A stretch of DNA of 64,000 bases, from assembly GCF_900091475.1 (NCBI RefSeq), contig NZ_FMIB01000002.1, positions 1,612,001 to 1,676,000 on the forward strand. The letters are read 5' to 3'. A program made the translations under genes and the position numbers. The notes beneath the pieces were generated by a model that saw nothing but the letters and a program-made list of their open reading frames with translations, had not been told where the DNA came from and made no database searches. Origin of the DNA: Micromonospora chersina (lineage in GTDB: Bacteria; Actinomycetota; Actinomycetes; Mycobacteriales; Micromonosporaceae). Below are positions 1 to 64,000 of the stretch, piece after piece. Position 1 is the first letter of the stretch. Each line of letters starts with the position of its first letter.

Positions 1-1
1 C

Positions 2-490
2 GCCGACCGGGCCGCCCGGCTCGGCGCCGCCGACCGGCTGCACGTGCTGCCGTACGTGCCGCACTGGCAGGTGGTGCCGTTCCTGTCCGGCGCCGACGTC
101 GGGGTCATCCCGATCCACCGCTGGCCCAACCACGAGATCGCCCTCATCACCAAGTTCTTCGAGTACGCGCACGCCCGGCTGCCCGTGGTGGTCAGCGACG
201 TGCGCACCATGGCCGCCACCGTCCGGGAGACCGGTCAGGGCGAGGTCTTCCGCGCCGGCGACGTCGACGACCTCGTCCGCGCGGTGACCGCCGTGCTGGC
301 CGACCCCGCCCGGCACCGCGCCGCGTACGACCGGCCCGGCCTGCTCGCCGGCTGGACCTGGTCGGCGCAGGCCGAGGTGCTGGAGGCGGTCTACCGGCGG
401 CTGCTGCCTGACGCCCCACCCCCGCCCCACGCGGACCCGCCCGCCCCGCCGACTCCACGAGGAGCGCTCCGGTGCACACCCCCGACGTGA
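2..490 (+). CDS. Glycosyltransferase, C-terminal part (partial)
   Basis: The frame is open from the left edge, so the N-terminus is missing. The visible ~160 residues look like the nucleotide-sugar-binding half of a GT-B (GT4-type) glycosyltransferase: a segment with LPYVPHWQVVPFLSGADVGVIP, then ITKFFEYAHARLPVVVSDV and a short C-terminal helix region. In this family the K-x-FEY/A stretch helps bind the donor sugar nucleotide. Its 3' end overlaps the next gene, also a glycosyltransferase, by 19 bases, so the two are probably co-translated and act on the same cell-surface or exported glycan. The acceptor cannot be told from the sequence. Confidence 0.75.
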   Translation, partial: ADRAARLGAADRLHVLPYVPHWQVVPFLSGADVGVIPIHRWPNHEIALITKFFEYAHARLPVVVSDVRTMAATVRETGQGEVFRAGDVDDLVRAVTAVLADPARHRAAYDRPGLLAGWTWSAQAEVLEAVYRRLLPDAPPPPHADPPAPPTPRGALRCTPPT

Positions 491-2130
491 GCGTCGTCAT
501 CCCGGTCTACAACACCCGTCCCTACCTGCGGGCCTGCCTGGACTCGCTGCTGCGCCAGACCATCGGCCGGGACCGGCTGGAGATCGTGGCGGTGGACGAC
601 GGCTCCACCGACGGCAGCGGCCGGCTGCTGGACCGGTTCGCCGTCCGCCACCCCGGCACCGTCAAGGTCATCCATCAGGCCAACTCCGGCGGCCCCGCCG
701 CCCCCTGCAACCGGGGCCTGGAGCTGGCCATCGGCCGGTACGTCTTCTTCCTCGGCTCCGACGACCACCTCGGCCCGGAGGCTCTCGAACGGCTGGTCGC
801 CGCCGCTGACCGGTACGGCTCGGACGTGGTGCTCGGCAAGGTGGTCGGTGTCAACGGGCGGCACGTCTTCTCCGACGTCTTCGCCGCCGGCAACGCGGTC
901 GACGTGAGCCTGTTCGACTCGGCGCTGCCCTGGTCGCTGGCGAACACCAAGCTCTTCCGCCGGGAGCTGGTGGACCGGCTCGGGCTGCGCTTCCCCGAGG
1001 ACATGCCGGTGCTCAGCGACCAGCCGTTCACGCTTGCCGCCTGCTACCACGCCCGGCGGATCTCGGTGCTCGCCGACTACGACTACTACCACGCGGTGCG
1101 CCGCCTGGACGCCCGCAACATCACCTACCACAGCCGGATCGAGCAGCGCCTGGTCAGCGTGGAGCGGCTGTTCGCGTTCGTGGCCGGCCTCATCCCGGCC
1201 GGCCCGCGCCGGGACGCGGTGCTGCGCCGGCACGTCGGGCTGGAGCTGGCCAACCTGGTCGGCGACGACTTCCGCCGGCTGGACCGCGCCGCGCAGGAGC
1301 GGGTGCACGCGGCGGTGCGCCGGCTCGTCGAGCGGTACGTCACCGACGGGCTCCGGAACCGGCTCGACATCGAGGCCCGGCTGCGGCTCGGCGCGGTGAC
1401 GGCCGGGGGCGTCGACGAGCTGCTGGCCGTCATCGACCAGGACGCCGAGCGGGGCGTCCCGGCCACGGTGGTCGCGCACGGCCGCTGGCACGCCGGCTAC
1501 CCGGGGGCGCCGGCCGCCTGGACCGACGTCACCGAGGTACGCGCCGACTGGCTGGCCCGGCTGGACACCGTGACGGTGAGCTGGGCGGACGCGCACACCC
1601 TCGCGGTGACCACGCGCAGCCCGTACCCCCGGTTCGCGGCGGAGGCGGGACCGGTCCGGCTGGTGGCCGGCCCGCTCGCCGGCACCACCCTGCTGGACGC
1701 CACCGACCCGACCGGCCGGACCGTGCGGACCGACTTCCCGGTCGACCGGCTCCTCGCCGGCAGCGCGGCCAGCGGCCAGCGCCACCCGGTGCGGGCCGAA
1801 CTCGACGGCGACCACGGCCGGGGCAGCGCCCCGGTCCGCGCGCCCCGGCTCGCCGCCGGCCGTCCCCGGCTGGTGCGCCGCGGCGCCCGCCTGTACGGGG
1901 TGGCCGCGACGGTCGACCCGCGCAACGGCCAGCTCGTCCTGTCGGTGGTGCCGGTGACCGTCGGGCAGCTCGTCAGCCGGCTGCGCCGCCGCTGGTGGCG
2001 GGGCGGGCCGGCGGCGCCTCGCCCGCTCACGGCCCCTCCCGTCCGGCCGGCCGGCGCCCCGGCTCCCACCGGCCCGCACCACGCCGAGCCCAGCCCGGCT
2101 CAGCTGGGCCAGCTCACCGTCGCGCCCTGA
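472..2130 (+). CDS. Family 2 glycosyltransferase with C-terminal extension
   Basis: This 552-residue protein starts with a GT-A fold: VSVVIPVYNTRPYLRACLDS near residue 6, VDDGSTDGS near 43, and FLGSDDHLG in the place of the DXD metal/donor-binding motif around residue 100. The GT2 domain covers about 230 residues. The remaining ~300 residues resemble the C-terminal regions of actinobacterial glycosyltransferases used in wall teichoic or capsular glycan synthesis, although that role is inferred. The GTG start at 472 has a GAGGAG ribosome-binding site seven bases upstream and lies inside the preceding glycosyltransferase gene, which suggests translational coupling. Confidence 0.85.
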   Translation: MHTPDVSVVIPVYNTRPYLRACLDSLLRQTIGRDRLEIVAVDDGSTDGSGRLLDRFAVRHPGTVKVIHQANSGGPAAPCNRGLELAIGRYVFFLGSDDHLGPEALERLVAAADRYGSDVVLGKVVGVNGRHVFSDVFAAGNAVDVSLFDSALPWSLANTKLFRRELVDRLGLRFPEDMPVLSDQPFTLAACYHARRISVLADYDYYHAVRRLDARNITYHSRIEQRLVSVERLFAFVAGLIPAGPRRDAVLRRHVGLELANLVGDDFRRLDRAAQERVHAAVRRLVERYVTDGLRNRLDIEARLRLGAVTAGGVDELLAVIDQDAERGVPATVVAHGRWHAGYPGAPAAWTDVTEVRADWLARLDTVTVSWADAHTLAVTTRSPYPRFAAEAGPVRLVAGPLAGTTLLDATDPTGRTVRTDFPVDRLLAGSAASGQRHPVRAELDGDHGRGSAPVRAPRLAAGRPRLVRRGARLYGVAATVDPRNGQLVLSVVPVTVGQLVSRLRRRWWRGGPAAPRPLTAPPVRPAGAPAPTGPHHAEPSPAQLGQLTVAP

Positions 2131-2181
2131 CCCGCGCGGCGACCCGCACACACCGGGACGCCCGTCGACCGGCGGCGACGG

Positions 2182-2475
2182 TCAGAGGGGGCGGGGGTGG
2201 GGCTGGTCGAGGGGCATGGGGATCTGGAGGTAGGTGGTGCCGCGCAGGTCGAGCCAGGCGCGCTCGGGGGCGCGCACCAGGCGCACCATCACCCCGGTGC
2301 AGGCCGGGCAGCGCCCGACGAGCCCCGGGGCGTGCGAGTAGACGTGCAGCCCGGCCACCGGGCCGGTCGTGCCGCAGTGGTCGCAGCGGCCCATGGCGGA
2401 ACTCAGGTCGACCGCGAAGAGCTCGCGCATCGGCCCGTCGAGCATGTTGCCGTCCAGGTAGGACATGTCGGTCAT
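2182..2475 (-). CDS. DUF6510 family zinc-ribbon-like protein
   Basis: A 97-residue protein starting MTDMSYLDGNMLDGP. It carries two CxxC pairs, CDHCG and CPACTG, about 25 residues apart, which suggests a small zinc ribbon. The family is DUF6510, a short actinobacterial protein typically found beside a sulfite-oxidase-like molybdoenzyme and its reductase, as here. Start chosen at 2475 because GAGGAG lies just upstream. It is the last gene of a three-gene minus-strand operon, 17 bases after the reductase stop. Its role is unknown; a redox or assembly accessory for the neighbouring enzymes is an inference from context. Confidence 0.8.
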   Translation of the reverse strand: MTDMSYLDGNMLDGPMRELFAVDLSSAMGRCDHCGTTGPVAGLHVYSHAPGLVGRCPACTGVMVRLVRAPERAWLDLRGTTYLQIPMPLDQPHPRPL

Positions 2476-2492
2476 GCGCTCTCCTCGGGAGG

Positions 2493-3254
2493 TCAGCCGG
2501 TCGGGCCGAACCGTTCGGTCTTGACCCGCCGGGTCGGGTGGCCCAGCCCCACCAGCAGGTCCGCGACGGTCTCCACGAAGCCGGTCGGGCCGCAGACGTA
2601 GCAGAGCGGCTCCAGGTCGGGCGGCCAGCCGTGGCTGTTCACGTCGGCCAGACCGATCCGGTGCGGCTCCCCTCGCCAACCCTCCGGCGCCGCCCGGGTG
2701 TAGACGTACGCCACGTCGAGGCCCTGGTCGTCGCGGGCGCGGCGGCGCAACTCGTCGGCGTAGATGACGTCGTCGGGGGTGCGCACCGAGTAGATGAGCC
2801 GGAACGGGGCGCGGCTTCCGGCGGCGCGCCGGGCCCGGACCATCGCCATGAGCGGCACCACCCCGGAGCCGCCGCCCACCAGCAGCACGGGCGCGGTCTC
2901 GTCGGCACGCCAGACGAACCAGCCGCCGACCGGCCCGCGCACCTCCACGGGGTCGCCCTCGGCGTAGGTGTCGGTGAGGTACGGCGACACCTCCCCGTCG
3001 GGCACCCGCTGGACGGTCACCGCGATCCGCTCGCCGTCGGCCGGCCCGGCGAGGGAGTACGAGCGGGCCGCCTGGTAGCCGTCGGGGGCGGTGAGCCGGA
3101 TGTCGACGTGCTGCCCGGGCTCGTGCCCCGGCCAGCCGGGCACGTCCAGCACGAGGGTCTGCGCGGTCGGCGTCTCGACCCGCCGCTCCACCAGCCGGGC
3201 CACGCGCCAGGTCAGCGGTGCGACCACGCGCCCGCCGGTCGCCGGGGCGGCCAC
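2493..3254 (-). CDS. Ferredoxin reductase-like FAD/NAD(P)-binding oxidoreductase
   Basis: A 253-residue flavoprotein of the ferredoxin-NADP reductase superfamily. Visible motifs are the FAD-binding RSYSLAGP (RxYS) near residue 65, the NAD(P)-binding GGGSGVVPLMAM near 127, and CYVCGPTGFVETV near the C-terminus. No 2Fe-2S cysteine cluster is present, so it is the flavin half only. It starts with GTG one base after the stop of the sulfite-oxidase-like gene, so the pair is almost certainly one transcript. The likely role is moving electrons between NAD(P)H and the molybdenum enzyme or a carrier; direction and physiological substrate are not visible. Confidence 0.88.
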   Translation of the reverse strand: MAAPATGGRVVAPLTWRVARLVERRVETPTAQTLVLDVPGWPGHEPGQHVDIRLTAPDGYQAARSYSLAGPADGERIAVTVQRVPDGEVSPYLTDTYAEGDPVEVRGPVGGWFVWRADETAPVLLVGGGSGVVPLMAMVRARRAAGSRAPFRLIYSVRTPDDVIYADELRRRARDDQGLDVAYVYTRAAPEGWRGEPHRIGLADVNSHGWPPDLEPLCYVCGPTGFVETVADLLVGLGHPTRRVKTERFGPTG

Positions 3255-3255
3255 C

Positions 3256-3855
3256 TCAGTCGCCCTGGTAGCGCTGCTCGCGCCACGGGTCGCCGTAGTC
3301 GTGGTAGCCGGCGGTCTCCCAGAAGCCCGGCTGGTCGTCGGCCAGCAGCCGGATGCCGCGGACCCACTTGGCGGACTTCCAGAAGTAGAGGTGCGGGACG
3401 AGCAGCCGGGCCGGCCCGCCGTGCTCTGCCGGCAGCGGGCCGCCCTCGTAGGTGTGCGCCACCCAGGCCCGGCCGCCGCGCAGGTCGTCGAGCGGCAGGT
3501 TGGTGGTGTACCCGCCGTAGGAGTGGACCAGGGCGTACCGGGCGCTGGTGTCGATGCCGTCGAGCAGGGTGTCCAGCGAGACGCCCTGCCAGTTGGTGCC
3601 CAGTTTGGACCAGCGGGTGACGCAGTGGATGTCCACGTGCGGCGTCTCCTGCGGCAGGCCCATCATCTCGTCCCAGGACCACCGGTACTCGGCGCCGCCC
3701 TCGCCGGTGACCACGAACTCCCAGGTGTCCAGCGGCACCCGGGGGGTCGGCCCGGCGGAGAGGACCGGGAAGTCCTGGGTGAGGTACTGCCCCGGCGGCA
3801 GGGCCGGTTCGGCCGTACGGGGCCGGCCCTGGAAGCCTGGCGACACGATTCCCAC
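3256..3855 (-). CDS. Sulfite oxidase-like molybdopterin-dependent oxidoreductase
   Basis: A 199-residue protein with the compact molybdopterin fold of the sulfite oxidase / MsrP superfamily. Cys78 in HCVTRWSKLG is the expected molybdenum ligand, followed by NWQGVSLDTLLD and a downstream HSYGGYTTNLPL segment that normally lines the cofactor site. No Tat or Sec signal is visible, so it is probably cytoplasmic, unlike MsrP. It heads an operon with a flavin reductase and DUF6510, a common actinobacterial arrangement. The true substrate (sulfite, a sulfoxide or another oxo compound) is unknown. Confidence 0.87.
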   Translation of the reverse strand: MGIVSPGFQGRPRTAEPALPPGQYLTQDFPVLSAGPTPRVPLDTWEFVVTGEGGAEYRWSWDEMMGLPQETPHVDIHCVTRWSKLGTNWQGVSLDTLLDGIDTSARYALVHSYGGYTTNLPLDDLRGGRAWVAHTYEGGPLPAEHGGPARLLVPHLYFWKSAKWVRGIRLLADDQPGFWETAGYHDYGDPWREQRYQGD

Positions 3856-3905
3856 GCGTCAGTCGTACCACCTCGGGTGGGTCGGGGCGAGGGGTTCGGC
3901 CGGGA

Positions 3906-3935
3906 GCCGCCGCGGTGGGTGACCACCGCGGCGGC
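3906..3935 (-). terminator. Hairpin terminator after the TerC gene
   Basis: A perfect 13-bp stem, GCCGCCGCGGTGG with its complement, closes a four-base GTGA loop five bases beyond the TerC stop. There is no U tract, which is usual for actinobacterial terminators. It separates the TerC transcript from the downstream redox operon. Confidence 0.65.
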
Positions 3936-3939
3936 CGGG

Positions 3940-4959
3940 TCACTGCCGTTCGGTGACGACGTGCCGCTCGCCGGGGGCGCGGTCGCGGGTGGCGCGCAGG
4001 CTGGTCAGGGTGACGACCACCAGGACGCCGATGATGACGCCGAGCGAGGCGAGGGTGGGGATCTGCGGCACGCCCGGCCAGATGCCGTGCGCCCAGTGCA
4101 GGCCCAGCTTGAGGCCGATGAAGGCCAGGATGGCGGCCAGGCCGTAGCTGAGGTGCACGAGGCGGCTCAGCGCGGCGTGCAGCACGAAGTAGAGCGCCCG
4201 CAGGCCCAGCAGGGCGAAGGCGTTGGTGGCGAAGACCAGGTACGGGTCCTCGGTGATGCCGTAGACGGCGGGCACCGAGTCGACGGCGAAGACCACGTCG
4301 GTGGCGAGGACCGCGACCACCACGAGGGCGAACGGGGTGAGCGCCCGCCGGCCGTCCCGCTGGATGGTCATCTTCGGGCCGTGGTACTCGTCGACCACCG
4401 GCATGACCTTGCGGAGCAGCCGCACCGATCGCATCTTGTCGATGTCGACCTCCTGCTCGTGCCCGGTGAGGGCGTCGCGCAGCAGCTTGACCGCGGTGGC
4501 GATCAGGATGAGCGCGAAGAGCAGGAAGGCGAAGTCGAGGGTCTGGAGGGCGGCGGCGCCCAGGGCGATGAAGATCGCGCGCAGCACCAGCGCGCCGGCG
4601 ATGCCGTAGAGCAGCACCCGCTGGGCCAGCACGGCGGGCACCGCGAACGCGGCCAGCAGCAGCATGAAGACGAAGAGGTTGTCGACCGAGAGCGACTTCT
4701 CCACCAGGTAGCCGGTGAGATACTGGACGCCCTGCTCGGAGCCGTAGCGGCCCCACACCCAGGCGCCGAAGGCCAGCGGCAGGGCGATGTAGAAGGCCGA
4801 CCAGCCCAGCGCCTCCTTGAGGGAGACCTCGTGCGGCTTCCGGGTGACCAGGAAGTCCAGCACCAGCAGCGCGAGCACGCCCGCGATGGTCACCGCCCAG
4901 AGGGTGGGGGTGCCGACCGACGACAGGTCGGCGGCGGACAGGTACGACAACTCGGTCAT
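3940..4959 (-). CDS. TerC family integral membrane protein
   Basis: A 339-residue polytopic membrane protein. It has the TerC family signatures EKSLSVDNLFVFMLLLAAF, with acidic and Asn residues inside the membrane, and ATDVVFAVDSVPAVYGITEDPYLVF, which repeats the acidic motif. About eight hydrophobic segments are visible. TerC/Alx-type proteins are linked to manganese export and to metalation of secreted proteins, and a manganese riboswitch precedes this gene, supporting a metal-homeostasis role. A strong GAGGAGG ribosome-binding site precedes the ATG. Tellurite resistance, the historical name, is not implied. Confidence 0.92.
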   Translation of the reverse strand: MTELSYLSAADLSSVGTPTLWAVTIAGVLALLVLDFLVTRKPHEVSLKEALGWSAFYIALPLAFGAWVWGRYGSEQGVQYLTGYLVEKSLSVDNLFVFMLLLAAFAVPAVLAQRVLLYGIAGALVLRAIFIALGAAALQTLDFAFLLFALILIATAVKLLRDALTGHEQEVDIDKMRSVRLLRKVMPVVDEYHGPKMTIQRDGRRALTPFALVVVAVLATDVVFAVDSVPAVYGITEDPYLVFATNAFALLGLRALYFVLHAALSRLVHLSYGLAAILAFIGLKLGLHWAHGIWPGVPQIPTLASLGVIIGVLVVVTLTSLRATRDRAPGERHVVTERQ

Positions 4960-4987
4960 GGAGCCTCCTCGAACACGGTGCCATGTC

Positions 4988-5084
4988 CGAGGTCTCCTTC
5001 ACCCACCGATCGTGGGCAACCACCCGAGGCGAGCCCGGGGCCCGCCGTACTGACCGGAATGGTTCGTGGGAAGTACTCCCCTCG
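4988..5084 (-). promoter_or_regulatory. yybP-ykoY manganese riboswitch upstream of TerC
   Basis: Read on the minus strand, the element opens with CGAGGGGAGUAC and closes with GGAGACCUCGG. CGAGG (5084-5080) pairs with CCUCG (4992-4988) to form stem P1, flanked by the invariant GGGGAGUA and GAGACC segments of the yybP-ykoY family, over a typical length of 97 nt. This class binds Mn2+ and commonly sits in front of TerC/Alx genes, exactly as here. It ends 28 bases before the ATG, so control is likely at translation or early elongation. The match is by eye, without covariance scoring. Confidence 0.82.
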
Positions 5085-5089
5085 CGGCT

Positions 5090-5121
5090 CCAAGGTTAGG
5101 GCAACCTCAACCCGCACGCCA
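5090..5121 (-). promoter_or_regulatory. Candidate promoter for the riboswitch-TerC transcript
   Basis: On the minus strand TTGGCG and TAACCT are separated by 18 bases, just upstream of the riboswitch 5' end. Both boxes fit the loose housekeeping consensus of actinomycetes. Confidence 0.4.
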
Positions 5122-5209
5122 AGTTTCGACGCGGATGATTGCCCTGGTCAACCGCTGTGCCGGGCGGTGGGGCGTGGTGCCCGGGCAGCCGGGGCCCTAT
5201 GGTGACGCG

Positions 5210-6355
5210 ATGGACAACGGGCCCCTGACCGGCGTACGGGTGATCGAGCTGGCCGGCATCGGCCCGGGGCCGTTCGCGGCCATGATGCTGGCCGACCTCG
5301 GCGCGGACGTGGTGCGGGTGGACCGGATCGGCGGGGGCGGCTTCGGCGACCTCCCGGGTGACCTGCTGAACCGCAACCGCCGCTCACTCGCCGTCGACCT
5401 GAAGACGCCCGAGGGGCGCGAGGTGGTGCTGGCCCTGGTCGCCGGCGCCGACGCGCTGATCGAGGGCTTCCGGCCCGGGGTCACCGAGCGGCTCGGCCTC
5501 GGCCCGGACGACTGCCACGCCACCAACCCCCGACTGGTGTACGGGCGGATGACCGGCTGGGGGCAGGACGGCCCCCTCGCGCACACCGCCGGCCACGACA
5601 TCGACTACCTGGCGCTGACCGGTGCGCTGCACGGCGTCGGCCGGGCCGGCGAGCGCCCGGTGCCGCCCATGAACCTGCTCGGCGACTTCGGCGGCGGCGG
5701 GATGATGCTGGCCCTCGGCGTCGTCGCGGCGCTGTACGCGGTCCGCGCCGGCGCCCCCGGCCAGGTGGTCGACGCGGCCATCGTGGACGGCGTGTCGGTG
5801 CTGGCCACCCAGATCCACGCGCTGCGCCGTGTCGGGATGTGGCAGGACCCGCGCGGGGTCAACCTGCTCGACGGCGGTGCGCCGTTCTACGACACGTACG
5901 AGTGCGCCGACGGGCGGCACCTCGCCGTCGGCGCGCTGGAGCCGCGGTTCTACGACGAGCTGGTCCGGCTCACCGGCTTCCCGCTCGACGGCGACGAGGC
6001 CCCGGACCGGCACGACCCGGCGAACTGGCCGGCGCTGCGCGCCGCCTGGGCCCGGCTGTTCCGCACCCGCACCCGCGACGAGTGGGCCGCGCTGCTGGCC
6101 GGCTCGGACGCCTGCGTGGCGCCCGTGCTCGACTGGGCCGAGGCGCCGGAGCACCCGCACCTGGCCGCCCGGAAGGTCTTCGTCGCACCCGACGGGGTTC
6201 CCCAGCCGGCACCCGCCCCGCGCTTCTCGGCCACCCCCACCTCGGTACGCCGGCCGCCGCCGCGGCCCGGTGAGCACACCGACGAGGTGCTGGCCGAGGC
6301 GGGCCTCGACGCGGCCCGGATCGCCGCCCTGCGCGCCGCCGGCACGGTCGCCTGA
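5210..6355 (+). CDS. CaiB/BaiF family alpha-methylacyl-CoA racemase
   Basis: A 381-residue class III CoA-transferase family protein that follows the racemase branch closely. It has TGVRVIELAGIGPGPFAAMM at the N-terminus, GHDIDYLALTGALHGVGR with His129, and NLLGDFGGGGMML with Asp159. These match the catalytic His/Asp pair of mycobacterial MCR (His126/Asp156), which epimerises the 2-methyl group of branched acyl-CoAs before beta-oxidation. The ATG at 5210 is preferred over upstream in-frame starts because the family normally begins a few residues before the LAGIGPGP motif. A TATGGT box ends five bases before the ATG, so the message may be leaderless. Confidence 0.9.
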   Translation: MDNGPLTGVRVIELAGIGPGPFAAMMLADLGADVVRVDRIGGGGFGDLPGDLLNRNRRSLAVDLKTPEGREVVLALVAGADALIEGFRPGVTERLGLGPDDCHATNPRLVYGRMTGWGQDGPLAHTAGHDIDYLALTGALHGVGRAGERPVPPMNLLGDFGGGGMMLALGVVAALYAVRAGAPGQVVDAAIVDGVSVLATQIHALRRVGMWQDPRGVNLLDGGAPFYDTYECADGRHLAVGALEPRFYDELVRLTGFPLDGDEAPDRHDPANWPALRAAWARLFRTRTRDEWAALLAGSDACVAPVLDWAEAPEHPHLAARKVFVAPDGVPQPAPAPRFSATPTSVRRPPPRPGEHTDEVLAEAGLDAARIAALRAAGTVA

Positions 6356-6373
6356 CCGGGTCCGCGCGGCGGG

Positions 6374-6778
6374 TCAGCGGCGGGCCGCGGCGGGCGCCAG
6401 CGCGGGCTCCACCATGTCCCGGAAGTCGCGGGGCAGCTGGACCACCACGTCCTGGAACTCCCCGCCCGTGATCGCCTCGCGCAGCGTGCAGAACACGGCC
6501 CGCACCCCGCCCCGGGCGGTGTCCTCGTCGACGCCGGCCCGCACGGACACCCGGGCCACGAACTCGGCCGCCCCGAAGCGGTCGGCCGCCTCCTGGCGGG
6601 GGTCCGGCTTGAGCAGCCCCTGGAGGGGCTTCGGCATCTGGGCCGCCAGGTCCAGCACCTCGCCCCCGGTCAACCGGTCGGTGAGGGTCGCCAGCGTGGC
6701 CCGGGTCAACTCCGCGGCGCACTCCTGGGACGTCCCGGTCCGCCGCGCCACCCGGCCGACGAAGGTGAGGTAGTGCAT
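6374..6778 (-). CDS. DUF2267 domain protein
   Basis: A 134-residue soluble protein built from two related helical halves, each with a (T/R)AVxxTLxxxxxxGEFxDLxxQLP-like pattern: ATLATLTDRLTGGEVLDLAAQMP and AVFCTLREAITGGEFQDVVVQLP. This internal duplication is the hallmark of DUF2267, a family of unknown biochemical function that sits near stress-response genes in actinomycetes. The ATG has a strong GGAGGT ribosome-binding site. A second DUF2267 protein is encoded at 56625-57020. It converges with the racemase gene, leaving an 18-base gap. Confidence 0.85.
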   Translation of the reverse strand: MHYLTFVGRVARRTGTSQECAAELTRATLATLTDRLTGGEVLDLAAQMPKPLQGLLKPDPRQEAADRFGAAEFVARVSVRAGVDEDTARGGVRAVFCTLREAITGGEFQDVVVQLPRDFRDMVEPALAPAAARR

Positions 6779-6936
6779 GGGTGGTACCTCCTTCGCTGCT
6801 CAGCACCGCGCGGCTACCCGCCACGGCGGCCCGGAAACGGCTGCCGGATTTTCCGCCGGCCCCGTGCGTGACAGGCGGTCCGGCGGGTATCCGCCGCCGG
6901 TCGTGACCGCAACTACAGGCGCGAGGAGCCCGACCC

Positions 6937-7206
6937 ATGGCGAGTTACACGGACGTCCTTGAGTACCTGTCGGCGCTGGACTATCCGGCCGGCAAGGACG
7001 ACGTCATCCGGGAGGCCGAACGGGAGGGCGCGCCGCCGGAGGTGTTGCGGGCGTTGCGGGCGCTGCCGCCGGTGGACTACGCCAACGGCACCGAGGTGGC
7101 CCGCTCGGCCGGCATCGACGCCGCACCCGAGGTGAGCCGCTCGCAGCGCGCGGCGCAGGCCCGGGACAGGCACCCGCGGGTGTCGCAGCACCTGCGCGGC
7201 ATCTGA
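6937..7206 (+). CDS. DUF2795 domain protein
   Basis: An 89-residue protein starting MASYTDVLEYLSALDYPAGKDDV. The DUF2795 pattern is visible: a helix, then YPAGKDDVIREAEREGAPPEVLRALRALP, which looks like a small helical fold, and a charged tail. A GAGGAG ribosome-binding site precedes the ATG. Members are short actinobacterial proteins of unknown function, often near stress or membrane genes. The next gene starts seven bases downstream, so the two are probably co-expressed. Confidence 0.82.
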   Translation: MASYTDVLEYLSALDYPAGKDDVIREAEREGAPPEVLRALRALPPVDYANGTEVARSAGIDAAPEVSRSQRAAQARDRHPRVSQHLRGI

Positions 7207-7213
7207 CCCGACG

Positions 7214-7876
7214 GTGCGGCGCCGGACGGCCGCCCGGGTCCACGGGCACGTGCCGGCGGCGGTCCAGCTCGTCGTGATGGCGCTCGTCGGCGCCGTCACC
7301 GGTGGCGCCGCCGCCGTCATGCTGGCGCCGACGCTGGCCCCGCTGGTCGGGTGGGACGGCGCCGCGCTGAGCTGGCTGGCGCTGCAGTGGGGACGGCTGT
7401 CCCGGCTGGACGCCGCCCGCACCGCGCGGCTGGCGAAGCTGGAGGACCCCAACCGGGCCACGCGCGACGCCCTGCTGCTGGCGGCCTGCCTGGCCAGCCT
7501 GGTCGCGGTCGGGCTGGTGCTGACCACGGCGCACACCATCCCGCCCGGACTGCCCCGGGACCTCTACGGGGCGCTCGGTGTGCTCAGCGTCGTGGTCGCC
7601 TGGTTCGTGGTGCACACCGTCTTCACCACCCGGTACGCCCGGCTGTACTACAGCGGCGAGCCGGGCGGGATCGACTTCCACCAGGCGGAGCCGCCCTGCT
7701 TCTCCGACTTCGCGTACGTCGGCTTCACGGTCGGCGCGACCTTCCAGGTCTCCGACACCGACCTGTGCAGCTCGGAGATGCGGCGGACGGCGCTGCGGCA
7801 CCTGCTGCTGTCGTACCTGTTCGGGGCGGTCATCATCGCCGCCACCGTGAACCTGCTCGCCAGCCTCGCCCAGTGA
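7214..7876 (+). CDS. DUF1345 family membrane protein
   Basis: A 220-residue protein with about five hydrophobic spans (near residues 15-40, 90-110, 120-142, 165-180 and 195-218). The DUF1345 signatures are visible: VVAWFVVHTVFTTRYARLYY and DFAYVGFTVGATFQVSDTDL, followed by RRTALRHLLLSYLFGAVIIA. The start is GTG at 7214 with no obvious ribosome-binding site, so translation may be coupled to the DUF2795 gene seven bases upstream. The function of the family is unknown. Confidence 0.85.
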   Translation: MRRRTAARVHGHVPAAVQLVVMALVGAVTGGAAAVMLAPTLAPLVGWDGAALSWLALQWGRLSRLDAARTARLAKLEDPNRATRDALLLAACLASLVAVGLVLTTAHTIPPGLPRDLYGALGVLSVVVAWFVVHTVFTTRYARLYYSGEPGGIDFHQAEPPCFSDFAYVGFTVGATFQVSDTDLCSSEMRRTALRHLLLSYLFGAVIIAATVNLLASLAQ

Positions 7877-7892
7877 ACCCCGGAGACAGGCG

Positions 7893-7927
7893 GGCGCCCC
7901 GGGTCACGAACCGCGACCTGGGGCGCC
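7893..7927 (+). terminator. Hairpin terminator after DUF1345 gene
   Basis: A 13-bp stem, GGCGCCCCGGGTC with GACCTGGGGCGCC, holds one G-U position and closes a nine-base loop, 16 bases past the stop codon. The remaining gap up to 8090 shows no further gene or clear site. Confidence 0.6.
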
Positions 7928-8090
7928 ACGCAGCACCTGTCCCCGCCGGTCCGCGCCCGAACCGGGTCGCGACCGACAGGCGGTGGATGTTCGCCCGAAC
8001 CGGGCGGGCATCGCTGCCACGATCATCATACGACAGGACATCAGCCGAACGGGTGAGTATCGCGGGATTGTGGCGACCGGCACGTCCGCC

Positions 8091-8759
8091 TCAGGCGCTC
8101 AACTCCGCGTACCGCTTCTCCAGGTCCACCCGGGCCAGCGCCCCGACCAGCCACGCGAGCCGCTCCGATTCGCCGCTGCCGGCCAGCCCGGCCAGGTCGT
8201 CGGCGGAACGGCCCAACCCCAGCCGGCGGGCCGCCGCGAGGGCCCGCCGGTCGGCCACCGGCGCCACCTCCCGCCACACCGCCTGCGCCTCGCGCAGGAA
8301 CAGGTCGGTCACCTCGTCGTCCACACCGGGCAGCGCGGTCAGCAACCGCCGCTCCCGGGCCGGATCCTGGTGCGCCTCGGTGCGGAGCCGCCGCAGGTCA
8401 CCCCGGTACGCGTCGACCACCTTCCGCGCCAGGTCACCCAGCGTGGCGGCGAGGGTGTCCACGTCGCCGCGCTGCCCGGCGGCGCGCAGCACGCGCACCC
8501 GGTCGGCGTGCAGGGAGCGGGCCAGCCGGGCGGCGCTGTCCCAGCCGGCGTCCCGCAGGCCCGTCGCGGCGTCGACAGCCTTGTGGAAGTCGCCGCGCCG
8601 CGCCAGCAGAACGGACAGGTAGAGCACCTGGAACAGCTGGGACGGGTTGTTCGTGACCCGGAACCCGTACCGTTCGGCGAACCCCCGGCCGTCCCCGGCG
8701 AGCCGGCGGACCAGCCGCTTCTTGTCCTCGACACTGGAAATCGCACTGGTGGTGGGCAT
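8091..8759 (-). CDS. HhH-GPD-like protein lacking the catalytic lysine
   Basis: A 222-residue protein whose layout follows endonuclease III: NPSQLFQVLYLSVLLARR (like the NPFQLLVA start), an alternating helical core, LLTALPGVDDEVTDLFLREAQAVW in the place of the helix-hairpin-helix, then a VADRR segment and RRLGLGRS. The catalytic Lys of the GVGRKTA motif is absent and replaced by GVDDEVT. The four C-terminal cysteines for an iron-sulfur cluster are also missing, so it is unlikely to be an active glycosylase/lyase. A structural or DNA-binding descendant of that fold is the best reading. Confidence 0.55.
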   Translation of the reverse strand: MPTTSAISSVEDKKRLVRRLAGDGRGFAERYGFRVTNNPSQLFQVLYLSVLLARRGDFHKAVDAATGLRDAGWDSAARLARSLHADRVRVLRAAGQRGDVDTLAATLGDLARKVVDAYRGDLRRLRTEAHQDPARERRLLTALPGVDDEVTDLFLREAQAVWREVAPVADRRALAAARRLGLGRSADDLAGLAGSGESERLAWLVGALARVDLEKRYAELSA

Positions 8760-8791
8760 GCCCGCCGTCTACCCGGGGTGGGGCGGGGCAT

Positions 8792-9763
8792 TCAGCCCAG
8801 GGTGCCGCCGCGCCGGTCCCGCGCCTTGAGCCGGGTGGTGGGCAGCGCCGGCGCCGGCAGCGGAGGCGCCGGGTCGTCGGCGACCGTGCCGAACCGCCGG
8901 CCCGCCATCCAGTCCTCGCGGGCGGCGGCGACCTCCTCGTGCGACCGGCCCACGAAGTTCCACCACATGACGAGCGGCTCCTCGAACGGGGTGCCGCCGA
9001 GCAGCAGCAACCGGCTGCCCGGGGCGCCGCGCAGGGTCAGCGACTCCCGGCCGGCGCCCAGGTAGAGCAGCGCGCCGGGGTCGACCGCCACGCCGTCCAC
9101 CTCGGCGGAGCCGGACATGGCGAGCAGCCCGTACTCGAAGTCGTGGCGCAGCGGCAGCGTGGCCGGCGCCGGGCCGTCGACCTCGAGCTGCGCGCCGACC
9201 AGCGGGGTGTGCACCACGGCCGGGGAGCGTTCACCGGCCATCTCGCCGACGAGCAGGGTGCCGGTGAGGTCGCCGTCGCGCCACCGGGGCAACTCCGCGT
9301 GGTGGGCGAAATCGGCCGCGCCGGCCCGGGCCGGGTCGGGCAGCGCCACCCAGAGCTGCACGCCGTGCATGACCGGCGGATGCACCAGGGGCGAGCGTTC
9401 CGAGTGGGCGATGCCGTGCCCCGAGGTCATCACGTTGAGCTGGCCGGGGCGGATCGGCTGGACGTTGCCCAGGCTGTCCCGGTGCAGGATCTCGCCGTCG
9501 AGCAGCCAGGTGACCGTCTGCAACCCGGTGTGCGGGTGCGGCGGCACCTCCATGCCGGGCCGCTCGGCCACGTCGTCCGGTCCGAAGTGGTCGACGAAGC
9601 ACCAGGCCCCGACCAGCCGCCGCTGCCGCTGCGGCAGCAGCCGGCGCACGGTGGTGTAGCGCCCCAGCGGCACGTCGTGCCCGGGCAGCAGCACGCTGCC
9701 CGGATCGGTGGAGCCCACGCCAGGTGGGAGGGTCTGCGCCGGCAGGGATTCGGTACGGTCCAC
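8792..9763 (-). CDS. Pirin family protein
   Basis: A 323-residue bicupin. The N-terminal domain carries the metal site expected for pirins: His76 and His78 in PPHPHTGLQTVTWLLDGE, then His120 and Glu122 in MTSGHGIAHSERSP. The C-terminal cupin ends with GTPFEEPLVMWWNFVGRSHEEV, the usual pirin closing motif. Pirins bind Fe(II) and some act as quercetinases or redox-sensing cofactors. The bacterial role here is not defined by context, since the gene stands alone before the first transglycosylase-like gene. Confidence 0.92.
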   Translation of the reverse strand: MDRTESLPAQTLPPGVGSTDPGSVLLPGHDVPLGRYTTVRRLLPQRQRRLVGAWCFVDHFGPDDVAERPGMEVPPHPHTGLQTVTWLLDGEILHRDSLGNVQPIRPGQLNVMTSGHGIAHSERSPLVHPPVMHGVQLWVALPDPARAGAADFAHHAELPRWRDGDLTGTLLVGEMAGERSPAVVHTPLVGAQLEVDGPAPATLPLRHDFEYGLLAMSGSAEVDGVAVDPGALLYLGAGRESLTLRGAPGSRLLLLGGTPFEEPLVMWWNFVGRSHEEVAAAREDWMAGRRFGTVADDPAPPLPAPALPTTRLKARDRRGGTLG

Positions 9764-9805
9764 CGCCCGACTCTACGCTCAGCCGGCCGCGACGCCCGTA
9801 GACGC

Positions 9806-9840
9806 CGAAGGCCGGCACCCGCTCGGGGTACCGGCCTTCG
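9806..9840 (-). terminator. Terminator of transglycosylase-like gene copy 1
   Basis: A 14-bp stem with a seven-base loop sits nine bases after the stop codon. One position is G-U only when read as minus-strand RNA, which supports that direction. The same hairpin, fully paired, follows copy 2 at 14065-14099. Confidence 0.7.
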
Positions 9841-9848
9841 TGCGTGTG

Positions 9849-10394
9849 TCAGCTGTTCCAGTTGTGGGCGACGATGTCGGCGGCCTGCTGTTCCCACTGC
9901 GCGTACGCGTCCGGGTAGGCGGAGACCTGCACGGTCTGGGCGGCCTCGGTCAGCGGCATGTCCTGCCACCCGTCGACCTGCTTCAGACCCTTCAGGAACG
10001 CCAGCGTCGAGTACTCCGGGTCGGTGATCTGCTCCGGCGTGCCCCAACCCGAGGACGGGCGCTGCTGGAACAGGCCCAGCGAGTCATGGTCGTTGCGGTC
10101 GCCGAGGTGACCCAGGTTCTCCAGCTTCGACTCCTGCAGCGACGTGGCGATCGAGATGACCGCCGCCCGCTCCGGCAGACCGGCCTTCTTCGTCGCGGCG
10201 ATGATCGCCTTGGCGTTGGCGGTCTGCTCATCGTTCAGGTCGATGTGCGACTGCGCACCCTGCACGCTCACCGCGACCGGCTTGCTGCCCTGCACCGGCT
10301 CGGCGGCGTGAGCGGCGATCGGACCGGCGAAGATGCCGCCGGTGAAGGCCAGACCAGCAATACCGAGAACGCTCTTACGCAGCATCGTGTTCAT
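9849..10394 (-). CDS. Secreted transglycosylase-like protein, copy 1
   Basis: A 181-residue secreted protein. MNTMLRKSVLGIAGLAFTGG begins a Sec signal peptide ending at AHA-AEP (about residue 31). The mature part has a lysozyme-like core: AVISIATSLQESKLENL holds the likely catalytic Glu, followed by SLGLFQQRPSSGWG, a variant of the GLMQ motif of lytic transglycosylases, and a WQDMPLTEAAQTVQVSAYPDAYA helix. It probably trims peptidoglycan outside the membrane. It is nearly identical to the protein encoded at 14108-14683 but lacks a ten-residue segment near residue 47. The ATG at 10394 is chosen because it aligns with copy 2, where AAGGAG precedes it. Confidence 0.85.
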   Translation of the reverse strand: MNTMLRKSVLGIAGLAFTGGIFAGPIAAHAAEPVQGSKPVAVSVQGAQSHIDLNDEQTANAKAIIAATKKAGLPERAAVISIATSLQESKLENLGHLGDRNDHDSLGLFQQRPSSGWGTPEQITDPEYSTLAFLKGLKQVDGWQDMPLTEAAQTVQVSAYPDAYAQWEQQAADIVAHNWNS

Positions 10395-10541
10395 GGGGGA
10401 AAGCTCCATTCGGGGGTTGGCGCACAGTGCCGATGGGGGTCGGCGTGTGCGCAAGCACCGTCAGGCGCTCAAAAGGGGAAAGTCTTGGGGGATCATCCGG
10501 CGTGCGGGGCGGGGCCTCTTCGTCGCGCCGGGACCATGTAC

Positions 10542-10647
10542 AACGACCGCCGGCCCACCATCATTCCGGGCCCGACCACCCCGCCTGGCGGGGCGCCTTC
10601 CTCGGCCGTTCACGGGGATACAACGACGCCCACCCGCCCGCCATTCC
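10542..10647 (-). promoter_or_regulatory. Tandem SigR/SigH-type promoters, copy 1
   Basis: On the minus strand two GGAAT-N18-GTT motifs occur: GGAAT 10647-10643 with GTT 10624-10622, and GGAAT 10567-10563 with GTT 10544-10542. This spacing is the consensus of the thiol-oxidative-stress ECF sigma factors SigR (Streptomyces) and SigH (Mycobacterium). They lie about 150 and 230 bases before the ATG. Nothing else resembling a gene is visible in the 391-bp gap 10395-10785 apart from the hairpin at 10699-10748 and a 5' leader conserved with copy 2. Confidence 0.6.
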
Positions 10648-10698
10648 GCCGCCGGCCACCCCGGAAACGGACATCCGGCGCAGCACACCCGCGGGTCG

Positions 10699-10748
10699 GT
10701 GGAACACCATGGGTGTATCCGGACGCCGACGACACCCGTGGCGTCCAC
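10699..10748 (-). terminator. Imperfect hairpin after the MazG-like gene
   Basis: Arms of 17-18 bases (GTGGAACACCATGGGTGT and its imperfect complement) flank a short spacer, 38 bases past the MazG-like stop. It corresponds to a perfect version upstream of copy 2 at 14984-15034, so it was part of the duplicated block. Confidence 0.45.
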
Positions 10749-10785
10749 TCAGCGGCCGGGCTGACGGACGTTCGGCCCGGACGGG

Positions 10786-11094
10786 TCACGCCAGGCGGGT
10801 GCGGGCCTTCTCGGCGCAGGCCGACACCACGGTCCGGGCGTCCAGGCCGAGGCTCTCGATCGCCACCAGGGCGGTGAACGCGACGTCGGCCAGTTCGGCG
10901 GCCACGTCCTCACGGGTGTGCGTGACGCCCTTGCGGGGGTTCTGGCCGAGCACCCCGATCCAGGCGGCGGCCGCCTCCCCCGCCTCCTCGCTGAGCTTGA
11001 GCAGGCGGACGGTCACCTCGGCGTCCCCGGTGCCGTTGGCCGCGTCCAGCCAGGCGCGGGCGTCCCGGGCCGTGTCCCAGATCAACTCGTCCAT
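10786..11094 (-). CDS. MazG-like family protein
   Basis: A 102-residue all-alpha protein: VRLLKLSEEAGEAAAAWIG carries the E-E-x-x-E type acidic helix, and REDVAAELADVAFTALVAIESLG provides the second acidic helix (E-x-x-D) that binds Mg2+ in MazG/NTP-pyrophosphohydrolases. MazG-like proteins hydrolyse (d)NTPs to NMP and PPi, sometimes as house-cleaning enzymes. The start MDELIWDTARD at 11094 is preferred over an in-frame upstream start because the family begins close to this helix. It is transcribed divergently from glutamate dehydrogenase. Confidence 0.82.
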   Translation of the reverse strand: MDELIWDTARDARAWLDAANGTGDAEVTVRLLKLSEEAGEAAAAWIGVLGQNPRKGVTHTREDVAAELADVAFTALVAIESLGLDARTVVSACAEKARTRLA

Positions 11095-11120
11095 CCGACA
11101 AGTGAACCGGACGGCGGTGA

Positions 11121-12524
<1,404 letters not shown>

Positions 12525-12557
12525 ATGGCCACTGTGGGCGGACCGGGCGGACCCCGC

Positions 12558-12571
12558 TGACCGTTCGGTCA
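12558..12571. promoter_or_regulatory. 14-bp perfect palindrome, TetR-type operator candidate
   Basis: TGACCGTTCGGTCA lies eight bases upstream of the -35 box of the secreted hydrolase promoter. Perfect palindromes of this length placed around a promoter are typical of TetR-family operators. No regulator gene lies next to it. Confidence 0.45.
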
Positions 12572-12579
12572 GTCAACGA

Positions 12580-12608
12580 TTGACAGGCGTCGAGGCCGCG
12601 CTTAGGTT
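12580..12608 (+). promoter_or_regulatory. Housekeeping promoter of the secreted hydrolase
   Basis: A full-consensus TTGACA is followed after exactly 17 bases by TAGGTT, a good actinobacterial -10. Transcription would start near 12615, giving a ~75-base leader before the ATG at 12690. Confidence 0.65.
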
Positions 12609-12615
12609 CAGGGCG

Positions 12616-12629
12616 CTACCGGCCGGTAG
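12616..12629. promoter_or_regulatory. Second 14-bp palindrome at the transcription start
   Basis: CTACCGGCCGGTAG is a perfect palindrome beginning eight bases after the -10 box, so it covers the expected +1 and early transcribed region, a classic repressor position. Confidence 0.45.
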
Positions 12630-12689
12630 GCATCCGTCCCGCCTGGCCGCCCCCGTCCCGGGGCGGCACCCGTCCCCGGGGGAGCAACG

Positions 12690-14048
12690 ATGCTGACCTC
12701 ATCCACCCGCCTCCTGCGCCGGCTGCTCGCCGCCGGCGCGGCCCTCACCCTCACGGTCGGACTCGCCGGCGCCGCGCCCGCCCTCGCGGCGGACGACGGC
12801 GGCGAGCCGCTGCCCGGCTACACCATCAGCAACCCGCCGCTCGCGCCGCTGGTGATCGACGGCGCCGCCACCACCGTCCGGCAGGGCGTGCACGAGCACG
12901 CCGGCTACGTGATCGAGACCCCCGCCCGGTGGAACGGCGAGCTCGTGATGTGGGCGCACGGCTATCGCGGCCAGGGCACCGTGCTCTCGCCCGAGCCGCC
13001 CGGCTACGACCTGCGGCAGCGGCTGCTGGCGCAGGGGTACGCGTGGGCGTCGTCCTCGTACGACCGCAACGGCTACGACATCCGCTCCGGCGTGCTCGGC
13101 ACCCGGGCGCTTGCCGACTTCTTCGCCAACACGGTGAAGCGGCCGAAGCGTGTGTACATCGCGGGCGTCTCCATGGGCGGGCACATCATCGGCCGCTCGC
13201 TGGAGCAGTACCCCGGTTACTACGACGGCGCGCTGCCGATGTGCGGTGTGCTCGGCGACCACGAGCTGTTCGACTTCTTCCTCGACTACAACCTGGTCGC
13301 GCAGGCCCTCGCCGGGGTGCCCGCGTACCCGACGCCGGACGACTACCTGACCAACGCCGTCCCGCGGATCCAGGTGGCGCTCGGGCTGGTCGGGCTGAAG
13401 CCGGGCGGCCCGGACACCACGAACGACCTCGGCAAGCAACTGCGGGCCATCACCGTCGAGCGCTCCGGCGGCCCGCGGCCCGGCGCCGACGCCGCCTTCG
13501 CGGTGTGGAAGGACTTCCTGTTCAGCATCGCCACCACCGACGGCGGCGACTCCCCCGCCCAGCGGCCCGGCCAGCTCGCCACGAACCTGCTCACCCGCTA
13601 CTCCCCGAACAGCCCGGTGAACGTCAACGCCACGGTGCAGCGGGTCGCCCCGGAGAACCTGCGGCAGCGCCTCTCCCCGACCCTGACCGAGGTGCCGCGG
13701 ATCAGCGGCCGGCCGACCGTGCCGGTGCTCAGCCTGCACGACCTCGGCGACCTCTTCGTGCCGTTCAGCATGGAGCAGGCGTACGCCCGCGACGCGGCGT
13801 GGCACGGCCGCAGCCGGCTGGTCGTGCAGCGGGCGGTCCGGGCCGCGCAGCACTGCGAGTTCAGCCCGGCCGAGGCCGGCGCCGCCTGGGACGACCTGGT
13901 TTCCTGGGTACGCACCGGCCAGCGCCCGGCCGGCGACGCGGTGACCGACCGAAAGGCGGTGGCGGCGCCGGACTTCGGCTGCCGGTTCAGCGACCCGGCC
14001 GCCTGGGCCGCCGGCTCGGGGACGCGTCGCCTGTACCCGCCCTGCTGA
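12690..14048 (+). CDS. Secreted alpha/beta hydrolase
   Basis: A 452-residue exported protein. MLTSSTRLLRRLLAAGAALT begins a Sec signal peptide cleaved near ALAADD (about residue 33). The nucleophile elbow is GVSMGGH around residue 160, in the usual GxSxG form, preceded by the oxyanion region MWAHGYRGQG. A late HDLGDLFVPF segment offers the acid and QHCEFS offers the catalytic His. The protein is larger than a minimal lipase and the substrate is unknown; peptidase, esterase and polymer-degrading members all share this fold. A GGGGGAG ribosome-binding site precedes the ATG. The gene has its own promoter flanked by palindromes. Confidence 0.85.
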   Translation: MLTSSTRLLRRLLAAGAALTLTVGLAGAAPALAADDGGEPLPGYTISNPPLAPLVIDGAATTVRQGVHEHAGYVIETPARWNGELVMWAHGYRGQGTVLSPEPPGYDLRQRLLAQGYAWASSSYDRNGYDIRSGVLGTRALADFFANTVKRPKRVYIAGVSMGGHIIGRSLEQYPGYYDGALPMCGVLGDHELFDFFLDYNLVAQALAGVPAYPTPDDYLTNAVPRIQVALGLVGLKPGGPDTTNDLGKQLRAITVERSGGPRPGADAAFAVWKDFLFSIATTDGGDSPAQRPGQLATNLLTRYSPNSPVNVNATVQRVAPENLRQRLSPTLTEVPRISGRPTVPVLSLHDLGDLFVPFSMEQAYARDAAWHGRSRLVVQRAVRAAQHCEFSPAEAGAAWDDLVSWVRTGQRPAGDAVTDRKAVAAPDFGCRFSDPAAWAAGSGTRRLYPPC

Positions 14049-14064
14049 CCGGTCCGTGAGACGC

Positions 14065-14099
14065 CGAAGGCCGGCACCCGCTCGGGGTGCCGGCCTTCG
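14065..14099. terminator. Bidirectional hairpin terminator
   Basis: A perfect 14-bp stem (CGAAGGCCGGCACC and complement) with a seven-base loop lies between two convergent genes, 16 bases after the hydrolase stop and eight bases after the stop of transglycosylase-like copy 2. It can serve both. Confidence 0.75.
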
Positions 14100-14107
14100 T
14101 GCGTGTG

Positions 14108-14683
14108 TCAGCTGTTCCAGTTGTGGGCGACGATGTCGGCGGCCTGCTGCTCCCACTGCGCGTACGCATCCGGGTAGGCCGACACCTGCACGGTCTGGGC
14201 GGCCTCGGTCAGCGGCATGTCCTGCCACCCGTCAACCTGCTTCAGACCCTTCAGGAACGCCAGCGTCGAGTACTCCGGGTCGGTGATCTGCTCCGGCGTG
14301 CCCCAACCCGAGGACGGGCGCTGCTGGAACAGACCCAGCGAGTCATGGTCGTTGCGGTCGCCGAGGTGACCCAGGTTCTCCAGCTTCGACTCCTGCAGCG
14401 ACGTGGCGATCGAGATGACCGCCGCCCGCTCCGGCAGACCGGCCTTCTTCGTCGCGGCGATGATCGCCTTGGCGTTGGCCAGCTGCTCGCCGTTCAGGTC
14501 GATCTTCGACTGCGCGCCCTGCACACCGTGCGGGATCAGCTTGTCACCCTGCACGCTCACCGCGACCGGCTTGCTGCCCTGCACCGGCTCGGCGGCGTGA
14601 GCGGCGATCGGACCGGCGAAGATGCCGCCGGTGAAGGCCAGACCAGCAATACCGAGAACGCTCTTCCGCAGCATCGTGTTCAT
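14108..14683 (-). CDS. Secreted transglycosylase-like protein, copy 2
   Basis: A 191-residue paralogue of the protein at 9849-10394, with the same signal peptide (MNTMLRKSVLGIAGLAFTGG, cleavage after AHA), the same LQESKLEN acidic site and the same GLFQQRPSSGWG motif. It differs by a ten-residue insertion that duplicates a VQG step (VQGDKLIPHGVQG) and by a few substitutions near residues 50-60. An AAGGAG ribosome-binding site lies seven bases upstream of the ATG. The near identity covers promoter, leader, gene and terminator, so this is a recent duplication or a pair kept alike by gene conversion. The expected role is peptidoglycan remodelling outside the cell. Confidence 0.85.
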   Translation of the reverse strand: MNTMLRKSVLGIAGLAFTGGIFAGPIAAHAAEPVQGSKPVAVSVQGDKLIPHGVQGAQSKIDLNGEQLANAKAIIAATKKAGLPERAAVISIATSLQESKLENLGHLGDRNDHDSLGLFQQRPSSGWGTPEQITDPEYSTLAFLKGLKQVDGWQDMPLTEAAQTVQVSAYPDAYAQWEQQAADIVAHNWNS

Positions 14684-14826
14684 GACAAAGCTCCTTGGGG
14701 GGTTGGCGCACACGCCGACGGGGGAGGTCGGCGGCGCGCAAGCACCGTCAGGCGCTCAAAAGGGGAAAGTCTTGGGGGGATCCGGCGTGCGGGGCGGGGC
14801 CTCTTCGTCGCGCCGGGACCATGTAC

Positions 14827-14933
14827 AACGACCGCCGGCCCACCATCATTCCGGGGGCCTGCCACCCCGCTGGGCGGGGCGCCTTCCTCGATCGTTCACG
14901 GGGATACAACGACGCCCACCCGCCCGCCATTCC
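14827..14933 (-). promoter_or_regulatory. Tandem SigR/SigH-type promoters, copy 2
   Basis: Two GGAAT-N18-GTT motifs on the minus strand: 14933-14929 with 14910-14908, and 14852-14848 with 14829-14827. The arrangement and intervening GC hairpin match copy 1. The 414-bp gap 14684-15097 otherwise holds the conserved leader and the inverted repeat at 14984-15034; no gene is visible in it. Confidence 0.6.
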
Positions 14934-14983
14934 GCCGCCGGGCCACCCCCGAACCGGACATCCCGCCCAGCCGACACCCGTCG

Positions 14984-15034
14984 GTGGAACGCCATGGGTG
15001 TATCCGGGCGTCGGTGAAACCCATGGCGTTCCAC
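14984..15034. repeat. Perfect 16-bp inverted repeat, probable terminator
   Basis: GTGGAACGCCATGGGT (14984-14999) and its exact complement (15019-15034) flank a 19-base spacer, 64 bases past the DedA stop. It likely ends the DedA transcript before the stress promoters of transglycosylase-like copy 2, although an operator role is also possible. Confidence 0.55.
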
Positions 15035-15097
15035 TCATGCCTGAGGTGGGGGCGGGGACCGGACATTCACCCCACGGTTCAGGACGGGTGCGGCGGC

Positions 15098-15850
15098 TCA
15101 GTGGTCGTCGCGCTCCTCGGGGACCCACCAGCCGCCCCGGTAGAGGGTGCCGCGGGGCGGCTCGGCCGGGGCGGGACGCGGACGGCGCGCGCGGCGTACG
15201 CGGCTCACCACGAACCAGCCGACCGCGCCCACGCAGACCACGATGACCACGTTCTGCAGCGTCCCGACGTACGCCTCGACGACGTGCCAGTTCTCGCCGA
15301 GCAGGTATCCGGCGAGCACGAAGGCGCTGTTCCAGATGAGGCTGCCCAGCGAGGTGTAGAGCAGGAAGACCGGTACGGGCATCCGTTCCACGCCGGCCGG
15401 GATGGAGATGAGACTTCGGAAGATCGGAATCATCCGGCCGAAGAACACGGCTTTGACGCCGTGCCGGAGGAACCACGCCTCGGTGCGGTCGACGTCCTCC
15501 AGCTTGACCAGCGGCAGCCGGCCCGCGAGGGCGCGCATCCGGTCCCGGCCGAGGGCCGCGCCGACGTAGTAGAGGGCCAGCGCGCCCAGCACCGAACCGA
15601 GGGTGGTCCACGCGATGGCCCCGGCCAGGCTCATCCGCCCCTGGCTGGCGGTGAATCCGGCCAGCGGCAGGATCACCTCGCTGGGGATGGGCGGGAAGAG
15701 GTTCTCCAGGGCCACCGCGAGACCGGCGCCCGGGCCGCCGAGCCGTTCGACCAGGCCGGTGACCCAGCCGACGGGTCCTTCGCCGGCCGGTTCCGCGGCC
15801 CGTGGAGCCGCGACACGGGGACCGACGAGGAGCTGTGCGTTTCCGATCAT
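15098..15850 (-). CDS. DedA family membrane protein
   Basis: A 250-residue membrane protein of the DedA/SNARE-associated family. Key motifs are ENLFPPIPSEVILPLAGF (the E-x-P-P-x-P-S/G-E signature) and FFGRMIPIFRSLISIPAG (the F-x-R-x-x-P-x-x-R-x-x-x-x-x-x-AG signature), with five to six hydrophobic spans and a basic, proline-rich tail. DedA proteins are implicated in membrane homeostasis and undecaprenyl-phosphate recycling. A TAACGT box sits six bases before the ATG with no ribosome-binding site, which fits leaderless transcription, back-to-back with the nitrilase gene. Confidence 0.92.
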   Translation of the reverse strand: MIGNAQLLVGPRVAAPRAAEPAGEGPVGWVTGLVERLGGPGAGLAVALENLFPPIPSEVILPLAGFTASQGRMSLAGAIAWTTLGSVLGALALYYVGAALGRDRMRALAGRLPLVKLEDVDRTEAWFLRHGVKAVFFGRMIPIFRSLISIPAGVERMPVPVFLLYTSLGSLIWNSAFVLAGYLLGENWHVVEAYVGTLQNVVIVVCVGAVGWFVVSRVRRARRPRPAPAEPPRGTLYRGGWWVPEERDDH

Positions 15851-15914
15851 CCGACAACGTTACGAGGCGACCCGGTCGGCGACCACGGAAACCGGGGCCC
15901 ACTACCCTGCGGGC

Positions 15915-16607
15915 ATGCGTACGCCCCTGCGTCTCGCGGTCGCCCAGCCGCTCTGCCGCTCGCACGACGTCGCCGGCAACGCCGAGCGGCACGCCGCCGC
16001 GGTCCGGGCCGCCGGGGCGCGGGTGGTGGTCTTTCCCGAGCTGTCGCTCACCGGCTACGAACTGGACGCCGCGCCGCTGGACCCGGCCGACGCCCGGCTC
16101 GCCCCACTGGTGGCGGCCTGCGCCGACACCGGTGCGCTGGCGTTGGCCGGCGCGCCGGTGGCCGGGCGGCACATCGCGGTCCTCGCGGTGGACGGGGACG
16201 GCGCGCGGGTCGCGTACCGGAAGATGTGGCTGGGTGGCGCGGAGCCGCGGCACTTCCGGCCGGGGCCGGAGCCGGCGGTGCTCGAGGTGGACGGTTGGCG
16301 GCTGGGCCTGGCGGTGTGCCGGGACACCGGCGTCCCGGCGCACGCCGAGGCCACGGTGGCCCGGGGCGCGGACGCCTACCTGGCCGGCGTGCTGGAGTCG
16401 GACGACGACGCGGCGGTCCCCGAGGAACGCGCGCGCCGGATCGCCACCGCCCACGGGGTGTGGGTGGCGGTGGCCAGCTTCGCGGGGGCCACCGGCGGTG
16501 GCTACGCGCGGGCGGCCGGCGGTTCCGGCGTCTGGTCGCCGGCCGGGCTCACGGTCGTCCGGGCCGGGACGGCCGTCGGGGAGGTCGTCACGGCGACCCT
16601 CCTCTGA
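15915..16607 (+). CDS. Carbon-nitrogen hydrolase (nitrilase superfamily)
   Basis: A 230-residue protein with the complete nitrilase-superfamily triad: Glu42 in VVFPELSLTGYE, Lys103 in AYRKMWLGG and Cys135 in LAVCRDTGV. It is shorter than typical 260-280-residue amidases, with a compact C-terminus. Members hydrolyse amides, nitriles or N-carbamoyl compounds; the substrate here is unknown. A TACCCT box ends six bases before the ATG and no ribosome-binding site is visible, so translation may begin on a leaderless message. It is transcribed divergently from DedA. Confidence 0.85.
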   Translation: MRTPLRLAVAQPLCRSHDVAGNAERHAAAVRAAGARVVVFPELSLTGYELDAAPLDPADARLAPLVAACADTGALALAGAPVAGRHIAVLAVDGDGARVAYRKMWLGGAEPRHFRPGPEPAVLEVDGWRLGLAVCRDTGVPAHAEATVARGADAYLAGVLESDDDAAVPEERARRIATAHGVWVAVASFAGATGGGYARAAGGSGVWSPAGLTVVRAGTAVGEVVTATLL

Positions 16608-16689
16608 GGAGGGGCAGCCGGCGTCGGACCGGTCGCCTACGGTGGGGCGACGGGCCGCCGGCCCCGAGTCCGCCGCCCGGCCGATCCCT

Positions 16690-16780
16690 GCGGGCAGCGC
16701 GCCCGGCGCGGTGGTCAAATCCGCGCGGGCAGCGCGGCCGGCGCGGTGGTCAAATCCGCGCGGGCAGCGCGGCCGGCGGG
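16690..16780. repeat. Tandem 35-bp repeat, about 2.6 copies
   Basis: A 35-bp unit beginning GCGGGCAGCGC and containing GGTGGTCAAATCC recurs at 16690, 16725 and (partly) 16760. The first two copies differ by one base. It occupies the gap between the nitrilase and kinase-like genes, ending about 33 bases before the kinase ATG. Confidence 0.85.
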
Positions 16781-16812
16781 GTGTTCGTACCCGGGCGGGA
16801 GGTGAGAGGCCG

Positions 16813-17577
16813 ATGACGGGCGCCGACTTGGACCGCGGACCGCACGGGGTGGACCGCGAGGTCGCCGGGTTGCCGGCGCCGGCCGGGGAGACCGGCGGGC
16901 CGGTGACCGTGCGGCGTACCCCGACGACGGCGCCGCTCGCCTCGGGCCGGACCGCCGACGTCTACGCGCTGGACGGCGACCGGGTGCTGCGCCGGTACCG
17001 GGCCGGCGGCGACGTGCGCGGGGAGGCCGAGGTGATGCGACACCTGCACACCGCCGGCTACCCGGTGCCGAGGGTGCACCACGCCGACGGTCCGGACCTG
17101 GTGCTCGAACGGGTCGCCGGCCCGACCCTGGTCGAGGCGTTCGTCGCGGGCGACGTGACGCTGCCCGTGATGGCGCGTCTGCTCGTCGACCTGCACAACC
17201 GGCTGCACTCGTTGCCCGCTCCCCGGTCGGCCGACCCGGCGGTCCGGCTCCTGCACCTCGACCTGCACACGGAGAACGTGCTCCTCACCCGGACCGGGCC
17301 GGTCGTCATCGACTGGGCCACCGCCGCCGAGGGGCCGCCCGCGCTGGACCGGGCGTTGACCGCGCTGATCATCGCGGAGGCGGCCGTGGACCCCGCCCTT
17401 CCGTTGCGGGCCGCGGCCGGTGAGCTGCTGCCGGCGTACGTGGCCGAGGCGGGACCCCTGGCGCCGGTGGCGGCGGCCGTTGCCCGGCGGTCCGGGTTGG
17501 GGCCGATCGAGGCCGCCCGGCTGCCCGAGGCGGCTGCCCTGGTCGAGGCGACGGTCCGGGCAGGTCGCGGCCGGTGA
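16813..17577 (+). CDS. APH-type aminoglycoside phosphotransferase-like kinase
   Basis: A 254-residue small-molecule kinase of the APH fold. The catalytic loop is LLHLDLHTENVLL (H-x-D-x-x-x-x-N), and VVIDWATAAEG gives the Mg2+-binding Asp in the DxD/DW position. The N-terminal lobe shows ASGRTADVYALDGDRVLRRY with a conserved Arg/Lys region. The substrate may be an antibiotic, sugar or other metabolite and cannot be inferred. The start at 16813 is uncertain because a ribosome-binding site is weak. The stop overlaps the next start by four bases, pairing it with the MOSC gene. Confidence 0.78.
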   Translation: MTGADLDRGPHGVDREVAGLPAPAGETGGPVTVRRTPTTAPLASGRTADVYALDGDRVLRRYRAGGDVRGEAEVMRHLHTAGYPVPRVHHADGPDLVLERVAGPTLVEAFVAGDVTLPVMARLLVDLHNRLHSLPAPRSADPAVRLLHLDLHTENVLLTRTGPVVIDWATAAEGPPALDRALTALIIAEAAVDPALPLRAAAGELLPAYVAEAGPLAPVAAAVARRSGLGPIEAARLPEAAALVEATVRAGRGR

Positions 17578-18402
17578 GCGGGCATGTGGTGGGCATCCGG
17601 CGTTATCCGGTGAAGTCGCTGCTGGGCGAGGAGCTGGACGCGGTGGTGGTGGACGCGGCCGGCCTGGCCGGGGACCGGCGGCTGGCCCTGCTGCACCGGG
17701 AGACCGGGCGGGTGGCGAGCGCGAAGAACCCGTACCGGTGGCGGGCGTTTACCACGCTGCGGGCCCACCGGCGCCGACGGCGTCGTGCGGATCGCGCTGC
17801 CCGACGGCCGCAGCGTGGCGGCCGGCGACGAGGGCGTGGACGCCGTCCTCTCCGAGGTGCTCGGCGAGCCGGTGACCCTGGTCGACACGCCGCCGCCGGA
17901 CGCGGTGCTCGAACGGTCCCGCCCCGAGGAGGTGCTCGCCGCGGGGGTGGCGGTGCCGGTGCCGGTCGACGAGGGGCGGCTCGGGGCGGCCGCGCCGCCC
18001 GGCGGCTTCGTCGACTTCGCCCCGGTGCACCTGGTGACCACGGCGACGCTGCGGCGGATCGGGGCGGAGCTGCCATCGGGGGTGGTGGACCCGGTGCGAT
18101 ACCGGCCGAACCTGGTGCTGGACACCGCCGGCCCGGGGTTCGAGGAGAACGACTGGCTGGGCCGGGAGCTGCGGATCGGCGCCGACGTGGTGCTGCGGGT
18201 GGTGGCCCGCACGCCCCGCTGCGCGGTGCCGACCCTGGCGCACGGTCGGCTCCCCCGCGACCCGGAGGCGCTGCGCGTGCCGGCCCGGCTGAACCGGGTG
18301 GTGCCGCTGGACGGCCTGGCGCCGCAGCCCTGCGTCGGTGCGTACGCCCAGGTGGTCCGGGCGGGGCGGGTGCGGGCGGGCGACCCGGTGCGGCTGGCGT
18401 GA
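17574..18402 (+). pseudogene. MOSC domain protein, frameshifted
   Basis: Two adjacent frames together make one MOSC protein. The first (GTG at 17574) encodes the beta-barrel N-terminal domain, GHVVGIRRYPVKSLLGEELD through NPYRW and TTLRA. The second (from about 17767) continues TGADGVVRIALPDG, DFAPVHLVTTATL, RYRPNLVLD and the MOSC core with Cys in RTPRCAVPTLAHG. A single extra base in the CCC run at 17764-17766 shifts between them. MOSC proteins bind molybdenum cofactor through that Cys and reduce N-hydroxylated compounds. The rest of the frame is intact, so the indel is either recent or a sequencing error. Confidence 0.75.
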
Positions 18403-18412
18403 GCCGGCGGGC

Positions 18413-19846
18413 TCAGCCCTCGTCGCGGCCGCCGACGCGCAGCACCGCGTACGCGTCGAGCAGGTTCTGGAGGGCGCCGGCCGTGGCCTCGTCGAGCTTG
18501 CCGTCGTCGGCCAGGTCGCCGATCCGCTCGCGCAGGTCCTCGACCCGCTTGGCGCGGTCCCTCGGCTTGCCGCGGTCCAGCTCGGCGGCCTTCTCGCGCA
18601 GGTCGTTCGCGGTCTTGCGGTCGATGCGCCCGTCCGCCACGGCCTGGTCGACCACGTCGGCGAACTGCGCGGCGAGCTGGCGCAGGGTGACCGGCGCCGG
18701 CAGGGTGCTGGCCGGGCCGGAGGTGGCCGGCTCGGACGGGGTCGGTTCCTCCGCCGGCGCCGTGCCGGTCGACGGGCCGGCGACCGGCCCGGTGCCCGCC
18801 GGGGTGTCGGAGTTGTCGCCGAGCAGCAGCGTGCCGGCCAGGGCGAGCAGCAGCACCACCCCGGCGGCCACGAGTGCCCCGATGAGCCGGTTCGACCGGG
18901 TGGCCGGCCCCACGGGCGGTGGTGGGACCGGGCGGGGGGCCCGCTCGACAAGCGTCGGCGGGTGCTCGGGGCGGGCCACCGTGGGCAGGATCGCGGTCGG
19001 CGGGTCGGCCGGTTGGCCGGCGCCGAGCCGGGTGGCGAGCTGGGCGGCGGTGGGCCGCCGCACCGGGTCCACGGCCAGGCAGGCCAGGGTGAGGTCGGCG
19101 ATGTCGGCGGGCAGCCCGGGGACGCGCAGCGGCGGCACCGGGGGCCGGTGGGCCTGGACATCGAGCACGTCGTCCCAGGTCTGCACGGGCAGCGGGGCGC
19201 GCCCCGTGAGGGTGCGGTAGAGCAGGGCGCCGAGGGCGTACACGTCGCTGGCCGGGTTGGCCGGGCCGGGGGTCATCCGCTCCGGCGCGAAGTACGCCGG
19301 GGTGCCCATGAGCAGCTCACCGGTCTGCCCCGCGAGGGGGTGGTGGGGGCCGGCCAGCGTGGCGATGCCGAAGTCGAGCACCTTCGCGCCGGTCTCGGTG
19401 AGCATCACGTTGCCGGGCTTGATGTCGCGGTGCACCACGCCGATCCGGTGCGCGGCGGCGAGGGCGGCGGCGATCTGCCCGGCCAGCCGGACGGCCTCCG
19501 GCCAGGCGAGCGGCCCGCCGGTCAGCCGGTCGGCGAGGGTGCGCCCCTCGACCAGCTCCATGACGAGGTAGGGCGCGACCGAGCCGTCGGGCAGGGTGGC
19601 CTCGCCGTAGTCGTACACCTGGGTGACGTGCGGGTGGGTGAGCCGCGCCGCCGCGCGGGCCTCGCGCTGGATGGTGGCGCGGAGCTGCGGGTCGGCGGCG
19701 AGCTGCGTGGCGAGGGCCTTGACCGCGACGGGGCGGTGCAGGACCTCGTCGTCGGCGCGCCACACCTCGGACATCCCGCCGAGCCCGATGCGCTCGCGCA
19801 GGACGTACCGATCGTGCAGCCGGAGCGAGGGCGTGAACGGCGACAT
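18413..19846 (-). CDS. Receptor-like serine/threonine protein kinase
   Basis: A 477-residue transmembrane kinase. The cytoplasmic kinase domain (about residues 10-275) has IGLGGMSEVWRADD as the glycine loop, VAVKAL for the ATP-binding Lys, VVHRDIKPGNVML as the catalytic loop, LDFGIATLAG as the metal-binding DFG and GTPAYFAPERM as the APE-equivalent. A Pro-rich juxtamembrane stretch leads to one membrane span near residues 320-343. The extracytoplasmic tail is Thr/Pro-rich followed by a charged helical region and carries no PASTA repeats. The start MSPFTPSLRL at 19846 is chosen because the kinase domain normally begins about ten residues later. Confidence 0.92.
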   Translation of the reverse strand: MSPFTPSLRLHDRYVLRERIGLGGMSEVWRADDEVLHRPVAVKALATQLAADPQLRATIQREARAAARLTHPHVTQVYDYGEATLPDGSVAPYLVMELVEGRTLADRLTGGPLAWPEAVRLAGQIAAALAAAHRIGVVHRDIKPGNVMLTETGAKVLDFGIATLAGPHHPLAGQTGELLMGTPAYFAPERMTPGPANPASDVYALGALLYRTLTGRAPLPVQTWDDVLDVQAHRPPVPPLRVPGLPADIADLTLACLAVDPVRRPTAAQLATRLGAGQPADPPTAILPTVARPEHPPTLVERAPRPVPPPPVGPATRSNRLIGALVAAGVVLLLALAGTLLLGDNSDTPAGTGPVAGPSTGTAPAEEPTPSEPATSGPASTLPAPVTLRQLAAQFADVVDQAVADGRIDRKTANDLREKAAELDRGKPRDRAKRVEDLRERIGDLADDGKLDEATAGALQNLLDAYAVLRVGGRDEG

Positions 19847-19979
19847 GGTGGTCCAGTGTGCCTGGCCGGTGGGGCGCCCCACCAACCCGGTGCCGGGTTC
19901 CGCGCCGTTCGGGCGGTTCCGGGTCGAACGGGGTGCCGTCCGGGTGGCGCCGGCCACCCGGACGGGCCGCCGACCGGGG

Positions 19980-20183
19980 TCAGGACTGGCAGGTGGGCAC
20001 CCGCGCGGGGCGGGGCTCCATCCGGTCGGCGAGGCGGCGCAGCGCCGCCGCGGCGGCCAGCCGGGTGGGCGCCAGCCGCGGCTGCCGGGGCCGGTCGGTG
20101 CGGACCGGGGCGTCGGGGCGGGCGGAGTTCACGTGCCGGGTGACGGCGTCGACGGCAAGGACGAAGCCGGTGGAGTGTTCCAT
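19980..20183 (-). CDS. Small hypothetical protein
   Basis: A 67-residue protein starting MEHSTGFVLAVDAVTRHVNS. AGGAG sits seven bases upstream of the ATG, and the start lies two bases after the LacI-type regulator's stop, so it is very likely a real co-transcribed gene. No domain is recognised. The C-terminal half is basic and Arg-rich (LAAAAALRRLADRMEPRPAR) and ends with a single Cys. The function is unknown. Confidence 0.55.
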   Translation of the reverse strand: MEHSTGFVLAVDAVTRHVNSARPDAPVRTDRPRQPRLAPTRLAAAAALRRLADRMEPRPARVPTCQS

Positions 20184-20185
20184 GG

Positions 20186-21235
20186 TCAACTCCTGGGGAC
20201 GGGACCGGTGGAGGTCCGGACGACAAGTTCGGTGGGGAGCAGGAGCTGGCCGTCGGCCGGGTCGGCCGGCGGCTCCAGCAGCAGTGCGGCGGCGAGCCGG
20301 CCCTTGTCCTCGGCCGGTTGCCGGACGGTGGTCAGCCCCGCGGCGGCGGCCTCGGCGACGTCGTCGAAGCCGGTGACCGAGAGGCCGGAGTCCGGGCCGG
20401 CCGCGTCGAGCACTCCGAGCGCCAGCACGTCGGAGCAGGCCAGCACGGCCGTGGGCGGGTCGTCGCCGGCCAGCGCCGGTGCGACGGCCGCGGCGGCCGC
20501 CGCCCGGCTGTTGCCGGTGGCGTTGAGCACGGTGATGGCCGGCCACGGGACGCCGACGGCGGCGAACGCGTCGGCGAAGCCGGCGAGCCGGTCGCGGGTG
20601 GTGGGTCGGGGCGCGTCGCGTGGGTCCGCGAGCCGCAGGGGCCCCGACGGCGCGTCGGGCAGCACGGTGTCGCCGAGCAGGGCCACCCGCCGGTGCCCGA
20701 GGCCGGCGACGTGCGCGGCGACGGACCGGGCGGCGGCCCGCTCGTCGATGCCGACGAAGCGGTCGGCCGGGCCGGCGGCGCCGGGTGCGGTGGTGACGAG
20801 GGGCAGCCCACGGTCGCGGATCGCGGCGAGCACGTGCTCCTCGTCGCCGACGCAGTAGACGCAGAACCCGTCGACCGCGGCGTTCTCGACGGCGGCCCGC
20901 GTCCGGTCGCGGTCGCCGGACAGCGGCACCAGCAGCAGGCTGGTGCCGTGCCGCTCGGCGGCCTGGCCGACGCCGGCGAGGAAGCGCACGGCGAACGGGT
21001 CGGTGAACGCGTAGGAGAGGTCGGAGGTGAACAGGACGCCGATCGCGCCCACGAAGCCGCGGCGCAGCGAGCGGGCGGTCGGGTCGGGGCCCGGGTAGCC
21101 GAGGCGGCGAGCGGCGTCGAGGATCTTCGCCCGCAGCGTCGCGGAGAGCTGGTCCGGCCGGCTGTAGGCGTTGGAGACGGTGCTGCGGGACACGCCCACC
21201 GCGTTCGCGACGTCCTGCAGGGTCGGCTTCGCCAC
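20186..21235 (-). CDS. LacI family transcriptional regulator
   Basis: A 349-residue regulator with the LacI helix-turn-helix and hinge at the N-terminus: PTLQDVANAVGVSRSTVSNAYSRPDQLS then LGYPGPDPTARSLR. The periplasmic-binding-protein-like effector domain follows, with GFCVYCVGDEEHV and GFDDVAEAAAAGLTTVRQP near its C-terminus. The GTG start has AAGG upstream. Two operator-like sites lie directly before the gene, so autoregulation is likely. No sugar transport or catabolic genes sit beside it, so the effector is unknown. Confidence 0.92.
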   Translation of the reverse strand: MAKPTLQDVANAVGVSRSTVSNAYSRPDQLSATLRAKILDAARRLGYPGPDPTARSLRRGFVGAIGVLFTSDLSYAFTDPFAVRFLAGVGQAAERHGTSLLLVPLSGDRDRTRAAVENAAVDGFCVYCVGDEEHVLAAIRDRGLPLVTTAPGAAGPADRFVGIDERAAARSVAAHVAGLGHRRVALLGDTVLPDAPSGPLRLADPRDAPRPTTRDRLAGFADAFAAVGVPWPAITVLNATGNSRAAAAAAVAPALAGDDPPTAVLACSDVLALGVLDAAGPDSGLSVTGFDDVAEAAAAGLTTVRQPAEDKGRLAAALLLEPPADPADGQLLLPTELVVRTSTGPVPRS

Positions 21236-21247
21236 CGGTCTGCCCTT

Positions 21248-21277
21248 CTGGATCGATTCAGTGCTGTATCGATTCAG
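21248..21277. promoter_or_regulatory. Two tandem LacI-type operators
   Basis: CTGGATCGATTCAG (21248-21261) and CTGTATCGATTCAG (21264-21277) are near-palindromes centred on CG, the typical LacI-family operator form, spaced 16 bp apart centre to centre. They lie 13-42 bp upstream of the regulator's GTG. Confidence 0.6.
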
Positions 21278-21316
21278 AAGCTACTCCGGCGATCGGCGGG
21301 AGTCAACGGGAGACGG

Positions 21317-22204
21317 TCAGGCGGGGTACAGCTCGTCCCGGATCCGGGCCAGCAGCTCGGGGGTGCGCTCCGGCGGCGCGGCCTCGCCGCAGAGCCGGTC
21401 CATGGCCCCCGCGTAGTGGTCGAGGTCGTCGCGCCGGTCGAGGTAGACCGCGCTCGTCAACTGCTCGATGTAGACGATGTCCGGCAGGTCCTGGTCGCCG
21501 AAGCGCAGGATGCTGAAGGCGCCACCCGCCGCGGCGTGCCCGCCGGCGTCGAAGGGGACGATCTGCAGCCGGACGTGTGGCGCGCCGCTCGCCTCGATCA
21601 GCGCGTCCAACTGCCCGCGCATCACCTCGCGGCCACCGACGGGCCGGCGCAGGGCGGCCTCGTCGACCACCGCCCAGAGCTGCGGCGGGTCGCTGCGGCG
21701 CAGCAGCTCCTGGCGTTCCATCCGCAGGCTCACCCGCCGCTCGACCTCCGCCGGCGGGGCGCCGCGGTGGCCCAGCAGGATCACCGCCCGGGCGTACGCG
21801 GGGGTCTGGAGCAGGCCCGGGACGAACTGCACCTCGTACGTGCGGATCAGCGCGGCGGCGGCCTCGAGCCCCAGGTAGGACTGGAACCAGCCGGGCAGCA
21901 CGTCACCGTAGCGGTGCCACCAGCCGGGGCTGTTCGCGTCGCGGGCGAGCGTGAGCAGCGCCGCCCGCTCGTCGGGCGCGGTGACGCCGTAGAGGGTGAG
22001 CAGGTCGGCGACGTCGCGTTCCTTGAAACCGACCCGGCCGAGCTCCATCCGGCTGATCTTGGATTCGGAGGAGCGGATCTCCCAGCCGGCGCTCTCCCGG
22101 CTCACCCCGGCGGCCTCGCGGAGCCGGCGCAGCTGCGCCCCGAGCAGCATGCGCAGCACGGTCGGGCCGCTGGTCGGGCCTCCCTCGACGGGCACCGTCG
22201 TCAC
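21317..22204 (-). CDS. Scr1-type helix-turn-helix protein (DUF5753)
   Basis: A 295-residue protein: an N-terminal XRE-type helix-turn-helix (LRRLREAAGVSRESAGWEIRSSESKISRMELGR) followed by the DUF5753 domain, recognisable by YEVQFVPGLLQTPAYARAV, RQELLRRSDPPQLW and LQIVPFDAGGHAA. The GTG at 22204 has AAGGA seven bases upstream and gives the family's usual length of about 285 residues. Such proteins pair with a DUF397 partner, here encoded immediately upstream; in Streptomyces the pair acts in development and can be toxin-antitoxin-like. Confidence 0.88.
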   Translation of the reverse strand: MTTVPVEGGPTSGPTVLRMLLGAQLRRLREAAGVSRESAGWEIRSSESKISRMELGRVGFKERDVADLLTLYGVTAPDERAALLTLARDANSPGWWHRYGDVLPGWFQSYLGLEAAAALIRTYEVQFVPGLLQTPAYARAVILLGHRGAPPAEVERRVSLRMERQELLRRSDPPQLWAVVDEAALRRPVGGREVMRGQLDALIEASGAPHVRLQIVPFDAGGHAAAGGAFSILRFGDQDLPDIVYIEQLTSAVYLDRRDDLDHYAGAMDRLCGEAAPPERTPELLARIRDELYPA

Positions 22205-22319
22205 CTGGCCGTCCTTCGCATGCCGACTGTCCTGACCGGACGCCCCAGCCCGGCCGAGGAGTAAGCATGTCATGGACCGACAGTGATGGGTACTCCCCCG
22301 GACGGAGGATTCGGTCCCG

Positions 22320-22574
22320 TCAGCGGGACGGCGACCGGGCGATCAGGTGGTCGAAGTCGCCGTCGCGGGCACCCAGCACGAACGCGGCGATCTCGTCGAC
22401 CGTGTAGATGAGCGCCGGGCCCTCCGGGTGCCGGGAGTTGCGTACCGCGATGCCGCCGCCGTCGGGCAGCTCGGCCAGCTCGACGCAGTTGCCGCTCGGG
22501 TTGCTGCGCCGGCTCTTGAGCCACCGCACCGGCGGCAGGTCGGTGGTGGGTACGCCGTTCGGCGGCTGCTGCAT
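22320..22574 (-). CDS. DUF397 domain protein
   Basis: An 84-residue protein with the DUF397 core WLKSRRSNPSGNCVELAELPDGGGIAVRNSR and a C-terminal FVLGARDGDFDHLI helix. The ATG at 22574 has GAAGGA upstream. It is the usual partner of the Scr1-type regulator encoded 115 bp downstream; here the partner gene comes first, the reverse of the most common order. Between them lies a short non-coding segment with no clear hairpin. Confidence 0.88.
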   Translation of the reverse strand: MQQPPNGVPTTDLPPVRWLKSRRSNPSGNCVELAELPDGGGIAVRNSRHPEGPALIYTVDEIAAFVLGARDGDFDHLIARSPSR

Positions 22575-22657
22575 GGGGGCGTCCTTCGCGGGAGAGCCAG
22601 CCGATGCCGCGGGGAGGAGCGGTGGGTGGCGACGGGGTGCTGTCGACTGTAGACGGA

Positions 22658-22689
22658 GATGCACGTGCATCTGCTATTGCATCTGCAAT
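22658..22689. promoter_or_regulatory. Adjacent palindromes in a divergent promoter region
   Basis: GATGCACGTGCATC (22658-22671) is a perfect 14-bp palindrome, followed after four bases by ATTGCA-TC-TGCAAT (22676-22689). The stretch is AT-richer than its surroundings and lies between the divergent DUF397 and GGDEF genes, the expected place for an operator of the helix-turn-helix protein. Confidence 0.45.
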
Positions 22690-22827
22690 GGACAGCGAGC
22701 ATGATACTGCACAGTGCGGTGTACCCGGACGTTCACGCTCGGTTACCCGGATCCCGGTTGCGAGCAGGGCGAACATCCCGGCCGACGCCGTCCGGCGCGG
22801 CCCGTGGACTGCGGTGAGGGAGGGCGC

Positions 22828-23463
22828 GTGCCGGATCCGATGACCGTCGCCTCCGGCATCTCCGCGATCGGCGCCCTGGCCTCCGCCTGGCAACTGCGCC
22901 GCCGGGCCGTCCGCGCCGAGGCCGAGATCCAGCTGCTCCAGGCCGAGCTGGAGGCCGAGCGGCACGCCGCCAGCCACGACCCGCTCACCGGTCTGCCGAA
23001 CCGGCGGGCCTTCTTCCGGCTCGCCGCCACCCTGCTCACCGACGCCGCCGGCAAGCCGCTCGTGGCCATCGTGCTGGACCTCGACGACTTCAAGCAGGTA
23101 AACGACCGCTACGGGCACGCCGCGGGCGACCAGGTGCTGGTCAGCGTGGCGCAACGGCTCGCCGCGTTCGCCGGGGACAACCTCGTCGCCCGGCTGGGCG
23201 GCGACGAGTTCGCCGGCCTGCTGGTCAGCCCGACGGTGGACCGGCGCTGGATCGAGCACGCCACCCGCCGGCTCTGCGAGGCGCTCGCCGCGCCGATCCC
23301 GCTGGGCGCCCGCAGCATCCGGGTGACCGCCTCGGTCGGGCTCGCCCCGGTGCACGGCCCGACCCAGCTCACCGACGCGCTGTGCCGGGCCGACGCGGCG
23401 ATGTACCAGGCGAAGACGGTCGGCGCGGCCCGCGCGGCCCGCCAGCTCGTCGCCGAGTGCTGA
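22828..23463 (+). CDS. GGDEF diguanylate cyclase
   Basis: A 211-residue protein: a short N-terminal helix and coiled-coil (AEAEIQLLQAELEAERHAA) followed by a complete GGDEF domain. The sequence GGDEF is intact at residues 124-128, and DPLTGLPNRRAFF and DLDDFKQVNDRYGHAAGD match the metal and substrate-binding segments, so it should make cyclic di-GMP. No RxxD inhibitory site is visible just before GGDEF, so product inhibition may be absent. The GTG at 22828 follows GGGAGG. No transmembrane or obvious sensor domain is present. Confidence 0.88.
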   Translation: MPDPMTVASGISAIGALASAWQLRRRAVRAEAEIQLLQAELEAERHAASHDPLTGLPNRRAFFRLAATLLTDAAGKPLVAIVLDLDDFKQVNDRYGHAAGDQVLVSVAQRLAAFAGDNLVARLGGDEFAGLLVSPTVDRRWIEHATRRLCEALAAPIPLGARSIRVTASVGLAPVHGPTQLTDALCRADAAMYQAKTVGAARAARQLVAEC

Positions 23464-23520
23464 GCCGGCCGGCCGGTCACCGGAGTCGCAGCCTGTGCCC
23501 CGACCGTGACCGGGCGCTGG

Positions 23521-24015
23521 TCAGCGCCAGCCGTAGCCGGCCCGCAGCGCCTGGCCCACCCGGTCGAACCGGCGCCGGTCCAGCACCGCGCCCTCGCGGC
23601 GGATGCTGTCCTCGCGCATGGTGAGCACCCGGTCCAGGCGGACCCAGCTCGGCCGCTGGTCCCGGTCCCACTCCCCCGGGCCCAGCGCCAGCCAGTGCCG
23701 CTGGCCGTCGCGGTCGCTCTGGCTGGACAGCATGAGCCCGAACAGCGTGCGGCTCTGCCGGCCCACCACCAGCACCGGACGGTCCTTGCCCTGGCGGGGG
23801 TCGTCCTCGTACGGCACCCAGGTCCAGACGATCTCGCCGGGGTCGGCCTGCCCGTCCAGCTCCGGCGCGTACGCCAGCTCGCGCCGCTGCAACGCGGTGA
23901 CCTGGCGGCGCCGGGCGACCTGGGCCGGAATCGGCCGGGCGGTACGGGTGGGCGCGGCCGCGCCCCCGGCGATCCGGCCGAGCCGGGACGCCACGTTCCT
24001 CAACAGACCTGCCAC
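23521..24015 (-). CDS. PemK/MazF-like protein
   Basis: A 164-residue protein whose C-terminal ~100 residues resemble the PemK/MazF beta-barrel: VWTWVPYEDDPRQGKDRPVLVVG contains the typical G-x-x-R-P-V-L-V segment, and RQSRTLFGLMLSSQSDRDGQRHW the following strands. The N-terminal ~60 residues are basic and unique. MazF-like toxins are RNases, but no antitoxin gene is adjacent and this long-N-terminal version is common in actinomycetes, so a toxin role is not assured. The GTG start at 24015 is inferred. Confidence 0.65.
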   Translation of the reverse strand: MAGLLRNVASRLGRIAGGAAAPTRTARPIPAQVARRRQVTALQRRELAYAPELDGQADPGEIVWTWVPYEDDPRQGKDRPVLVVGRQSRTLFGLMLSSQSDRDGQRHWLALGPGEWDRDQRPSWVRLDRVLTMREDSIRREGAVLDRRRFDRVGQALRAGYGWR

Positions 24016-24107
24016 GGCGGGCAGCCTAATCCGGGTCCCACCCGGGCGCGCGGCGGGGAGGACCCAGGGCAGCAATTGGGTTGTCCGACGGTGGCGCGCG
24101 GGTGACC

Positions 24108-25151
24108 ATGGCCGGCATGGTGGGGGATCCCGGTGTGCGGACGCCGCTCCAGGGCGGGCTCCCGCCGATCGGCGCGGTGGTCGGCCCGGTGGTGGAGATC
24201 GCCTGTGACGAGTCCGGATTCTCGGGCACCAACCTGCTCCACTCGACCGCCCCCGTCATCACGCACGCGAGCGTCGACCTGGGCGTGGACGAGGCCGTCG
24301 GGCTGATCACCGCGCTGCGCTCCGGGTTCCGGTTCGCACCCCACGAGTTCAAGTCCGGGCAGTTCCTCCGCGGTCCGGGCGCGGCCGAGGCGCTGGAGTG
24401 GTTCCTGGGGGCGCTGTGGGGCCGCGCGTCCGTCCACCTGGTCGACAAGGAGTTCTTCCTCGTCACCCGGATCGTCGACCTGCTGCTGACCGAGCCGTCG
24501 TACGCGGCCGGCACCCGCCTGGCGCAGGAGCACCGGCCGGCCGCTCTCGCCCTGTACCGGGCCGGGCGCGCGGCCGGAAGCCAGTGGGACGTCTTCCTGG
24601 CGGCCTTCGTCGACCTGGTCCGGACCAAGCGCCGGCAACCGGACCACCGGATCGTGCAGCGGTTCTTCGACGCCCGGGACGCGCTGGCACGAACCGGCCT
24701 GGGCACCCGGGCCGAGGCCGTCCTCGACGGGCTCAGCACGGCCCACGTGTGGTCCGTGGTGACCAGGCTCGACAACGAGGACCGGTCGATCCCGCCACCG
24801 CTGGAACCGCTGCTGCCGGCGCTGGCGGAGACGGTCCTGACCTGGAGCGGCGGACGGCGGCAGGTGCTGGTGGTCCACGACGAGCAGAGCGCCCTCACGG
24901 CCGACCGGTTGACGCGTCTCCAGCGGGCGCTGGCCGATGACGGCACCGCGCCAGCGGCCGCCACGGTCGGGGCGTTGCCGGCCGGCGTGTCGCCCCTGGC
25001 CGGGCTCGTGATGGTCGACTCCCGCGACGATCCACGGGTCCAGGTCGCCGACCTCCTCGCGGGGGTGGCCCGGAGGTCGCCGGAGATCAGGAATGACGCC
25101 CTGCTCCAGCCGCTGTTGTCCCCGACGTCACTGCACGACCCCGAAGGGTGA
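24108..25151 (+). CDS. DUF3800-like protein
   Basis: A protein of about 347 residues. The N-terminal VVEIACDESGFSG and the C-terminal MVDSRDDPRVQVADLLAGVARR match the acidic D-E-S-G and Q-x-A-D-L-x-A motifs of DUF3800, an RNase H-like fold family often associated with mobile or defence contexts. The middle contains FAPHEFKSGQFLRGPG and a conserved HLVDKEFFLVTRIVD stretch. The start is uncertain: in-frame TTG 24081, GTG 24102 and ATG 24117 are alternatives and no clear ribosome-binding site decides. No neighbouring defence genes are seen. Confidence 0.6.
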   Translation: MAGMVGDPGVRTPLQGGLPPIGAVVGPVVEIACDESGFSGTNLLHSTAPVITHASVDLGVDEAVGLITALRSGFRFAPHEFKSGQFLRGPGAAEALEWFLGALWGRASVHLVDKEFFLVTRIVDLLLTEPSYAAGTRLAQEHRPAALALYRAGRAAGSQWDVFLAAFVDLVRTKRRQPDHRIVQRFFDARDALARTGLGTRAEAVLDGLSTAHVWSVVTRLDNEDRSIPPPLEPLLPALAETVLTWSGGRRQVLVVHDEQSALTADRLTRLQRALADDGTAPAAATVGALPAGVSPLAGLVMVDSRDDPRVQVADLLAGVARRSPEIRNDALLQPLLSPTSLHDPEG

Positions 25152-25248
25152 GGCTCGCCGACGTCCGGGGCCACGGGACGACAAGGTGACTACCGGGCTG
25201 TCGTTGATCCGTCTCCGGGCGCCCGCCCGGCACCGCACACTGACCCCC

Positions 25249-25878
25249 ATGAACCCTCCGGCCGCGTTCCTCGCCGATCCGCCGCAGAGTCCGTCGGTGA
25301 CTGCCGCCTACGAGGGCGACCTCACCTCCGACGGTTACGTCAACAACCTCACCCGGGTCTGGTGCTGGCGTCCTGACGTGCTGGCGTCCTTCCAGGCCCT
25401 GCGGGCCGACCTCCTGGCCGGGTCGGGCCTGTCGCCCCGTGAGGTGGCCGTGCTTGTCGCCGCCACCGCCGCCGCCCGCGGCGACGCCTACTGCGCGCTG
25501 GCCTGGGGCGCCCGGCTGGCCGACCTCAGTGACGAGGCGACCGCGGCGCACGTGCTGCGCGGCGCCGACGGTGACCTGTCCGAACGGGAGAACGCGCTGG
25601 CCGCGTGGTCCCGTCAGGTCGTCCGGGATCCGAATGCCGCGACCGAGGCCCACGTGGAGCGCCTCCGCGCCGCGGGTCTCGGTGACCAGGAGATCTTCGA
25701 GGCGACCACGTTGATCGCGTTCCGGCTGGCGTTCTCCACCGTCAACGACGCGCTGGGGGCACGCCCGGATCCGCAGCTCGCCGAGAAGGCGCCCCGGCTC
25801 GTCCGCGAAGCCGTCACCTTCGGCCGCCAGGTCCAGTCGCACCCGGCCCCGGCTCCCAGGGACAGTGGCGTCGGGTGA
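25249..25878 (+). CDS. Carboxymuconolactone decarboxylase/AhpD-like protein
   Basis: A 209-residue all-alpha protein of the AhpD/CMD fold: LSPREVAVLVAATAAARGDAYCALAWGARLADL covers the core helix pair, and EIFEATTLIAFRLAFSTVNDALG the closing helices. The redox C-x-x-C of AhpD is reduced to a single Cys (DAYCALAWG), so a peroxidase role like AhpD is doubtful. It may be a related decarboxylase or detoxifying member. The ATG at 25249 was chosen from homologous length. Confidence 0.8.
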   Translation: MNPPAAFLADPPQSPSVTAAYEGDLTSDGYVNNLTRVWCWRPDVLASFQALRADLLAGSGLSPREVAVLVAATAAARGDAYCALAWGARLADLSDEATAAHVLRGADGDLSERENALAAWSRQVVRDPNAATEAHVERLRAAGLGDQEIFEATTLIAFRLAFSTVNDALGARPDPQLAEKAPRLVREAVTFGRQVQSHPAPAPRDSGVG

Positions 25879-25915
25879 CGCGCGTGCCCGCGCCGGCAGC
25901 GCGGGCGTGGCCGGG

Positions 25916-26653
25916 TCAGGCGGGGCGGCGGGCCAGGACGAGGGTGGTGCGCAGGTCGAGGACGACGGTGCCGCCGAACCCGTCGATCGCCGCGCGGACC
26001 GCGGCGAGCACGCGGTCGCGCAGCGCGGGCGGGCGGCGTAGCTGCGGCGAGAACGTGCCGAGCAGCCGCAGGTAGGCCGCGGTGTCCAGCGGCAGGTCGC
26101 GGCGGAAGACCGGCACCCGCAGGTCGGTGAAGAGGCCACTGCCGGCGATGTCGTCGTGGAACCAGCCGTCGGGTCGGTCGTTCCGCTGGTGCGGGTCGAC
26201 CGACTCGAACGCCGCCCGGATGGCGGCCCGCTGCCCGGGGTCGACGTAGTCGTAGCGGTGACCGAACACGGCGAGGGTGCCGCCGGGACGCAGGGCGTCG
26301 TGGGACCGGCGGTTGCGGGTGGCCGGGTCGAGCCAGTGCCAGGCCATGGCGCAGGCCAGCACGGACACACCGCCGGGCGGCGGGGTCCACTCCTCGAAGG
26401 GCGCGGTGACCACCTCGACCTGGGGGAAGCGTTCGGCCAGCACCCGGGCCATCCGGACGTCGGGCTCGACGCAGGTCGTCGGCGCACCCAGGCCCAGCAG
26501 GGTGGCGGTGGCCAGGCCGCTTCCGGCGCCCACCTCGACCAGTGCGTCGGGCGGTCCGCCATGGTATGCCCGGATCGCCGCGACGATCTCGGCCGGATAG
26601 CCTGGGCGGGCCTCGTGGTAGGCGCCGGCCACCTCGCCGAAGAGCTGCGACAT
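25916..26653 (-). CDS. Class I SAM-dependent methyltransferase
   Basis: A 245-residue methyltransferase. ALVEVGAGSGLATATLLGLG is the SAM-binding motif I, CVEPDVRMA is motif II (acidic residue binding the ribose), and LACAMAWHWLDPATR is the post-motif region common in ubiquinone/menaquinone-type and related methyltransferases. LRPGGTLAVFGH follows. The substrate is unknown. The start is taken at MSQLFGEVAG (26653); an ATG nine bases upstream is an alternative. It is transcribed divergently from the NUDIX gene, with 5' ends close together. Confidence 0.85.
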   Translation of the reverse strand: MSQLFGEVAGAYHEARPGYPAEIVAAIRAYHGGPPDALVEVGAGSGLATATLLGLGAPTTCVEPDVRMARVLAERFPQVEVVTAPFEEWTPPPGGVSVLACAMAWHWLDPATRNRRSHDALRPGGTLAVFGHRYDYVDPGQRAAIRAAFESVDPHQRNDRPDGWFHDDIAGSGLFTDLRVPVFRRDLPLDTAAYLRLLGTFSPQLRRPPALRDRVLAAVRAAIDGFGGTVVLDLRTTLVLARRPA

Positions 26654-26708
26654 GACCGCCATCCTCGCAGCGCCGGCCGGTCGCCGCCGCCCCGTCGGGA
26701 GGAGTGCC

Positions 26709-27227
26709 GTGGATCCGGAGATACCCCGCGACCTGCCGCTGTTCGAGCGGACGGCCGTCCGGCTCGTGGTGCTGGACGACACCGACCGGGTGCTGCTGTT
26801 CCACACCCGCGACCCGGACCACCCCGTGCTGGGCACCTGGTGGGAACTGCCCGGTGGCGGGCTCGACCCCGGGGAGACGTACCTGGAGGCGGCGGTGCGG
26901 GAGCTGCGCGAGGAGGCCGGCATCGTGGTCGCGCCGGCCCAGGTGGGTGCGCCGACGTGGCGGCGGCGGGCCAGTTTCCGGCACCGGCAGCGGCGGCACC
27001 TCCAGGACGAGGTGGTGGTGGCGGTGCGGCTGCCCGGCCCAGGGCCGGACGTGGACGAGGCGGACCGGCTGGACTACGAGGTGGAGGACTATTTCGGGTT
27101 CCGCTGGTGGCCGGTGGCCGAGGTGGTCGCCGACCGGCCGCGCTGCTACCCGGGGCGGCTGCCGGAGCTGCTGCCGGCGTTCCTGGCCGGCGAGGAGATC
27201 GACGAGCCGTTCGAGTTGTGGTCGTGA
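26709..27227 (+). CDS. NUDIX hydrolase
   Basis: A 172-residue NUDIX enzyme. The Nudix box is complete: GGGLDPGETYLEAAVRELREEAGI, with the REUEE-type acidic helix for Mg2+. It is preceded by LLFHTRDPDHPVLGTWWELPG, which suggests a nucleotide-like diphosphate substrate. The GTG start at 26709 lies right after GGAGGAG, a strong ribosome-binding site, and an upstream in-frame ATG is less likely. The adjacent gene is a serpin, with no clear functional link. Confidence 0.88.
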   Translation: MDPEIPRDLPLFERTAVRLVVLDDTDRVLLFHTRDPDHPVLGTWWELPGGGLDPGETYLEAAVRELREEAGIVVAPAQVGAPTWRRRASFRHRQRRHLQDEVVVAVRLPGPGPDVDEADRLDYEVEDYFGFRWWPVAEVVADRPRCYPGRLPELLPAFLAGEEIDEPFELWS

Positions 27228-27267
27228 CCGGCGTGCCGGACGCGACGCCGACCGGCACAGTGGAGCG

Positions 27268-28503
27268 GTGAATCCTCTCCACGCACCCCTGGCCCACTAC
27301 GCCGAGCGGCTGCACCGCGCCGCCGGCGACGCCCACCACGTCGCCTCGCCGCTGGGCGCCTGGCTGCTGCTCGCGCTGACCGGCCCGGCCGCCACCGGCG
27401 AGGCCCGGGCCGCCCTCACCGAGGCGCTCGGCACCGACGCGGACGACGCCGCCGCGGCGGCCCGCGCGCTGCTCGCCGAGCCGCACCCGCTCGTCGCCGC
27501 GGCCACCGCCCTGTGGGAGCGGACCCCGTTCGAGGAACTGGCCGCCTGGCGGGCCGCCCTGCCGGACCGCACCGAGCGCGGCCCGCTGCCGGACCAGGCG
27601 ACGCTGGACGCCTGGGCCCGGGAGCGCACCGGCGGCCTGATCGAGCGGTTCCCGCTCGCCGTCGCACCGGACACCCTGCTCATCCTGGCCAGCGCGCTGG
27701 CCACGCGGGTGTCGTGGGCGGACCCGTTCCAGGTGGCGCCGGCCGCCGATCTGGGGGCCGGCAGCGCGTGGGCCGGCCGGCTGCGGCGGGTGCTGCGGAC
27801 CCCGCCGTGGGGGCACCGCTGCTGGGTGGGGGCCACCGAGCGGGCCGGCGACGTCGCGGTGCACGCCGCGCCGGCCCGGCCGGCGGACGGCGGGGCCGGC
27901 CTGCTGGTGGTGTCGGTGGCCGCCGCGCCCGACGTGCCGGCCGCGGACGTGCTGGCCGCCGCCCAGGAGCTGGCCGCGACGGCCGCCACCGCCCCGGAGG
28001 GCGTCGAGCCCGGCCGGCGGTCGCTGTTCGACCTTCCGCTGGGCGAGACGCCGCTGTGGACGCTGCGGGAGGAACCGACCCGGACGTTCGCCGCGGACGG
28101 CCGGGTGGAGCACGCCTCGGCCGTCCTGCCCTGCTGGTCGGCGGAGAGCCGGCACGACCTGACTCCGGCCGGGTTCGGCTTCGACGGGGCCGCCCGGGCG
28201 CTGGGCGCGCTCCTCGGGCTGGCGGAGCCGCCGTTCGAGGCGGTGCAGTCCGCGGTGGCCCGCTTCGGCCGGTACGGCTTCGAGGCCGCCGCGGTGACCG
28301 CCTTCGGGATGGCGGCCGGGCTGCCACCGGAGGGCATCGCCCGGCTCGCGGAGCTGCGGTTCGGGCACCCGTACGCGGTGGTGGCGGTGGCCACCGACGA
28401 GGCGGGCGGTCCGTGGCACGGGCTGCCGGTCTACTCGGCCTGGGTGGCCGAGCCGGCGGAGCTGCCCGAGGACGAGGTGGCGGACCCGCCGGAGCAGTGG
28501 TGA
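27268..28503 (+). CDS. Serpin family protein
   Basis: A 411-residue serpin-like protein without a signal peptide. The serpin fold shows in SPLGAWLLLALTGPAATGEA (the SP-x-S-I-x-x-x-L start), ILASALATRVSWADPF (the NA-x-Y-F-K-x-W equivalent) and RFGHPYAVVAVATD near the C-terminus. The reactive-centre-loop region, VTAFGMAAGLPPEG, lacks an obvious hinge consensus (E-E-G-T-E-A), so inhibition is uncertain. GTG at 27268 is used because it begins the conserved first helix. It may be a cytoplasmic non-inhibitory serpin. Confidence 0.7.
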   Translation: MNPLHAPLAHYAERLHRAAGDAHHVASPLGAWLLLALTGPAATGEARAALTEALGTDADDAAAAARALLAEPHPLVAAATALWERTPFEELAAWRAALPDRTERGPLPDQATLDAWARERTGGLIERFPLAVAPDTLLILASALATRVSWADPFQVAPAADLGAGSAWAGRLRRVLRTPPWGHRCWVGATERAGDVAVHAAPARPADGGAGLLVVSVAAAPDVPAADVLAAAQELAATAATAPEGVEPGRRSLFDLPLGETPLWTLREEPTRTFAADGRVEHASAVLPCWSAESRHDLTPAGFGFDGAARALGALLGLAEPPFEAVQSAVARFGRYGFEAAAVTAFGMAAGLPPEGIARLAELRFGHPYAVVAVATDEAGGPWHGLPVYSAWVAEPAELPEDEVADPPEQW

Positions 28504-28507
28504 GCGC

Positions 28508-28537
28508 GGGGGCCTCCGGTCGCGGCCGGAGGCCCCC
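28508..28537. terminator. Bidirectional terminator at end of NRPS operon
   Basis: A perfect 12-bp stem, GGGGGCCTCCGG and its complement, closes a six-base loop between the serpin stop (28503) and the NRPS stop (28544). The genes converge, so it likely serves both. Confidence 0.75.
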
Positions 28538-28543
28538 ACCCGC

Positions 28544-31500
28544 CTAGGCGGCGACCTTCTCCCGCTCCGCAGCCCGAGCGGCGAGCCGCCGTTCCCGCTC
28601 CTGCGCGCCGATGAGGTCGTCGGGCAGGGAGTCCTCGACCTCCAGGTCGAAGCGGCGCAGCAGCCGGATCGCGAAGCCGCCCAGGGTGATCAGGATCAGG
28701 ACCAGCCCGAAGCAGACGTACGCGAAACCGATGCCGCGGCCCGGCCCGGTGCCGATCACCGCGCCCACCGACCCGGCGAGGGCCCCGCCCGGGGCGAGCA
28801 TCGGCTCGAACAGGGCGGTGGCGCCCGGCGCGAGCAGCGCGAACCCGATGGGCAGCGTGGACCAGGCGATGGTCTGGTTGAGGCTGAACACCCGGCCGTG
28901 GAAGCGCTGCGGCACCTTGACCTGCACGATGGTCGCGTAGATCGACTGCGCGGTGGTCATGGCCATCGCGAGCCATGCCATGCCCACGCAGATCATCGCC
29001 ACCGAGGCGTCCAGGCCGATGAGCACGCAGCCGATCGCGGTGCCCAGGTTGCCGATGAGCACGCCGATCATCCGCCGCTTGCGCGGGCCGCCCCAGAGCG
29101 ACATGAGCACGCCGCCGGCCACCGCGCCGACCGCCTCGGCCAGTGCCACCTGGGCCACCTGGGTCGGGCTGCCGAAGGAGAGCACCAGCGGGGTGGCGAG
29201 CACCAGCGCGGGGGCGAGGAAGATGTTGCCCAGCGCGAAGTAGCCGAGCATCAACCGGAAGCCGCGGTGCTGCCAGGAGTAGCGCAGGCCGTTGGCGATG
29301 GCCACCAGCAGCCGTTCCCGGGGCCGCCAGCCGAGCAGGTCGGGGAAGCGGACCACGGCCAGGGTGAGCACCGCCACGACGTAGCTGGCCACGTCGATGA
29401 GCAGGATGCCCTTCAGCTCGATGGCGGCGAGCAGGCCGGCCGCGAAGACCGGCATGAGCAGGGTGGCCACACCGGTGGAGAGCTGGGTGATGCCCATGGC
29501 GTGGCCGAGGTAGCGCTTCGGCACGAGCTGCGGCACCGCCGACTGGAACGCGATCCGCTGGAACGACCCGGCGACCGAGCTGAGCGCGACCAGCAGGTAG
29601 ATGTGCCAGAGCACCAGGTTGTCGGTCCACAGCAGGGCTGCCAGGACCAACTGGACGGATCCGGCCGCGGAGCTGGCCAGCATCATGATCCGGCGCCGGC
29701 TGACCCGGTCCACGATGGCGCCGGCCACCGGGAGCATGAACACGCCGCAGATCAGCGCGAGCGCCCAGAGCAGGCCGAGGTCGGCCACCGACCCGGTGCG
29801 GTTGAACAGCCAGATCGGCAGGGCGAACGCGGTCAGCGCCGACCCGGTGCTGGAGACGAGCTGCCCCACGGTGATCGCCAGGAAGCGGCCCATGCTGGGC
29901 TTGACCGTCTTGGCGGCCGGCCGCTCCGCGGCGCCGACCGCCAGCCGGTCGAGCACCGCCCAGCCGGCGTCCTCGCCCCGCGCCTGCGGGCCGAGGTCCG
30001 CGACGTCCCCGGCGACCACCGCCGGGTGCACCCGGGTGACGATCTCGGCCAGTTCCTCGGCGCGGTACTTCAGGAAGAAGTGCCCGGCCTGGTCGAGCAC
30101 GACCAGCCCGAGGGTGTCGCTCAGGAACTGCCACTCGGCGTACCGCTCGCGGTAGTAGTCGGTGACCGGGTCCTCGGAGCCGACCACCGAGATGATCGGG
30201 GCGCGCAGCTTCGTGGCCCGCTGGTCGAGCAGTCGGGTGAAGTACTCCTCCGAGGCGCGGGAGTCGGCCCGCATGTTGCTGATGATGCGGTCGGCCTGCT
30301 CCGGGTCCAGCTCGTCGGTGTCCACGCCCATCGACTTGAGCCAGCTGGCGTAGTGCTTGTTGCTGCGCAGCTGTTCGAGGCGGTTGCGGGCGGCCGCGAA
30401 GAAGCCCTTCGGGCGGGCGAACGGGAACATCGCGCCGATGTAGACGGCGTCGAGGTCCCGCCCGGCCGCCTCGACCTTGCGGGCCACTTCGGCCACGATG
30501 GCGCTGCCCACGCCGCAGTGGCCGTAGAGGGCCAGCGGGCCCTCGACGCGCTCCAGGATCTCGTCGGCCACCCGGGTGGTCAGCTCGTCGAAGGGCAGCG
30601 CGTCCTCGCTGAGGCCGACGTCGTGGCCGGGGATGGCCAGGGACCACAGCGTGTGCCCGGCCGGCAGGGCGTCGGCGAGGGGCTGGTAGACAATGGCGCT
30701 GCCGCCGCCGTACGGGACGCAGACGTAGCTGAGCACGCGCTGGGCGGCGGAGATCGGCTTGGTCAGCTCGTAGAGCAGCCGGCGCGGACCGGCCTCGGCG
30801 GCGTCGCCGGAGATGTACGCGCCCAGCTCGCGGATGGTCCGCTGCTGGAACAGGTCCATGACGCCGACGGCCCGGCCGCCCAGCTCCGCCTTGCGGATCT
30901 TCGCGACCACCTGGGTGGCGAGCATGGAGTGCCCGCCCAGGTCGAAGAAGTCGTCGTCGATGCCGAGCGTGTCGACGCCGAGCACCTCGGACCAGATGGC
31001 GGCGAGGGCCCGCTCGGTGTCGTCGCGCGGCTCGACAAGCGCCACCGACGCCTCGCGGGTGACCACGGGCGCGGGCAGCGCCCTGCGGTCGAGCTTGCCG
31101 TTCGGGGTCAGCGGCAGCGCGTCGAGGGTGACGAACGCGGCCGGCACCATGTATTCCGGCAGGGTCTCCTTGAGCGCCGCCTTCAGCGCCGCGTGCTCGG
31201 CCGGCCCGACCAGGTACGCGGTGAGCCGCTTGTCGCCGGGGCTGTCCTCGCGGACGATCACCGCGGTCTCGGTGACCCCGGGCTGCTCGCGCAGCGCGCT
31301 CTCGATCTCACCCAGCTCGATGCGCAGGCCGCGCAGCTTGACCTGGTGGTCGATCCGGCCGAGGAACTCGATGACCCCGGTGCCGTCCGGTGCGACGACC
31401 CAGCGGGCCAGGTCGCCGGTGCGGTAGAGCCGGGCGCCCGGCTCGCCGGAGAAGGCGTCGGGCACGAACTTCTCGGCGGTCAGTGCCGGCCGGCGGTGGT

Positions 31501-34033
31501 AGCCGCGGGCCAGCCCGACGCCGCCGATGTGCAGCTCCCCCGCGACCCCGACCGGGCACTCCGCGCCGGCTGGGTCGAGCACGTGCAACCGCAGGTTGGC
31601 GATGGGCGCGCCGATCGGCACGCCGGTCACCTCCGCCAGCCGGGCCGGGTCGCAGTGCCAGGCCGTGACGTCGATGGCCGCCTCGGTCGGGCCGTACAGG
31701 TTGTGCAGGCCGCACCAGGGCAGCCGGGCCGTGAAGTCGACAGCGGAGGCCAGCGGCAGCTCCTCGCCGGAGCAGATCACCCGGCGCAGCGCGGTGGCCG
31801 CCTCGACGCCCTCCTCGGCCAGGAAGACGGTGAGCATGGACGGCACGAAGTGGGCCGTGGTGATCCGCTCGGCGACCAGCAGGTCGCGCAGGTAGCCGGC
31901 GTCCTTGTGGCCGCCGGGCTTCGCGAGCACCAGCCGGGCGCCGGTGCGCAGCGGCCAGAAGAACTCCCAGACCGAGACGTCGAAGCTGGCCGGTGTCTTC
32001 TGGAGCACCGCGTCGTCGGCGCCGAGGCCGTACGTCTTCTGCATCCAGTCGAGCCGGTTGACGATGCCCCGGTGGGTGTTCGGCACGCCCTTGGGCCGGC
32101 CGGTGGAGCCGGAGGTGTAGATGACGTACGCCAGGTGTTCCGGGCCGGCGGTGGGCGCCGGGTCGGTCGCCGGCTGGTCGGCCCAGACCGTGGCGTCGTC
32201 GAGGGCGAGCACGGTGGCGGCGGTGGCCGGCAGCACGTCCCGCAGGTGCTCCTGGACCAGCACCACGGGCGCGTCCGCGTCGGTGACCATGAAGGCGAGC
32301 CGGTCCGCCGGGTACTCCGGGTCCAGCGGCAGGTAGGCGCCGCCGGCCTTGAGCACGCCGAGCAGGCCGGCGACCAGCTCGACGGAGCGTTCCGCGCAGA
32401 CACCGACCAGGGTCTCCGGGCCGACGCCGGCGGCGCGCAGCCGGTGCGCGATCCGGTTGGCCGCGACGTTCAGCTCGGCGTACGTGAGGCTGCGGCCCTC
32501 GATGGTGACCGCCACGGCGTCCGGGGTGGCGGCGGCCCGATCCTCGACGGGGCCGTGCAGCGTCTGGTCGCGCGGGAAGTCCGCGGCCGTGTCGTTCCAC
32601 AGGCCCAGCAGCGCCCGCTCGTCGGCGGGGAGCAGCTCCAGCCGGGAGACCGGGGTGTCCGGCGCGGCCACGACGGCGGCCAGCAGGATGGTCCACCGCC
32701 GGGCCATCCGCTCGACGGTGTCCCGGGTGAACAGGTCGGTGTTGAAGACCAGCTTGCCCCAGAGCCCGTCGACGGTCTCCACGGCGTGCAGCTCGAAGTC
32801 GAACCGGGTGGCCCGCAGTTCCATGGGGGTCCACTCGAAGCTGACCTCGTCGCTGCGGGACACCCCGCGGAACCGGCCCATCTCGTAGTTCTGGAGCACG
32901 AACATGGTCTGGAACACCGGGGAGCGGCTCACGTCGCGGGGCAGCCCCAGCTCGTGCACGACCTTGGCGAACGGCACCTCGGCGTGCTCGAAGCCGTCCA
33001 GCACGCTGCGCCGGGTGCGCTCCAGCAGCTCGACGAAGGTGGGATCGCCGCCCAGCTCGGCGCGCAGCGGCAGCATGTTGATGAACATGCCGACGACGTT
33101 CTCCAGCTCCGGCGCCGACCGGCCGGCCACCGAGGCCCCGACGGCGAAGTCCTCCTGGCCGGCGTGCCGGGCCAGCAGCACCTGGTACGCGGCGAGCAGC
33201 GTCATGAACAGGGTGCCGCCGGTGGCCCGGGTGAGCGCGTTGAGCGCCTCGGTCTCCGCCGGGTCGAGCTGGAACTCGACGAAGTCGCCCCGGTAGGTCT
33301 GGGTGGCCGGGCGGGGCCGGTCCAGCGGCAGTTCGAGGGGGGTGATCCCGGCGAGGCGCTGCTTCCAGTAGTCGACGTGCGCCCGGGCCTGCGGGCCGTC
33401 CAGCTCCTCGGCCTCCCAGACGGCGAAGTCGCCGTACTGGATCGGCAGGGCGGGCGGCTCGCCGCCCCGGTAGAGGGTGATGAGGTCGCGCAGCAGCACG
33501 TCCACCGACCAGCCGTCACCGACGATGTGGTGCTGGCCGAGGAACAGCACGTGGTCATCGTCAGCCAGCCGGATCAGCAGGGCCCGCAGCAGCGGCCCGT
33601 CGGCCAGGTCGAACGGTTCGGCGGCGGCCGCGTCCACGAGCGCCTGCGCGCTCGCCTCGTCCGGCGCGTCCACGATGGTCAGCGGCACCTCGACGGACTC
33701 CTCCACCACCACTGTGGGGCGGCCGTCGGAGTCGGCCGGGAAACGGGTGCGCTGCGACTCGTGCCGGGCGCTGAGCGCGGCCAGGGCCGCGCGCAGCGCC
33801 TCGACGTCGAGCGGGCCGCGCACCCGCAGCGGCACCGCGATGTGGTACGCCGCCTCGCCCGGGGCGAGCTGGTCCATGAACCAGACCCGTTCCTGGGCGT
33901 ACGACAGCGGCACCTCGGCGCCGGCGGGCCGGGGGGTGATCCGGGCCGCCGGGGCGGCCTGGCGGGCGCGCAACCGCTTCGCGATCAGCGCCTGCCGGGC
34001 CGCCTCGCGGGCCGGGTCCTTCAGGTCGGTCAT
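28544..34033 (-). CDS. NRPS termination module C-A(Ser)-T-TE fused to an MFS exporter
   Basis: An 1829-residue protein. A C domain (about 40-470) has HHIVGDGWS near 169. The A domain (about 485-990) has [11 protein letters not shown] near 646. Its pocket residues, read from the FDVSVW, AHFVPSML, VICSGEEL and AAIDV segments, give DVWHISLID plus Lys, the serine code. A carrier domain carries DLGGHSM near 1031. The thioesterase (about 1090-1340) has Cys1173 in YGHCGVG where Ser is usual, with Asp1288 (GSEDP) and His1318 (AGHFF). From about residue 1380 an MFS transporter of roughly 12 spans continues in frame, with no ribosome-binding site at the junction. The start overlaps the upstream stop by one base. 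Release and export of the peptide would be physically linked. Confidence 0.9.
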   Translation of the reverse strand: MTDLKDPAREAARQALIAKRLRARQAAPAARITPRPAGAEVPLSYAQERVWFMDQLAPGEAAYHIAVPLRVRGPLDVEALRAALAALSARHESQRTRFPADSDGRPTVVVEESVEVPLTIVDAPDEASAQALVDAAAAEPFDLADGPLLRALLIRLADDDHVLFLGQHHIVGDGWSVDVLLRDLITLYRGGEPPALPIQYGDFAVWEAEELDGPQARAHVDYWKQRLAGITPLELPLDRPRPATQTYRGDFVEFQLDPAETEALNALTRATGGTLFMTLLAAYQVLLARHAGQEDFAVGASVAGRSAPELENVVGMFINMLPLRAELGGDPTFVELLERTRRSVLDGFEHAEVPFAKVVHELGLPRDVSRSPVFQTMFVLQNYEMGRFRGVSRSDEVSFEWTPMELRATRFDFELHAVETVDGLWGKLVFNTDLFTRDTVERMARRWTILLAAVVAAPDTPVSRLELLPADERALLGLWNDTAADFPRDQTLHGPVEDRAAATPDAVAVTIEGRSLTYAELNVAANRIAHRLRAAGVGPETLVGVCAERSVELVAGLLGVLKAGGAYLPLDPEYPADRLAFMVTDADAPVVLVQEHLRDVLPATAATVLALDDATVWADQPATDPAPTAGPEHLAYVIYTSGSTGRPKGVPNTHRGIVNRLDWMQKTYGLGADDAVLQKTPASFDVSVWEFFWPLRTGARLVLAKPGGHKDAGYLRDLLVAERITTAHFVPSMLTVFLAEEGVEAATALRRVICSGEELPLASAVDFTARLPWCGLHNLYGPTEAAIDVTAWHCDPARLAEVTGVPIGAPIANLRLHVLDPAGAECPVGVAGELHIGGVGLARGYHRRPALTAEKFVPDAFSGEPGARLYRTGDLARWVVAPDGTGVIEFLGRIDHQVKLRGLRIELGEIESALREQPGVTETAVIVREDSPGDKRLTAYLVGPAEHAALKAALKETLPEYMVPAAFVTLDALPLTPNGKLDRRALPAPVVTREASVALVEPRDDTERALAAIWSEVLGVDTLGIDDDFFDLGGHSMLATQVVAKIRKAELGGRAVGVMDLFQQRTIRELGAYISGDAAEAGPRRLLYELTKPISAAQRVLSYVCVPYGGGSAIVYQPLADALPAGHTLWSLAIPGHDVGLSEDALPFDELTTRVADEILERVEGPLALYGHCGVGSAIVAEVARKVEAAGRDLDAVYIGAMFPFARPKGFFAAARNRLEQLRSNKHYASWLKSMGVDTDELDPEQADRIISNMRADSRASEEYFTRLLDQRATKLRAPIISVVGSEDPVTDYYRERYAEWQFLSDTLGLVVLDQAGHFFLKYRAEELAEIVTRVHPAVVAGDVADLGPQARGEDAGWAVLDRLAVGAAERPAAKTVKPSMGRFLAITVGQLVSSTGSALTAFALPIWLFNRTGSVADLGLLWALALICGVFMLPVAGAIVDRVSRRRIMMLASSAAGSVQLVLAALLWTDNLVLWHIYLLVALSSVAGSFQRIAFQSAVPQLVPKRYLGHAMGITQLSTGVATLLMPVFAAGLLAAIELKGILLIDVASYVVAVLTLAVVRFPDLLGWRPRERLLVAIANGLRYSWQHRGFRLMLGYFALGNIFLAPALVLATPLVLSFGSPTQVAQVALAEAVGAVAGGVLMSLWGGPRKRRMIGVLIGNLGTAIGCVLIGLDASVAMICVGMAWLAMAMTTAQSIYATIVQVKVPQRFHGRVFSLNQTIAWSTLPIGFALLAPGATALFEPMLAPGGALAGSVGAVIGTGPGRGIGFAYVCFGLVLILITLGGFAIRLLRRFDLEVEDSLPDDLIGAQERERRLAARAAEREKVAA

Positions 34034-37000
34034 CAGCTGCTTTCCTCTTCCGCCGCGAGCAGCGCGGCGACCTCGCTGTCGGAGAGCCCGTCGAGTTCCG
34101 CGGCGATCCGCTCCTCGATCTGGGCGGCCAGGTCCGCCACCACGGGGCTGCTGAACAGCGCCCGCATGGGCAGGTCGACGTCCACCTCGGCGCGGATCCG
34201 GGCCATGGCCCGCATGCCGCGCAGCGAGTTGCCGCCGAGGGTGAAGAAGTCGTCCAGGGCGCCGACCTTCTCCACCTGGAGGATCTCGGCGTACACCTCG
34301 GCGACCAGGGACTCGGCCTCGGTGCGCGGCGCCACGTAGGCGTCCTCGGCCGGAGCGGCGGCGGCCGGTGCGGGCAGCGCGGCCCGGTCCAGCTTGCCGT
34401 TCGGCGTCAGCGGCAGCGCGTCGAGCCGGACCAGGGCCGCCGGCACCAGGTGCGCGGGCAGTTCCCGGGCCAGCTCGGCGCGGACCGAGTCCTCGTGGGC
34501 GGGGCCGACCAGGTAGCCGACAAGGGTCGGCTCGCCGCCGTCGGTGCGCACCGCCGCGGCGGCCGCCCGGACGTCCGGGTGGGCCAGCAGGGCGGCCTCG
34601 ACCTCGCCCAGCTCGATCCGCATGCCCCGCACCTTGACCTGGTCGTCCCGGCGGCCCAGGTAGTCCAGGCTGCCGTCCGGCCGCCAGCGGGCCAGGTCGC
34701 CAGTGGCGTACATCCGCGACCCGGGCGGGCCGTACGGGCAGGGCAGGAAGCGCTCGGCGGTGAGGCCGGGACGGCGGTGGTAGCCGCGGGCGAGCTGCGC
34801 GCCGGTGACGTACAGCTCGCCGACCACGCCCGGCGGCACCGGCTGGAGGGCGGCGTCGAGCAGCAGCGCCCGGGTGTTCCAGGTGGGCGTGCCGATCGGC
34901 ACCGGCCCCGGCGGGACGGGCTCGCCCGGGGCGATCCGGGCGGCCACGCAGCCCACGGTGGCCTCGGTCGGGCCGTACTCGTTGACCACCGCCACGTCCG
35001 GGTGGGCGGCCCGCCAGGCGGCGAGCTGCTCGCCGGTCAGCGCCTCGCCGCCGATCACGAGGTCGGCGGTGGGCGACAGCTCGCCGTCGAGCAGCGGCAG
35101 GTGGCTCGGGGTGACCTTGAGGAAGGCCGGCCGGCCACCGGCCCGCGCGGCCGGCTCGTCGACGGCGGCGAGCCGGACCGTGCCGCCGGCGGTGAGGGTG
35201 CCGAGCAGGCCGGTGACGGTGAGGTCGAAGGAGACCGGCGAGTGCAGCAGCGCGACGCCGGCCAGCCCCGGGTAGGTGTGCCGGGCCCAGGCCAGGTAGG
35301 CGGTCACCGCCCGGTGCTCCACCACCACGCCCTTGGGCCGGCCCGTCGAGCCGGAGGTGTAGAGCACGTACGCCGGGTGCCCGGGGCGCAGCGGGCTCCG
35401 CCGGTCGGCGTCGGTGAGGTCGCCGTCGGGCTGGTCCGCGCCGAGTTCCCCGTCGAGGACCAGCGCGTCGCCCGGCACCAGGGCAGCGGTGTCCGGGGTG
35501 GCCACCACCAGGGCCGGCGCGGCGTCCTCCAGCAGGTAGGCGATCCGCCCGGCCGGGTAGCCGGTGTCCACCGGCACGTACGCGGCGCCGGACTTCAGCA
35601 CGGCGAGCATCGCCACCACCAGCTCGCAGGAGCGGGGCAGGGCGAGCGCCACCCGGGTCTCCGGGCCGGCGCCGCGGGACACCAGCAGCCGCGCCAGCCG
35701 GTTCGCGGCGGTGTTCAGCTCGGCGTACGTGAGCGGCACGCCGTCGCAGACCAGCGCCGTGGCGTCCGGGGTGGCCGCGGCCTGCCGCTGCACCTCGTCG
35801 ACCACGGTGGCCGCCGGCACCTCGTGCGCGGTGTCGTTCCAGGCGCCCAGCACCAGGTCCCGCTCGGCGTCGGTGAGCAGCGGCAGCGCGGCGACGGTGC
35901 GCTCCGGGTCGGACACGGCGGCAGTGAGCAGCGCGACGTACCGCCGCACCACCGTCTCGGCGGTGGCCCGGTCGAACAGCGCGGTCCGGTAGACCAGCCG
36001 GCACTCCCCCGCCGTGATGTCGAAGGCCAGGTCGTCCTTCGTGGTGCCCAGCTCGACCGGGTCGAGGCCGGAGTCCGGGATGTAGTTCAACGCGGTCTGG
36101 AAGATCGGCTGCACCGACGGGTCCCGCTGCGGGTCGACCGCCTCGACGATCTTCTGGAACGGGGTCTGCCCGTGTTCCATGGCGTCGACCAGACCGTCGC
36201 GGACGCGGCCGAGCAGCGCCACGAAGGACGGGTCGCCGGAGACGTCGCAGCGCAGCGCCACCGGGTTGACGAACATGCCGATCAGCGGGGCCAGCTCGGG
36301 GGTGTCCCGGCCCGCCGTGGAGACGCCGACCACCACGTCGCTGTCACCGGAGATCCGCGACAGCAGCGCAGCGAAGCCGGCCAGCAGCACCATGTACGGC
36401 GTGGCCGTCGCACCGGCGGCCAGCCGGCCGATCCGGTCCAGCAGCCCGTCGGGCAGGTCGAAGCGCACCTCGTCGCCGGCGAAGCCGAGCTGGGCGGGGC
36501 GGGGCCGGTCCAGCGGCAGGTTCGTCACCGGCGGCGCGCCGGCCAGGTGCCCGGTCCAGAACGCGAGCTGCCGGTCCAGTTCCGCCCCGGCGAGCTGGTC
36601 GCGCTGCCAGACCGCGAAGTCGGCGTACTGGATGGGCAGCTCGGGCACGGCGGGCTCGGCGCCGGTCTGCGCGGCCGCGCAGAACGCGGTGAGCTCGGCG
36701 TGGAACAGCACCGCCGAGTGGCTGTCGAAGACGGCGTGGTGCACCACGAAGACCAGCGCCCACGAGTCGTCGATACGGACCAGCCGGGCCCGCCACAGCG
36801 GCGGCGTGTCCAGCGGGATCGGGGTGCGGGCCAGCTCGGCCCGGATCTCCTCGAACGCGGCCAGCCGCTCGGACTCGGGCAGGTGGCGCAGGTCGGTGGT
36901 GGGCAGCGGTACGGGCTCGTGGGCGCGGACCACCTGCACCAGCGCGCCGTCGTCCTCCCGCAGGTGGGTGCGGAGCGCCTCGTGCCGGGCCACCACCCGG

Positions 37001-37152
37001 TTGACCACGTCGGTGGCCGTGTCGGCGTCGACGCCGGCGGGGAAGCGCCACGGGATGGACACGTTGAACACCGGCGAGCCGGCGTCGAGCTGGTTGGCCA
37101 TCCACACCCGCTCCTGGGCGAAGGAGGCCGGGAAGGTCCACTCCTGGCTCAT
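34033..37152 (-). CDS. NRPS module C-A(Asn)-T
   Basis: A 1039-residue protein. The C domain (about 5-430) has HHAVFDSHS near residue 139, where the usual Gly after Asp is Ser, so condensation may be altered. The A domain has [11 protein letters not shown] near 600. Pocket residues from [20 protein letters not shown] and [11 protein letters not shown] give DLTKVGEVG plus Lys, one change from the published asparagine code. The T domain is FTLGGNSLR near 973. Its start overlaps the MbtH stop by four bases (ATGA) and its stop overlaps the next start by one base. The adjacent SyrP-like oxygenase could hydroxylate this carrier-bound residue. Confidence 0.92.
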
Positions 37153-37337
37153 GAGTGGGCCTCGCGTACGGAGCGGGGGCGCATGTCGGTCCAGACCGTG
37201 TCGATGTGGGACAGGCACTCCTCGCGGGTGCCGGCGAAGCCGGTGTCGTGCCAACCGGCGGGGAGGTCCCGGTCGGCCGACCAGATCGAGTACTGCTCCT
37301 CGTCGTTGCGGACGACCAGGAATCGGGGTTCGGCCAT
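37149..37337 (-). CDS. MbtH-like protein
   Basis: A 62-residue MbtH-like protein with the family's invariant [20 protein letters not shown] and the three conserved Trp positions, ending [10 protein letters not shown]. Such proteins bind adenylation domains and are needed for their folding or activity. The gene lies one base beyond the dioxygenase stop region and overlaps the next NRPS gene by four bases. One or more of the four A domains in the operon is likely to depend on it. Confidence 0.95.
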
Positions 37338-37338
37338 C

Positions 37339-38292
37339 TCAGTTCACTCCAGGGGTGTCGGGGGTGTGCGGCTCGGCCATCGCCACGGCGATCTTGCGGG
37401 GGCCGGTGAACGGCTCCCGGCCGTGGGCGGCGGTCATGTTGTCCACCACCAGCACGTCGTCACGCTGGTAGTCGAAGCGGACCGTGGCCGCCCGGTAGGC
37501 GGCGCGCAGGTGGTCCATGACGTCGGCGGGGATCTCGCCGCCGTCGCCGTAGTAGGTGTTCGACGGCAGCCCGTCGGCGCCGAACATCGCCAGCAGCCCT
37601 TCCTGGTAGTCCGCCGGCAGGGTGCTCACGTGGAAGAAGGTGGCGTGGTTGAACCAGCGCGGGGTGTCCGAGCCGGGCCGGTGGTGCACCACGTCCCGCA
37701 CCGCCCGGGTGCGCAGCCCGTCCTTGCCGACCCACTCCACGGTGATCCCGTTGGCCGCCGCGTACGCCTCGACCTCGGCCCGGTTCTCGGTGTTGAACAC
37801 CTCCTGCCAGCGGGTGCCGAAGTCGCCGTGGAAGTTGCGCACCAGCATCCAGCGCCGGCGGACGAACTCCTCGCGCACCGCCGGGTCGATCAGCTCGTAC
37901 ACCCGGCGGACGTCGGCGAGCGGGGTGGCGCCCTGGGTCTCCGGCGCCGTGATGCAGTAGAAGAACAGGGTCAGCGGCCAGCGCGCCTGGTACGAGTTCT
38001 CGTTGTGCAGGAAGATCTCCTCGTCCGGCGGGTAGTCGGTCGAGGTGTACACCCGGCCCTTGATGGAGTGCCGGGGCGAGGAACGCTCGGTGTAGGTCAG
38101 CGGTTCGCCGGACAGGGCGCGGACCACCCCGTCGAAGCCGTCCACCCCGCCGACGTCGAAGCCGCGGAACAGCAGCCCGCCGTGCTCGACGAGGGTGGCG
38201 CGCAGCTCGGCGCGCCGGGCCCCGATGAGGTCGGTCAGCGCCCGGCCGTCGTTCTCGACGACCACCGGAAGCGTGGCGATCGTGTCGCTCAT
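37339..38292 (-). CDS. SyrP-like Fe(II)/2-oxoglutarate dioxygenase (TauD/TfdA)
   Basis: A 317-residue dioxygenase. His96 and Glu98 in FLHNENSYQ form the HxE part of the iron triad, seen in SyrP-type enzymes in place of HxD. The distal His is in NMTAAHGREPF near residue 290, followed by an Arg for 2-oxoglutarate. STDYPPDEEI and FFYCITAPETQGATPLADVRRVY match the family that hydroxylates Asp/Asn on carrier proteins. With the Asn-specific module next door, 3-hydroxylation of Asn is the simplest role. The ATG at 38292 follows AGGAG. Confidence 0.88.
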   Translation of the reverse strand: MSDTIATLPVVVENDGRALTDLIGARRAELRATLVEHGGLLFRGFDVGGVDGFDGVVRALSGEPLTYTERSSPRHSIKGRVYTSTDYPPDEEIFLHNENSYQARWPLTLFFYCITAPETQGATPLADVRRVYELIDPAVREEFVRRRWMLVRNFHGDFGTRWQEVFNTENRAEVEAYAAANGITVEWVGKDGLRTRAVRDVVHHRPGSDTPRWFNHATFFHVSTLPADYQEGLLAMFGADGLPSNTYYGDGGEIPADVMDHLRAAYRAATVRFDYQRDDVLVVDNMTAAHGREPFTGPRKIAVAMAEPHTPDTPGVN

Positions 38293-38318
38293 GATGCGGT
38301 GTCTCCTGTTCTTCGTGG

Positions 38319-41300
38319 TCAGGCGCGGGGCAGCCGCGGGATGGCCGGGATCGCCGCCGGCGCGGCCGGTTCGTCGGTGGGCTGGTCGGCCCGCAGCTCC
38401 TCGATCCGGGCGGCCAGCCCGGCGACCGTGGGGGTCTCGAAGAGGCTGCGCATGGGCAGCCGCACCCCGGTGGCCTTGCGCATCGCGGCGATCAGCTGCA
38501 CCGCGACCAGCGAGTTGCCGCCGAGGGCGAAGAAGTCGTCGTCCACGCCGACCTCGGTCACGCCGAGGCCGTCGCGCCACACCTGGGCGATGGTCTTCTC
38601 CAGCTCGGTGGAGGGCGCGGCCGAGCCGCCGCCCGCGCCGGTCGCCGCGGCGGCCGGGGCGTCGGTCTCCGCCTCCAGGCTGTCCGTGGTCACCCGGGCC
38701 GAGCGCCGCCGGATGTCGGCGACGGTGCGGGTGGTGATGACCACCTGCGCACCCAGGCCGGCGGTGAGGCTGCGGCGGAACGCCTCCGCCCCGTCGACCG
38801 GCCGGATGTCCTCGGTGACCGGCGCCGGCGTGGCCTCGGCGGCGGCCGGGGTGTCGGCCAGGCCGCCGGTGACCGCGCCCTGGTCCACCTTGCGCAGCAC
38901 GAAGTCGCTGATGGCGACCAGTTCCCGGCCGTCGGTGTCGCGCAGCGACAGGTCGGCCGCCACGACCTCCTCCGTGGCGCTGGGCCGGTGCCGCAGGTGG
39001 CTGTGGAAGGTCGCCGGCAGCGACCCCCGCACCACGATCCGGCCGTACGACAGCGGCAGGTAGGTGCCGGAGCCCTGGCCGCGGCCGAACGCGGTGGCCA
39101 CGTCCAGCAGCGCCGGGTGCAGCCCCCACGACGGCAGGTCGCCCAGCGCGGCGGCGGGCGCCTCCACCCGGGCCAGCTCCTCCCCCTCGGCCAGGTGGTG
39201 CTCGGCCAGCGCGGCCCAGCGCGGCCCGAAGGTGAGCATGCTGGTGCGGCCCCGGCCGAACGAGGCGTCGTCGTCGACCCGGCGCCCGGCGACGGTGGGC
39301 GTGCCGGCCGGCAGGGCCGGCTCGGTGGTCCAGCCCGCGGCGCCGCGTACGTGCGTGCGGAGCTGGCCGGCGGCCAGGCTGGCCACGGTGAAGTCGACCC
39401 CGTCCTCGGCCGGGGTCAGCTCGACCCGGTACTGGGCGACAGTGCCGTCCGGCACCGAGAACGGCTCCAGGAAGACCACGTCGCGCAGCTCCACGGCGGC
39501 GTCCGGACCGGGCGCGGGCAGCGCGGCGGTCACCGCGGCCCGCACCGACTCCAGGTGGGCGGTGCCCGGCACCACCGGCACCCCGCCGATCCGGTGCTCG
39601 TCGAGCAGCCAGTGGGTGGCGGCGGAGACCAGGCCGTGCAGCACGGTGCCCTCCGGGCCGGTCACCTTGGTGGTGAGCACCGGGTGGTCCACCGGGTTGG
39701 TGACGGTGTCCCGCCCGGCGGCCCGGAAGGCGGCCGGCGCGTTGGTCTCCACGGCCATGCCGACCTCGGCCCAGCCGCCCCAGTTCTGCGACACCACGGG
39801 GGCGCGGAAGCCGGCGCCGGAACGCGCCCAGGCGTCCAGGAAGTTGTTCGCCGCGCAGTAGTCGACCTGGCCGAACCCGCCGATCACCGCGGTGATCGAC
39901 GAGCAGAGCGCCACGAAGTCCAGCGGCAGGTCACCGAAGACCTGGGCCAGGGCGAGGGTGCCGGCGAGCTTCGGCGCCAGCACCCGCTCGGCCTCGGCCC
40001 GCTCCTTGATCTCGGCCATGCCGCCGCCGGGCAGGCCGGCGGCGTGCACGATGCCGTCCAGCCCGCCGAACCGGGAGATCGCCGCCTCGCGTACGCGGCG
40101 GAGGTCGTCCGGGTCGGTCACGTCGGCGGCGAGCACCAGCACCTCGGCGCCGGCCGCCTCCATCCGGCGGATCGCCGCGATGGCCCGGCCGGCCCGGTCC
40201 GCGCCGCCGTGCACCGCCAGGTGCTCGTCCCAGCCGTCCCGCTCGGGCAGGCCGGAGCGGGCCAGCAGCACCAGCTTGGCGCGGGCCCGGCGGGCGAAGT
40301 CCTCGGCCAGGGTGACGCCGATGCCGCCGAGACCGCCGGTGATCAGGTAGCGGCCCGCCTCGCGCAGCACGCCCGGCTCGCCCTCGGCGTCCACGGTGAC
40401 CTGCTCGTAGCCGGCCACCCAGCGCCGGTCGCGGCGCAGCGCCACCTCCGGGTGCTCCGGGTCGACCGGGGCGCGCAGCTCGGCCGCGAGCGCGGCGACC
40501 CCGCGCGCCGCGGTGTCCGCGTCGACCAGCCGGACGGTGAGCCCGGGCAGCTCGACCGGGAGCACCCGGGCCAGGCCGGCCAGGGTCGCGTGCTCCGGCC
40601 GGACCAGGTCGTCGCCGCGGACGTCGCCGGTGCCGGCGGTGACCAGGTCGAGGCGGATGCCCTCCTCGTCGGCGGTCAGCCCGGCGCCGGCGAGGGCCTG
40701 CACCAGGTGCAGCGCGCTGAAGAAGCCCCGGTCCTGTGCGGCCCAGGCCGCGGCGATGTCCGTGCCGGCCGGCTCCCCGTCGAGGGCGTACGCGTGCACG
40801 ATCCGGCGGGGCAGGTCGGCGCCGAGCGCGGCGACCAGGGCCTCGTGGTCCTCGCGGACACCGGGACGCAGCCGGAAGCCGGCGCCGGTGGCCGCGAAGG
40901 CGGTGCCGGCGCGTACCTCGACCGGGTCGTCGCCGGCGGCCCGCAGCGCGGCGACGAGCGCCTCGCCGCGCGGGCCGTCGGCAAGCACCAGGCACCGGCC
41001 CAGCGGGACGACGGTCCGCGCCGGGGCGGCCTGCCGCCACACCGGCACCGCGAACCACTCCGGCAGCGGCCGGGGCCCGGTCTCGACCGGCGCGGTCACC
41101 TGCTCCACCGGGTCCGGCTCGACCCAGTAGCGACGCCGCTCGAAGGGGTACGTGGGCAGCGGCACCCGCCGGGCGTCGGGGTCGACGGCCAGGGTGACCG
41201 GCACCCCGGCGCACCAGAGCGCCCCGGCGCCGCCGAGCAGGGTGGCCAGGTCGCCGACCGGTTCGCCCGGGCCGGGCAGGCTGCCCAGCGGGGTCAGCTT

Positions 41301-43778
41301 CCGCTGCGCCTCGGACGCCTTGGCGACCTGCATCCGGGCCAGGTTGGCGAGCTGGCGGCCCGGGCCGCACTCGACAAGCGCCCAGGTGCCCTCGGCGAGC
41401 AGCGTGCCCACGCAGGCGCCGAAACGGACCGGCCGGCGCAGGTGCGCCGCCCAGTACGCCGGGTCGGTGGCCTCCGCCTCGGTGATCCAGGTGCCGGTCA
41501 CGTTGGACAGGAACGGCACGGCCGGCGGGCGCAGCGGCACGCTCGCCATCAGCGCGGTGAACTCGTCGAGGATCGGGTCCATCATCGGCGAGTGGAAGGC
41601 GTGCGAGGTGCGCAGCAGCTTGGACTTGTTCTTGCCGCCCAGGCTCGCCGCGAACTCCTCGACCAGCGCGGTCTCGCCGGCCACCACGCAGGTGCCCGGG
41701 CCGTTGACGGTGGCCACCGAGAGCCCGGCGGGCAGCCGGTCGGCGACGGCCGACTCGTCCAGCGTCACGGCGAGCATCGAGCCGGCCGGCAGCGAGTGCA
41801 TGAGCCGGCCCCGGGCGGCGACCACCCGCAGCGCGTCGGGGAGGGTGAGCACGCCGGCCACGGTGGCGGCGACGTACTCGCCGATGGAGTGGCCGAGCAT
41901 CGCGGCCGGGGCGACCCCGGCGCGCTGCCAGGCGGTGGCGAGGGCGTACTCGACGGTGAACAGGGCGGGCTGGGTGTAGCGGGTCTGGGTGAGCTTCTCC
42001 CCCGCCTCCGGGTCGCGGCCGAGGATCAGGTCCCGGATGTCCAGGCCCAGCTCGGGGCGGAGCAGCTCGGCGCACTCGTCCACGGTGGCCGCGAAGGCCG
42101 GGTCCTCGGCGTAGAGCTCGGCGCCCATGCCGGCGTACTGGGAGCCCTGGCCGCTGAACAGGAAGGCCACCCGCGGGGCGGGACCGTCGGCGGCGCCCCG
42201 GTGACCCTTGCGCCTGTCCCGCAGGGCGGCCGCGGCCATCGGCAGGTCGGTGGCGACGACGGCGGCGCGGTGCGCGTACTGCTGGCGGCCGACGCGCAGG
42301 GTGTGCGCGACGTCGGCGAGGAGTTCGGGGCCGCCCGCGGTGCCGCTCTCCAGGTGGTCGGCAAGCCGCTTCACGGCGGCGTCCAGGGCGGTCGGGGTCT
42401 TCGCCGAGACCTGGAGCAGGTGCGCCGGGCGGACCCGCCGCTCGGTCCGGTACGCGGCCGGCGCCTCCTCCAGCACCACGTGCGCGTTGGTGCCACCGAT
42501 GCCGAAGGAGCTGACCCCGGCCCGCCGCGGCCCGCCGTCGGTGTCCCACTTGGTCAGCGTGTTCGCCACGTAGAACGGGGTGTCGGCGAAGTCGATGGCC
42601 GGGTTCGCGGTCTCGTAGTTGATGGTCGGCGGGATGAGGCCGTGCTCCATGGCGAGCACCGTCTTGATCACGCTGACGATGCCGGAGGGCTGGCTGAGGT
42701 GGCCGATGTTGGACTTCACCGAGCCGATGCCGCACCAGCCCCGGTCGTCGGTGTCCTTCGTGTACACGGCGGAGAGGGCGGCGACCTCGATGGGGTCGCC
42801 CAGCGCCGTGCCGGTGCCGTGCGCCTCGACGTAGCTGATGGTGCGCGGTTCGATGCCGGCCAGGCCGACCGCCTGGGCGACCGCCTCCATCTGCCCGTCG
42901 ATGCTGGGGGCGGTGAAACCGACCTTGCCGGCGCCGTCGTTGTTGATGGCGTTGCCGAGCACCACGGCGCGGATGGCGTCGCCGTCGGCGATCGCGTCGG
43001 AGAGCCGCTTGAGCAGGGTCACCCCGACGCCGCTGCCCCAGACCGTGCCGTTGGCGCCGGCGTCGAACGGGCGGCACCGCCCGTCCGGCGAGGTGAAGCC
43101 GTCCATGCCGAGGTAGCCGACGTGCGGCAGCTCGATGTTCACGCCACCGGCCAGGGCCATGTCGCACTCGCCGTTGCGCAGCGCCTCGCAGGCCAGGTGG
43201 AACGCCACCAGGGAGGTGGAGCAGGCGGTGTGCACGGTGAGGCTCGGCCCGCGCAGGTCGAGCCGGTAGGAGACGTTGGTGGCCACGTAGTTCGGCGAGT
43301 TGCCGGTGGCCAGGGAGACCGCGCCGTGCGGGCTGCCGCCGACCCGCTTGTTGCGCAGCACGTTGCGGTGCAGGTAGGTGTTGCCGCCGGTGCCGGCGTA
43401 GACGCCGACCGCGCCGTCGTAGCGGGCCGGGTCGTAGCCGGCGTCCTGGAGCGCGGTGTAGCAGCTCTCCAGGAAGAGGCGGTGCTGCGGGTCGGTGATC
43501 TCGGCCTCGCGGGCGGTCATCCCGAACAGGCCGGCGTCGAACTCGTCGTAGCCGTCGACAAGCGGGGCCCGGTTCACCCAGCCGGGGTCGTCGACCTCCT
43601 CGGGGGTGGCGCCACGGGCGAGCTGCTCCTCGCGGGTCAGCTCGGTCACCGACTCGACGCCGTCGATGAGGTTCTGCCAGAACTCGTCGACGTCGGCCGC
43701 GCCGGGCAGGCGGGCGGCGAGCCCGACGATCGCGATGGGTTCGATGCCGTCGTCGGTGGAGGGAAAGTCGTTCTGCAT
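38319..43778 (-). CDS. Type I PKS, KS-AT-KR-DH-ACP order
   Basis: An 1819-residue polyketide synthase. The KS (about 12-440) has HTACSTS with Cys near 184, EAHGTGT and SNIGHLSQ. The AT (about 540-850) has GHSIGEYVAA and HAFH near 726, the malonyl-CoA type. A structural region (PEWFAVPVWRQA...) precedes the KR, which has GGLGGIG near 1146 and a Tyr in GQVDYCAANNF. A DH-like double hot-dog follows with HRIGGVPVVP near 1394 and Asp in HPALLDV near 1556. The ACP has FALGGNSLV near 1752. KR before DH is the reverse of the usual order. ATG 43778 has AAGGA upstream; ATG 43829 would overlap the previous stop by ATGA but lacks one. Confidence 0.9.
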   Translation of the reverse strand: MQNDFPSTDDGIEPIAIVGLAARLPGAADVDEFWQNLIDGVESVTELTREEQLARGATPEEVDDPGWVNRAPLVDGYDEFDAGLFGMTAREAEITDPQHRLFLESCYTALQDAGYDPARYDGAVGVYAGTGGNTYLHRNVLRNKRVGGSPHGAVSLATGNSPNYVATNVSYRLDLRGPSLTVHTACSTSLVAFHLACEALRNGECDMALAGGVNIELPHVGYLGMDGFTSPDGRCRPFDAGANGTVWGSGVGVTLLKRLSDAIADGDAIRAVVLGNAINNDGAGKVGFTAPSIDGQMEAVAQAVGLAGIEPRTISYVEAHGTGTALGDPIEVAALSAVYTKDTDDRGWCGIGSVKSNIGHLSQPSGIVSVIKTVLAMEHGLIPPTINYETANPAIDFADTPFYVANTLTKWDTDGGPRRAGVSSFGIGGTNAHVVLEEAPAAYRTERRVRPAHLLQVSAKTPTALDAAVKRLADHLESGTAGGPELLADVAHTLRVGRQQYAHRAAVVATDLPMAAAALRDRRKGHRGAADGPAPRVAFLFSGQGSQYAGMGAELYAEDPAFAATVDECAELLRPELGLDIRDLILGRDPEAGEKLTQTRYTQPALFTVEYALATAWQRAGVAPAAMLGHSIGEYVAATVAGVLTLPDALRVVAARGRLMHSLPAGSMLAVTLDESAVADRLPAGLSVATVNGPGTCVVAGETALVEEFAASLGGKNKSKLLRTSHAFHSPMMDPILDEFTALMASVPLRPPAVPFLSNVTGTWITEAEATDPAYWAAHLRRPVRFGACVGTLLAEGTWALVECGPGRQLANLARMQVAKASEAQRKLTPLGSLPGPGEPVGDLATLLGGAGALWCAGVPVTLAVDPDARRVPLPTYPFERRRYWVEPDPVEQVTAPVETGPRPLPEWFAVPVWRQAAPARTVVPLGRCLVLADGPRGEALVAALRAAGDDPVEVRAGTAFAATGAGFRLRPGVREDHEALVAALGADLPRRIVHAYALDGEPAGTDIAAAWAAQDRGFFSALHLVQALAGAGLTADEEGIRLDLVTAGTGDVRGDDLVRPEHATLAGLARVLPVELPGLTVRLVDADTAARGVAALAAELRAPVDPEHPEVALRRDRRWVAGYEQVTVDAEGEPGVLREAGRYLITGGLGGIGVTLAEDFARRARAKLVLLARSGLPERDGWDEHLAVHGGADRAGRAIAAIRRMEAAGAEVLVLAADVTDPDDLRRVREAAISRFGGLDGIVHAAGLPGGGMAEIKERAEAERVLAPKLAGTLALAQVFGDLPLDFVALCSSITAVIGGFGQVDYCAANNFLDAWARSGAGFRAPVVSQNWGGWAEVGMAVETNAPAAFRAAGRDTVTNPVDHPVLTTKVTGPEGTVLHGLVSAATHWLLDEHRIGGVPVVPGTAHLESVRAAVTAALPAPGPDAAVELRDVVFLEPFSVPDGTVAQYRVELTPAEDGVDFTVASLAAGQLRTHVRGAAGWTTEPALPAGTPTVAGRRVDDDASFGRGRTSMLTFGPRWAALAEHHLAEGEELARVEAPAAALGDLPSWGLHPALLDVATAFGRGQGSGTYLPLSYGRIVVRGSLPATFHSHLRHRPSATEEVVAADLSLRDTDGRELVAISDFVLRKVDQGAVTGGLADTPAAAEATPAPVTEDIRPVDGAEAFRRSLTAGLGAQVVITTRTVADIRRRSARVTTDSLEAETDAPAAAATGAGGGSAAPSTELEKTIAQVWRDGLGVTEVGVDDDFFALGGNSLVAVQLIAAMRKATGVRLPMRSLFETPTVAGLAARIEELRADQPTDEPAAPAAIPAIPRLPRA

Positions 43779-43825
43779 CGGGGTTGTCCTTAGCTCACGC
43801 GGTACGTCGGGGAGGGGTTGCGGCG

Positions 43826-46800
43826 TCATGGCTGGTTCGGTCGTCGGGGTGGGGTACGGCGGGCGCGGCCCCGCCGGGCGGCGGCCCGCAGCGCGGCGCG
43901 GGCCAGTTCCGGCCGGTCGGCGGCGCCGTCGAGGCTGGCGGCGAGAGCCCGCACGGTCGGGTGGCGGAACAGGTCGAGCATGGTGAGGGAGCGGCCGGTG
44001 GCCTCGGTGAGCCGGGCGTGCACCGCGGCGAGCGCCATCGAGTGGCCGCCGATGTCGAAGAAGTTGTCGGCGACACCGACGCGGTCCCGGCCGAGCACGT
44101 CCCGCCAGATGCCGGCGATCAGCTCCTCGGTGGCGGTGAGCGCGTCCGGCCCGGTGGGCAGCGGTGCCCGGGCCGGCTCGGCGGCGGCCACGGTCATGGC
44201 GCCCAGCGCCGGCACCCGTACCGCCGGCCGGGGCAGCTCGGGAGCCACCTGCTCGGCGGGCGCGTCCGGGTCGGCCGCGAGGGCACCGACCAGGGCCGCC
44301 AGGTCGGCCAGGAGCGCCTCGATCCGGTCCGCGTCGAACAGGTCCGGGTTGTGCACCACCTCGACGCCGGCCCGGCCGTCCCGTTCCACCACGTAGACGG
44401 TGATGTCGAAGGGCGAGCCGGGTTTCGGCACGGGCACCGGCTCGACGGTCAGGCCGGTCAGCGCGAGCCGGGGCGGGACGAAGTTGAGCACGTTGAACAG
44501 CACCTGCACGAGCGGGGCGCGGGAGGTGTCCCGGCCGACGCCGAGCGCCTCGACGATCCGTTCCAGCGGGGCGCCGGGGTGCTCGGTGACCGCGTGCAGC
44601 TCGGCGGCGCACCTGTCGACCAGCCCGGCGAAGGTCGCCCCGCCGGTGCGGACCCGCACCGGCACGGTGTCGATGAAGAAGCCGATGACGTCGTCGAAGG
44701 CGGCCAGCCGCCGGTCGGCGACGATCGCGCCGAGCACGTGGTCGTCGCCGCCGGTGAGCCGGCGCAGCAGCTCGCCGAAGCCGGCCAGCAGCACGGCCGC
44801 CACTGTGGTGCCGCGCCGGGCGGCCAGCTCGCGCACGGCCCGGTCGGCCGCCTCGGTGAGCCGCACCGCGGCCTCCACGCCGGCGTAGGTCTGCACCGCC
44901 GGGCGGGGCCGGTCCCGGGGCAGGTCCAGCACGGTCGGCGCGCCGGCCAGGTGCTCGGTCCACCAGGCCAGGTCGGCGTCGCCCCGGCGGCGGTCCCGCT
45001 CGGCCCGCCAGACCGCGTAGTCGGCGTAGCCCGCGGCCAGCGGCGGCCGGGCCGGCGGCGCCCCGGCGACCGCCCGGGCGTACGCGCCGGACAGCTCGTC
45101 GTAGAGCAGCGCCTCGGACCAGCCGTCGAAGACCGCGTGGTGCACCGTGATGGCGAGCACGTGGGTGTCGGCGGACAGCCGGTAGACGGTGACCTGCCAG
45201 GGCGGCCCGGTGGCCAGGTCGAAGGAGTGCCCGGCGCCGGCCGCGAGCATGCCGGCCAGCTCCGCCTCGGCGTCGGCGGCGCCGGTCAGGTCGACCACCG
45301 GCAGGGCCACGTCGGTCGGTTCCTCGCGGACCGCGTACGGCACGCCGCCGGTCTGCGGGATCCGCCAGCGCAGCACGTCGTGCCGCTCGGCCACGGCCCG
45401 CAGCGCGGCGCCCAGCGCGGCGGTGTCCAGCGGCCCGTGGAGCCGGTGCGCCACCGCGATGTTGTAGGGCGCGCTGGACGGGGCGAGCTGGTCCATGAAC
45501 CAGAGCCGCCGCTGCGGCGGGGAGAGCGTGGGCGGGTTGCCGGTGGTCAGCCCGTCGCCGTCGGCGGGGGCGGCGGCGCGTACCCGGTCGACCAGCGCGG
45601 CGAACGTGCGGTCGGTGAACAGCACCCGGGTGTCGACCCGCCGGCCCAGCTCGGCGCGGAGCGCGGCGACCAGCCGCATGGCCGCGATGGAGTTGCCGCC
45701 GGCGGCCAGGAAGTCGCTGTCCGGGCCGGGGGTGGCGCCGAGCAGCCGGGTCCAGAGCCGCCGGACCGCTGCCTCGACCGGGTCGCCCCCGTCGACCTCC
45801 TCCACCGCGTCCGGGGCGGCCGCGGCGAGGGCCCGCAGCGCCGGCCGGTCCAGCTTGCCGCTGGTCGGGCTGACGGGCAGCGCGGCCAGCCGCACCGTCC
45901 GGGCCGGCAGCATCGCGGCGGTCAGCCGGGGCCCGGCGTACGCCCGCAGCGTCTCGTCGTCGGGCGCGCCGGCGGGGGTGAGGAAGGCGACCAGCTCGGT
46001 GCCGGCCGGCCCGGGCACGGCCTCCACGGCGACCCGGTCGACGCCGGGGTGCCCGGCCAGCACGGCCTCGACCTCGCCCAGCTCGATGCGCTGGCCGCGC
46101 ACCTTGACCTGCCGGTCGGCGCGGCCCAGGTAGACGATCCGACCGTCGGGCGCCTGACGGACCAGATCGCCCGTGCGGTAGAGCCGCTCGCCGGGCCGGT
46201 CGCCGATCGGGTCGGGGACGAACCGCTCGGCGGTCAGCCCGGGCCGGTTGAGGTAGCCGTCGGCCAGCCCGGGCCCGCCGATGAGCAGCTCCCCGGTCTC
46301 CCCCGGCGGCACCGGGCGCAACTCGGCGTCCACCACGTACGCGCGGTGGTTCGGCAGGGGGCGGCCGATCGGCACCGGGTCGGTGTCGGCGGCGGTGAGG
46401 TCGCCGCTGACCGCCAGCACTGTGGTCTCGGTGGGGCCGTAGCCGTTGAGGAAACGCCGGCCGGGGGCCCAGCGGGCGACCAGCTCGGCGGGGACCGCCT
46501 CGCCGCCGCAGAGCAGCACCCGCCAGGACGGCAGCTCCGCCGGGTCGAGCAGGGCGAGCACGGTCGGGGTGATGAAACCCCAGGTCACCTCGTGCGCGGC
46601 GACGAACCGGGCCAGCCGGACGGGGTCGGCCCGGTCGTCGGCGCCGAGCAGCTGCACCGCGCCGCCCAGCAGCAGCGGGACGAACAGGTCCATGGTGGCC
46701 GCGTCGAAGCCGAGCGAGGCGATGCCGAGGCTGCGTACCGAGGCGTCGGCGCCGGTCAGCGCCACGACGCCGGTGACGAACTCGACCGCGTTGCGGTGGG

Positions 46801-47326
46801 TGGTGAGCACGCCCTTGGGCCGGCCCGTCGAGCCCGAGGTGAACAGCACGTACGCCGGGTCACCGGGGCGGGCCGGGCAGGGGACGAGGGGGGCCGGGCC
46901 GGTCAGCCCGACCGTCTCGACGCCGGGCTCGTCGCCGAACTCGGCCGCCGCGGCGTCGCCGGCCACCACCCGGATCCCGGCGTCCCGGGCGATCTCCCGC
47001 AGCCGCTCGCGGGGGCCGCCCGGCTCCAGCGGCACGTACGCGGCCCCGGCCAGCAGCACGCCGAGCACGGTGACCACCAGGTCGGGGGTACGCGCCCCGC
47101 AGACCCCGACGCGGTCGCCGGGGCCGGTCCCGCGCTCCCGCAGCGCGGCGGCCAGCCCGGCGGCCCGGTCGACGAGCTGCCGGTAGGTCAGCCGGGTGTC
47201 CCACTGGCGTACCGCCACCGCGTCGGGGGTGCGGGCGGCCTGCGCGGCGATCAGGTCGGCCAGGGTCGCGTCGGGCCAGGGCAGGTCCGCCCCGTACGCG
47301 GCGCTTGCGGTCATGAGGTCGGTCAC
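43826..47326 (-). CDS. NRPS A-T-C-T with an orphan second carrier domain
   Basis: An 1166-residue protein starting with an A domain (about 20-500; [16 protein letters not shown]), so it can load its own amino acid. The pocket residues (FDAATM, FITPTVL, LLCGGEA, NGYGPTETTVL) suggest an aliphatic substrate, with low certainty. T1 has LAAGGNSIA near 545. A full C domain (HHAVFDG near 730) follows, then T2 with FDIGGHSMA near 1092, but no second A domain. T2 therefore needs a partner in trans. The GTG overlaps the upstream LanB stop by four bases; ATG 47314 is the alternative. Confidence 0.9.
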   Translation of the reverse strand: MTDLMTASAAYGADLPWPDATLADLIAAQAARTPDAVAVRQWDTRLTYRQLVDRAAGLAAALRERGTGPGDRVGVCGARTPDLVVTVLGVLLAGAAYVPLEPGGPRERLREIARDAGIRVVAGDAAAAEFGDEPGVETVGLTGPAPLVPCPARPGDPAYVLFTSGSTGRPKGVLTTHRNAVEFVTGVVALTGADASVRSLGIASLGFDAATMDLFVPLLLGGAVQLLGADDRADPVRLARFVAAHEVTWGFITPTVLALLDPAELPSWRVLLCGGEAVPAELVARWAPGRRFLNGYGPTETTVLAVSGDLTAADTDPVPIGRPLPNHRAYVVDAELRPVPPGETGELLIGGPGLADGYLNRPGLTAERFVPDPIGDRPGERLYRTGDLVRQAPDGRIVYLGRADRQVKVRGQRIELGEVEAVLAGHPGVDRVAVEAVPGPAGTELVAFLTPAGAPDDETLRAYAGPRLTAAMLPARTVRLAALPVSPTSGKLDRPALRALAAAAPDAVEEVDGGDPVEAAVRRLWTRLLGATPGPDSDFLAAGGNSIAAMRLVAALRAELGRRVDTRVLFTDRTFAALVDRVRAAAPADGDGLTTGNPPTLSPPQRRLWFMDQLAPSSAPYNIAVAHRLHGPLDTAALGAALRAVAERHDVLRWRIPQTGGVPYAVREEPTDVALPVVDLTGAADAEAELAGMLAAGAGHSFDLATGPPWQVTVYRLSADTHVLAITVHHAVFDGWSEALLYDELSGAYARAVAGAPPARPPLAAGYADYAVWRAERDRRRGDADLAWWTEHLAGAPTVLDLPRDRPRPAVQTYAGVEAAVRLTEAADRAVRELAARRGTTVAAVLLAGFGELLRRLTGGDDHVLGAIVADRRLAAFDDVIGFFIDTVPVRVRTGGATFAGLVDRCAAELHAVTEHPGAPLERIVEALGVGRDTSRAPLVQVLFNVLNFVPPRLALTGLTVEPVPVPKPGSPFDITVYVVERDGRAGVEVVHNPDLFDADRIEALLADLAALVGALAADPDAPAEQVAPELPRPAVRVPALGAMTVAAAEPARAPLPTGPDALTATEELIAGIWRDVLGRDRVGVADNFFDIGGHSMALAAVHARLTEATGRSLTMLDLFRHPTVRALAASLDGAADRPELARAALRAAARRGRARRTPPRRPNQP

Positions 47327-49626
47327 CCGTGGTCTCCCCGGTGCTCGGTCGGGTCGGTGATCTGGAGGCGCAGTTCGCTGACGTAGCCGCGGCCCTGCGC
47401 GTCGGTGACCCAGGACCGGTCGGGCGCGGGCAGCAGCTCGGAGACCACGATGGGGACGTCCGGGCTGGTGCGGTGGGCGGCGTCCACCATGGCGCAGAGC
47501 GACTGCGCGTAGAGCGGGCCGGTCAGGTCGACGTAGCAGGGCTTGATCTCGGTGCCCACCTTCACGAACACCCGCTCGGGCAGCCCGGCGGCCGCCCGCC
47601 AGCGGCGTACGGCGAGGTAGCGGGCCGTCTCGTCGGTGTGCCCGGCCAGGCCGCACCCGCCCGCCGTGCTGCGCCAGGTGCGGCGGGCCACCACCAGCCG
47701 GTCGATGGTGATCCGGGGCGTGTGCGGGGCCGGATCGAGCAGCTTGAAGGCGTCGATCAGCAGCGAGTCGAGCAGACTGGCGAAGACCTCCATGAGCGAC
47801 CAGCGCCCGCCGTCGGGGAAGACCGCGACGAGCTGGCCGGCGACGACCTCAACGGTGACCGCGGTGGCCGGCACCAGCTGGTCCGGGTCCGCGCCGTGCG
47901 CGCTGTCGATGCCGAGCTGGCGGTCGGCGGGCCCGGTCAGCCCGTACGTGGTGCGGGTGGTCCGGCGCGGGTAGCTGTCCGGCCACAGGAGCCGCAGCCG
48001 GGCGGGGCCGAGGTCGGCGTCGCCGGCGGCCCGCAGCGCGGCCGGGTCGCGGTGGAACGGGCCGAACACGGCGCTGTCGTAGGCGACGTGGGCCGGGTGC
48101 AGCTCGCCGAGCACGAGCAGGAACTCGCCCCGCCGGATCGCCTCCGCTGACGCCGCGCTGAGCTGGACGTCCGGGTTGTGCAGCCGGGCCGACGGCCAGC
48201 CGGGGCGCTCCGCGGGAAAGAGCTGCCGGACCCGCTCGGCCAGGTCCTCGGCGCGCAGGAGCAGCTCCGCCTGGTCGGCGGGCAGGTCGCGCAGGCCGAA
48301 CAGCTCCGCCCACCGCTCGGTCAGGGCGGCGCCGGCCCGGCCGATGGGGCCCTCCGGGGAGACGAGCGTCCCCTGGGCCAGCGACCAGAGGTCGGCCAGC
48401 CGCACCGGGCCGTCGGCGGCCAGCTCGTCGTGCAGCTCGGCGAAGAGTTCGGCGCACCGGGCGGCGACCTCCCCGGTGAACCACCGGGCGGTCTGGAGCA
48501 CCAGCGCCAGCGGGCCGGCCAGCGCGTCCAGGACGGCCGAGCCGACCGTGAACTCCAGGTCCCGGGCGGTCTCCTCGTAGCAGACGGTGCGGCCCACGTA
48601 CATCTGGCCGCCCTGCCGGGTGGCCGGCCGGCCGGTGACCGCCGTGAACTCGGTGTTCAGCGCGGCCAGGGCGGCGCCGAGCCGGTCCGGGTCGCCGGCG
48701 GCGGCGGCCACCGCGTCGCGGGCGGCCCGGAGCCGGTCGAAGCCGGCCGCCACCTCGGCCCGGACGCCCTCGTCACCGATGAGCGCGATCCGCTCGAGGA
48801 GCACCCGCTCGGCCTCGGGGCTGACCGGCAGGTTGGCGCCCCAGATGAGCTGGCCGCGGTCCGCCCACCGGTCGAGCAGCAGGTAGACGTCGTCGACGCC
48901 GTGCACCTCGCCGTCGGCGTGCAGCCGCTCGGCCAGCGCGACCGCGGGCGTCCGCCCGTCGCAGGCGGCGAGCAGCCGGGCCTCGGTCGGGGTCAGCGCG
49001 ATCGGCGGGTGCAGCGGCCAGCGCAGCTGGCGCCCCTCGACGGTGAGGTGCGGTTGCAGCGCGGGAGCCCACCAGCGTCGCACCGCCAGGTCGTCACCCA
49101 GCCGGTCGGCGTACGCGATCAGCGCCCACGCCTCGAAGAACACGTGCCGCCGGTTGACCAGCGACGGGCCGGGCGACAGCCGGACACCCGGCTCCGCCGG
49201 GTCGAAGGTCCCCCAGCAGACCGGCCCGAAGAAGCCGATGGTCTCCGCCTTGCCGCAGTACCGCTGCCAGTAGCGCAGCAGGCTCAGTTCGCGCTTGCGC
49301 CGGCGGACGTTGCGCACCTCCGGATCGGTGCGGAGCAAACCGTCGAGCGCGACGAGCATGTCCGGGTTCTGCCAGGTGACCGCCTCGCGCAGCAGCGGGT
49401 CGGCGGCGAGCTCGTTCACCACTGCGGACGACTCGGCGAACGCCTCGCGCAGCACCTTGTCGAGCAGTTCCGGGCCGCTCCCGCCGGTCAGCACCGCGTC
49501 GGCGACGGCCGCGGCCTCCGGCGCGGCGAACCGGTCGAGCCCCGCCGCCGGGAACCCGGCGGTGCGCAGCACCACGTCCCGCCAGACCGACCAGCCGGTC
49601 TCCCCGAGTGGCAGCAGGTGGCTCAT
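47323..49626 (-). CDS. Lantibiotic dehydratase-type glutamylation domain protein
   Basis: A 767-residue protein of the Lant_dehydr_N family. It has the characteristic N-terminal PLGETGWSVWRDVVLRTAGFP, a central YWQRYCGKAETIGFFGPVCWG and TARDLEFTVG, and the closing LPERVFVKVGTEIKPCYVDLTGPLY. In LanB enzymes this domain uses glutamyl-tRNA to glutamylate a peptide Ser/Thr; in PEARL enzymes it adds an amino acid to a peptide C-terminus. The C-terminal elimination domain of LanB is absent. No precursor peptide or LanC lies nearby, so here it may act on carrier-bound intermediates. The ATG overlaps the upstream stop by four bases. Confidence 0.85.
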   Translation of the reverse strand: MSHLLPLGETGWSVWRDVVLRTAGFPAAGLDRFAAPEAAAVADAVLTGGSGPELLDKVLREAFAESSAVVNELAADPLLREAVTWQNPDMLVALDGLLRTDPEVRNVRRRKRELSLLRYWQRYCGKAETIGFFGPVCWGTFDPAEPGVRLSPGPSLVNRRHVFFEAWALIAYADRLGDDLAVRRWWAPALQPHLTVEGRQLRWPLHPPIALTPTEARLLAACDGRTPAVALAERLHADGEVHGVDDVYLLLDRWADRGQLIWGANLPVSPEAERVLLERIALIGDEGVRAEVAAGFDRLRAARDAVAAAAGDPDRLGAALAALNTEFTAVTGRPATRQGGQMYVGRTVCYEETARDLEFTVGSAVLDALAGPLALVLQTARWFTGEVAARCAELFAELHDELAADGPVRLADLWSLAQGTLVSPEGPIGRAGAALTERWAELFGLRDLPADQAELLLRAEDLAERVRQLFPAERPGWPSARLHNPDVQLSAASAEAIRRGEFLLVLGELHPAHVAYDSAVFGPFHRDPAALRAAGDADLGPARLRLLWPDSYPRRTTRTTYGLTGPADRQLGIDSAHGADPDQLVPATAVTVEVVAGQLVAVFPDGGRWSLMEVFASLLDSLLIDAFKLLDPAPHTPRITIDRLVVARRTWRSTAGGCGLAGHTDETARYLAVRRWRAAAGLPERVFVKVGTEIKPCYVDLTGPLYAQSLCAMVDAAHRTSPDVPIVVSELLPAPDRSWVTDAQGRGYVSELRLQITDPTEHRGDHG

Positions 49627-52600
49627 CGGTGCTCCGTTCCCTGGGTGTCCACGAGGTGCAGGCGCAGCTCGCTGAAGTAGCGGCGGCCCGCGCCGTCGGG
49701 CACCCACGCCTGGTCGGTGGTGGGCAGCATCTCGCTGACGGTGAGCGAGACGCCGTCGCCGCCGTCGACCCGGGCGGCCCGGACCATGGCGCAGAACATG
49801 TTGGCGAACGCCGGGCTGGCCAGGTCCACGAAGCAGGGCTTGGTCTCGGTGCCGAGCTTCACGTAGACCTGCTCGGGCAGGCCGAGCCGGCGGCGCCAGT
49901 CGCGGACGGCCAGGAAGCGCTGCCGCTCGCCGGTGGCCGTCGCCAGGCCGCTCTCCCCCACCGTGGTCCGCCAGGTCTGCCGTGCCACGACCAGCCGGTC
50001 GAGGGTGATCCGGGGCGTGTACGGCGCGGCGGCGACCAGCTTGAAGCCGTCCACCGCGTGCGCGCTGAGCAGCTCCGCGAAGACCTCGGTGAGGGGCCAG
50101 CGCTGCCCGTCGGAGGCGGTGGCCACGAGCCGGCCGTCCACCTCGGTGACGGTGAGGTCCACGGTGGGCAGCACCCGGGCCGGCTCGGCGCCCGGCGCGT
50201 CCTGGAACGCCAGGTGCCGGTCGGTGGGCCCGGTCAGCGACTCGGCGGTACGGCTGGTCCGGCGCGGCCACTCGGCCGGGAAGAGCAGCCGGACCCGCCG
50301 CTCGCCCAGGTCCTCGGCCAGGGCGGTGCGTAGCCGCTCGACCTCGGGGTGGGACGGGGTGAAGACCGCGCAGTCGAACGAGGACCAGGCGGCGTGCAGC
50401 TCGCCGAGCACCACTGTGTACTCGCCCCGGGCCAGCGCCGCCGCGTCGGTGGCGCAGATCTGCAGGTCAGGGCTGTGCATCACGGCGTTGGACCAGGTGG
50501 GCCGGGCGCCGGGGAAGGCCGCGTCGACCCGGTCGGCCAGATCGGCCGCCCGCAGCCGCACGTCGGTGGTGCCCGGCGGCAGCGCGTCCAGCCCGAACAG
50601 CCCGGCCCAGCGGGCGGCGAAGTCGGCGGCGACCGCGTCGACCGGCCGCTCGCCTCCGCCCCAGAACAGGCCCTGGGCCAGGAACCACAGGTCCGCCAGG
50701 GCCACCGGGCCGGTGCCGGCCTCGGCGCGCAGCTCCTCGTAGAGCCCGCGGAACACCTCGCCGTACGCCTCGGCCAGGGCGTTGCCCATCCAGCGGGCGG
50801 CCCGCAGCAGCACGTCCAGCGGGGTGGCCAGCTCGGCCAGCAGCGGCGCGCCGAAGACCACGTCGAGGTCGCGGGCGCTGTCCTCGTAGCAGATGGTGCG
50901 GCCGGCGTACATCTGGCCGGCGCGGCGCACGGCGGGGACGCCGGTCAGCTCGGTGAAGGTGGCGTCGAGCGCGTCCAGGGCGGCGCGCAGCCCCACCGGG
51001 TCGCCGGCCGCCTCGGCCACCGCGTCCCGGGCGGCGCGCAGCCGGTCGAACCCGGCCCGGGCGGCGCTCCGGGCGGCCTCGTCGCCGATCCCCTCGATCC
51101 GGTCGGCCAGCACCGCCTCGGCGTCGGGGCTGACCGGCAGCGCGGCGTCCCAGCTGATCAGTTCCCGCTCCACCAGCCGGTCGAGCAGGGCGTACCCGTC
51201 CTCGGGGCGGCGCAGCCCGATGGCCGGGTCGGCCACCAGGTCGGCGGCGCAGCGGCGGCCGTCGGCGGCGGCGAGCAGCGCCGCCTCCACCGGGTTCAGG
51301 GTGAGCGGCGGCCGGCCGGGGCGCAGCACGGTCCGGTCCCGGACCGCGAGGTGCGGGCGCAGCACCGGCGGCCACCACCGGCGGACGGCCAGGTCGGCGC
51401 CGACCCGCTGGGCGTACGCCGACAGCGCCCAGGACTCGAACCAGACCCAGCGCCGGCGGGTGAGCCGCCCGCCGGGACGGATCCGGACGGTCTCCGGCTG
51501 GTCCGGGTCGACGGTCACCCAGCAGCTCGGGCCGAAGAAGCCCACCGTCTCGTTCTTGCCGCAGTAGCGCTGCCAGTACTTGAGCAGCGCCCGCTCCCGG
51601 TCCCGCCGCCGCACGTTGCGGGCCGCGTCGCCGCCGCCGCGGGCCAGCCCGTCCAGCGCGACCAGGGCACCCCGGTTCTGCCAGGTGACCGCCTCGCGCA
51701 GCAGCGGGTCGGTGGCCAGCTCGCTGATCCGCTCGGCGGCGCCGCGGACCGCCTCGTCGAACTCCTTGTCGAACCGGTCCTCGCCCGCGCCGGTGGCGAG
51801 CAGCTCGTCGGCCGCCGCGGCGGCCCGGGGCGCGGTGAACAGGTCCAGGCCGTCGGCGGGGAATCCGGTGGTCCGCAGAATGGCGTCGCGCCACACCGAC
51901 CACGCGGTGTCGCCGAGCGGCACCCGGTGCGCGCCGCCGACGGTCCCGCGATCGGCGGCGCGCACCGGGAAACTGTGCGCGACCGACCCGCCAACCAGGA
52001 CGGTCCCGCGATCGGCGGCGCGCACCGGGAAACTGTGCGCGACCGACCCGTCTGCGCCCGTGCTCGCGGCGCCGGCGCCCTCCGCGCCGGTGGTCCCGGC
52101 GGCGAGCGCCCCGGCCAGGTCGGCGCGGATGAGGGCGAGCAGCTCGGGAAGCTGGTCGTGCAGGAAGAAGTGGCCGCCGGCCAGCTCGTGCAGGGTGAAG
52201 CCGGCGGCGGTGTGTTCGGCCCAGGCGGCGTTCTGCTCGTGGGTGACCGCCCGGTCGTCCCGGCCGCTGAACGCGACGATCGGCACCGGCAGCGGCTCGC
52301 CGGGCACGTACCGGTAGCCGTCCACCCGGCCGAAGTCGGCACGCAGCAGCGGCAGCAGCAGTTCCACCAGCTCCGGGTGCGCGAACAGCTCGGCGGGGAG
52401 GCCGCCGCCGTCGGCGAGGCGGCGCAGCAGCTCGTCGTCGTCGGCCCGGGACAGCCCGTCGAACAGGCCGGGCGCGGTGACGTGCGGGGCGCGGGCGCCG
52501 CCGACGTAGAGCCGCAGCGGCAGCGCCCGGCCGGTCCGGCGCAGCTCGCGGACCACCTCGAAGCCGAGCCGGCCGCCCATGGAGTGGCCGTAGAGGGCGT

Positions 52601-52832
52601 ACGGGCGGTCGGCCCGGGCGGCGATCGCCTCGGCCACCTCGGCGACGTCGAAACGCGGATCCTCGTTGATCCGGTTCTCCCGGCCGGGCAGCTGCACCGG
52701 GAGCACCTCGATGTCCGGACCGATCCCCTCCTGCCAGCGCCGGAACGCGCTCGCGCCGGCGCCGGCGTAGGGCAGGCAGAACAACCGGACCGGAGCCTGG
52801 GGTCGGCTTCCGGCGGAGACGAACCAGTTCAC
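49623..52832 (-). CDS. Type II thioesterase fused to LanB-type glutamylation domain
   Basis: A 1069-residue fusion. Residues 1-250 are a type II thioesterase of the RifR/GrsT kind: LFCLPYAGAGASAF, YGHSMGGRLGFEV with Ser near 82, SGRDDRAV for Asp and GGHFFLH for His. Residues about 250-305 form a Gly/Ala/Ser linker holding two copies of GSVAHSFPVRAADRGTV. From about 305 a LanB-type domain continues to the end (VPLGDTAWSVWRDAILRT, RYCGKNETVGFFGP, GLPEQVYVKLGTETKPC), parallel to the next gene's product. The GTG overlaps the A-T-KS stop by four bases. Type II TEs clear misloaded carriers, so the fusion links carrier editing to tRNA-dependent chemistry. No stop separates the parts. Confidence 0.85.
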   Translation of the reverse strand: MNWFVSAGSRPQAPVRLFCLPYAGAGASAFRRWQEGIGPDIEVLPVQLPGRENRINEDPRFDVAEVAEAIAARADRPYALYGHSMGGRLGFEVVRELRRTGRALPLRLYVGGARAPHVTAPGLFDGLSRADDDELLRRLADGGGLPAELFAHPELVELLLPLLRADFGRVDGYRYVPGEPLPVPIVAFSGRDDRAVTHEQNAAWAEHTAAGFTLHELAGGHFFLHDQLPELLALIRADLAGALAAGTTGAEGAGAASTGADGSVAHSFPVRAADRGTVLVGGSVAHSFPVRAADRGTVGGAHRVPLGDTAWSVWRDAILRTTGFPADGLDLFTAPRAAAAADELLATGAGEDRFDKEFDEAVRGAAERISELATDPLLREAVTWQNRGALVALDGLARGGGDAARNVRRRDRERALLKYWQRYCGKNETVGFFGPSCWVTVDPDQPETVRIRPGGRLTRRRWVWFESWALSAYAQRVGADLAVRRWWPPVLRPHLAVRDRTVLRPGRPPLTLNPVEAALLAAADGRRCAADLVADPAIGLRRPEDGYALLDRLVERELISWDAALPVSPDAEAVLADRIEGIGDEAARSAARAGFDRLRAARDAVAEAAGDPVGLRAALDALDATFTELTGVPAVRRAGQMYAGRTICYEDSARDLDVVFGAPLLAELATPLDVLLRAARWMGNALAEAYGEVFRGLYEELRAEAGTGPVALADLWFLAQGLFWGGGERPVDAVAADFAARWAGLFGLDALPPGTTDVRLRAADLADRVDAAFPGARPTWSNAVMHSPDLQICATDAAALARGEYTVVLGELHAAWSSFDCAVFTPSHPEVERLRTALAEDLGERRVRLLFPAEWPRRTSRTAESLTGPTDRHLAFQDAPGAEPARVLPTVDLTVTEVDGRLVATASDGQRWPLTEVFAELLSAHAVDGFKLVAAAPYTPRITLDRLVVARQTWRTTVGESGLATATGERQRFLAVRDWRRRLGLPEQVYVKLGTETKPCFVDLASPAFANMFCAMVRAARVDGGDGVSLTVSEMLPTTDQAWVPDGAGRRYFSELRLHLVDTQGTEHR
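51923..52050. repeat. 52-bp direct repeat plus perfect 18-bp inverted repeat
   Basis: Positions 51939-51990 recur exactly at 51999-52050 (period 60). The arm CCCGGTGCGCGCCGCCGA (51923-51940) pairs perfectly with 51952-51969 across an 11-base loop. The block encodes the linker between the thioesterase and LanB parts of the fusion and ends at a possible GTG restart (51923). Confidence 0.9.
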
Positions 52833-55800
52833 CGCGGACCTTTCTGCACGGGGTCGATCCAGTACCGCTGGCGCTGGAACGGGTAGGTGGGCAGGCCGGT
52901 GCGCCGGACCGTGCCCTCGGGGTGCAGGGCGTCCCAGTCGACGTCCCGCCCGGCGACCCAGTCGGCCGCCAGCTCGCGCAGCGGGCCACCGTCGCCCGTG
53001 ACCCGGGCGTCGGTGTCGAGCAGCGCGTCCAGTCCGGCAAGCGCGCCGGGCAGGTCGGCGGCGACCACTGCGGCCCGGTGGGCGAAGGCGCGCCGGCCGA
53101 GCGCCAGGGTGGCGGCCACGTCGGGCAGCGCCGGGGCGTCGCCGGCGAGGTGGGCCCGCAGCCGGGCCAGCGCGGCCCGCAGCGCCGCCGGGGTACGCGC
53201 CGACACCGGCAGCAGCCACGGCCCGTCACCCGGCGGGTCGGCCGGGTCGGCCGGCGGCGGCTGCTCCACCACGACGTGCGCGTTGGTGCCGCCGAGGCCG
53301 AAGGCGCTGACCCCGGCCACCCGGCGCGGCCCCTCGGGCCAGTCGCGCGCCTTGGTGGGCACGTAGAACGGGCCGGCCGACAGGTCGATCTCCGGGTGCG
53401 GGCGGGTGAAGTGCAGGTTCGGCGGGATCACCCCGTGCCGCACGGCGAGCACCGCCTTGATCAGTCCGGCGATCCCGGCGGCGGCGTCGAGGTGGCCGAT
53501 GTTGGTCTTCACCGAGCCGAGCGCGCAGGTCTCGGCGGGCGCGGCGCCGGCGTACACCTCGTGCAGCGCGGCGACCTCGATGGCGTCGCCGAGCGGCGTG
53601 CCGCTGCCGTGCGCCTCGACCAGGCCGACCTCGCCGGGTGCGACCTCGGCGGTGGCGAGCGCGTTGGCCACGGCGGCGGCCTGGCCGGCCGGCCCGGGCA
53701 CGGCGAAGCCGGCACGGTCGGCGCCGTCGTTGGTGACCGCCCAGCCGGGCAGGACGGCGTAGATCCGGTCGCCGTCGGCCTGCGCGTCGGCGAGCCGGCG
53801 CAGCGCGACCACCCCGACGCCGGAGCCGAAGCCGGAACCGTTGGCGCCCTCGTCGAAGGCGCGGCACCGGCCGTCCGGGGAGGCCAGCCCGCCCGGGGTG
53901 TGCCGGTGCCGCGGCCAGGTGACGGTCACCCCGCCGGCCAGCGCGAGGTCGCACTGGTAGTCGGCGAGGCTCTGCGCGGCGAGGCAGACCGCGACGAGCG
54001 AGCTGGAGCAGGCGGACTGCACGGCCAGGGCCGGCCCGGTGAGCCCGAGCCGGTAGGCGACCTGACCGGGCAGGTGGTCGGTGAACTGCCGGCCGATGAG
54101 CCGGGCCTCCCAGTCGTCCGGGTCGACGTCGCCGACCACGGCCGGGTTGTCCATGAGGTGGAACAGGAAGTACCGGTTGGCGGAGGTGGCCGAGTAGACG
54201 CCGACCAGGCCGGGGAAGCGGTCCGGGTCGTGCCCGGCGTCCTCCAGGGCCTCCCAGGCGGTCTCCAGGAACAGCCGGTGCTGCGGGTCGGTCCGGGCAG
54301 CCTCGTCGGCGCCGAACGAGAAGAACCCGGCGTCGAAGTCGGCCACCCCGTCGAGCCGGCCGACGGCCCGCACGTGCCGGGGGTCCGCGCGCAGGCCCGG
54401 CCCGACGCCGAGGGCGGCAAGCTCCTCGTCGGTGTGCTCGTGGACGGAGTCCACGCCGGTGCACAGGTTCCACCAGAAGGTGGCCACGTCCGGCGCGCCG
54501 GGGAAGCGGCCCGCGAGGCCCACCACGGCGATCTCGTCGCCGGTGTACTCGCGGGCCGCGGCGGCGGGCGCGGCCGGCGCGGGCAGCACCGGGGCGCGGA
54601 CCGCGTCGGGCGGGGTGTCGAGCAGCGCCGCCTGGGCGGCCACCGTGGGGTGGTCGAAGAGGCGCAGCAGGGGCAGGCGTACGCCGAACCGCTCGGCGAG
54701 CCGCTGCTGCACCTGGCCCAGCAGCAGGGACTGCCCGCCGACGTCGAAGAAGCTGTCGGTGCGGCCGACCGCCGGGCGGCCGAGCACGGCGCACCAGATG
54801 TCGTGCACGGCCCGCTCGGTGTCGGTGGCGGGCGCCTCCCCGCCCGGTGCCTCGGCCGCCGGGTCGGGCAGCGCCCGCTCGTCGACCTTGCCCGTGACGG
54901 TGAGCGGGAACTCGTCGAGCAGCACGACGGCGCGGGGCAGCGCGTACCCGGGCAGCGCGGCGGCCAGCGCGGCGCGCAGCGCGGCCGGGTCGGGCCGCCG
55001 GTCGCCGGCCGGGCGGGCGTACGCCAGCAACTCGCCGTCGCGGGCGATGGCGCGTACGCCGGCCACGCCGGGCTGGGCCGCGAGCACGGTCTCGATCTCG
55101 GTCAGCTCGACCCGGTGCCCGCGCACCTTGACCTGCCGGTCGAGCCGGCCGAGGCAGACCAGCTCGCCGCCGGGCAGCCGCCGGCCGAGGTCGCCGGTGC
55201 GGTACGACCGCACCCCGTCGGCGTCCACACCGAACCGGTCGCTGTCCTGGTTGAGGTAGCCGGGGGCGAGGTGCCGGCTGCGGACCACCAGCTCGCCGGT
55301 GTCCGGGGCGAGGTCGACCCGGTAGCCGGGGAACGCCGTGCCGATCGGCAGCGGGCCGGTGGCGGACGGGTCCACCGTGGACAGCGGCAGCGCGTGCCGG
55401 GCCACGAAGGTCATCTCGGTGGCGCCGTAGCCGTTGACAAGCACGCAGTCGGGGGCGAACCGGTCCCGGCCGCGGACCGCGTCGGCGTACGTGGCCTGCT
55501 CGCCGCCGAGCAGCACCACCCGGACCGCGTCGAGCCGCCGATCCCCGAGGGTGTCCAGCAGGTACCGGTAGACGGTGGGCGTGCAGTGCAGCACGGTGGC
55601 CCGGTGCCGGTCGAGCTGCTCGACGGCGTGGGCGAGCCCCTGCCGGCGCAGGTCGACCGGGACGACGGCGGCGCCGGTGAGCAGCGCCGGGTAGAGGTCG
55701 GGGATGGCGGCGTCGAAGCTGAACGAGGCGAGCAGGCTGAGCCGGTCGGCCGGGCCGATCGCCAGGGCGTCGATCTGGTTGTCGACCACGTGCGCCAGGT

Positions 55801-56299
55801 TGCGGTGGGTCTGCCCGACCGCCTTGGGCACGCCGGTGGAGCCCGAGGTGAACAGCACGTACGCCAGCGCGTCGGGGTCGACCGGCACGGGCCGCAGCGG
55901 GGCGGGCGGCACCTGGTCGAGCGGCACCACGGTCCGCCCGTCGGCGAGTGCCCGGGCCAGCTCGCGGTGCTCGGCGGCGCAGGCGACGGCGGCCACCCCG
56001 GCGGCGGCCAGCATGTGGCGCAGGCGGTCGACCGGGAAGCCCGGGTCCAGCGGCACGTACGCGCAGCCGGCGGCCAGGGCGCCGAGCAGCGCCGCGACGG
56101 TCGGTGCGCCGTGCGCGGTGAGCAGGGCGACGCGGTCGCCGGGTCGGACGCCGGCGGCGACGAGCGCGGCCGCGTGCCCCCCGGCCGCACCGGCCAACTC
56201 GGCGTAGGCGACCTCGTGGGTCTCGCCGAGCAGAGCCGGACGTTCACCGTGTTGCGCCGCGACCTCGCCGAAACGATTGATGATCATCGGCTGTGCCAT
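52829..56299 (-). CDS. NRPS-PKS loading protein A-T-KS without AT
   Basis: An 1156-residue protein, first in the operon. The A domain (about 10-490) has FTSGSTGVPKA near 153. Pocket residues (FDAAIP, HCTPTVY, LLGGEQA, NGYGATEMTFV) keep the amino-binding Asp but match no code I know. The T domain has FDVGGQSLL near 520. The KS (about 583-1010) has QSACSSS with Cys near 763, EAHGSGT near 898 and NIGHLDA near 933, so it looks active. After the KS the KS-AT linker and the post-AT LPTYPFQRQRYW tail remain, but the ~300-residue AT between them is missing, and there is no ACP. Malonyl loading must come from elsewhere. The ATG follows a 19-codon reading frame by one base. Confidence 0.9.
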   Translation of the reverse strand: MAQPMIINRFGEVAAQHGERPALLGETHEVAYAELAGAAGGHAAALVAAGVRPGDRVALLTAHGAPTVAALLGALAAGCAYVPLDPGFPVDRLRHMLAAAGVAAVACAAEHRELARALADGRTVVPLDQVPPAPLRPVPVDPDALAYVLFTSGSTGVPKAVGQTHRNLAHVVDNQIDALAIGPADRLSLLASFSFDAAIPDLYPALLTGAAVVPVDLRRQGLAHAVEQLDRHRATVLHCTPTVYRYLLDTLGDRRLDAVRVVLLGGEQATYADAVRGRDRFAPDCVLVNGYGATEMTFVARHALPLSTVDPSATGPLPIGTAFPGYRVDLAPDTGELVVRSRHLAPGYLNQDSDRFGVDADGVRSYRTGDLGRRLPGGELVCLGRLDRQVKVRGHRVELTEIETVLAAQPGVAGVRAIARDGELLAYARPAGDRRPDPAALRAALAAALPGYALPRAVVLLDEFPLTVTGKVDERALPDPAAEAPGGEAPATDTERAVHDIWCAVLGRPAVGRTDSFFDVGGQSLLLGQVQQRLAERFGVRLPLLRLFDHPTVAAQAALLDTPPDAVRAPVLPAPAAPAAAAREYTGDEIAVVGLAGRFPGAPDVATFWWNLCTGVDSVHEHTDEELAALGVGPGLRADPRHVRAVGRLDGVADFDAGFFSFGADEAARTDPQHRLFLETAWEALEDAGHDPDRFPGLVGVYSATSANRYFLFHLMDNPAVVGDVDPDDWEARLIGRQFTDHLPGQVAYRLGLTGPALAVQSACSSSLVAVCLAAQSLADYQCDLALAGGVTVTWPRHRHTPGGLASPDGRCRAFDEGANGSGFGSGVGVVALRRLADAQADGDRIYAVLPGWAVTNDGADRAGFAVPGPAGQAAAVANALATAEVAPGEVGLVEAHGSGTPLGDAIEVAALHEVYAGAAPAETCALGSVKTNIGHLDAAAGIAGLIKAVLAVRHGVIPPNLHFTRPHPEIDLSAGPFYVPTKARDWPEGPRRVAGVSAFGLGGTNAHVVVEQPPPADPADPPGDGPWLLPVSARTPAALRAALARLRAHLAGDAPALPDVAATLALGRRAFAHRAAVVAADLPGALAGLDALLDTDARVTGDGGPLRELAADWVAGRDVDWDALHPEGTVRRTGLPTYPFQRQRYWIDPVQKGPR

Positions 56300-56300
56300 G

Positions 56301-56360
56301 TCAGCGGGCTGATGTTTCCCCGTGGACGGCAGGCGCGCAGCGTTCGGTGACTGTGATCAT
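56301..56360 (-). CDS. Candidate 19-residue leader peptide
   Basis: An ATG preceded by a G-rich stretch (GGGGGGGATC) opens a 19-codon frame, MITVTERCAPAVHGETSAR, whose TGA ends one base before the A-T-KS start. The large gene has no ribosome-binding site of its own, so translation could be coupled through this frame. It may be a leader peptide, or a chance frame; no database match is possible here. Confidence 0.35.
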   Translation of the reverse strand: MITVTERCAPAVHGETSAR

Positions 56361-56624
56361 GATCCCCCCCAGGACTTCACACTGGAGGCAGAATAAAGCT
56401 CAATCTCTCGATGGGGAGGGCATCGATACAGGTCAAGCCGAAGGGATGACGGCACGTGGAACTCCGGACGAAGGAATTCGTCCGATCATCCCCCTAGCGC
56501 GTAGACGATTTACCGCGTAGGTGTCTACTCGCGAGTTATTTTACGGTGAAAATACTTCCTGGCCGTGGAATTTCCGCCGTACGGCCCCTTTGCCGCAGCT
56601 CAACCCGGGTCTCGGGGAGCCTGC
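56361..56624 (-). promoter_or_regulatory. Upstream control region of the NRPS-PKS operon
   Basis: This stretch is noticeably AT-richer than its surroundings. It holds the palindrome CGGACGAA-GGAA-TTCGTCCG (56465-56484) and, read on the minus strand, two CTACGCG heptamers spaced 16 bases apart near 56500-56525. TTGACC near 56434 is a possible -35, but I see no convincing -10 at the right distance. No regulator gene lies in or next to the operon. Confidence 0.45.
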
Positions 56625-57020
56625 CTACACATCGTACGGTGGGCGCGGGATCGGGTCGACCATCGCGTCGAATCCCTTGGGGAGTTGTGCCACGAGATCC
56701 TGGAACTCGCCGACCGTGACCGTCTCGCGCAGCGTGGCCAGGACCGCCCGGGCCCCGACCTCGGCGACCGCCGGATCCACGCCGGCCCGCTCCGCGACCC
56801 GGTACAGGAAGGCCACCGCGCCGCCGGTCGCGCCGCCCTCGCCGGGGGCCGCCAGGTAGCTGCCCACCTCGTCCGGAAGCTGCGCGGCGAGGTCCGCCGA
56901 CTCGGTGGCGGTGATCCGCTCGGCGAGGGTCTGGAGCACCGCCCGGGAGATCGTGGCGGCCTGCTCGGTGGGCAGTTCGGCGCGGCGGGACACCGCGTCG
57001 ACGAATCGGGGAAACCGCAC
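56625..57020 (-). CDS. DUF2267 domain protein, second
   Basis: A 131-residue protein of the same two-repeat helical family as the one at 6374-6778, with AVLQTLAERITATESADLAAQLP and AVLATLRETVTVGEFQDLVAQLP as its halves. The GTG start at 57020 has AGGAG seven bases upstream. It ends upstream of the NRPS-PKS operon on the same strand, without sharing its overlaps, so it is probably a separate transcript. The function is unknown. Confidence 0.82.
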   Translation of the reverse strand: MRFPRFVDAVSRRAELPTEQAATISRAVLQTLAERITATESADLAAQLPDEVGSYLAAPGEGGATGGAVAFLYRVAERAGVDPAVAEVGARAVLATLRETVTVGEFQDLVAQLPKGFDAMVDPIPRPPYDV

Positions 57021-57144
57021 AGCCGCACTCCTGTCGTCGCCGGCCGCCGCCGGGTGTCCGACCCGTCCGCGCCGCACGGCCCGGAACGTCGCGCCCGCGG
57101 TTACCCGCGCCCGACGGCGGCAAACAGCGGATCGCCCACGGAGG

Positions 57145-57543
57145 TCAGCGCAGCGCGCCGACGGTCCGGAAGTGGTCGAAGATGAGCTGGTCCACCGGCG
57201 AGACGCGGTCCCGGTCGGCGTAGCCGAGCCAGGCCAGCTCCGCGATCTCGCTCGCCGGCCGTAGCGTGCCCCGGTAGTCGGCGGCGTAACAGGTCATCCG
57301 GACCAGCGTGCCGGCGGCGTGGCCGTGGGCCTGCGCGGTGAAGACGCCCACCGGGACGGCGGACTCCGGCACGACGGTCACGGCCAGTTCCTCGGCGATC
57401 TCCCGGACCAGGGTGGCCAGATCGCTCTCGCCGGCCTCCCGCTTGCCGCCGGGCAGGTACCAGACGTCCCTGCCCCGGGACCGGGTGCTCAGCACCCGGC
57501 CGTCCTCGATCCGGATCCAGGCGACCTTGTCGATCTCGGGCAT
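57145..57543 (-). CDS. NUDIX hydrolase
   Basis: A 132-residue NUDIX protein with the box GGKREAGESDLATLVREIAEEL (G-x5-E-x7-R-E-U-x-E-E pattern) and, before it, WYLPGG. MTCYAADYRG and EIAELAWLGYADRDRVSP fill the family's C-terminal side. The ATG has GAGGAG upstream. It probably hydrolyses a nucleoside diphosphate derivative; the substrate is unknown. A 213-bp gap on its upstream side (57544-57756) shows no other gene or recognisable site. Confidence 0.87.
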   Translation of the reverse strand: MPEIDKVAWIRIEDGRVLSTRSRGRDVWYLPGGKREAGESDLATLVREIAEELAVTVVPESAVPVGVFTAQAHGHAAGTLVRMTCYAADYRGTLRPASEIAELAWLGYADRDRVSPVDQLIFDHFRTVGALR

Positions 57544-57756
57544 GGCGCTCCTCGGTCTCCTCTCCAGCGGCGGCGACGGCCGGACCGCGGTGAACGGCGG
57601 TTCCCCGCGAACCACCGCCCCGGAAGGGTAGTGCCGGCCAGACCTCCCGTCGGCTGCCGGGAATCCGCGGCCGCAGGGTTTGCCGCCGCCACGCGACCGG
57701 GCACATCCGCCCCGACGCCCGGGACGCCGGGCGCCGGCGCGGGACGGAGTTCTCGG

Positions 57757-58149
57757 ATGGGATGGCTGGACAGACTGCTGGGTGGGCCGGAGTCCGCCCG
57801 GCAGGACGTCGCGGAGCGGCTGACCACGTACGGCCCGTTCCGGACCACCACCGAGACGGTCGGGCTGGACGACCGGGAGACCGTCCGGCGGTGGCTGCGG
57901 GACCTCGACCCGGATCTCCGGCAGCAGGTGCACGTGCGCCGGCCGTGGGGCGTGATCGCCGCGGTGAGCGACCACCGCGACCCGGTCGGTGTGGTCATGC
58001 AGGAGCCGGGCGGCCGGGCCTGGGGCGCCTACGTGCCGGGCGCCGACCGCCGGGAACACCTGACGCCCGAGCAGGTCGAGGCCGTGATGCTCGCCGCGCT
58101 GACCTCGACCGGACGGCCCGACGGGCCGGACTGGCGACCGATCGGCTGA
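57757..58149 (+). CDS. Hypothetical protein
   Basis: A 130-residue soluble protein starting MGWLDRLLGGPESARQDVAE. No domain is recognised. It is predicted alpha/beta with a charged N-terminal helix, a central RRPWGVIAAVSDHRDPVGVVMQEP strand region and a C-terminal EQVEAVMLAALTSTGRP helix. The ATG has GGAG about nine bases upstream and codon use is like its neighbours. It lies just upstream of the molybdopterin oxidoreductase on the same strand. Confidence 0.6.
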   Translation: MGWLDRLLGGPESARQDVAERLTTYGPFRTTTETVGLDDRETVRRWLRDLDPDLRQQVHVRRPWGVIAAVSDHRDPVGVVMQEPGGRAWGAYVPGADRREHLTPEQVEAVMLAALTSTGRPDGPDWRPIG

Positions 58150-58207
58150 TCGGGCCGGCCGCCGCGGCGGGATCCGGGCCGGCGCCGCCGCTCGGTAGGC
58201 TCGCCGC

Positions 58208-60349
58208 ATGGCCCGCACCACCCATCCCGGCGCCTGCCCGCTGGACTGCCCGGACACCTGCGTCTGGCAGCTCACCGTGGAGGACGGCCGGGCCGTCGCG
58301 CTGCGCGGCGACCGCGACCACCCGTTCACCCGGGGCGCGCTCTGCGGCAAGGTCAACCGCTACCTCGACGCCGTCAACGGCCCCGACCGGCTGACCACGC
58401 CCTACGTGCGCACCGGCCCGAAGGGCGCCGGGCGGGTCGCGTACCGGCCGGCGAGCTGGGCGGAGGCGGTCGACCGGGTGGCCGCCGGGCTGCGCGCCAG
58501 CATCGAGCGGGACGGCCCCGAGGCGGTGCTGCCCTACTACTTCGCCGGCACGATGGGCCACGTGCAGGGCTGGACGATGGGCCAGCGGCTCTTCGCCCAC
58601 CTGGGGGCGTCCCGCCTGGACACCACCATCTGCACCGGCGCGGCCCGGGCGGCGCTGCGCTCGATCTACGGCGGCTCGGTCGGCTTCGAGCCGGAGTCGA
58701 TCGTGGCGGCGAGGCTCATCGTGCTCTGGGGCGCCAACCCGCTCGCCACCAACCTGCACCTGTGGCCGTTCGTGCAGCAGGCCCGGGAGCGCGGGGCGTA
58801 CCTGGTCACCATCGATCCGCTGCGCACCGACACGGCGGCACGCAGCGACGAGCACCTGGCCCCGCTGCCCGGCACCGACGCGGCGCTCGCCCTCGGCCTC
58901 ATGCGGCACGTGCGCGACGCCGGGGCGGCCGACGAGGAGTGGCTGGCCGCGCACACCGTGGGCTGGCCCGAGCTGAGCGCCCGGCTCGACGAGTGGCCGG
59001 TGGAGCGGGCCGCCGCCGAGTGCGGCCTGCCCGTCGAGGTGCTCCGCCGCCTCGGCGACCGGATCGCCACCACCCGCCCCACCGCCGTCCGGGTCGGCCT
59101 GGGCCTGCAACGGCACCGGGGCGCCGGTCAGGCGCTCCGGGCGATCTGCGCTCTGCCGCTGGTCACCGGCGACTTCCGGTACCCGGGCGGCGGCGCCCTG
59201 GTGTCGACCGGCGGGCACCACCCGATCGACGAGGACCCGGTGGTCCGGCCGCCCGGCATGCCGGCCCCGCCGGCCCGCTCGGTGAACATGAGCCGGCTGG
59301 CGACAGTGCTCACCGGGGAGGCCGACCCGCCGGTGACCTCGCTGGTCGTGTTCAACGCCAACCCGGCCGCCACCGCCCCGGACCAGAACCGCCTCCTCGC
59401 CGGCCTGCGCCGCACCGACCTGTTCACCGTGGTGCTGGAACAGCGCTGGACCGACACCTGCGACTACGCGGACGTGGTGCTGCCGGCCACCATGCAGCCC
59501 GAGCACCTCGACCTGCACTCCTCCTACGGCCACCACTACACGACGCTGAACCTGCCGGTCACGCGGGCGCCCGGCGAGGCGCTGCCGAACACCGAGATCT
59601 TCCGGCGGATCGCCGCGGCGCTCGGCCTCGACCATCCCCGGTTCTCCGACAGCGACGAGGACCTGGCCCGGCAGTTGCTGGCCGGCACGCCGGTCACCTT
59701 CGAGGAGCTGCGCGAACGGACGTACGCCCGGACCACCGGCGTGCCGGTCGGCGCCGCCCCGTTCGCGGCGGGCGGCTTCCGCACCCCGGACGGCCGGGCC
59801 CGGCTGCACGACCCGGCGCTGGCCCGGCTCGGGGTGGACCCGCTGCCCGGGCACACCCCGCCGGCGGAGGCCGCCGACCCCGAGCTGGCCCGCCGGTTCC
59901 CGCTGGTGCTGCTCGCCCCGGCCGGCCGCTTCCTCATGAACTCCACCTTCGCCTCCCTGCCCTGGCACGCCCGGCGGACCGGGCCGCCCCGGGTGCACCT
60001 GCACCCGGACGACGCGGCGGCGCGCGGCCTCGCCGACGGCGACGCGGTGCGGGTGCACAACGACCGGGGCGCGTTCCTCGCGGCGGTCGCCCTGGACGAG
60101 GCGACCCGGCCGGGGTTGGCGTTCACCTACAAGGCGTACTGGGCTCGGCTGAGCCCGGGGCGGTCCACCGTCAACGCGGTCACCGCCGTACGCGACACCG
60201 ACCTGGGCGAGGCGCCGACGTTCCACGACTGCCGTGTCGAGGTCGCGCCGGTGCCGGCCGAGCTGCTGGTCCCCGAGCCGCCCGCGGACACGGCGACCGT
60301 GCCCGCGCCGGCCGCGCCCGCCGAGGCGACGGCCGTACCGGCCGGCTGA
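58208..60349 (+). CDS. Molybdopterin-dependent oxidoreductase (Fe-S containing)
   Basis: A 713-residue DMSO-reductase-superfamily enzyme. Four cysteines for a 4Fe-4S cluster are seen at residues 10, 14, 18 (CPLDCPDTC) and 46 (GALCGKVN). Molybdopterin-binding motifs include GTMGHVQGWTMGQ, LWGANPLATNLHLW, TIDPLRTDTA, and later FNANPAATAPDQ, with the C-terminal dinucleotide-binding MNSTFASLPWHARR. No Tat signal is present, so it acts in the cytoplasm. The substrate is unknown. A TAGGCT box ends six bases before the ATG with no ribosome-binding site, suggesting a leaderless message. Confidence 0.9.
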   Translation: MARTTHPGACPLDCPDTCVWQLTVEDGRAVALRGDRDHPFTRGALCGKVNRYLDAVNGPDRLTTPYVRTGPKGAGRVAYRPASWAEAVDRVAAGLRASIERDGPEAVLPYYFAGTMGHVQGWTMGQRLFAHLGASRLDTTICTGAARAALRSIYGGSVGFEPESIVAARLIVLWGANPLATNLHLWPFVQQARERGAYLVTIDPLRTDTAARSDEHLAPLPGTDAALALGLMRHVRDAGAADEEWLAAHTVGWPELSARLDEWPVERAAAECGLPVEVLRRLGDRIATTRPTAVRVGLGLQRHRGAGQALRAICALPLVTGDFRYPGGGALVSTGGHHPIDEDPVVRPPGMPAPPARSVNMSRLATVLTGEADPPVTSLVVFNANPAATAPDQNRLLAGLRRTDLFTVVLEQRWTDTCDYADVVLPATMQPEHLDLHSSYGHHYTTLNLPVTRAPGEALPNTEIFRRIAAALGLDHPRFSDSDEDLARQLLAGTPVTFEELRERTYARTTGVPVGAAPFAAGGFRTPDGRARLHDPALARLGVDPLPGHTPPAEAADPELARRFPLVLLAPAGRFLMNSTFASLPWHARRTGPPRVHLHPDDAAARGLADGDAVRVHNDRGAFLAAVALDEATRPGLAFTYKAYWARLSPGRSTVNAVTAVRDTDLGEAPTFHDCRVEVAPVPAELLVPEPPADTATVPAPAAPAEATAVPAG

Positions 60350-60442
60350 GCCGGGACTTCCGGCCCGCCGGCGGGGTCCCTGCGCCCCTGCTCGCGACCA
60401 CCTCCCGTCCGTAGCGTGAGGGGCGGAAAGAGGGAGGTCGCC

Positions 60443-61147
60443 ATGCGTACGTGGCAGGTGCGGGACGTGATGACCATCGACGTCGCGACGGTACGGGAGG
60501 GCACGGCGTACCGGGAGATCGTCGACGTGCTGACCGGCCGGCACGTGACGGCGGCGCCGGTGGTGGACGGGGCGGGGCGCGTCCTCGGGGTGGTCTCCGA
60601 GGCGGACCTCATGTACAAGGTGGAGCTGCAGGGGCAGCCGCAGCCGCGGCGGATCCTGCCGGACCGGCACCGGCGCGAGGCGCGGGCGAAGGCCGGCGCG
60701 ACAGTGGCCGCCGACCTGATGACCGCTCCCCCGGTGACCGTCACGCCGGACGCGTCGTTGGTGGAGGCGGCCCGGGCCATGGACGCCCGGGGCGTGAAGC
60801 GGCTGCCGGTGGTCGACGACCTGGGCCGGCTGGTCGGCATCGTGACCCGCGGCGACCTGCTCAAGGTGCACCTGCGGCCGGACGCAGACATCCGGCGGGA
60901 CGTCCGCGACGAGGTGCTGCGCCGCACCCTGGGCGTGCCCGACGGCGTGGTGGACGTGACAGTGCACGGCGGCGTCGTCACCCTCACGGGGCAGCTCGAC
61001 CGCTGGTCCACGGTGCGCCTGGCGCTGCGGCTGGCCCGGCAGGTCAGCGGCGTGGTCGAGGTGGTCGACGCGCTCGGCTACGCCATCGACGACGCGCCGA
61101 TGGCCGCGCTGCGGGCCGGCGGCGCCACCCCGGCCGGCATCGCCTGA
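60443..61147 (+). CDS. CBS-pair protein with C-terminal BON domain
   Basis: A 234-residue protein. CBS1 (about residues 5-70, VRDVMTIDVATVREGTAYRE) and CBS2 (about 95-145, AADLMTAPPVTVTPDASLVEAARAMD with GIVTRGDLLKV) form a Bateman pair that typically binds adenine nucleotides. A BON domain follows (about 155-215, RRDVRDEVLRRTLGV and VTVHGGVVTLTGQLDRW), often a membrane or lipid-associated module. GGGAGG precedes the ATG. Likely a stress or energy sensor; partner unknown. Confidence 0.9.
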   Translation: MRTWQVRDVMTIDVATVREGTAYREIVDVLTGRHVTAAPVVDGAGRVLGVVSEADLMYKVELQGQPQPRRILPDRHRREARAKAGATVAADLMTAPPVTVTPDASLVEAARAMDARGVKRLPVVDDLGRLVGIVTRGDLLKVHLRPDADIRRDVRDEVLRRTLGVPDGVVDVTVHGGVVTLTGQLDRWSTVRLALRLARQVSGVVEVVDALGYAIDDAPMAALRAGGATPAGIA

Positions 61148-61152
61148 GCCCC

Positions 61153-61195
61153 GCCGGCCCGGCGTCGCCCCCCCCCCAGGGCGACGCCGGCCGGC
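61153..61195. terminator. Bidirectional hairpin terminator
   Basis: GCCGGCCCGGCGTCGCCC pairs with GGGCGACGCCGGCCGGC (one bulged base) around an eight-base C-rich loop, exactly between the convergent CBS-BON and GH63-like genes. Confidence 0.7.
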
Positions 61196-62560
61196 TCAGC
61201 CCTCGTCGAGGGCGTCCAGCACCAGCGCGGCCGTCCAGCTGAACGCCGGTGACCCGAGCCCCGTCCCGGTGTCCGGGTGGAAGTACTCGTGGCAGCCGGC
61301 CGCGTCGACCAGGTCCAGCATGGACTCGCGGAGCCCGGCGGCCAGGTCGGCGCGGCCGTGTGTGCGCAGCCCCTGCCACAGGATCCAGCTGGTGCTCAGC
61401 CAGCTCGGCCCGCGCCAGTAGCGCAGCGGCTCGAAGTCCGGCGCGGTGCGGTCGTGGGTGGGCAGCGGGCGGTCCATCCGGGCGGCCAGGCCGAACCGGG
61501 GCGAGCACGCCTCGGCGAGCACCGCCCGCACGTGGTGGGCCGGCAGGTCGGGCAGGACCAGCGGCATCAGCCCGAGCACTGTCCGAGCCGGGACGAGCCG
61601 GTCGGCCCGGACGTCGCGCGGGCGGAACGTGCCGGTGACCGGGTCGAAGAGCCGGTCGACCAGGGCCTCGGTGAGCCGCACCGCGCGGTCGCGGTGCGGC
61701 CCCGGGTCGGCGCCGACCACGGCGGCGATCCGCGCGAGCGCCCGCTCGGAGACCCCGAGCGCCGCGTTGACCAGCGGGCACTCCACCAGGAACGGCTGGC
61801 GGCCGAGCAGCCCCTCGTCCCGGTAGCGGCCCGCCCGGTAGGTGTCCACCAGCGCGACGTAGCGCGCGTAGTCCAGGTCGGTGGGGCGGTGCGCCGCGTC
61901 GGCGTGCGCGGTGTCGTGCCGGCGGTACGCCCGCATCACCGCCTCGTCGGCGGGCACCGCGGCCATCGGGGCGTCCCAGGCGGGGCTGTTGTCCAGGCCG
62001 GACTCCCACGGGTGCACGATGGCCGCCAGCCCGCCGCCGCCGACGTCCCGCCGGCCGGTCAGGTAGCGCTGCTGGGCGACCAGCCGCGGGTAGAGCCAGC
62101 GCAGCGCCGCCACCGACGCCTCGGAGGGGGCGCGGCGGTGCACCAGCCAGGCGGCCGGGGCGTGGACCGGCGGCTGGACGATCCCCGAGGTGGCCGCCGC
62201 CGGGGCGCCGCCGGCCCGGGCCGAGTCCCAGAACTCGGGCCCGGGGAAGTAGGCGCCGGCCCGCAGCGCCGGGTTGAACACGATGTGCGGCACCCGCCCG
62301 TCGGCCCACTGCGCGGCGAACAGGCTGCGCAGCTCCCGCCAGGCACGGTCGGGGCGGGCGTGCGCCAGCCCGACCGCGATGAACGCCGAGTCCCAGCTCC
62401 ACTGGTGCGGGTAGAGGGTGCGGGACGGGACGGTGTGGTCGTGCTCCCAGTTGGCGTCGAGAGTGGTGAGCGCGAGCCGGCGCAGCCGGGCGGCCCGCTC
62501 GGGGTCGGCGCGGCCGGAGCCGCCGGCCCGTACCGGGGCCGCGCCGCCGGGGGCGGTCAC
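61196..62560 (-). CDS. GH63-like glycoside hydrolase
   Basis: A 454-residue protein of the (alpha/alpha)6-barrel GH63 / mannosylglycerate-glucosylglycerate hydrolase type. HTVPSRTLYPHQWSWDSAFIAVGL near the N-terminus and HPWESGLDNSPAWDAP hold conserved acids, and YWRGPSWLSTSWILWQGL and GCHEYFHPDTGTGLGSPAFSWTAAL near the C-terminus complete the pattern. It would release glucose or mannose from a small glycoside such as glucosylglycerate, in the cytoplasm. GTG at 62560 overlaps the upstream stop (GTGA). Third gene of a carbohydrate operon. Confidence 0.82.
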   Translation of the reverse strand: MTAPGGAAPVRAGGSGRADPERAARLRRLALTTLDANWEHDHTVPSRTLYPHQWSWDSAFIAVGLAHARPDRAWRELRSLFAAQWADGRVPHIVFNPALRAGAYFPGPEFWDSARAGGAPAAATSGIVQPPVHAPAAWLVHRRAPSEASVAALRWLYPRLVAQQRYLTGRRDVGGGGLAAIVHPWESGLDNSPAWDAPMAAVPADEAVMRAYRRHDTAHADAAHRPTDLDYARYVALVDTYRAGRYRDEGLLGRQPFLVECPLVNAALGVSERALARIAAVVGADPGPHRDRAVRLTEALVDRLFDPVTGTFRPRDVRADRLVPARTVLGLMPLVLPDLPAHHVRAVLAEACSPRFGLAARMDRPLPTHDRTAPDFEPLRYWRGPSWLSTSWILWQGLRTHGRADLAAGLRESMLDLVDAAGCHEYFHPDTGTGLGSPAFSWTAALVLDALDEG

Positions 62561-63375
62561 GCCGCCGCCCGCCGGGGCCCGGGCTGGGCGAGAACGGTGG
62601 CGGCCTGGCGCAGGGCGGCGACCGGTTCGCCGCGCAGCCGGCACTCCAGCGCCAGCCAGCCGGGGTAGCCGATCCCGTCCAGGGTGGCCAGCAGCGCCGG
62701 CCAGTCCAGGTGCCCCGCCCCCGGCTGGTAGCGGTTGGAGTCGCTGACCTGCACGTGCCCCAGGTACGGCGCGGCCGCGCGGAGCGCCGCGCAGGCGTCG
62801 TCCTCCTCGATGTTCATGTGATAGGTGTCGGCGACGACCCGGACCGAGGGCAGGCCGACGGCGCGGCACAGGGCGACCGCCTCGTCGAGCCGGTTGACCA
62901 TGTGGTCCTCGTACCGGTTGAGGGGTTCCAGGAAGAGGGTGACCCCCTCGGCACGGGCGTGCTCGCCCAGCTCGCCCAGGGCGTCGACGAGCACCTGCCG
63001 GTCGCCCTCGGGCGGCCGGGGCGGCTCGAACGGCGGCAGCCGGCGGGAGAACATACCCCAGGCGGCCGGGGTCATGGCCCCGATGCCGCCCAGCTCGGCG
63101 ATCACCGAGAGCTGGGAGCGCAGGTTGCGCACCGCGTCCCGGGAGCGGGCGGGGTCGAAGTCGCCGATGAAGTGGTCCATCTCGACGCAGACGGTCGGCA
63201 TGACCACGCCCTCGGCGCGGGCCCGGCGCAGCTCGGGCAGCCGCCGGGCGAGGGCCAGGTCGCCCCGCCCGCGCAGCTCGATGCCCTGGTAGCCGAGGGA
63301 GACGGCGAGGGCGTACTTCTCGGACAGGCCGGCGCCGGGGAGCAACTGCTCCTGGCAGGCGAGTGGGATCGTCAT
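62557..63375 (-). CDS. Sugar phosphate isomerase/epimerase (AP endonuclease-like TIM barrel)
   Basis: A 272-residue TIM-barrel protein. FLEPLNRYEDHMVN provides a metal-binding Glu, VRVVADTYHMNIEE an Asp/His pair, and GHVQVSDSNRYQPGAGHLDW a late His, the standard metal site of xylose-isomerase-like sugar isomerases and epimerases. Its ATG overlaps the upstream dehydrogenase stop by one base and its stop overlaps the next start by four, so it belongs to a carbohydrate or polyol catabolic operon. Exact substrate unknown. Confidence 0.87.
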   Translation of the reverse strand: MTIPLACQEQLLPGAGLSEKYALAVSLGYQGIELRGRGDLALARRLPELRRARAEGVVMPTVCVEMDHFIGDFDPARSRDAVRNLRSQLSVIAELGGIGAMTPAAWGMFSRRLPPFEPPRPPEGDRQVLVDALGELGEHARAEGVTLFLEPLNRYEDHMVNRLDEAVALCRAVGLPSVRVVADTYHMNIEEDDACAALRAAAPYLGHVQVSDSNRYQPGAGHLDWPALLATLDGIGYPGWLALECRLRGEPVAALRQAATVLAQPGPRRAAA

Positions 63376-64000
63376 CAGAACCTCAGCACCACTTGGAGGA
63401 CGTCACCGTCACCGCGGTCGAGCAACGCCAGCGCGTCGGCCACCGCGCCCGCGTCGACGACGTGGCTCACCAGCGGCAGCGGGTCGACGCTGCCCTCGGC
63501 CACCAGGTCCATGAACGTGTGCGCGATCCGTGACCCGGTCCACCGGCCGGCCGTGCCGGGCGCCGGGGCGGGACCGGAGACCTGGGCCGCCACCAGCTGG
63601 ATCCGGTTGTGGTGGAACTCCTCGCCGAGTCCCAGCCCGTGGGCGTACCCCTGGTAGAAGCCGGCGGCCACGACGCGGCCGGCGTGGGCGGTGGCGCGGA
63701 TCGCCTCGTGCAGCGCCGGGTACGACCCGGACAGCTCCAGGCAGACGTCCGCGCCGCGGCCGCCGGTGGCCGCGTGCAGCGCGGCGGCGGCGGAGTCGAC
63801 GGCGGCGTCGACGACCCGGCGGGCGCCGAGCCGGGTGGCGTGCGTGAGCCGGTCCGGCACCCGATCGACGGCCACCACCCGGGCTCCGGAGAGGACGGCG
63901 AGCCGGGTGCCGAGCAGCCCGATCACCCCCTGCCCGAAGACACCGACCCAGTCGCCGAGGTGCAGGTCGCCGGCGAGCACGGCGGTCAGCGCGATGGCGC
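63375..64000 (-). CDS. Zinc-binding dehydrogenase (medium-chain), partial
   Basis: The frame runs to the right edge, so the N-terminal, zinc-binding half is missing. About 208 C-terminal residues are visible: WVGVFGQGVIGLLGTRLAVLSG is the NAD(P)-binding GxGxxG segment of the medium-chain dehydrogenase/reductase superfamily, then VVAVDRVPDRL, GADVCLELSGSYPAL and RVVAAGFYQG. Sorbitol, inositol or alcohol dehydrogenases look alike here. It is the upstream gene of an operon with a sugar isomerase and a GH63-like hydrolase. Confidence 0.82.
   Translation of the reverse strand, partial: AIALTAVLAGDLHLGDWVGVFGQGVIGLLGTRLAVLSGARVVAVDRVPDRLTHATRLGARRVVDAAVDSAAAALHAATGGRGADVCLELSGSYPALHEAIRATAHAGRVVAAGFYQGYAHGLGLGEEFHHNRIQLVAAQVSGPAPAPGTAGRWTGSRIAHTFMDLVAEGSVDPLPLVSHVVDAGAVADALALLDRGDGDVLQVVLRF

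Follow-up and report, generated by a model that had tools for sequence, protein, structure and literature searches.

What do two LanB-type proteins do inside a hybrid NRPS-PKS operon, and could a tRNA-borne amino acid enter a thiotemplate assembly line through them? The stretch of Micromonospora chersina DNA analysed here (the window, meaning all 64,000 nucleotides, at 75.4% G+C in a host genome of 6.68 Mb) raises this question, and we consider it probable that it carries a hybrid NRPS-PKS operon whose two LanB-type proteins are ligases of the PEARL (peptide aminoacyl-tRNA ligase) type. The suggestion of tRNA use, made in the first-pass annotation, is reasonable and gains from the presence of five PEARL residues in both proteins and from their homology to SnaE; it is not new in principle, the idea having been published for the sna cluster, and the name “LanB” is a misnomer. 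The novelty lies in the context: a tandem of TE-PEARL and PEARL within an assembly line that is common but uncharacterised and that lacks any C domain of the ureido type.

The operon occupies positions 28544-56299 on the minus strand, as the first-pass annotation had it, and its nine same-strand genes are mostly overlapping, six of the eight junctions being overlaps of 1 or 4 bases. In gene order, genes 1 to 5 are joined by overlaps of 4, 4, 4 and 4 bases, followed by a 26-base gap before the TauD gene, a 1-base gap before the MbtH gene, and overlaps of 4 and then 1 base, with GTG starts assumed at 52832 (gene 2) and 47326 (gene 4). Every domain named at first sight was recovered with Pfam, but the TE and MFS domains that end the last gene had been overlooked.

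Gene 1 (52829..56299, 1156 aa) encodes A-T-KS, with an A1 code of DAPHLGGFVK by motif alignment and a Cys-His-His KS. It is followed by a TE-LanB fusion with a GTG start (gene 2, 49623..52832, 1069 aa), in which a TE with a GHSMG motif precedes a PEARL-type LanB N domain, and by a second PEARL-type LanB, termed LanB3 (gene 3, 47323..49626, 767 aa). Within the linker between TE and LanB (approximately 51950-52040) lies a 20-residue, 60-base tandem duplication, and several close relatives of the fusion are shorter proteins. The closest relative, 95% identical, is from Micromonospora chersina, and the best relatives are Micromonospora proteins. Gene 4 (43826..47326, 1166 aa) encodes A-T-C-T, with one A and two T domains, a C motif of VHHAVFDG and a second T that has no A domain. 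The PKS module of gene 5 (38319..43829, 1836 aa) reads KS-AT-KR-DH-ACP, KR preceding DH in reverse of the usual order, in which DH comes before KR. Gene 6 (37339..38292, 317 aa) encodes a TauD/TfdA-family dioxygenase by Pfam, possibly an Asn beta-hydroxylase, and gene 7 (37149..37337, 62 aa) an MbtH-like protein by domain match. The two remaining genes encode NRPS modules: C-A-T in gene 8 (34033..37152, 1039 aa; C motif VHHAVFDS), whose code DLTKVGEVGK we take to specify Asn, and C-A-T-TE-MFS in gene 9 (28544..34033, 1829 aa; C motif QHHIVGDG; TE with GHC, as YGHCGVG; MFS in frame), whose code DVWHISLIDK is presumably that of Ser. The same Asn and Ser calls appear for modules of the gene 8 and gene 9 types in passages of two papers with predictions for this cluster type (PMC8698034, PMC9967187). 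Chance does not account for the gene set, since further genomes contain operons of this type.

Both LanB proteins contain Lant_dehydr_N and lack the elimination domain in Pfam searches, and no PF14028 elimination domain was found inside or beside either of them in searches of the operon and the genome. They are 54% identical to each other and account for all PF04738 matches in the genome at E values up to 0.001. A study of pyrroloiminoquinone biosynthesis names, in one of its passages, residues that are present in PEARLs and missing in a split LanB (PMC11117183). With equivalence to TglB set by motifs and by the 22-residue spacing described in the same passage, both window proteins carry this ATP-site set (Asp542, Glu564, His, Glu801 and Arg803 in TglB numbering), the counterparts in LanB3 being D486, E508, H510, E751 and R753. 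The five residues are present in all 27 LanB-like proteins of the examined neighbourhoods, in SnaE, and in 128 of 129 proteins of a wider, overlapping set, the exception stopping at a contig edge; the complete set occurred in 0 of 30 fused lantibiotic dehydratases compared. The AlphaFold model of LanB3, the one protein whose fold was compared (mean pLDDT 85), matches TbtB, NisB and MibB. Because the two proteins consist of the N-terminal domain only and carry five residues that no fused dehydratase in the comparison has as a set, they are most likely amide ligases that use aminoacyl-tRNA, not dehydratases. The same residues could nevertheless have been kept for some different tRNA reaction.

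The nearest precedent is SnaE, the only characterised PEARL of an NRPS/PKS cluster that we found in the literature. According to the relevant passages of Yu and van der Donk (2024, PMC11212132), SnaE attaches Thr to a carboxylate that a ureido-forming C domain (motif EHHXXHDG) has left free, on the way to the NRPS-PKS product threopeptin, and some two thousand NRPS/PKS clusters with genes annotated as lantibiotic dehydratases were counted in June 2023, some of these fused to TE or T domains. One genome of our set (G739) carries such a cluster (A-T-C-A-T, KS-AT-T, MbtH, TE and LanB), with the ureido motif of its SnaA at residue 744, the published position; from the gene set, this motif and a Candidatus Stackebrandtia genus code shared with G737, we infer that it is the sna cluster of Stackebrandtia nassauensis. 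The LanB locus of G737 in turn matches a Candidatus Stackebrandtia locus (L108). The window operon resembles sna in being an NRPS-PKS cluster with MbtH, a TE and a PEARL bearing the same five residues. It differs in its equipment: sna, as outlined in PMC11212132, has a ureido-forming C domain, a single stand-alone PEARL and the dehydrogenase SnaO, whereas the window has no ureido motif, two PEARLs (one of them TE-fused), a KR-DH PKS module, Asn and Ser modules and, unlike the sna pathway, an A-T-C-T protein with a second carrier that has no adenylation domain. Over 451-458 residues, the window PEARLs are 32-36% identical to SnaE. A quick maximum-likelihood tree with SH-aLRT support only places them and 16 relatives in a clade of their own (support 98), separate from that of SnaE, which groups with PEARLs adjoining ureido-type C domains. 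The motif EHHXXHDG was found in none of the three window C domains, the sna cluster and five of 75 named loci serving as positive controls, and the free carboxylate that SnaE acts on therefore has no analogous source among them.

Thirteen operons of this type, the window included, were compared. All 13 contain A-T, KS, LanB, A-T-C-T and a KS-AT-KR-ACP module, and in every one the second T of A-T-C-T keeps the serine motif but is not followed by an A domain. The DH of the PKS module is present in 11 and absent from two operons of a sister type (G033 and G143). The A1 code conforms to D[M/A][T/P]H[L/V]GGF[A/V]K throughout, and the A4 code varies; in the first KS, Cys and the first His are kept in 13/13, and the second catalytic His, present in the window, is replaced by Asn in nine. 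A TE adjoins or is fused to LanB in 11 of the 13, with a Ser nucleophile in 11/11, and the terminal TE has Cys in 10/10 and shares one frame with an MFS domain in all ten operons in which that module was seen. Besides the distance from SnaE and the missing ureido motif, two observations count against our explanation: no TE was found beside LanB in the sister-type operons G033 and G143 within the neighbourhoods examined, and the presence of the second LanB, of TauD, of MbtH and of the Asn module varies, some relatives lacking them. The sister type is a second operon in these genomes (L057-L060), with one LanB unaccompanied by a TE and a further LanB encoded on the other strand.

The analysis establishes the genes and domains, the operon, the catalytic signature, the predicted fold, the clade and the conservation; the use of ATP and tRNA we infer from PEARL homology, and the substrate carboxylate, the amino acid and the order of steps are likewise proposals. 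The PEARLs would use ATP to phosphorylate a free carboxylate, which an aminoacyl-tRNA would attack through its amino group; the tRNA would then be cleared, leaving an amide bond formed without any condensation domain. The terminal TE is tied to MFS in 10/10 operons where it was seen, and it is our judgement on this ground that the PEARL step is better placed early in the chain, near A1-T1 and the A-less carrier, a placement we offer tentatively. The A1-T1/KS unit would be freed by, or passed through, the TE of the TE-PEARL fusion; this TE might either free the carboxylate or cleave the tRNA ester. The unit would be joined to a tRNA-borne residue, and A-T-C-T would then accept it. The PKS module would add one malonate, giving a vinylogous link, Asn and then Ser would follow, and the terminal TE-MFS would release and export the product. 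In our view one of the early chain units is made by the TE-PEARL, and it is possible that the A-less carrier is fed from tRNA. A more specific version, which we regard as improbable, has the TE-PEARL act as a tRNA-to-carrier loader, in which the PEARL would link an aminoacyl-tRNA to the acid derived from A1 and the TE would then shift the acyl-aminoacyl group off the tRNA ester onto the A-less second carrier of A-T-C-T; if it held, one residue of the assembly line would come from the translation pool and not from an adenylation domain. TE-fold aminoacyl shuttles of the SyrC/CmaE type use a Cys nucleophile to pass the residue of a separate A-T on to a T without an A domain. In the window a separate A-T and an A-less T are present, but the PEARL-side TE has Ser and it is the terminal TE that has Cys.

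How the A-less carrier is charged and where the PEARLs act can also be accounted for differently. Loading of the second carrier in trans by A4 (acting twice) or by A1, with the PEARLs uninvolved, is the simpler account of that site, and we give it about an even chance; it is compatible with the explanation favoured here. A1-T1, alone or KS-fused, is present in 13/13 operons, and the A-less module CmnI of capreomycin biosynthesis is described, in a passage of PMC12400406, as being charged by the A domain of another module. On its own, in-trans loading leaves the pairing of LanB with the C-T unit (75 of 76 places, among the matches listed) unexplained, which a shared pathway would explain. The PEARLs might instead act after assembly, adding one or two tRNA-borne residues to the C-terminus of an acid freed by the terminal TE. 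Such a role would match classical PEARL chemistry, as portrayed in parts of PMC11117183, and two PEARLs could add two residues; yet the shared frame of terminal TE and MFS (10/10 where seen) points to release as the final step, and the TE fused to the PEARL differs from the terminal one, and we consider post-assembly action rather unlikely.

Chain reversal in the manner of sna, in which the C domain of A-T-C-T (C4) would join two amino acids head to head and a PEARL would extend the leftover carboxylate, draws on the gene outline common to both clusters (A-T-C, PKS, MbtH, TE and PEARL). It is very unlikely in view of C4 itself, whose motif is [V/F/L/A]HH[A/S]VFDG in 13/13 operons and LHHAVADG in G553, in no case EHHXXHDG, and which falls in a separate clade of 14 rows at 100, nine of ten ureido-motif C domains (two identical) clustering apart from it at 96. 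A genuine tRNA-Glu-dependent dehydratase activity of the LanB proteins, which would glutamylate a Ser/Thr residue on the way to a dehydro-residue, is hardly credible despite the PF04738 annotation and the Ser-type module in the operon. The class I and split enzymes NisB, MibB and TbtB share the N-terminal domain fold and Pfam family with the window proteins, which differ from them in having no elimination domain and in their PEARL-type active-site residues; identity as class I lantibiotic dehydratases was rejected on these two grounds. The sole PF14028 match in the genome (L016) covers half of the model and lies some 550 kb away, without PF04738 nearby.

The operon has published relatives among orphan clusters. 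No characterised cluster with the same gene set was found in the literature, mostly openly accessible papers, in line with the first-pass annotation, which recognised no known pathway; the NRPS/PKS skeleton itself, however, had already been printed as an orphan Micromonospora cluster with the backbone x-x-y-mal-Asn-Ser or similar (in sections of PMC5075396, PMC8698034 and PMC9967187). The relevant part of PMC9967187 gives the same string (A-PCP-KS, TE, A-PCP-C-PCP, KS-AT-KR-DH-ACP, C-A(Asn)-PCP, C-A(Ser)-PCP-TE), a section of PMC8698034 a domain string nearly the same as that of the window operon, and Table 5 of PMC5075396 the backbone X-X-?-C2-Asn-Ser only. The term “lantibiotic dehydratase” has no occurrence in the texts of these three papers, and the LanB genes are thus not discussed there under that name. 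Two of the strains in these papers, M. okii and NBRC 110037, have TE-LanB relatives. To our knowledge, the orphan x-x-y-mal-Asn-Ser cluster has no known product. The literature on LanB/PEARL proteins with NRPS/PKS, subscription papers lying mostly outside it, yielded no description of the LanB arrangement of this operon. Enzymes of the L/F transferase family acylate amines and are not known to extend a carboxylate. One of them, which uses tRNA, replaces the C domain of a C-less NRPS in the livipeptin pathway of Streptomyces lividans, as reported in a passage of PMC10548850, a likeness limited by the fact that this enzyme is no LanB.

Relatives of C4-T4b, the C-T pair of gene 4, are present (E up to 1e-100) in 68 of 160 Micromonospora genomes, eight of which have a second place, and the LanB places, among the matches listed, fall in those same 68. 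LanB places were taken, among the matches listed, at about 50% identity or more, leaving out weak or short ones (e.g. G097, G058 and G140). The neighbourhood check for LanB-less clusters, proposed in the first-pass annotation, placed a LanB within 12 kb of 75 of the 76 C4-T4b places, among the matches listed; the sole exception is G031, an assembly of some 780 contigs with its LanB on other contigs. The operon type is common in Micromonospora; it brings a PEARL together with a C-T module that has no A domain, and no ureido-forming C domain was seen in it, which makes it a sharp test case both for a PEARL role without chain reversal and for a tRNA origin of residue “y” in the orphan product.

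Beyond the genus, LanB relatives (E up to 1e-10) were found in 20 of 394 genomes of a class-wide sample, some in other contexts. Of 75 named loci that carry PEARL-type genes, 68 show an A or KS domain in the stretch examined and five the ureido motif. In thirty of the 75 (L099 and L120-L159, mostly Streptomyces), a stand-alone A gene accompanies a pair of PEARL-type LanB genes; a stand-alone carrier is also found in 26 of these thirty and MbtH in 27, and we know of no product for this arrangement. In other loci (L169-L174 and L108), a PEARL domain follows a carrier domain within a single reading frame, as A-T-C(ureido)-A-T-PEARL in G056 and G691, C-A-T-PEARL in G704, G032 and G567, A-T-PEARL in G103, and KS-AT-KR-ACP-PEARL in L108, where the ACP score is weak.
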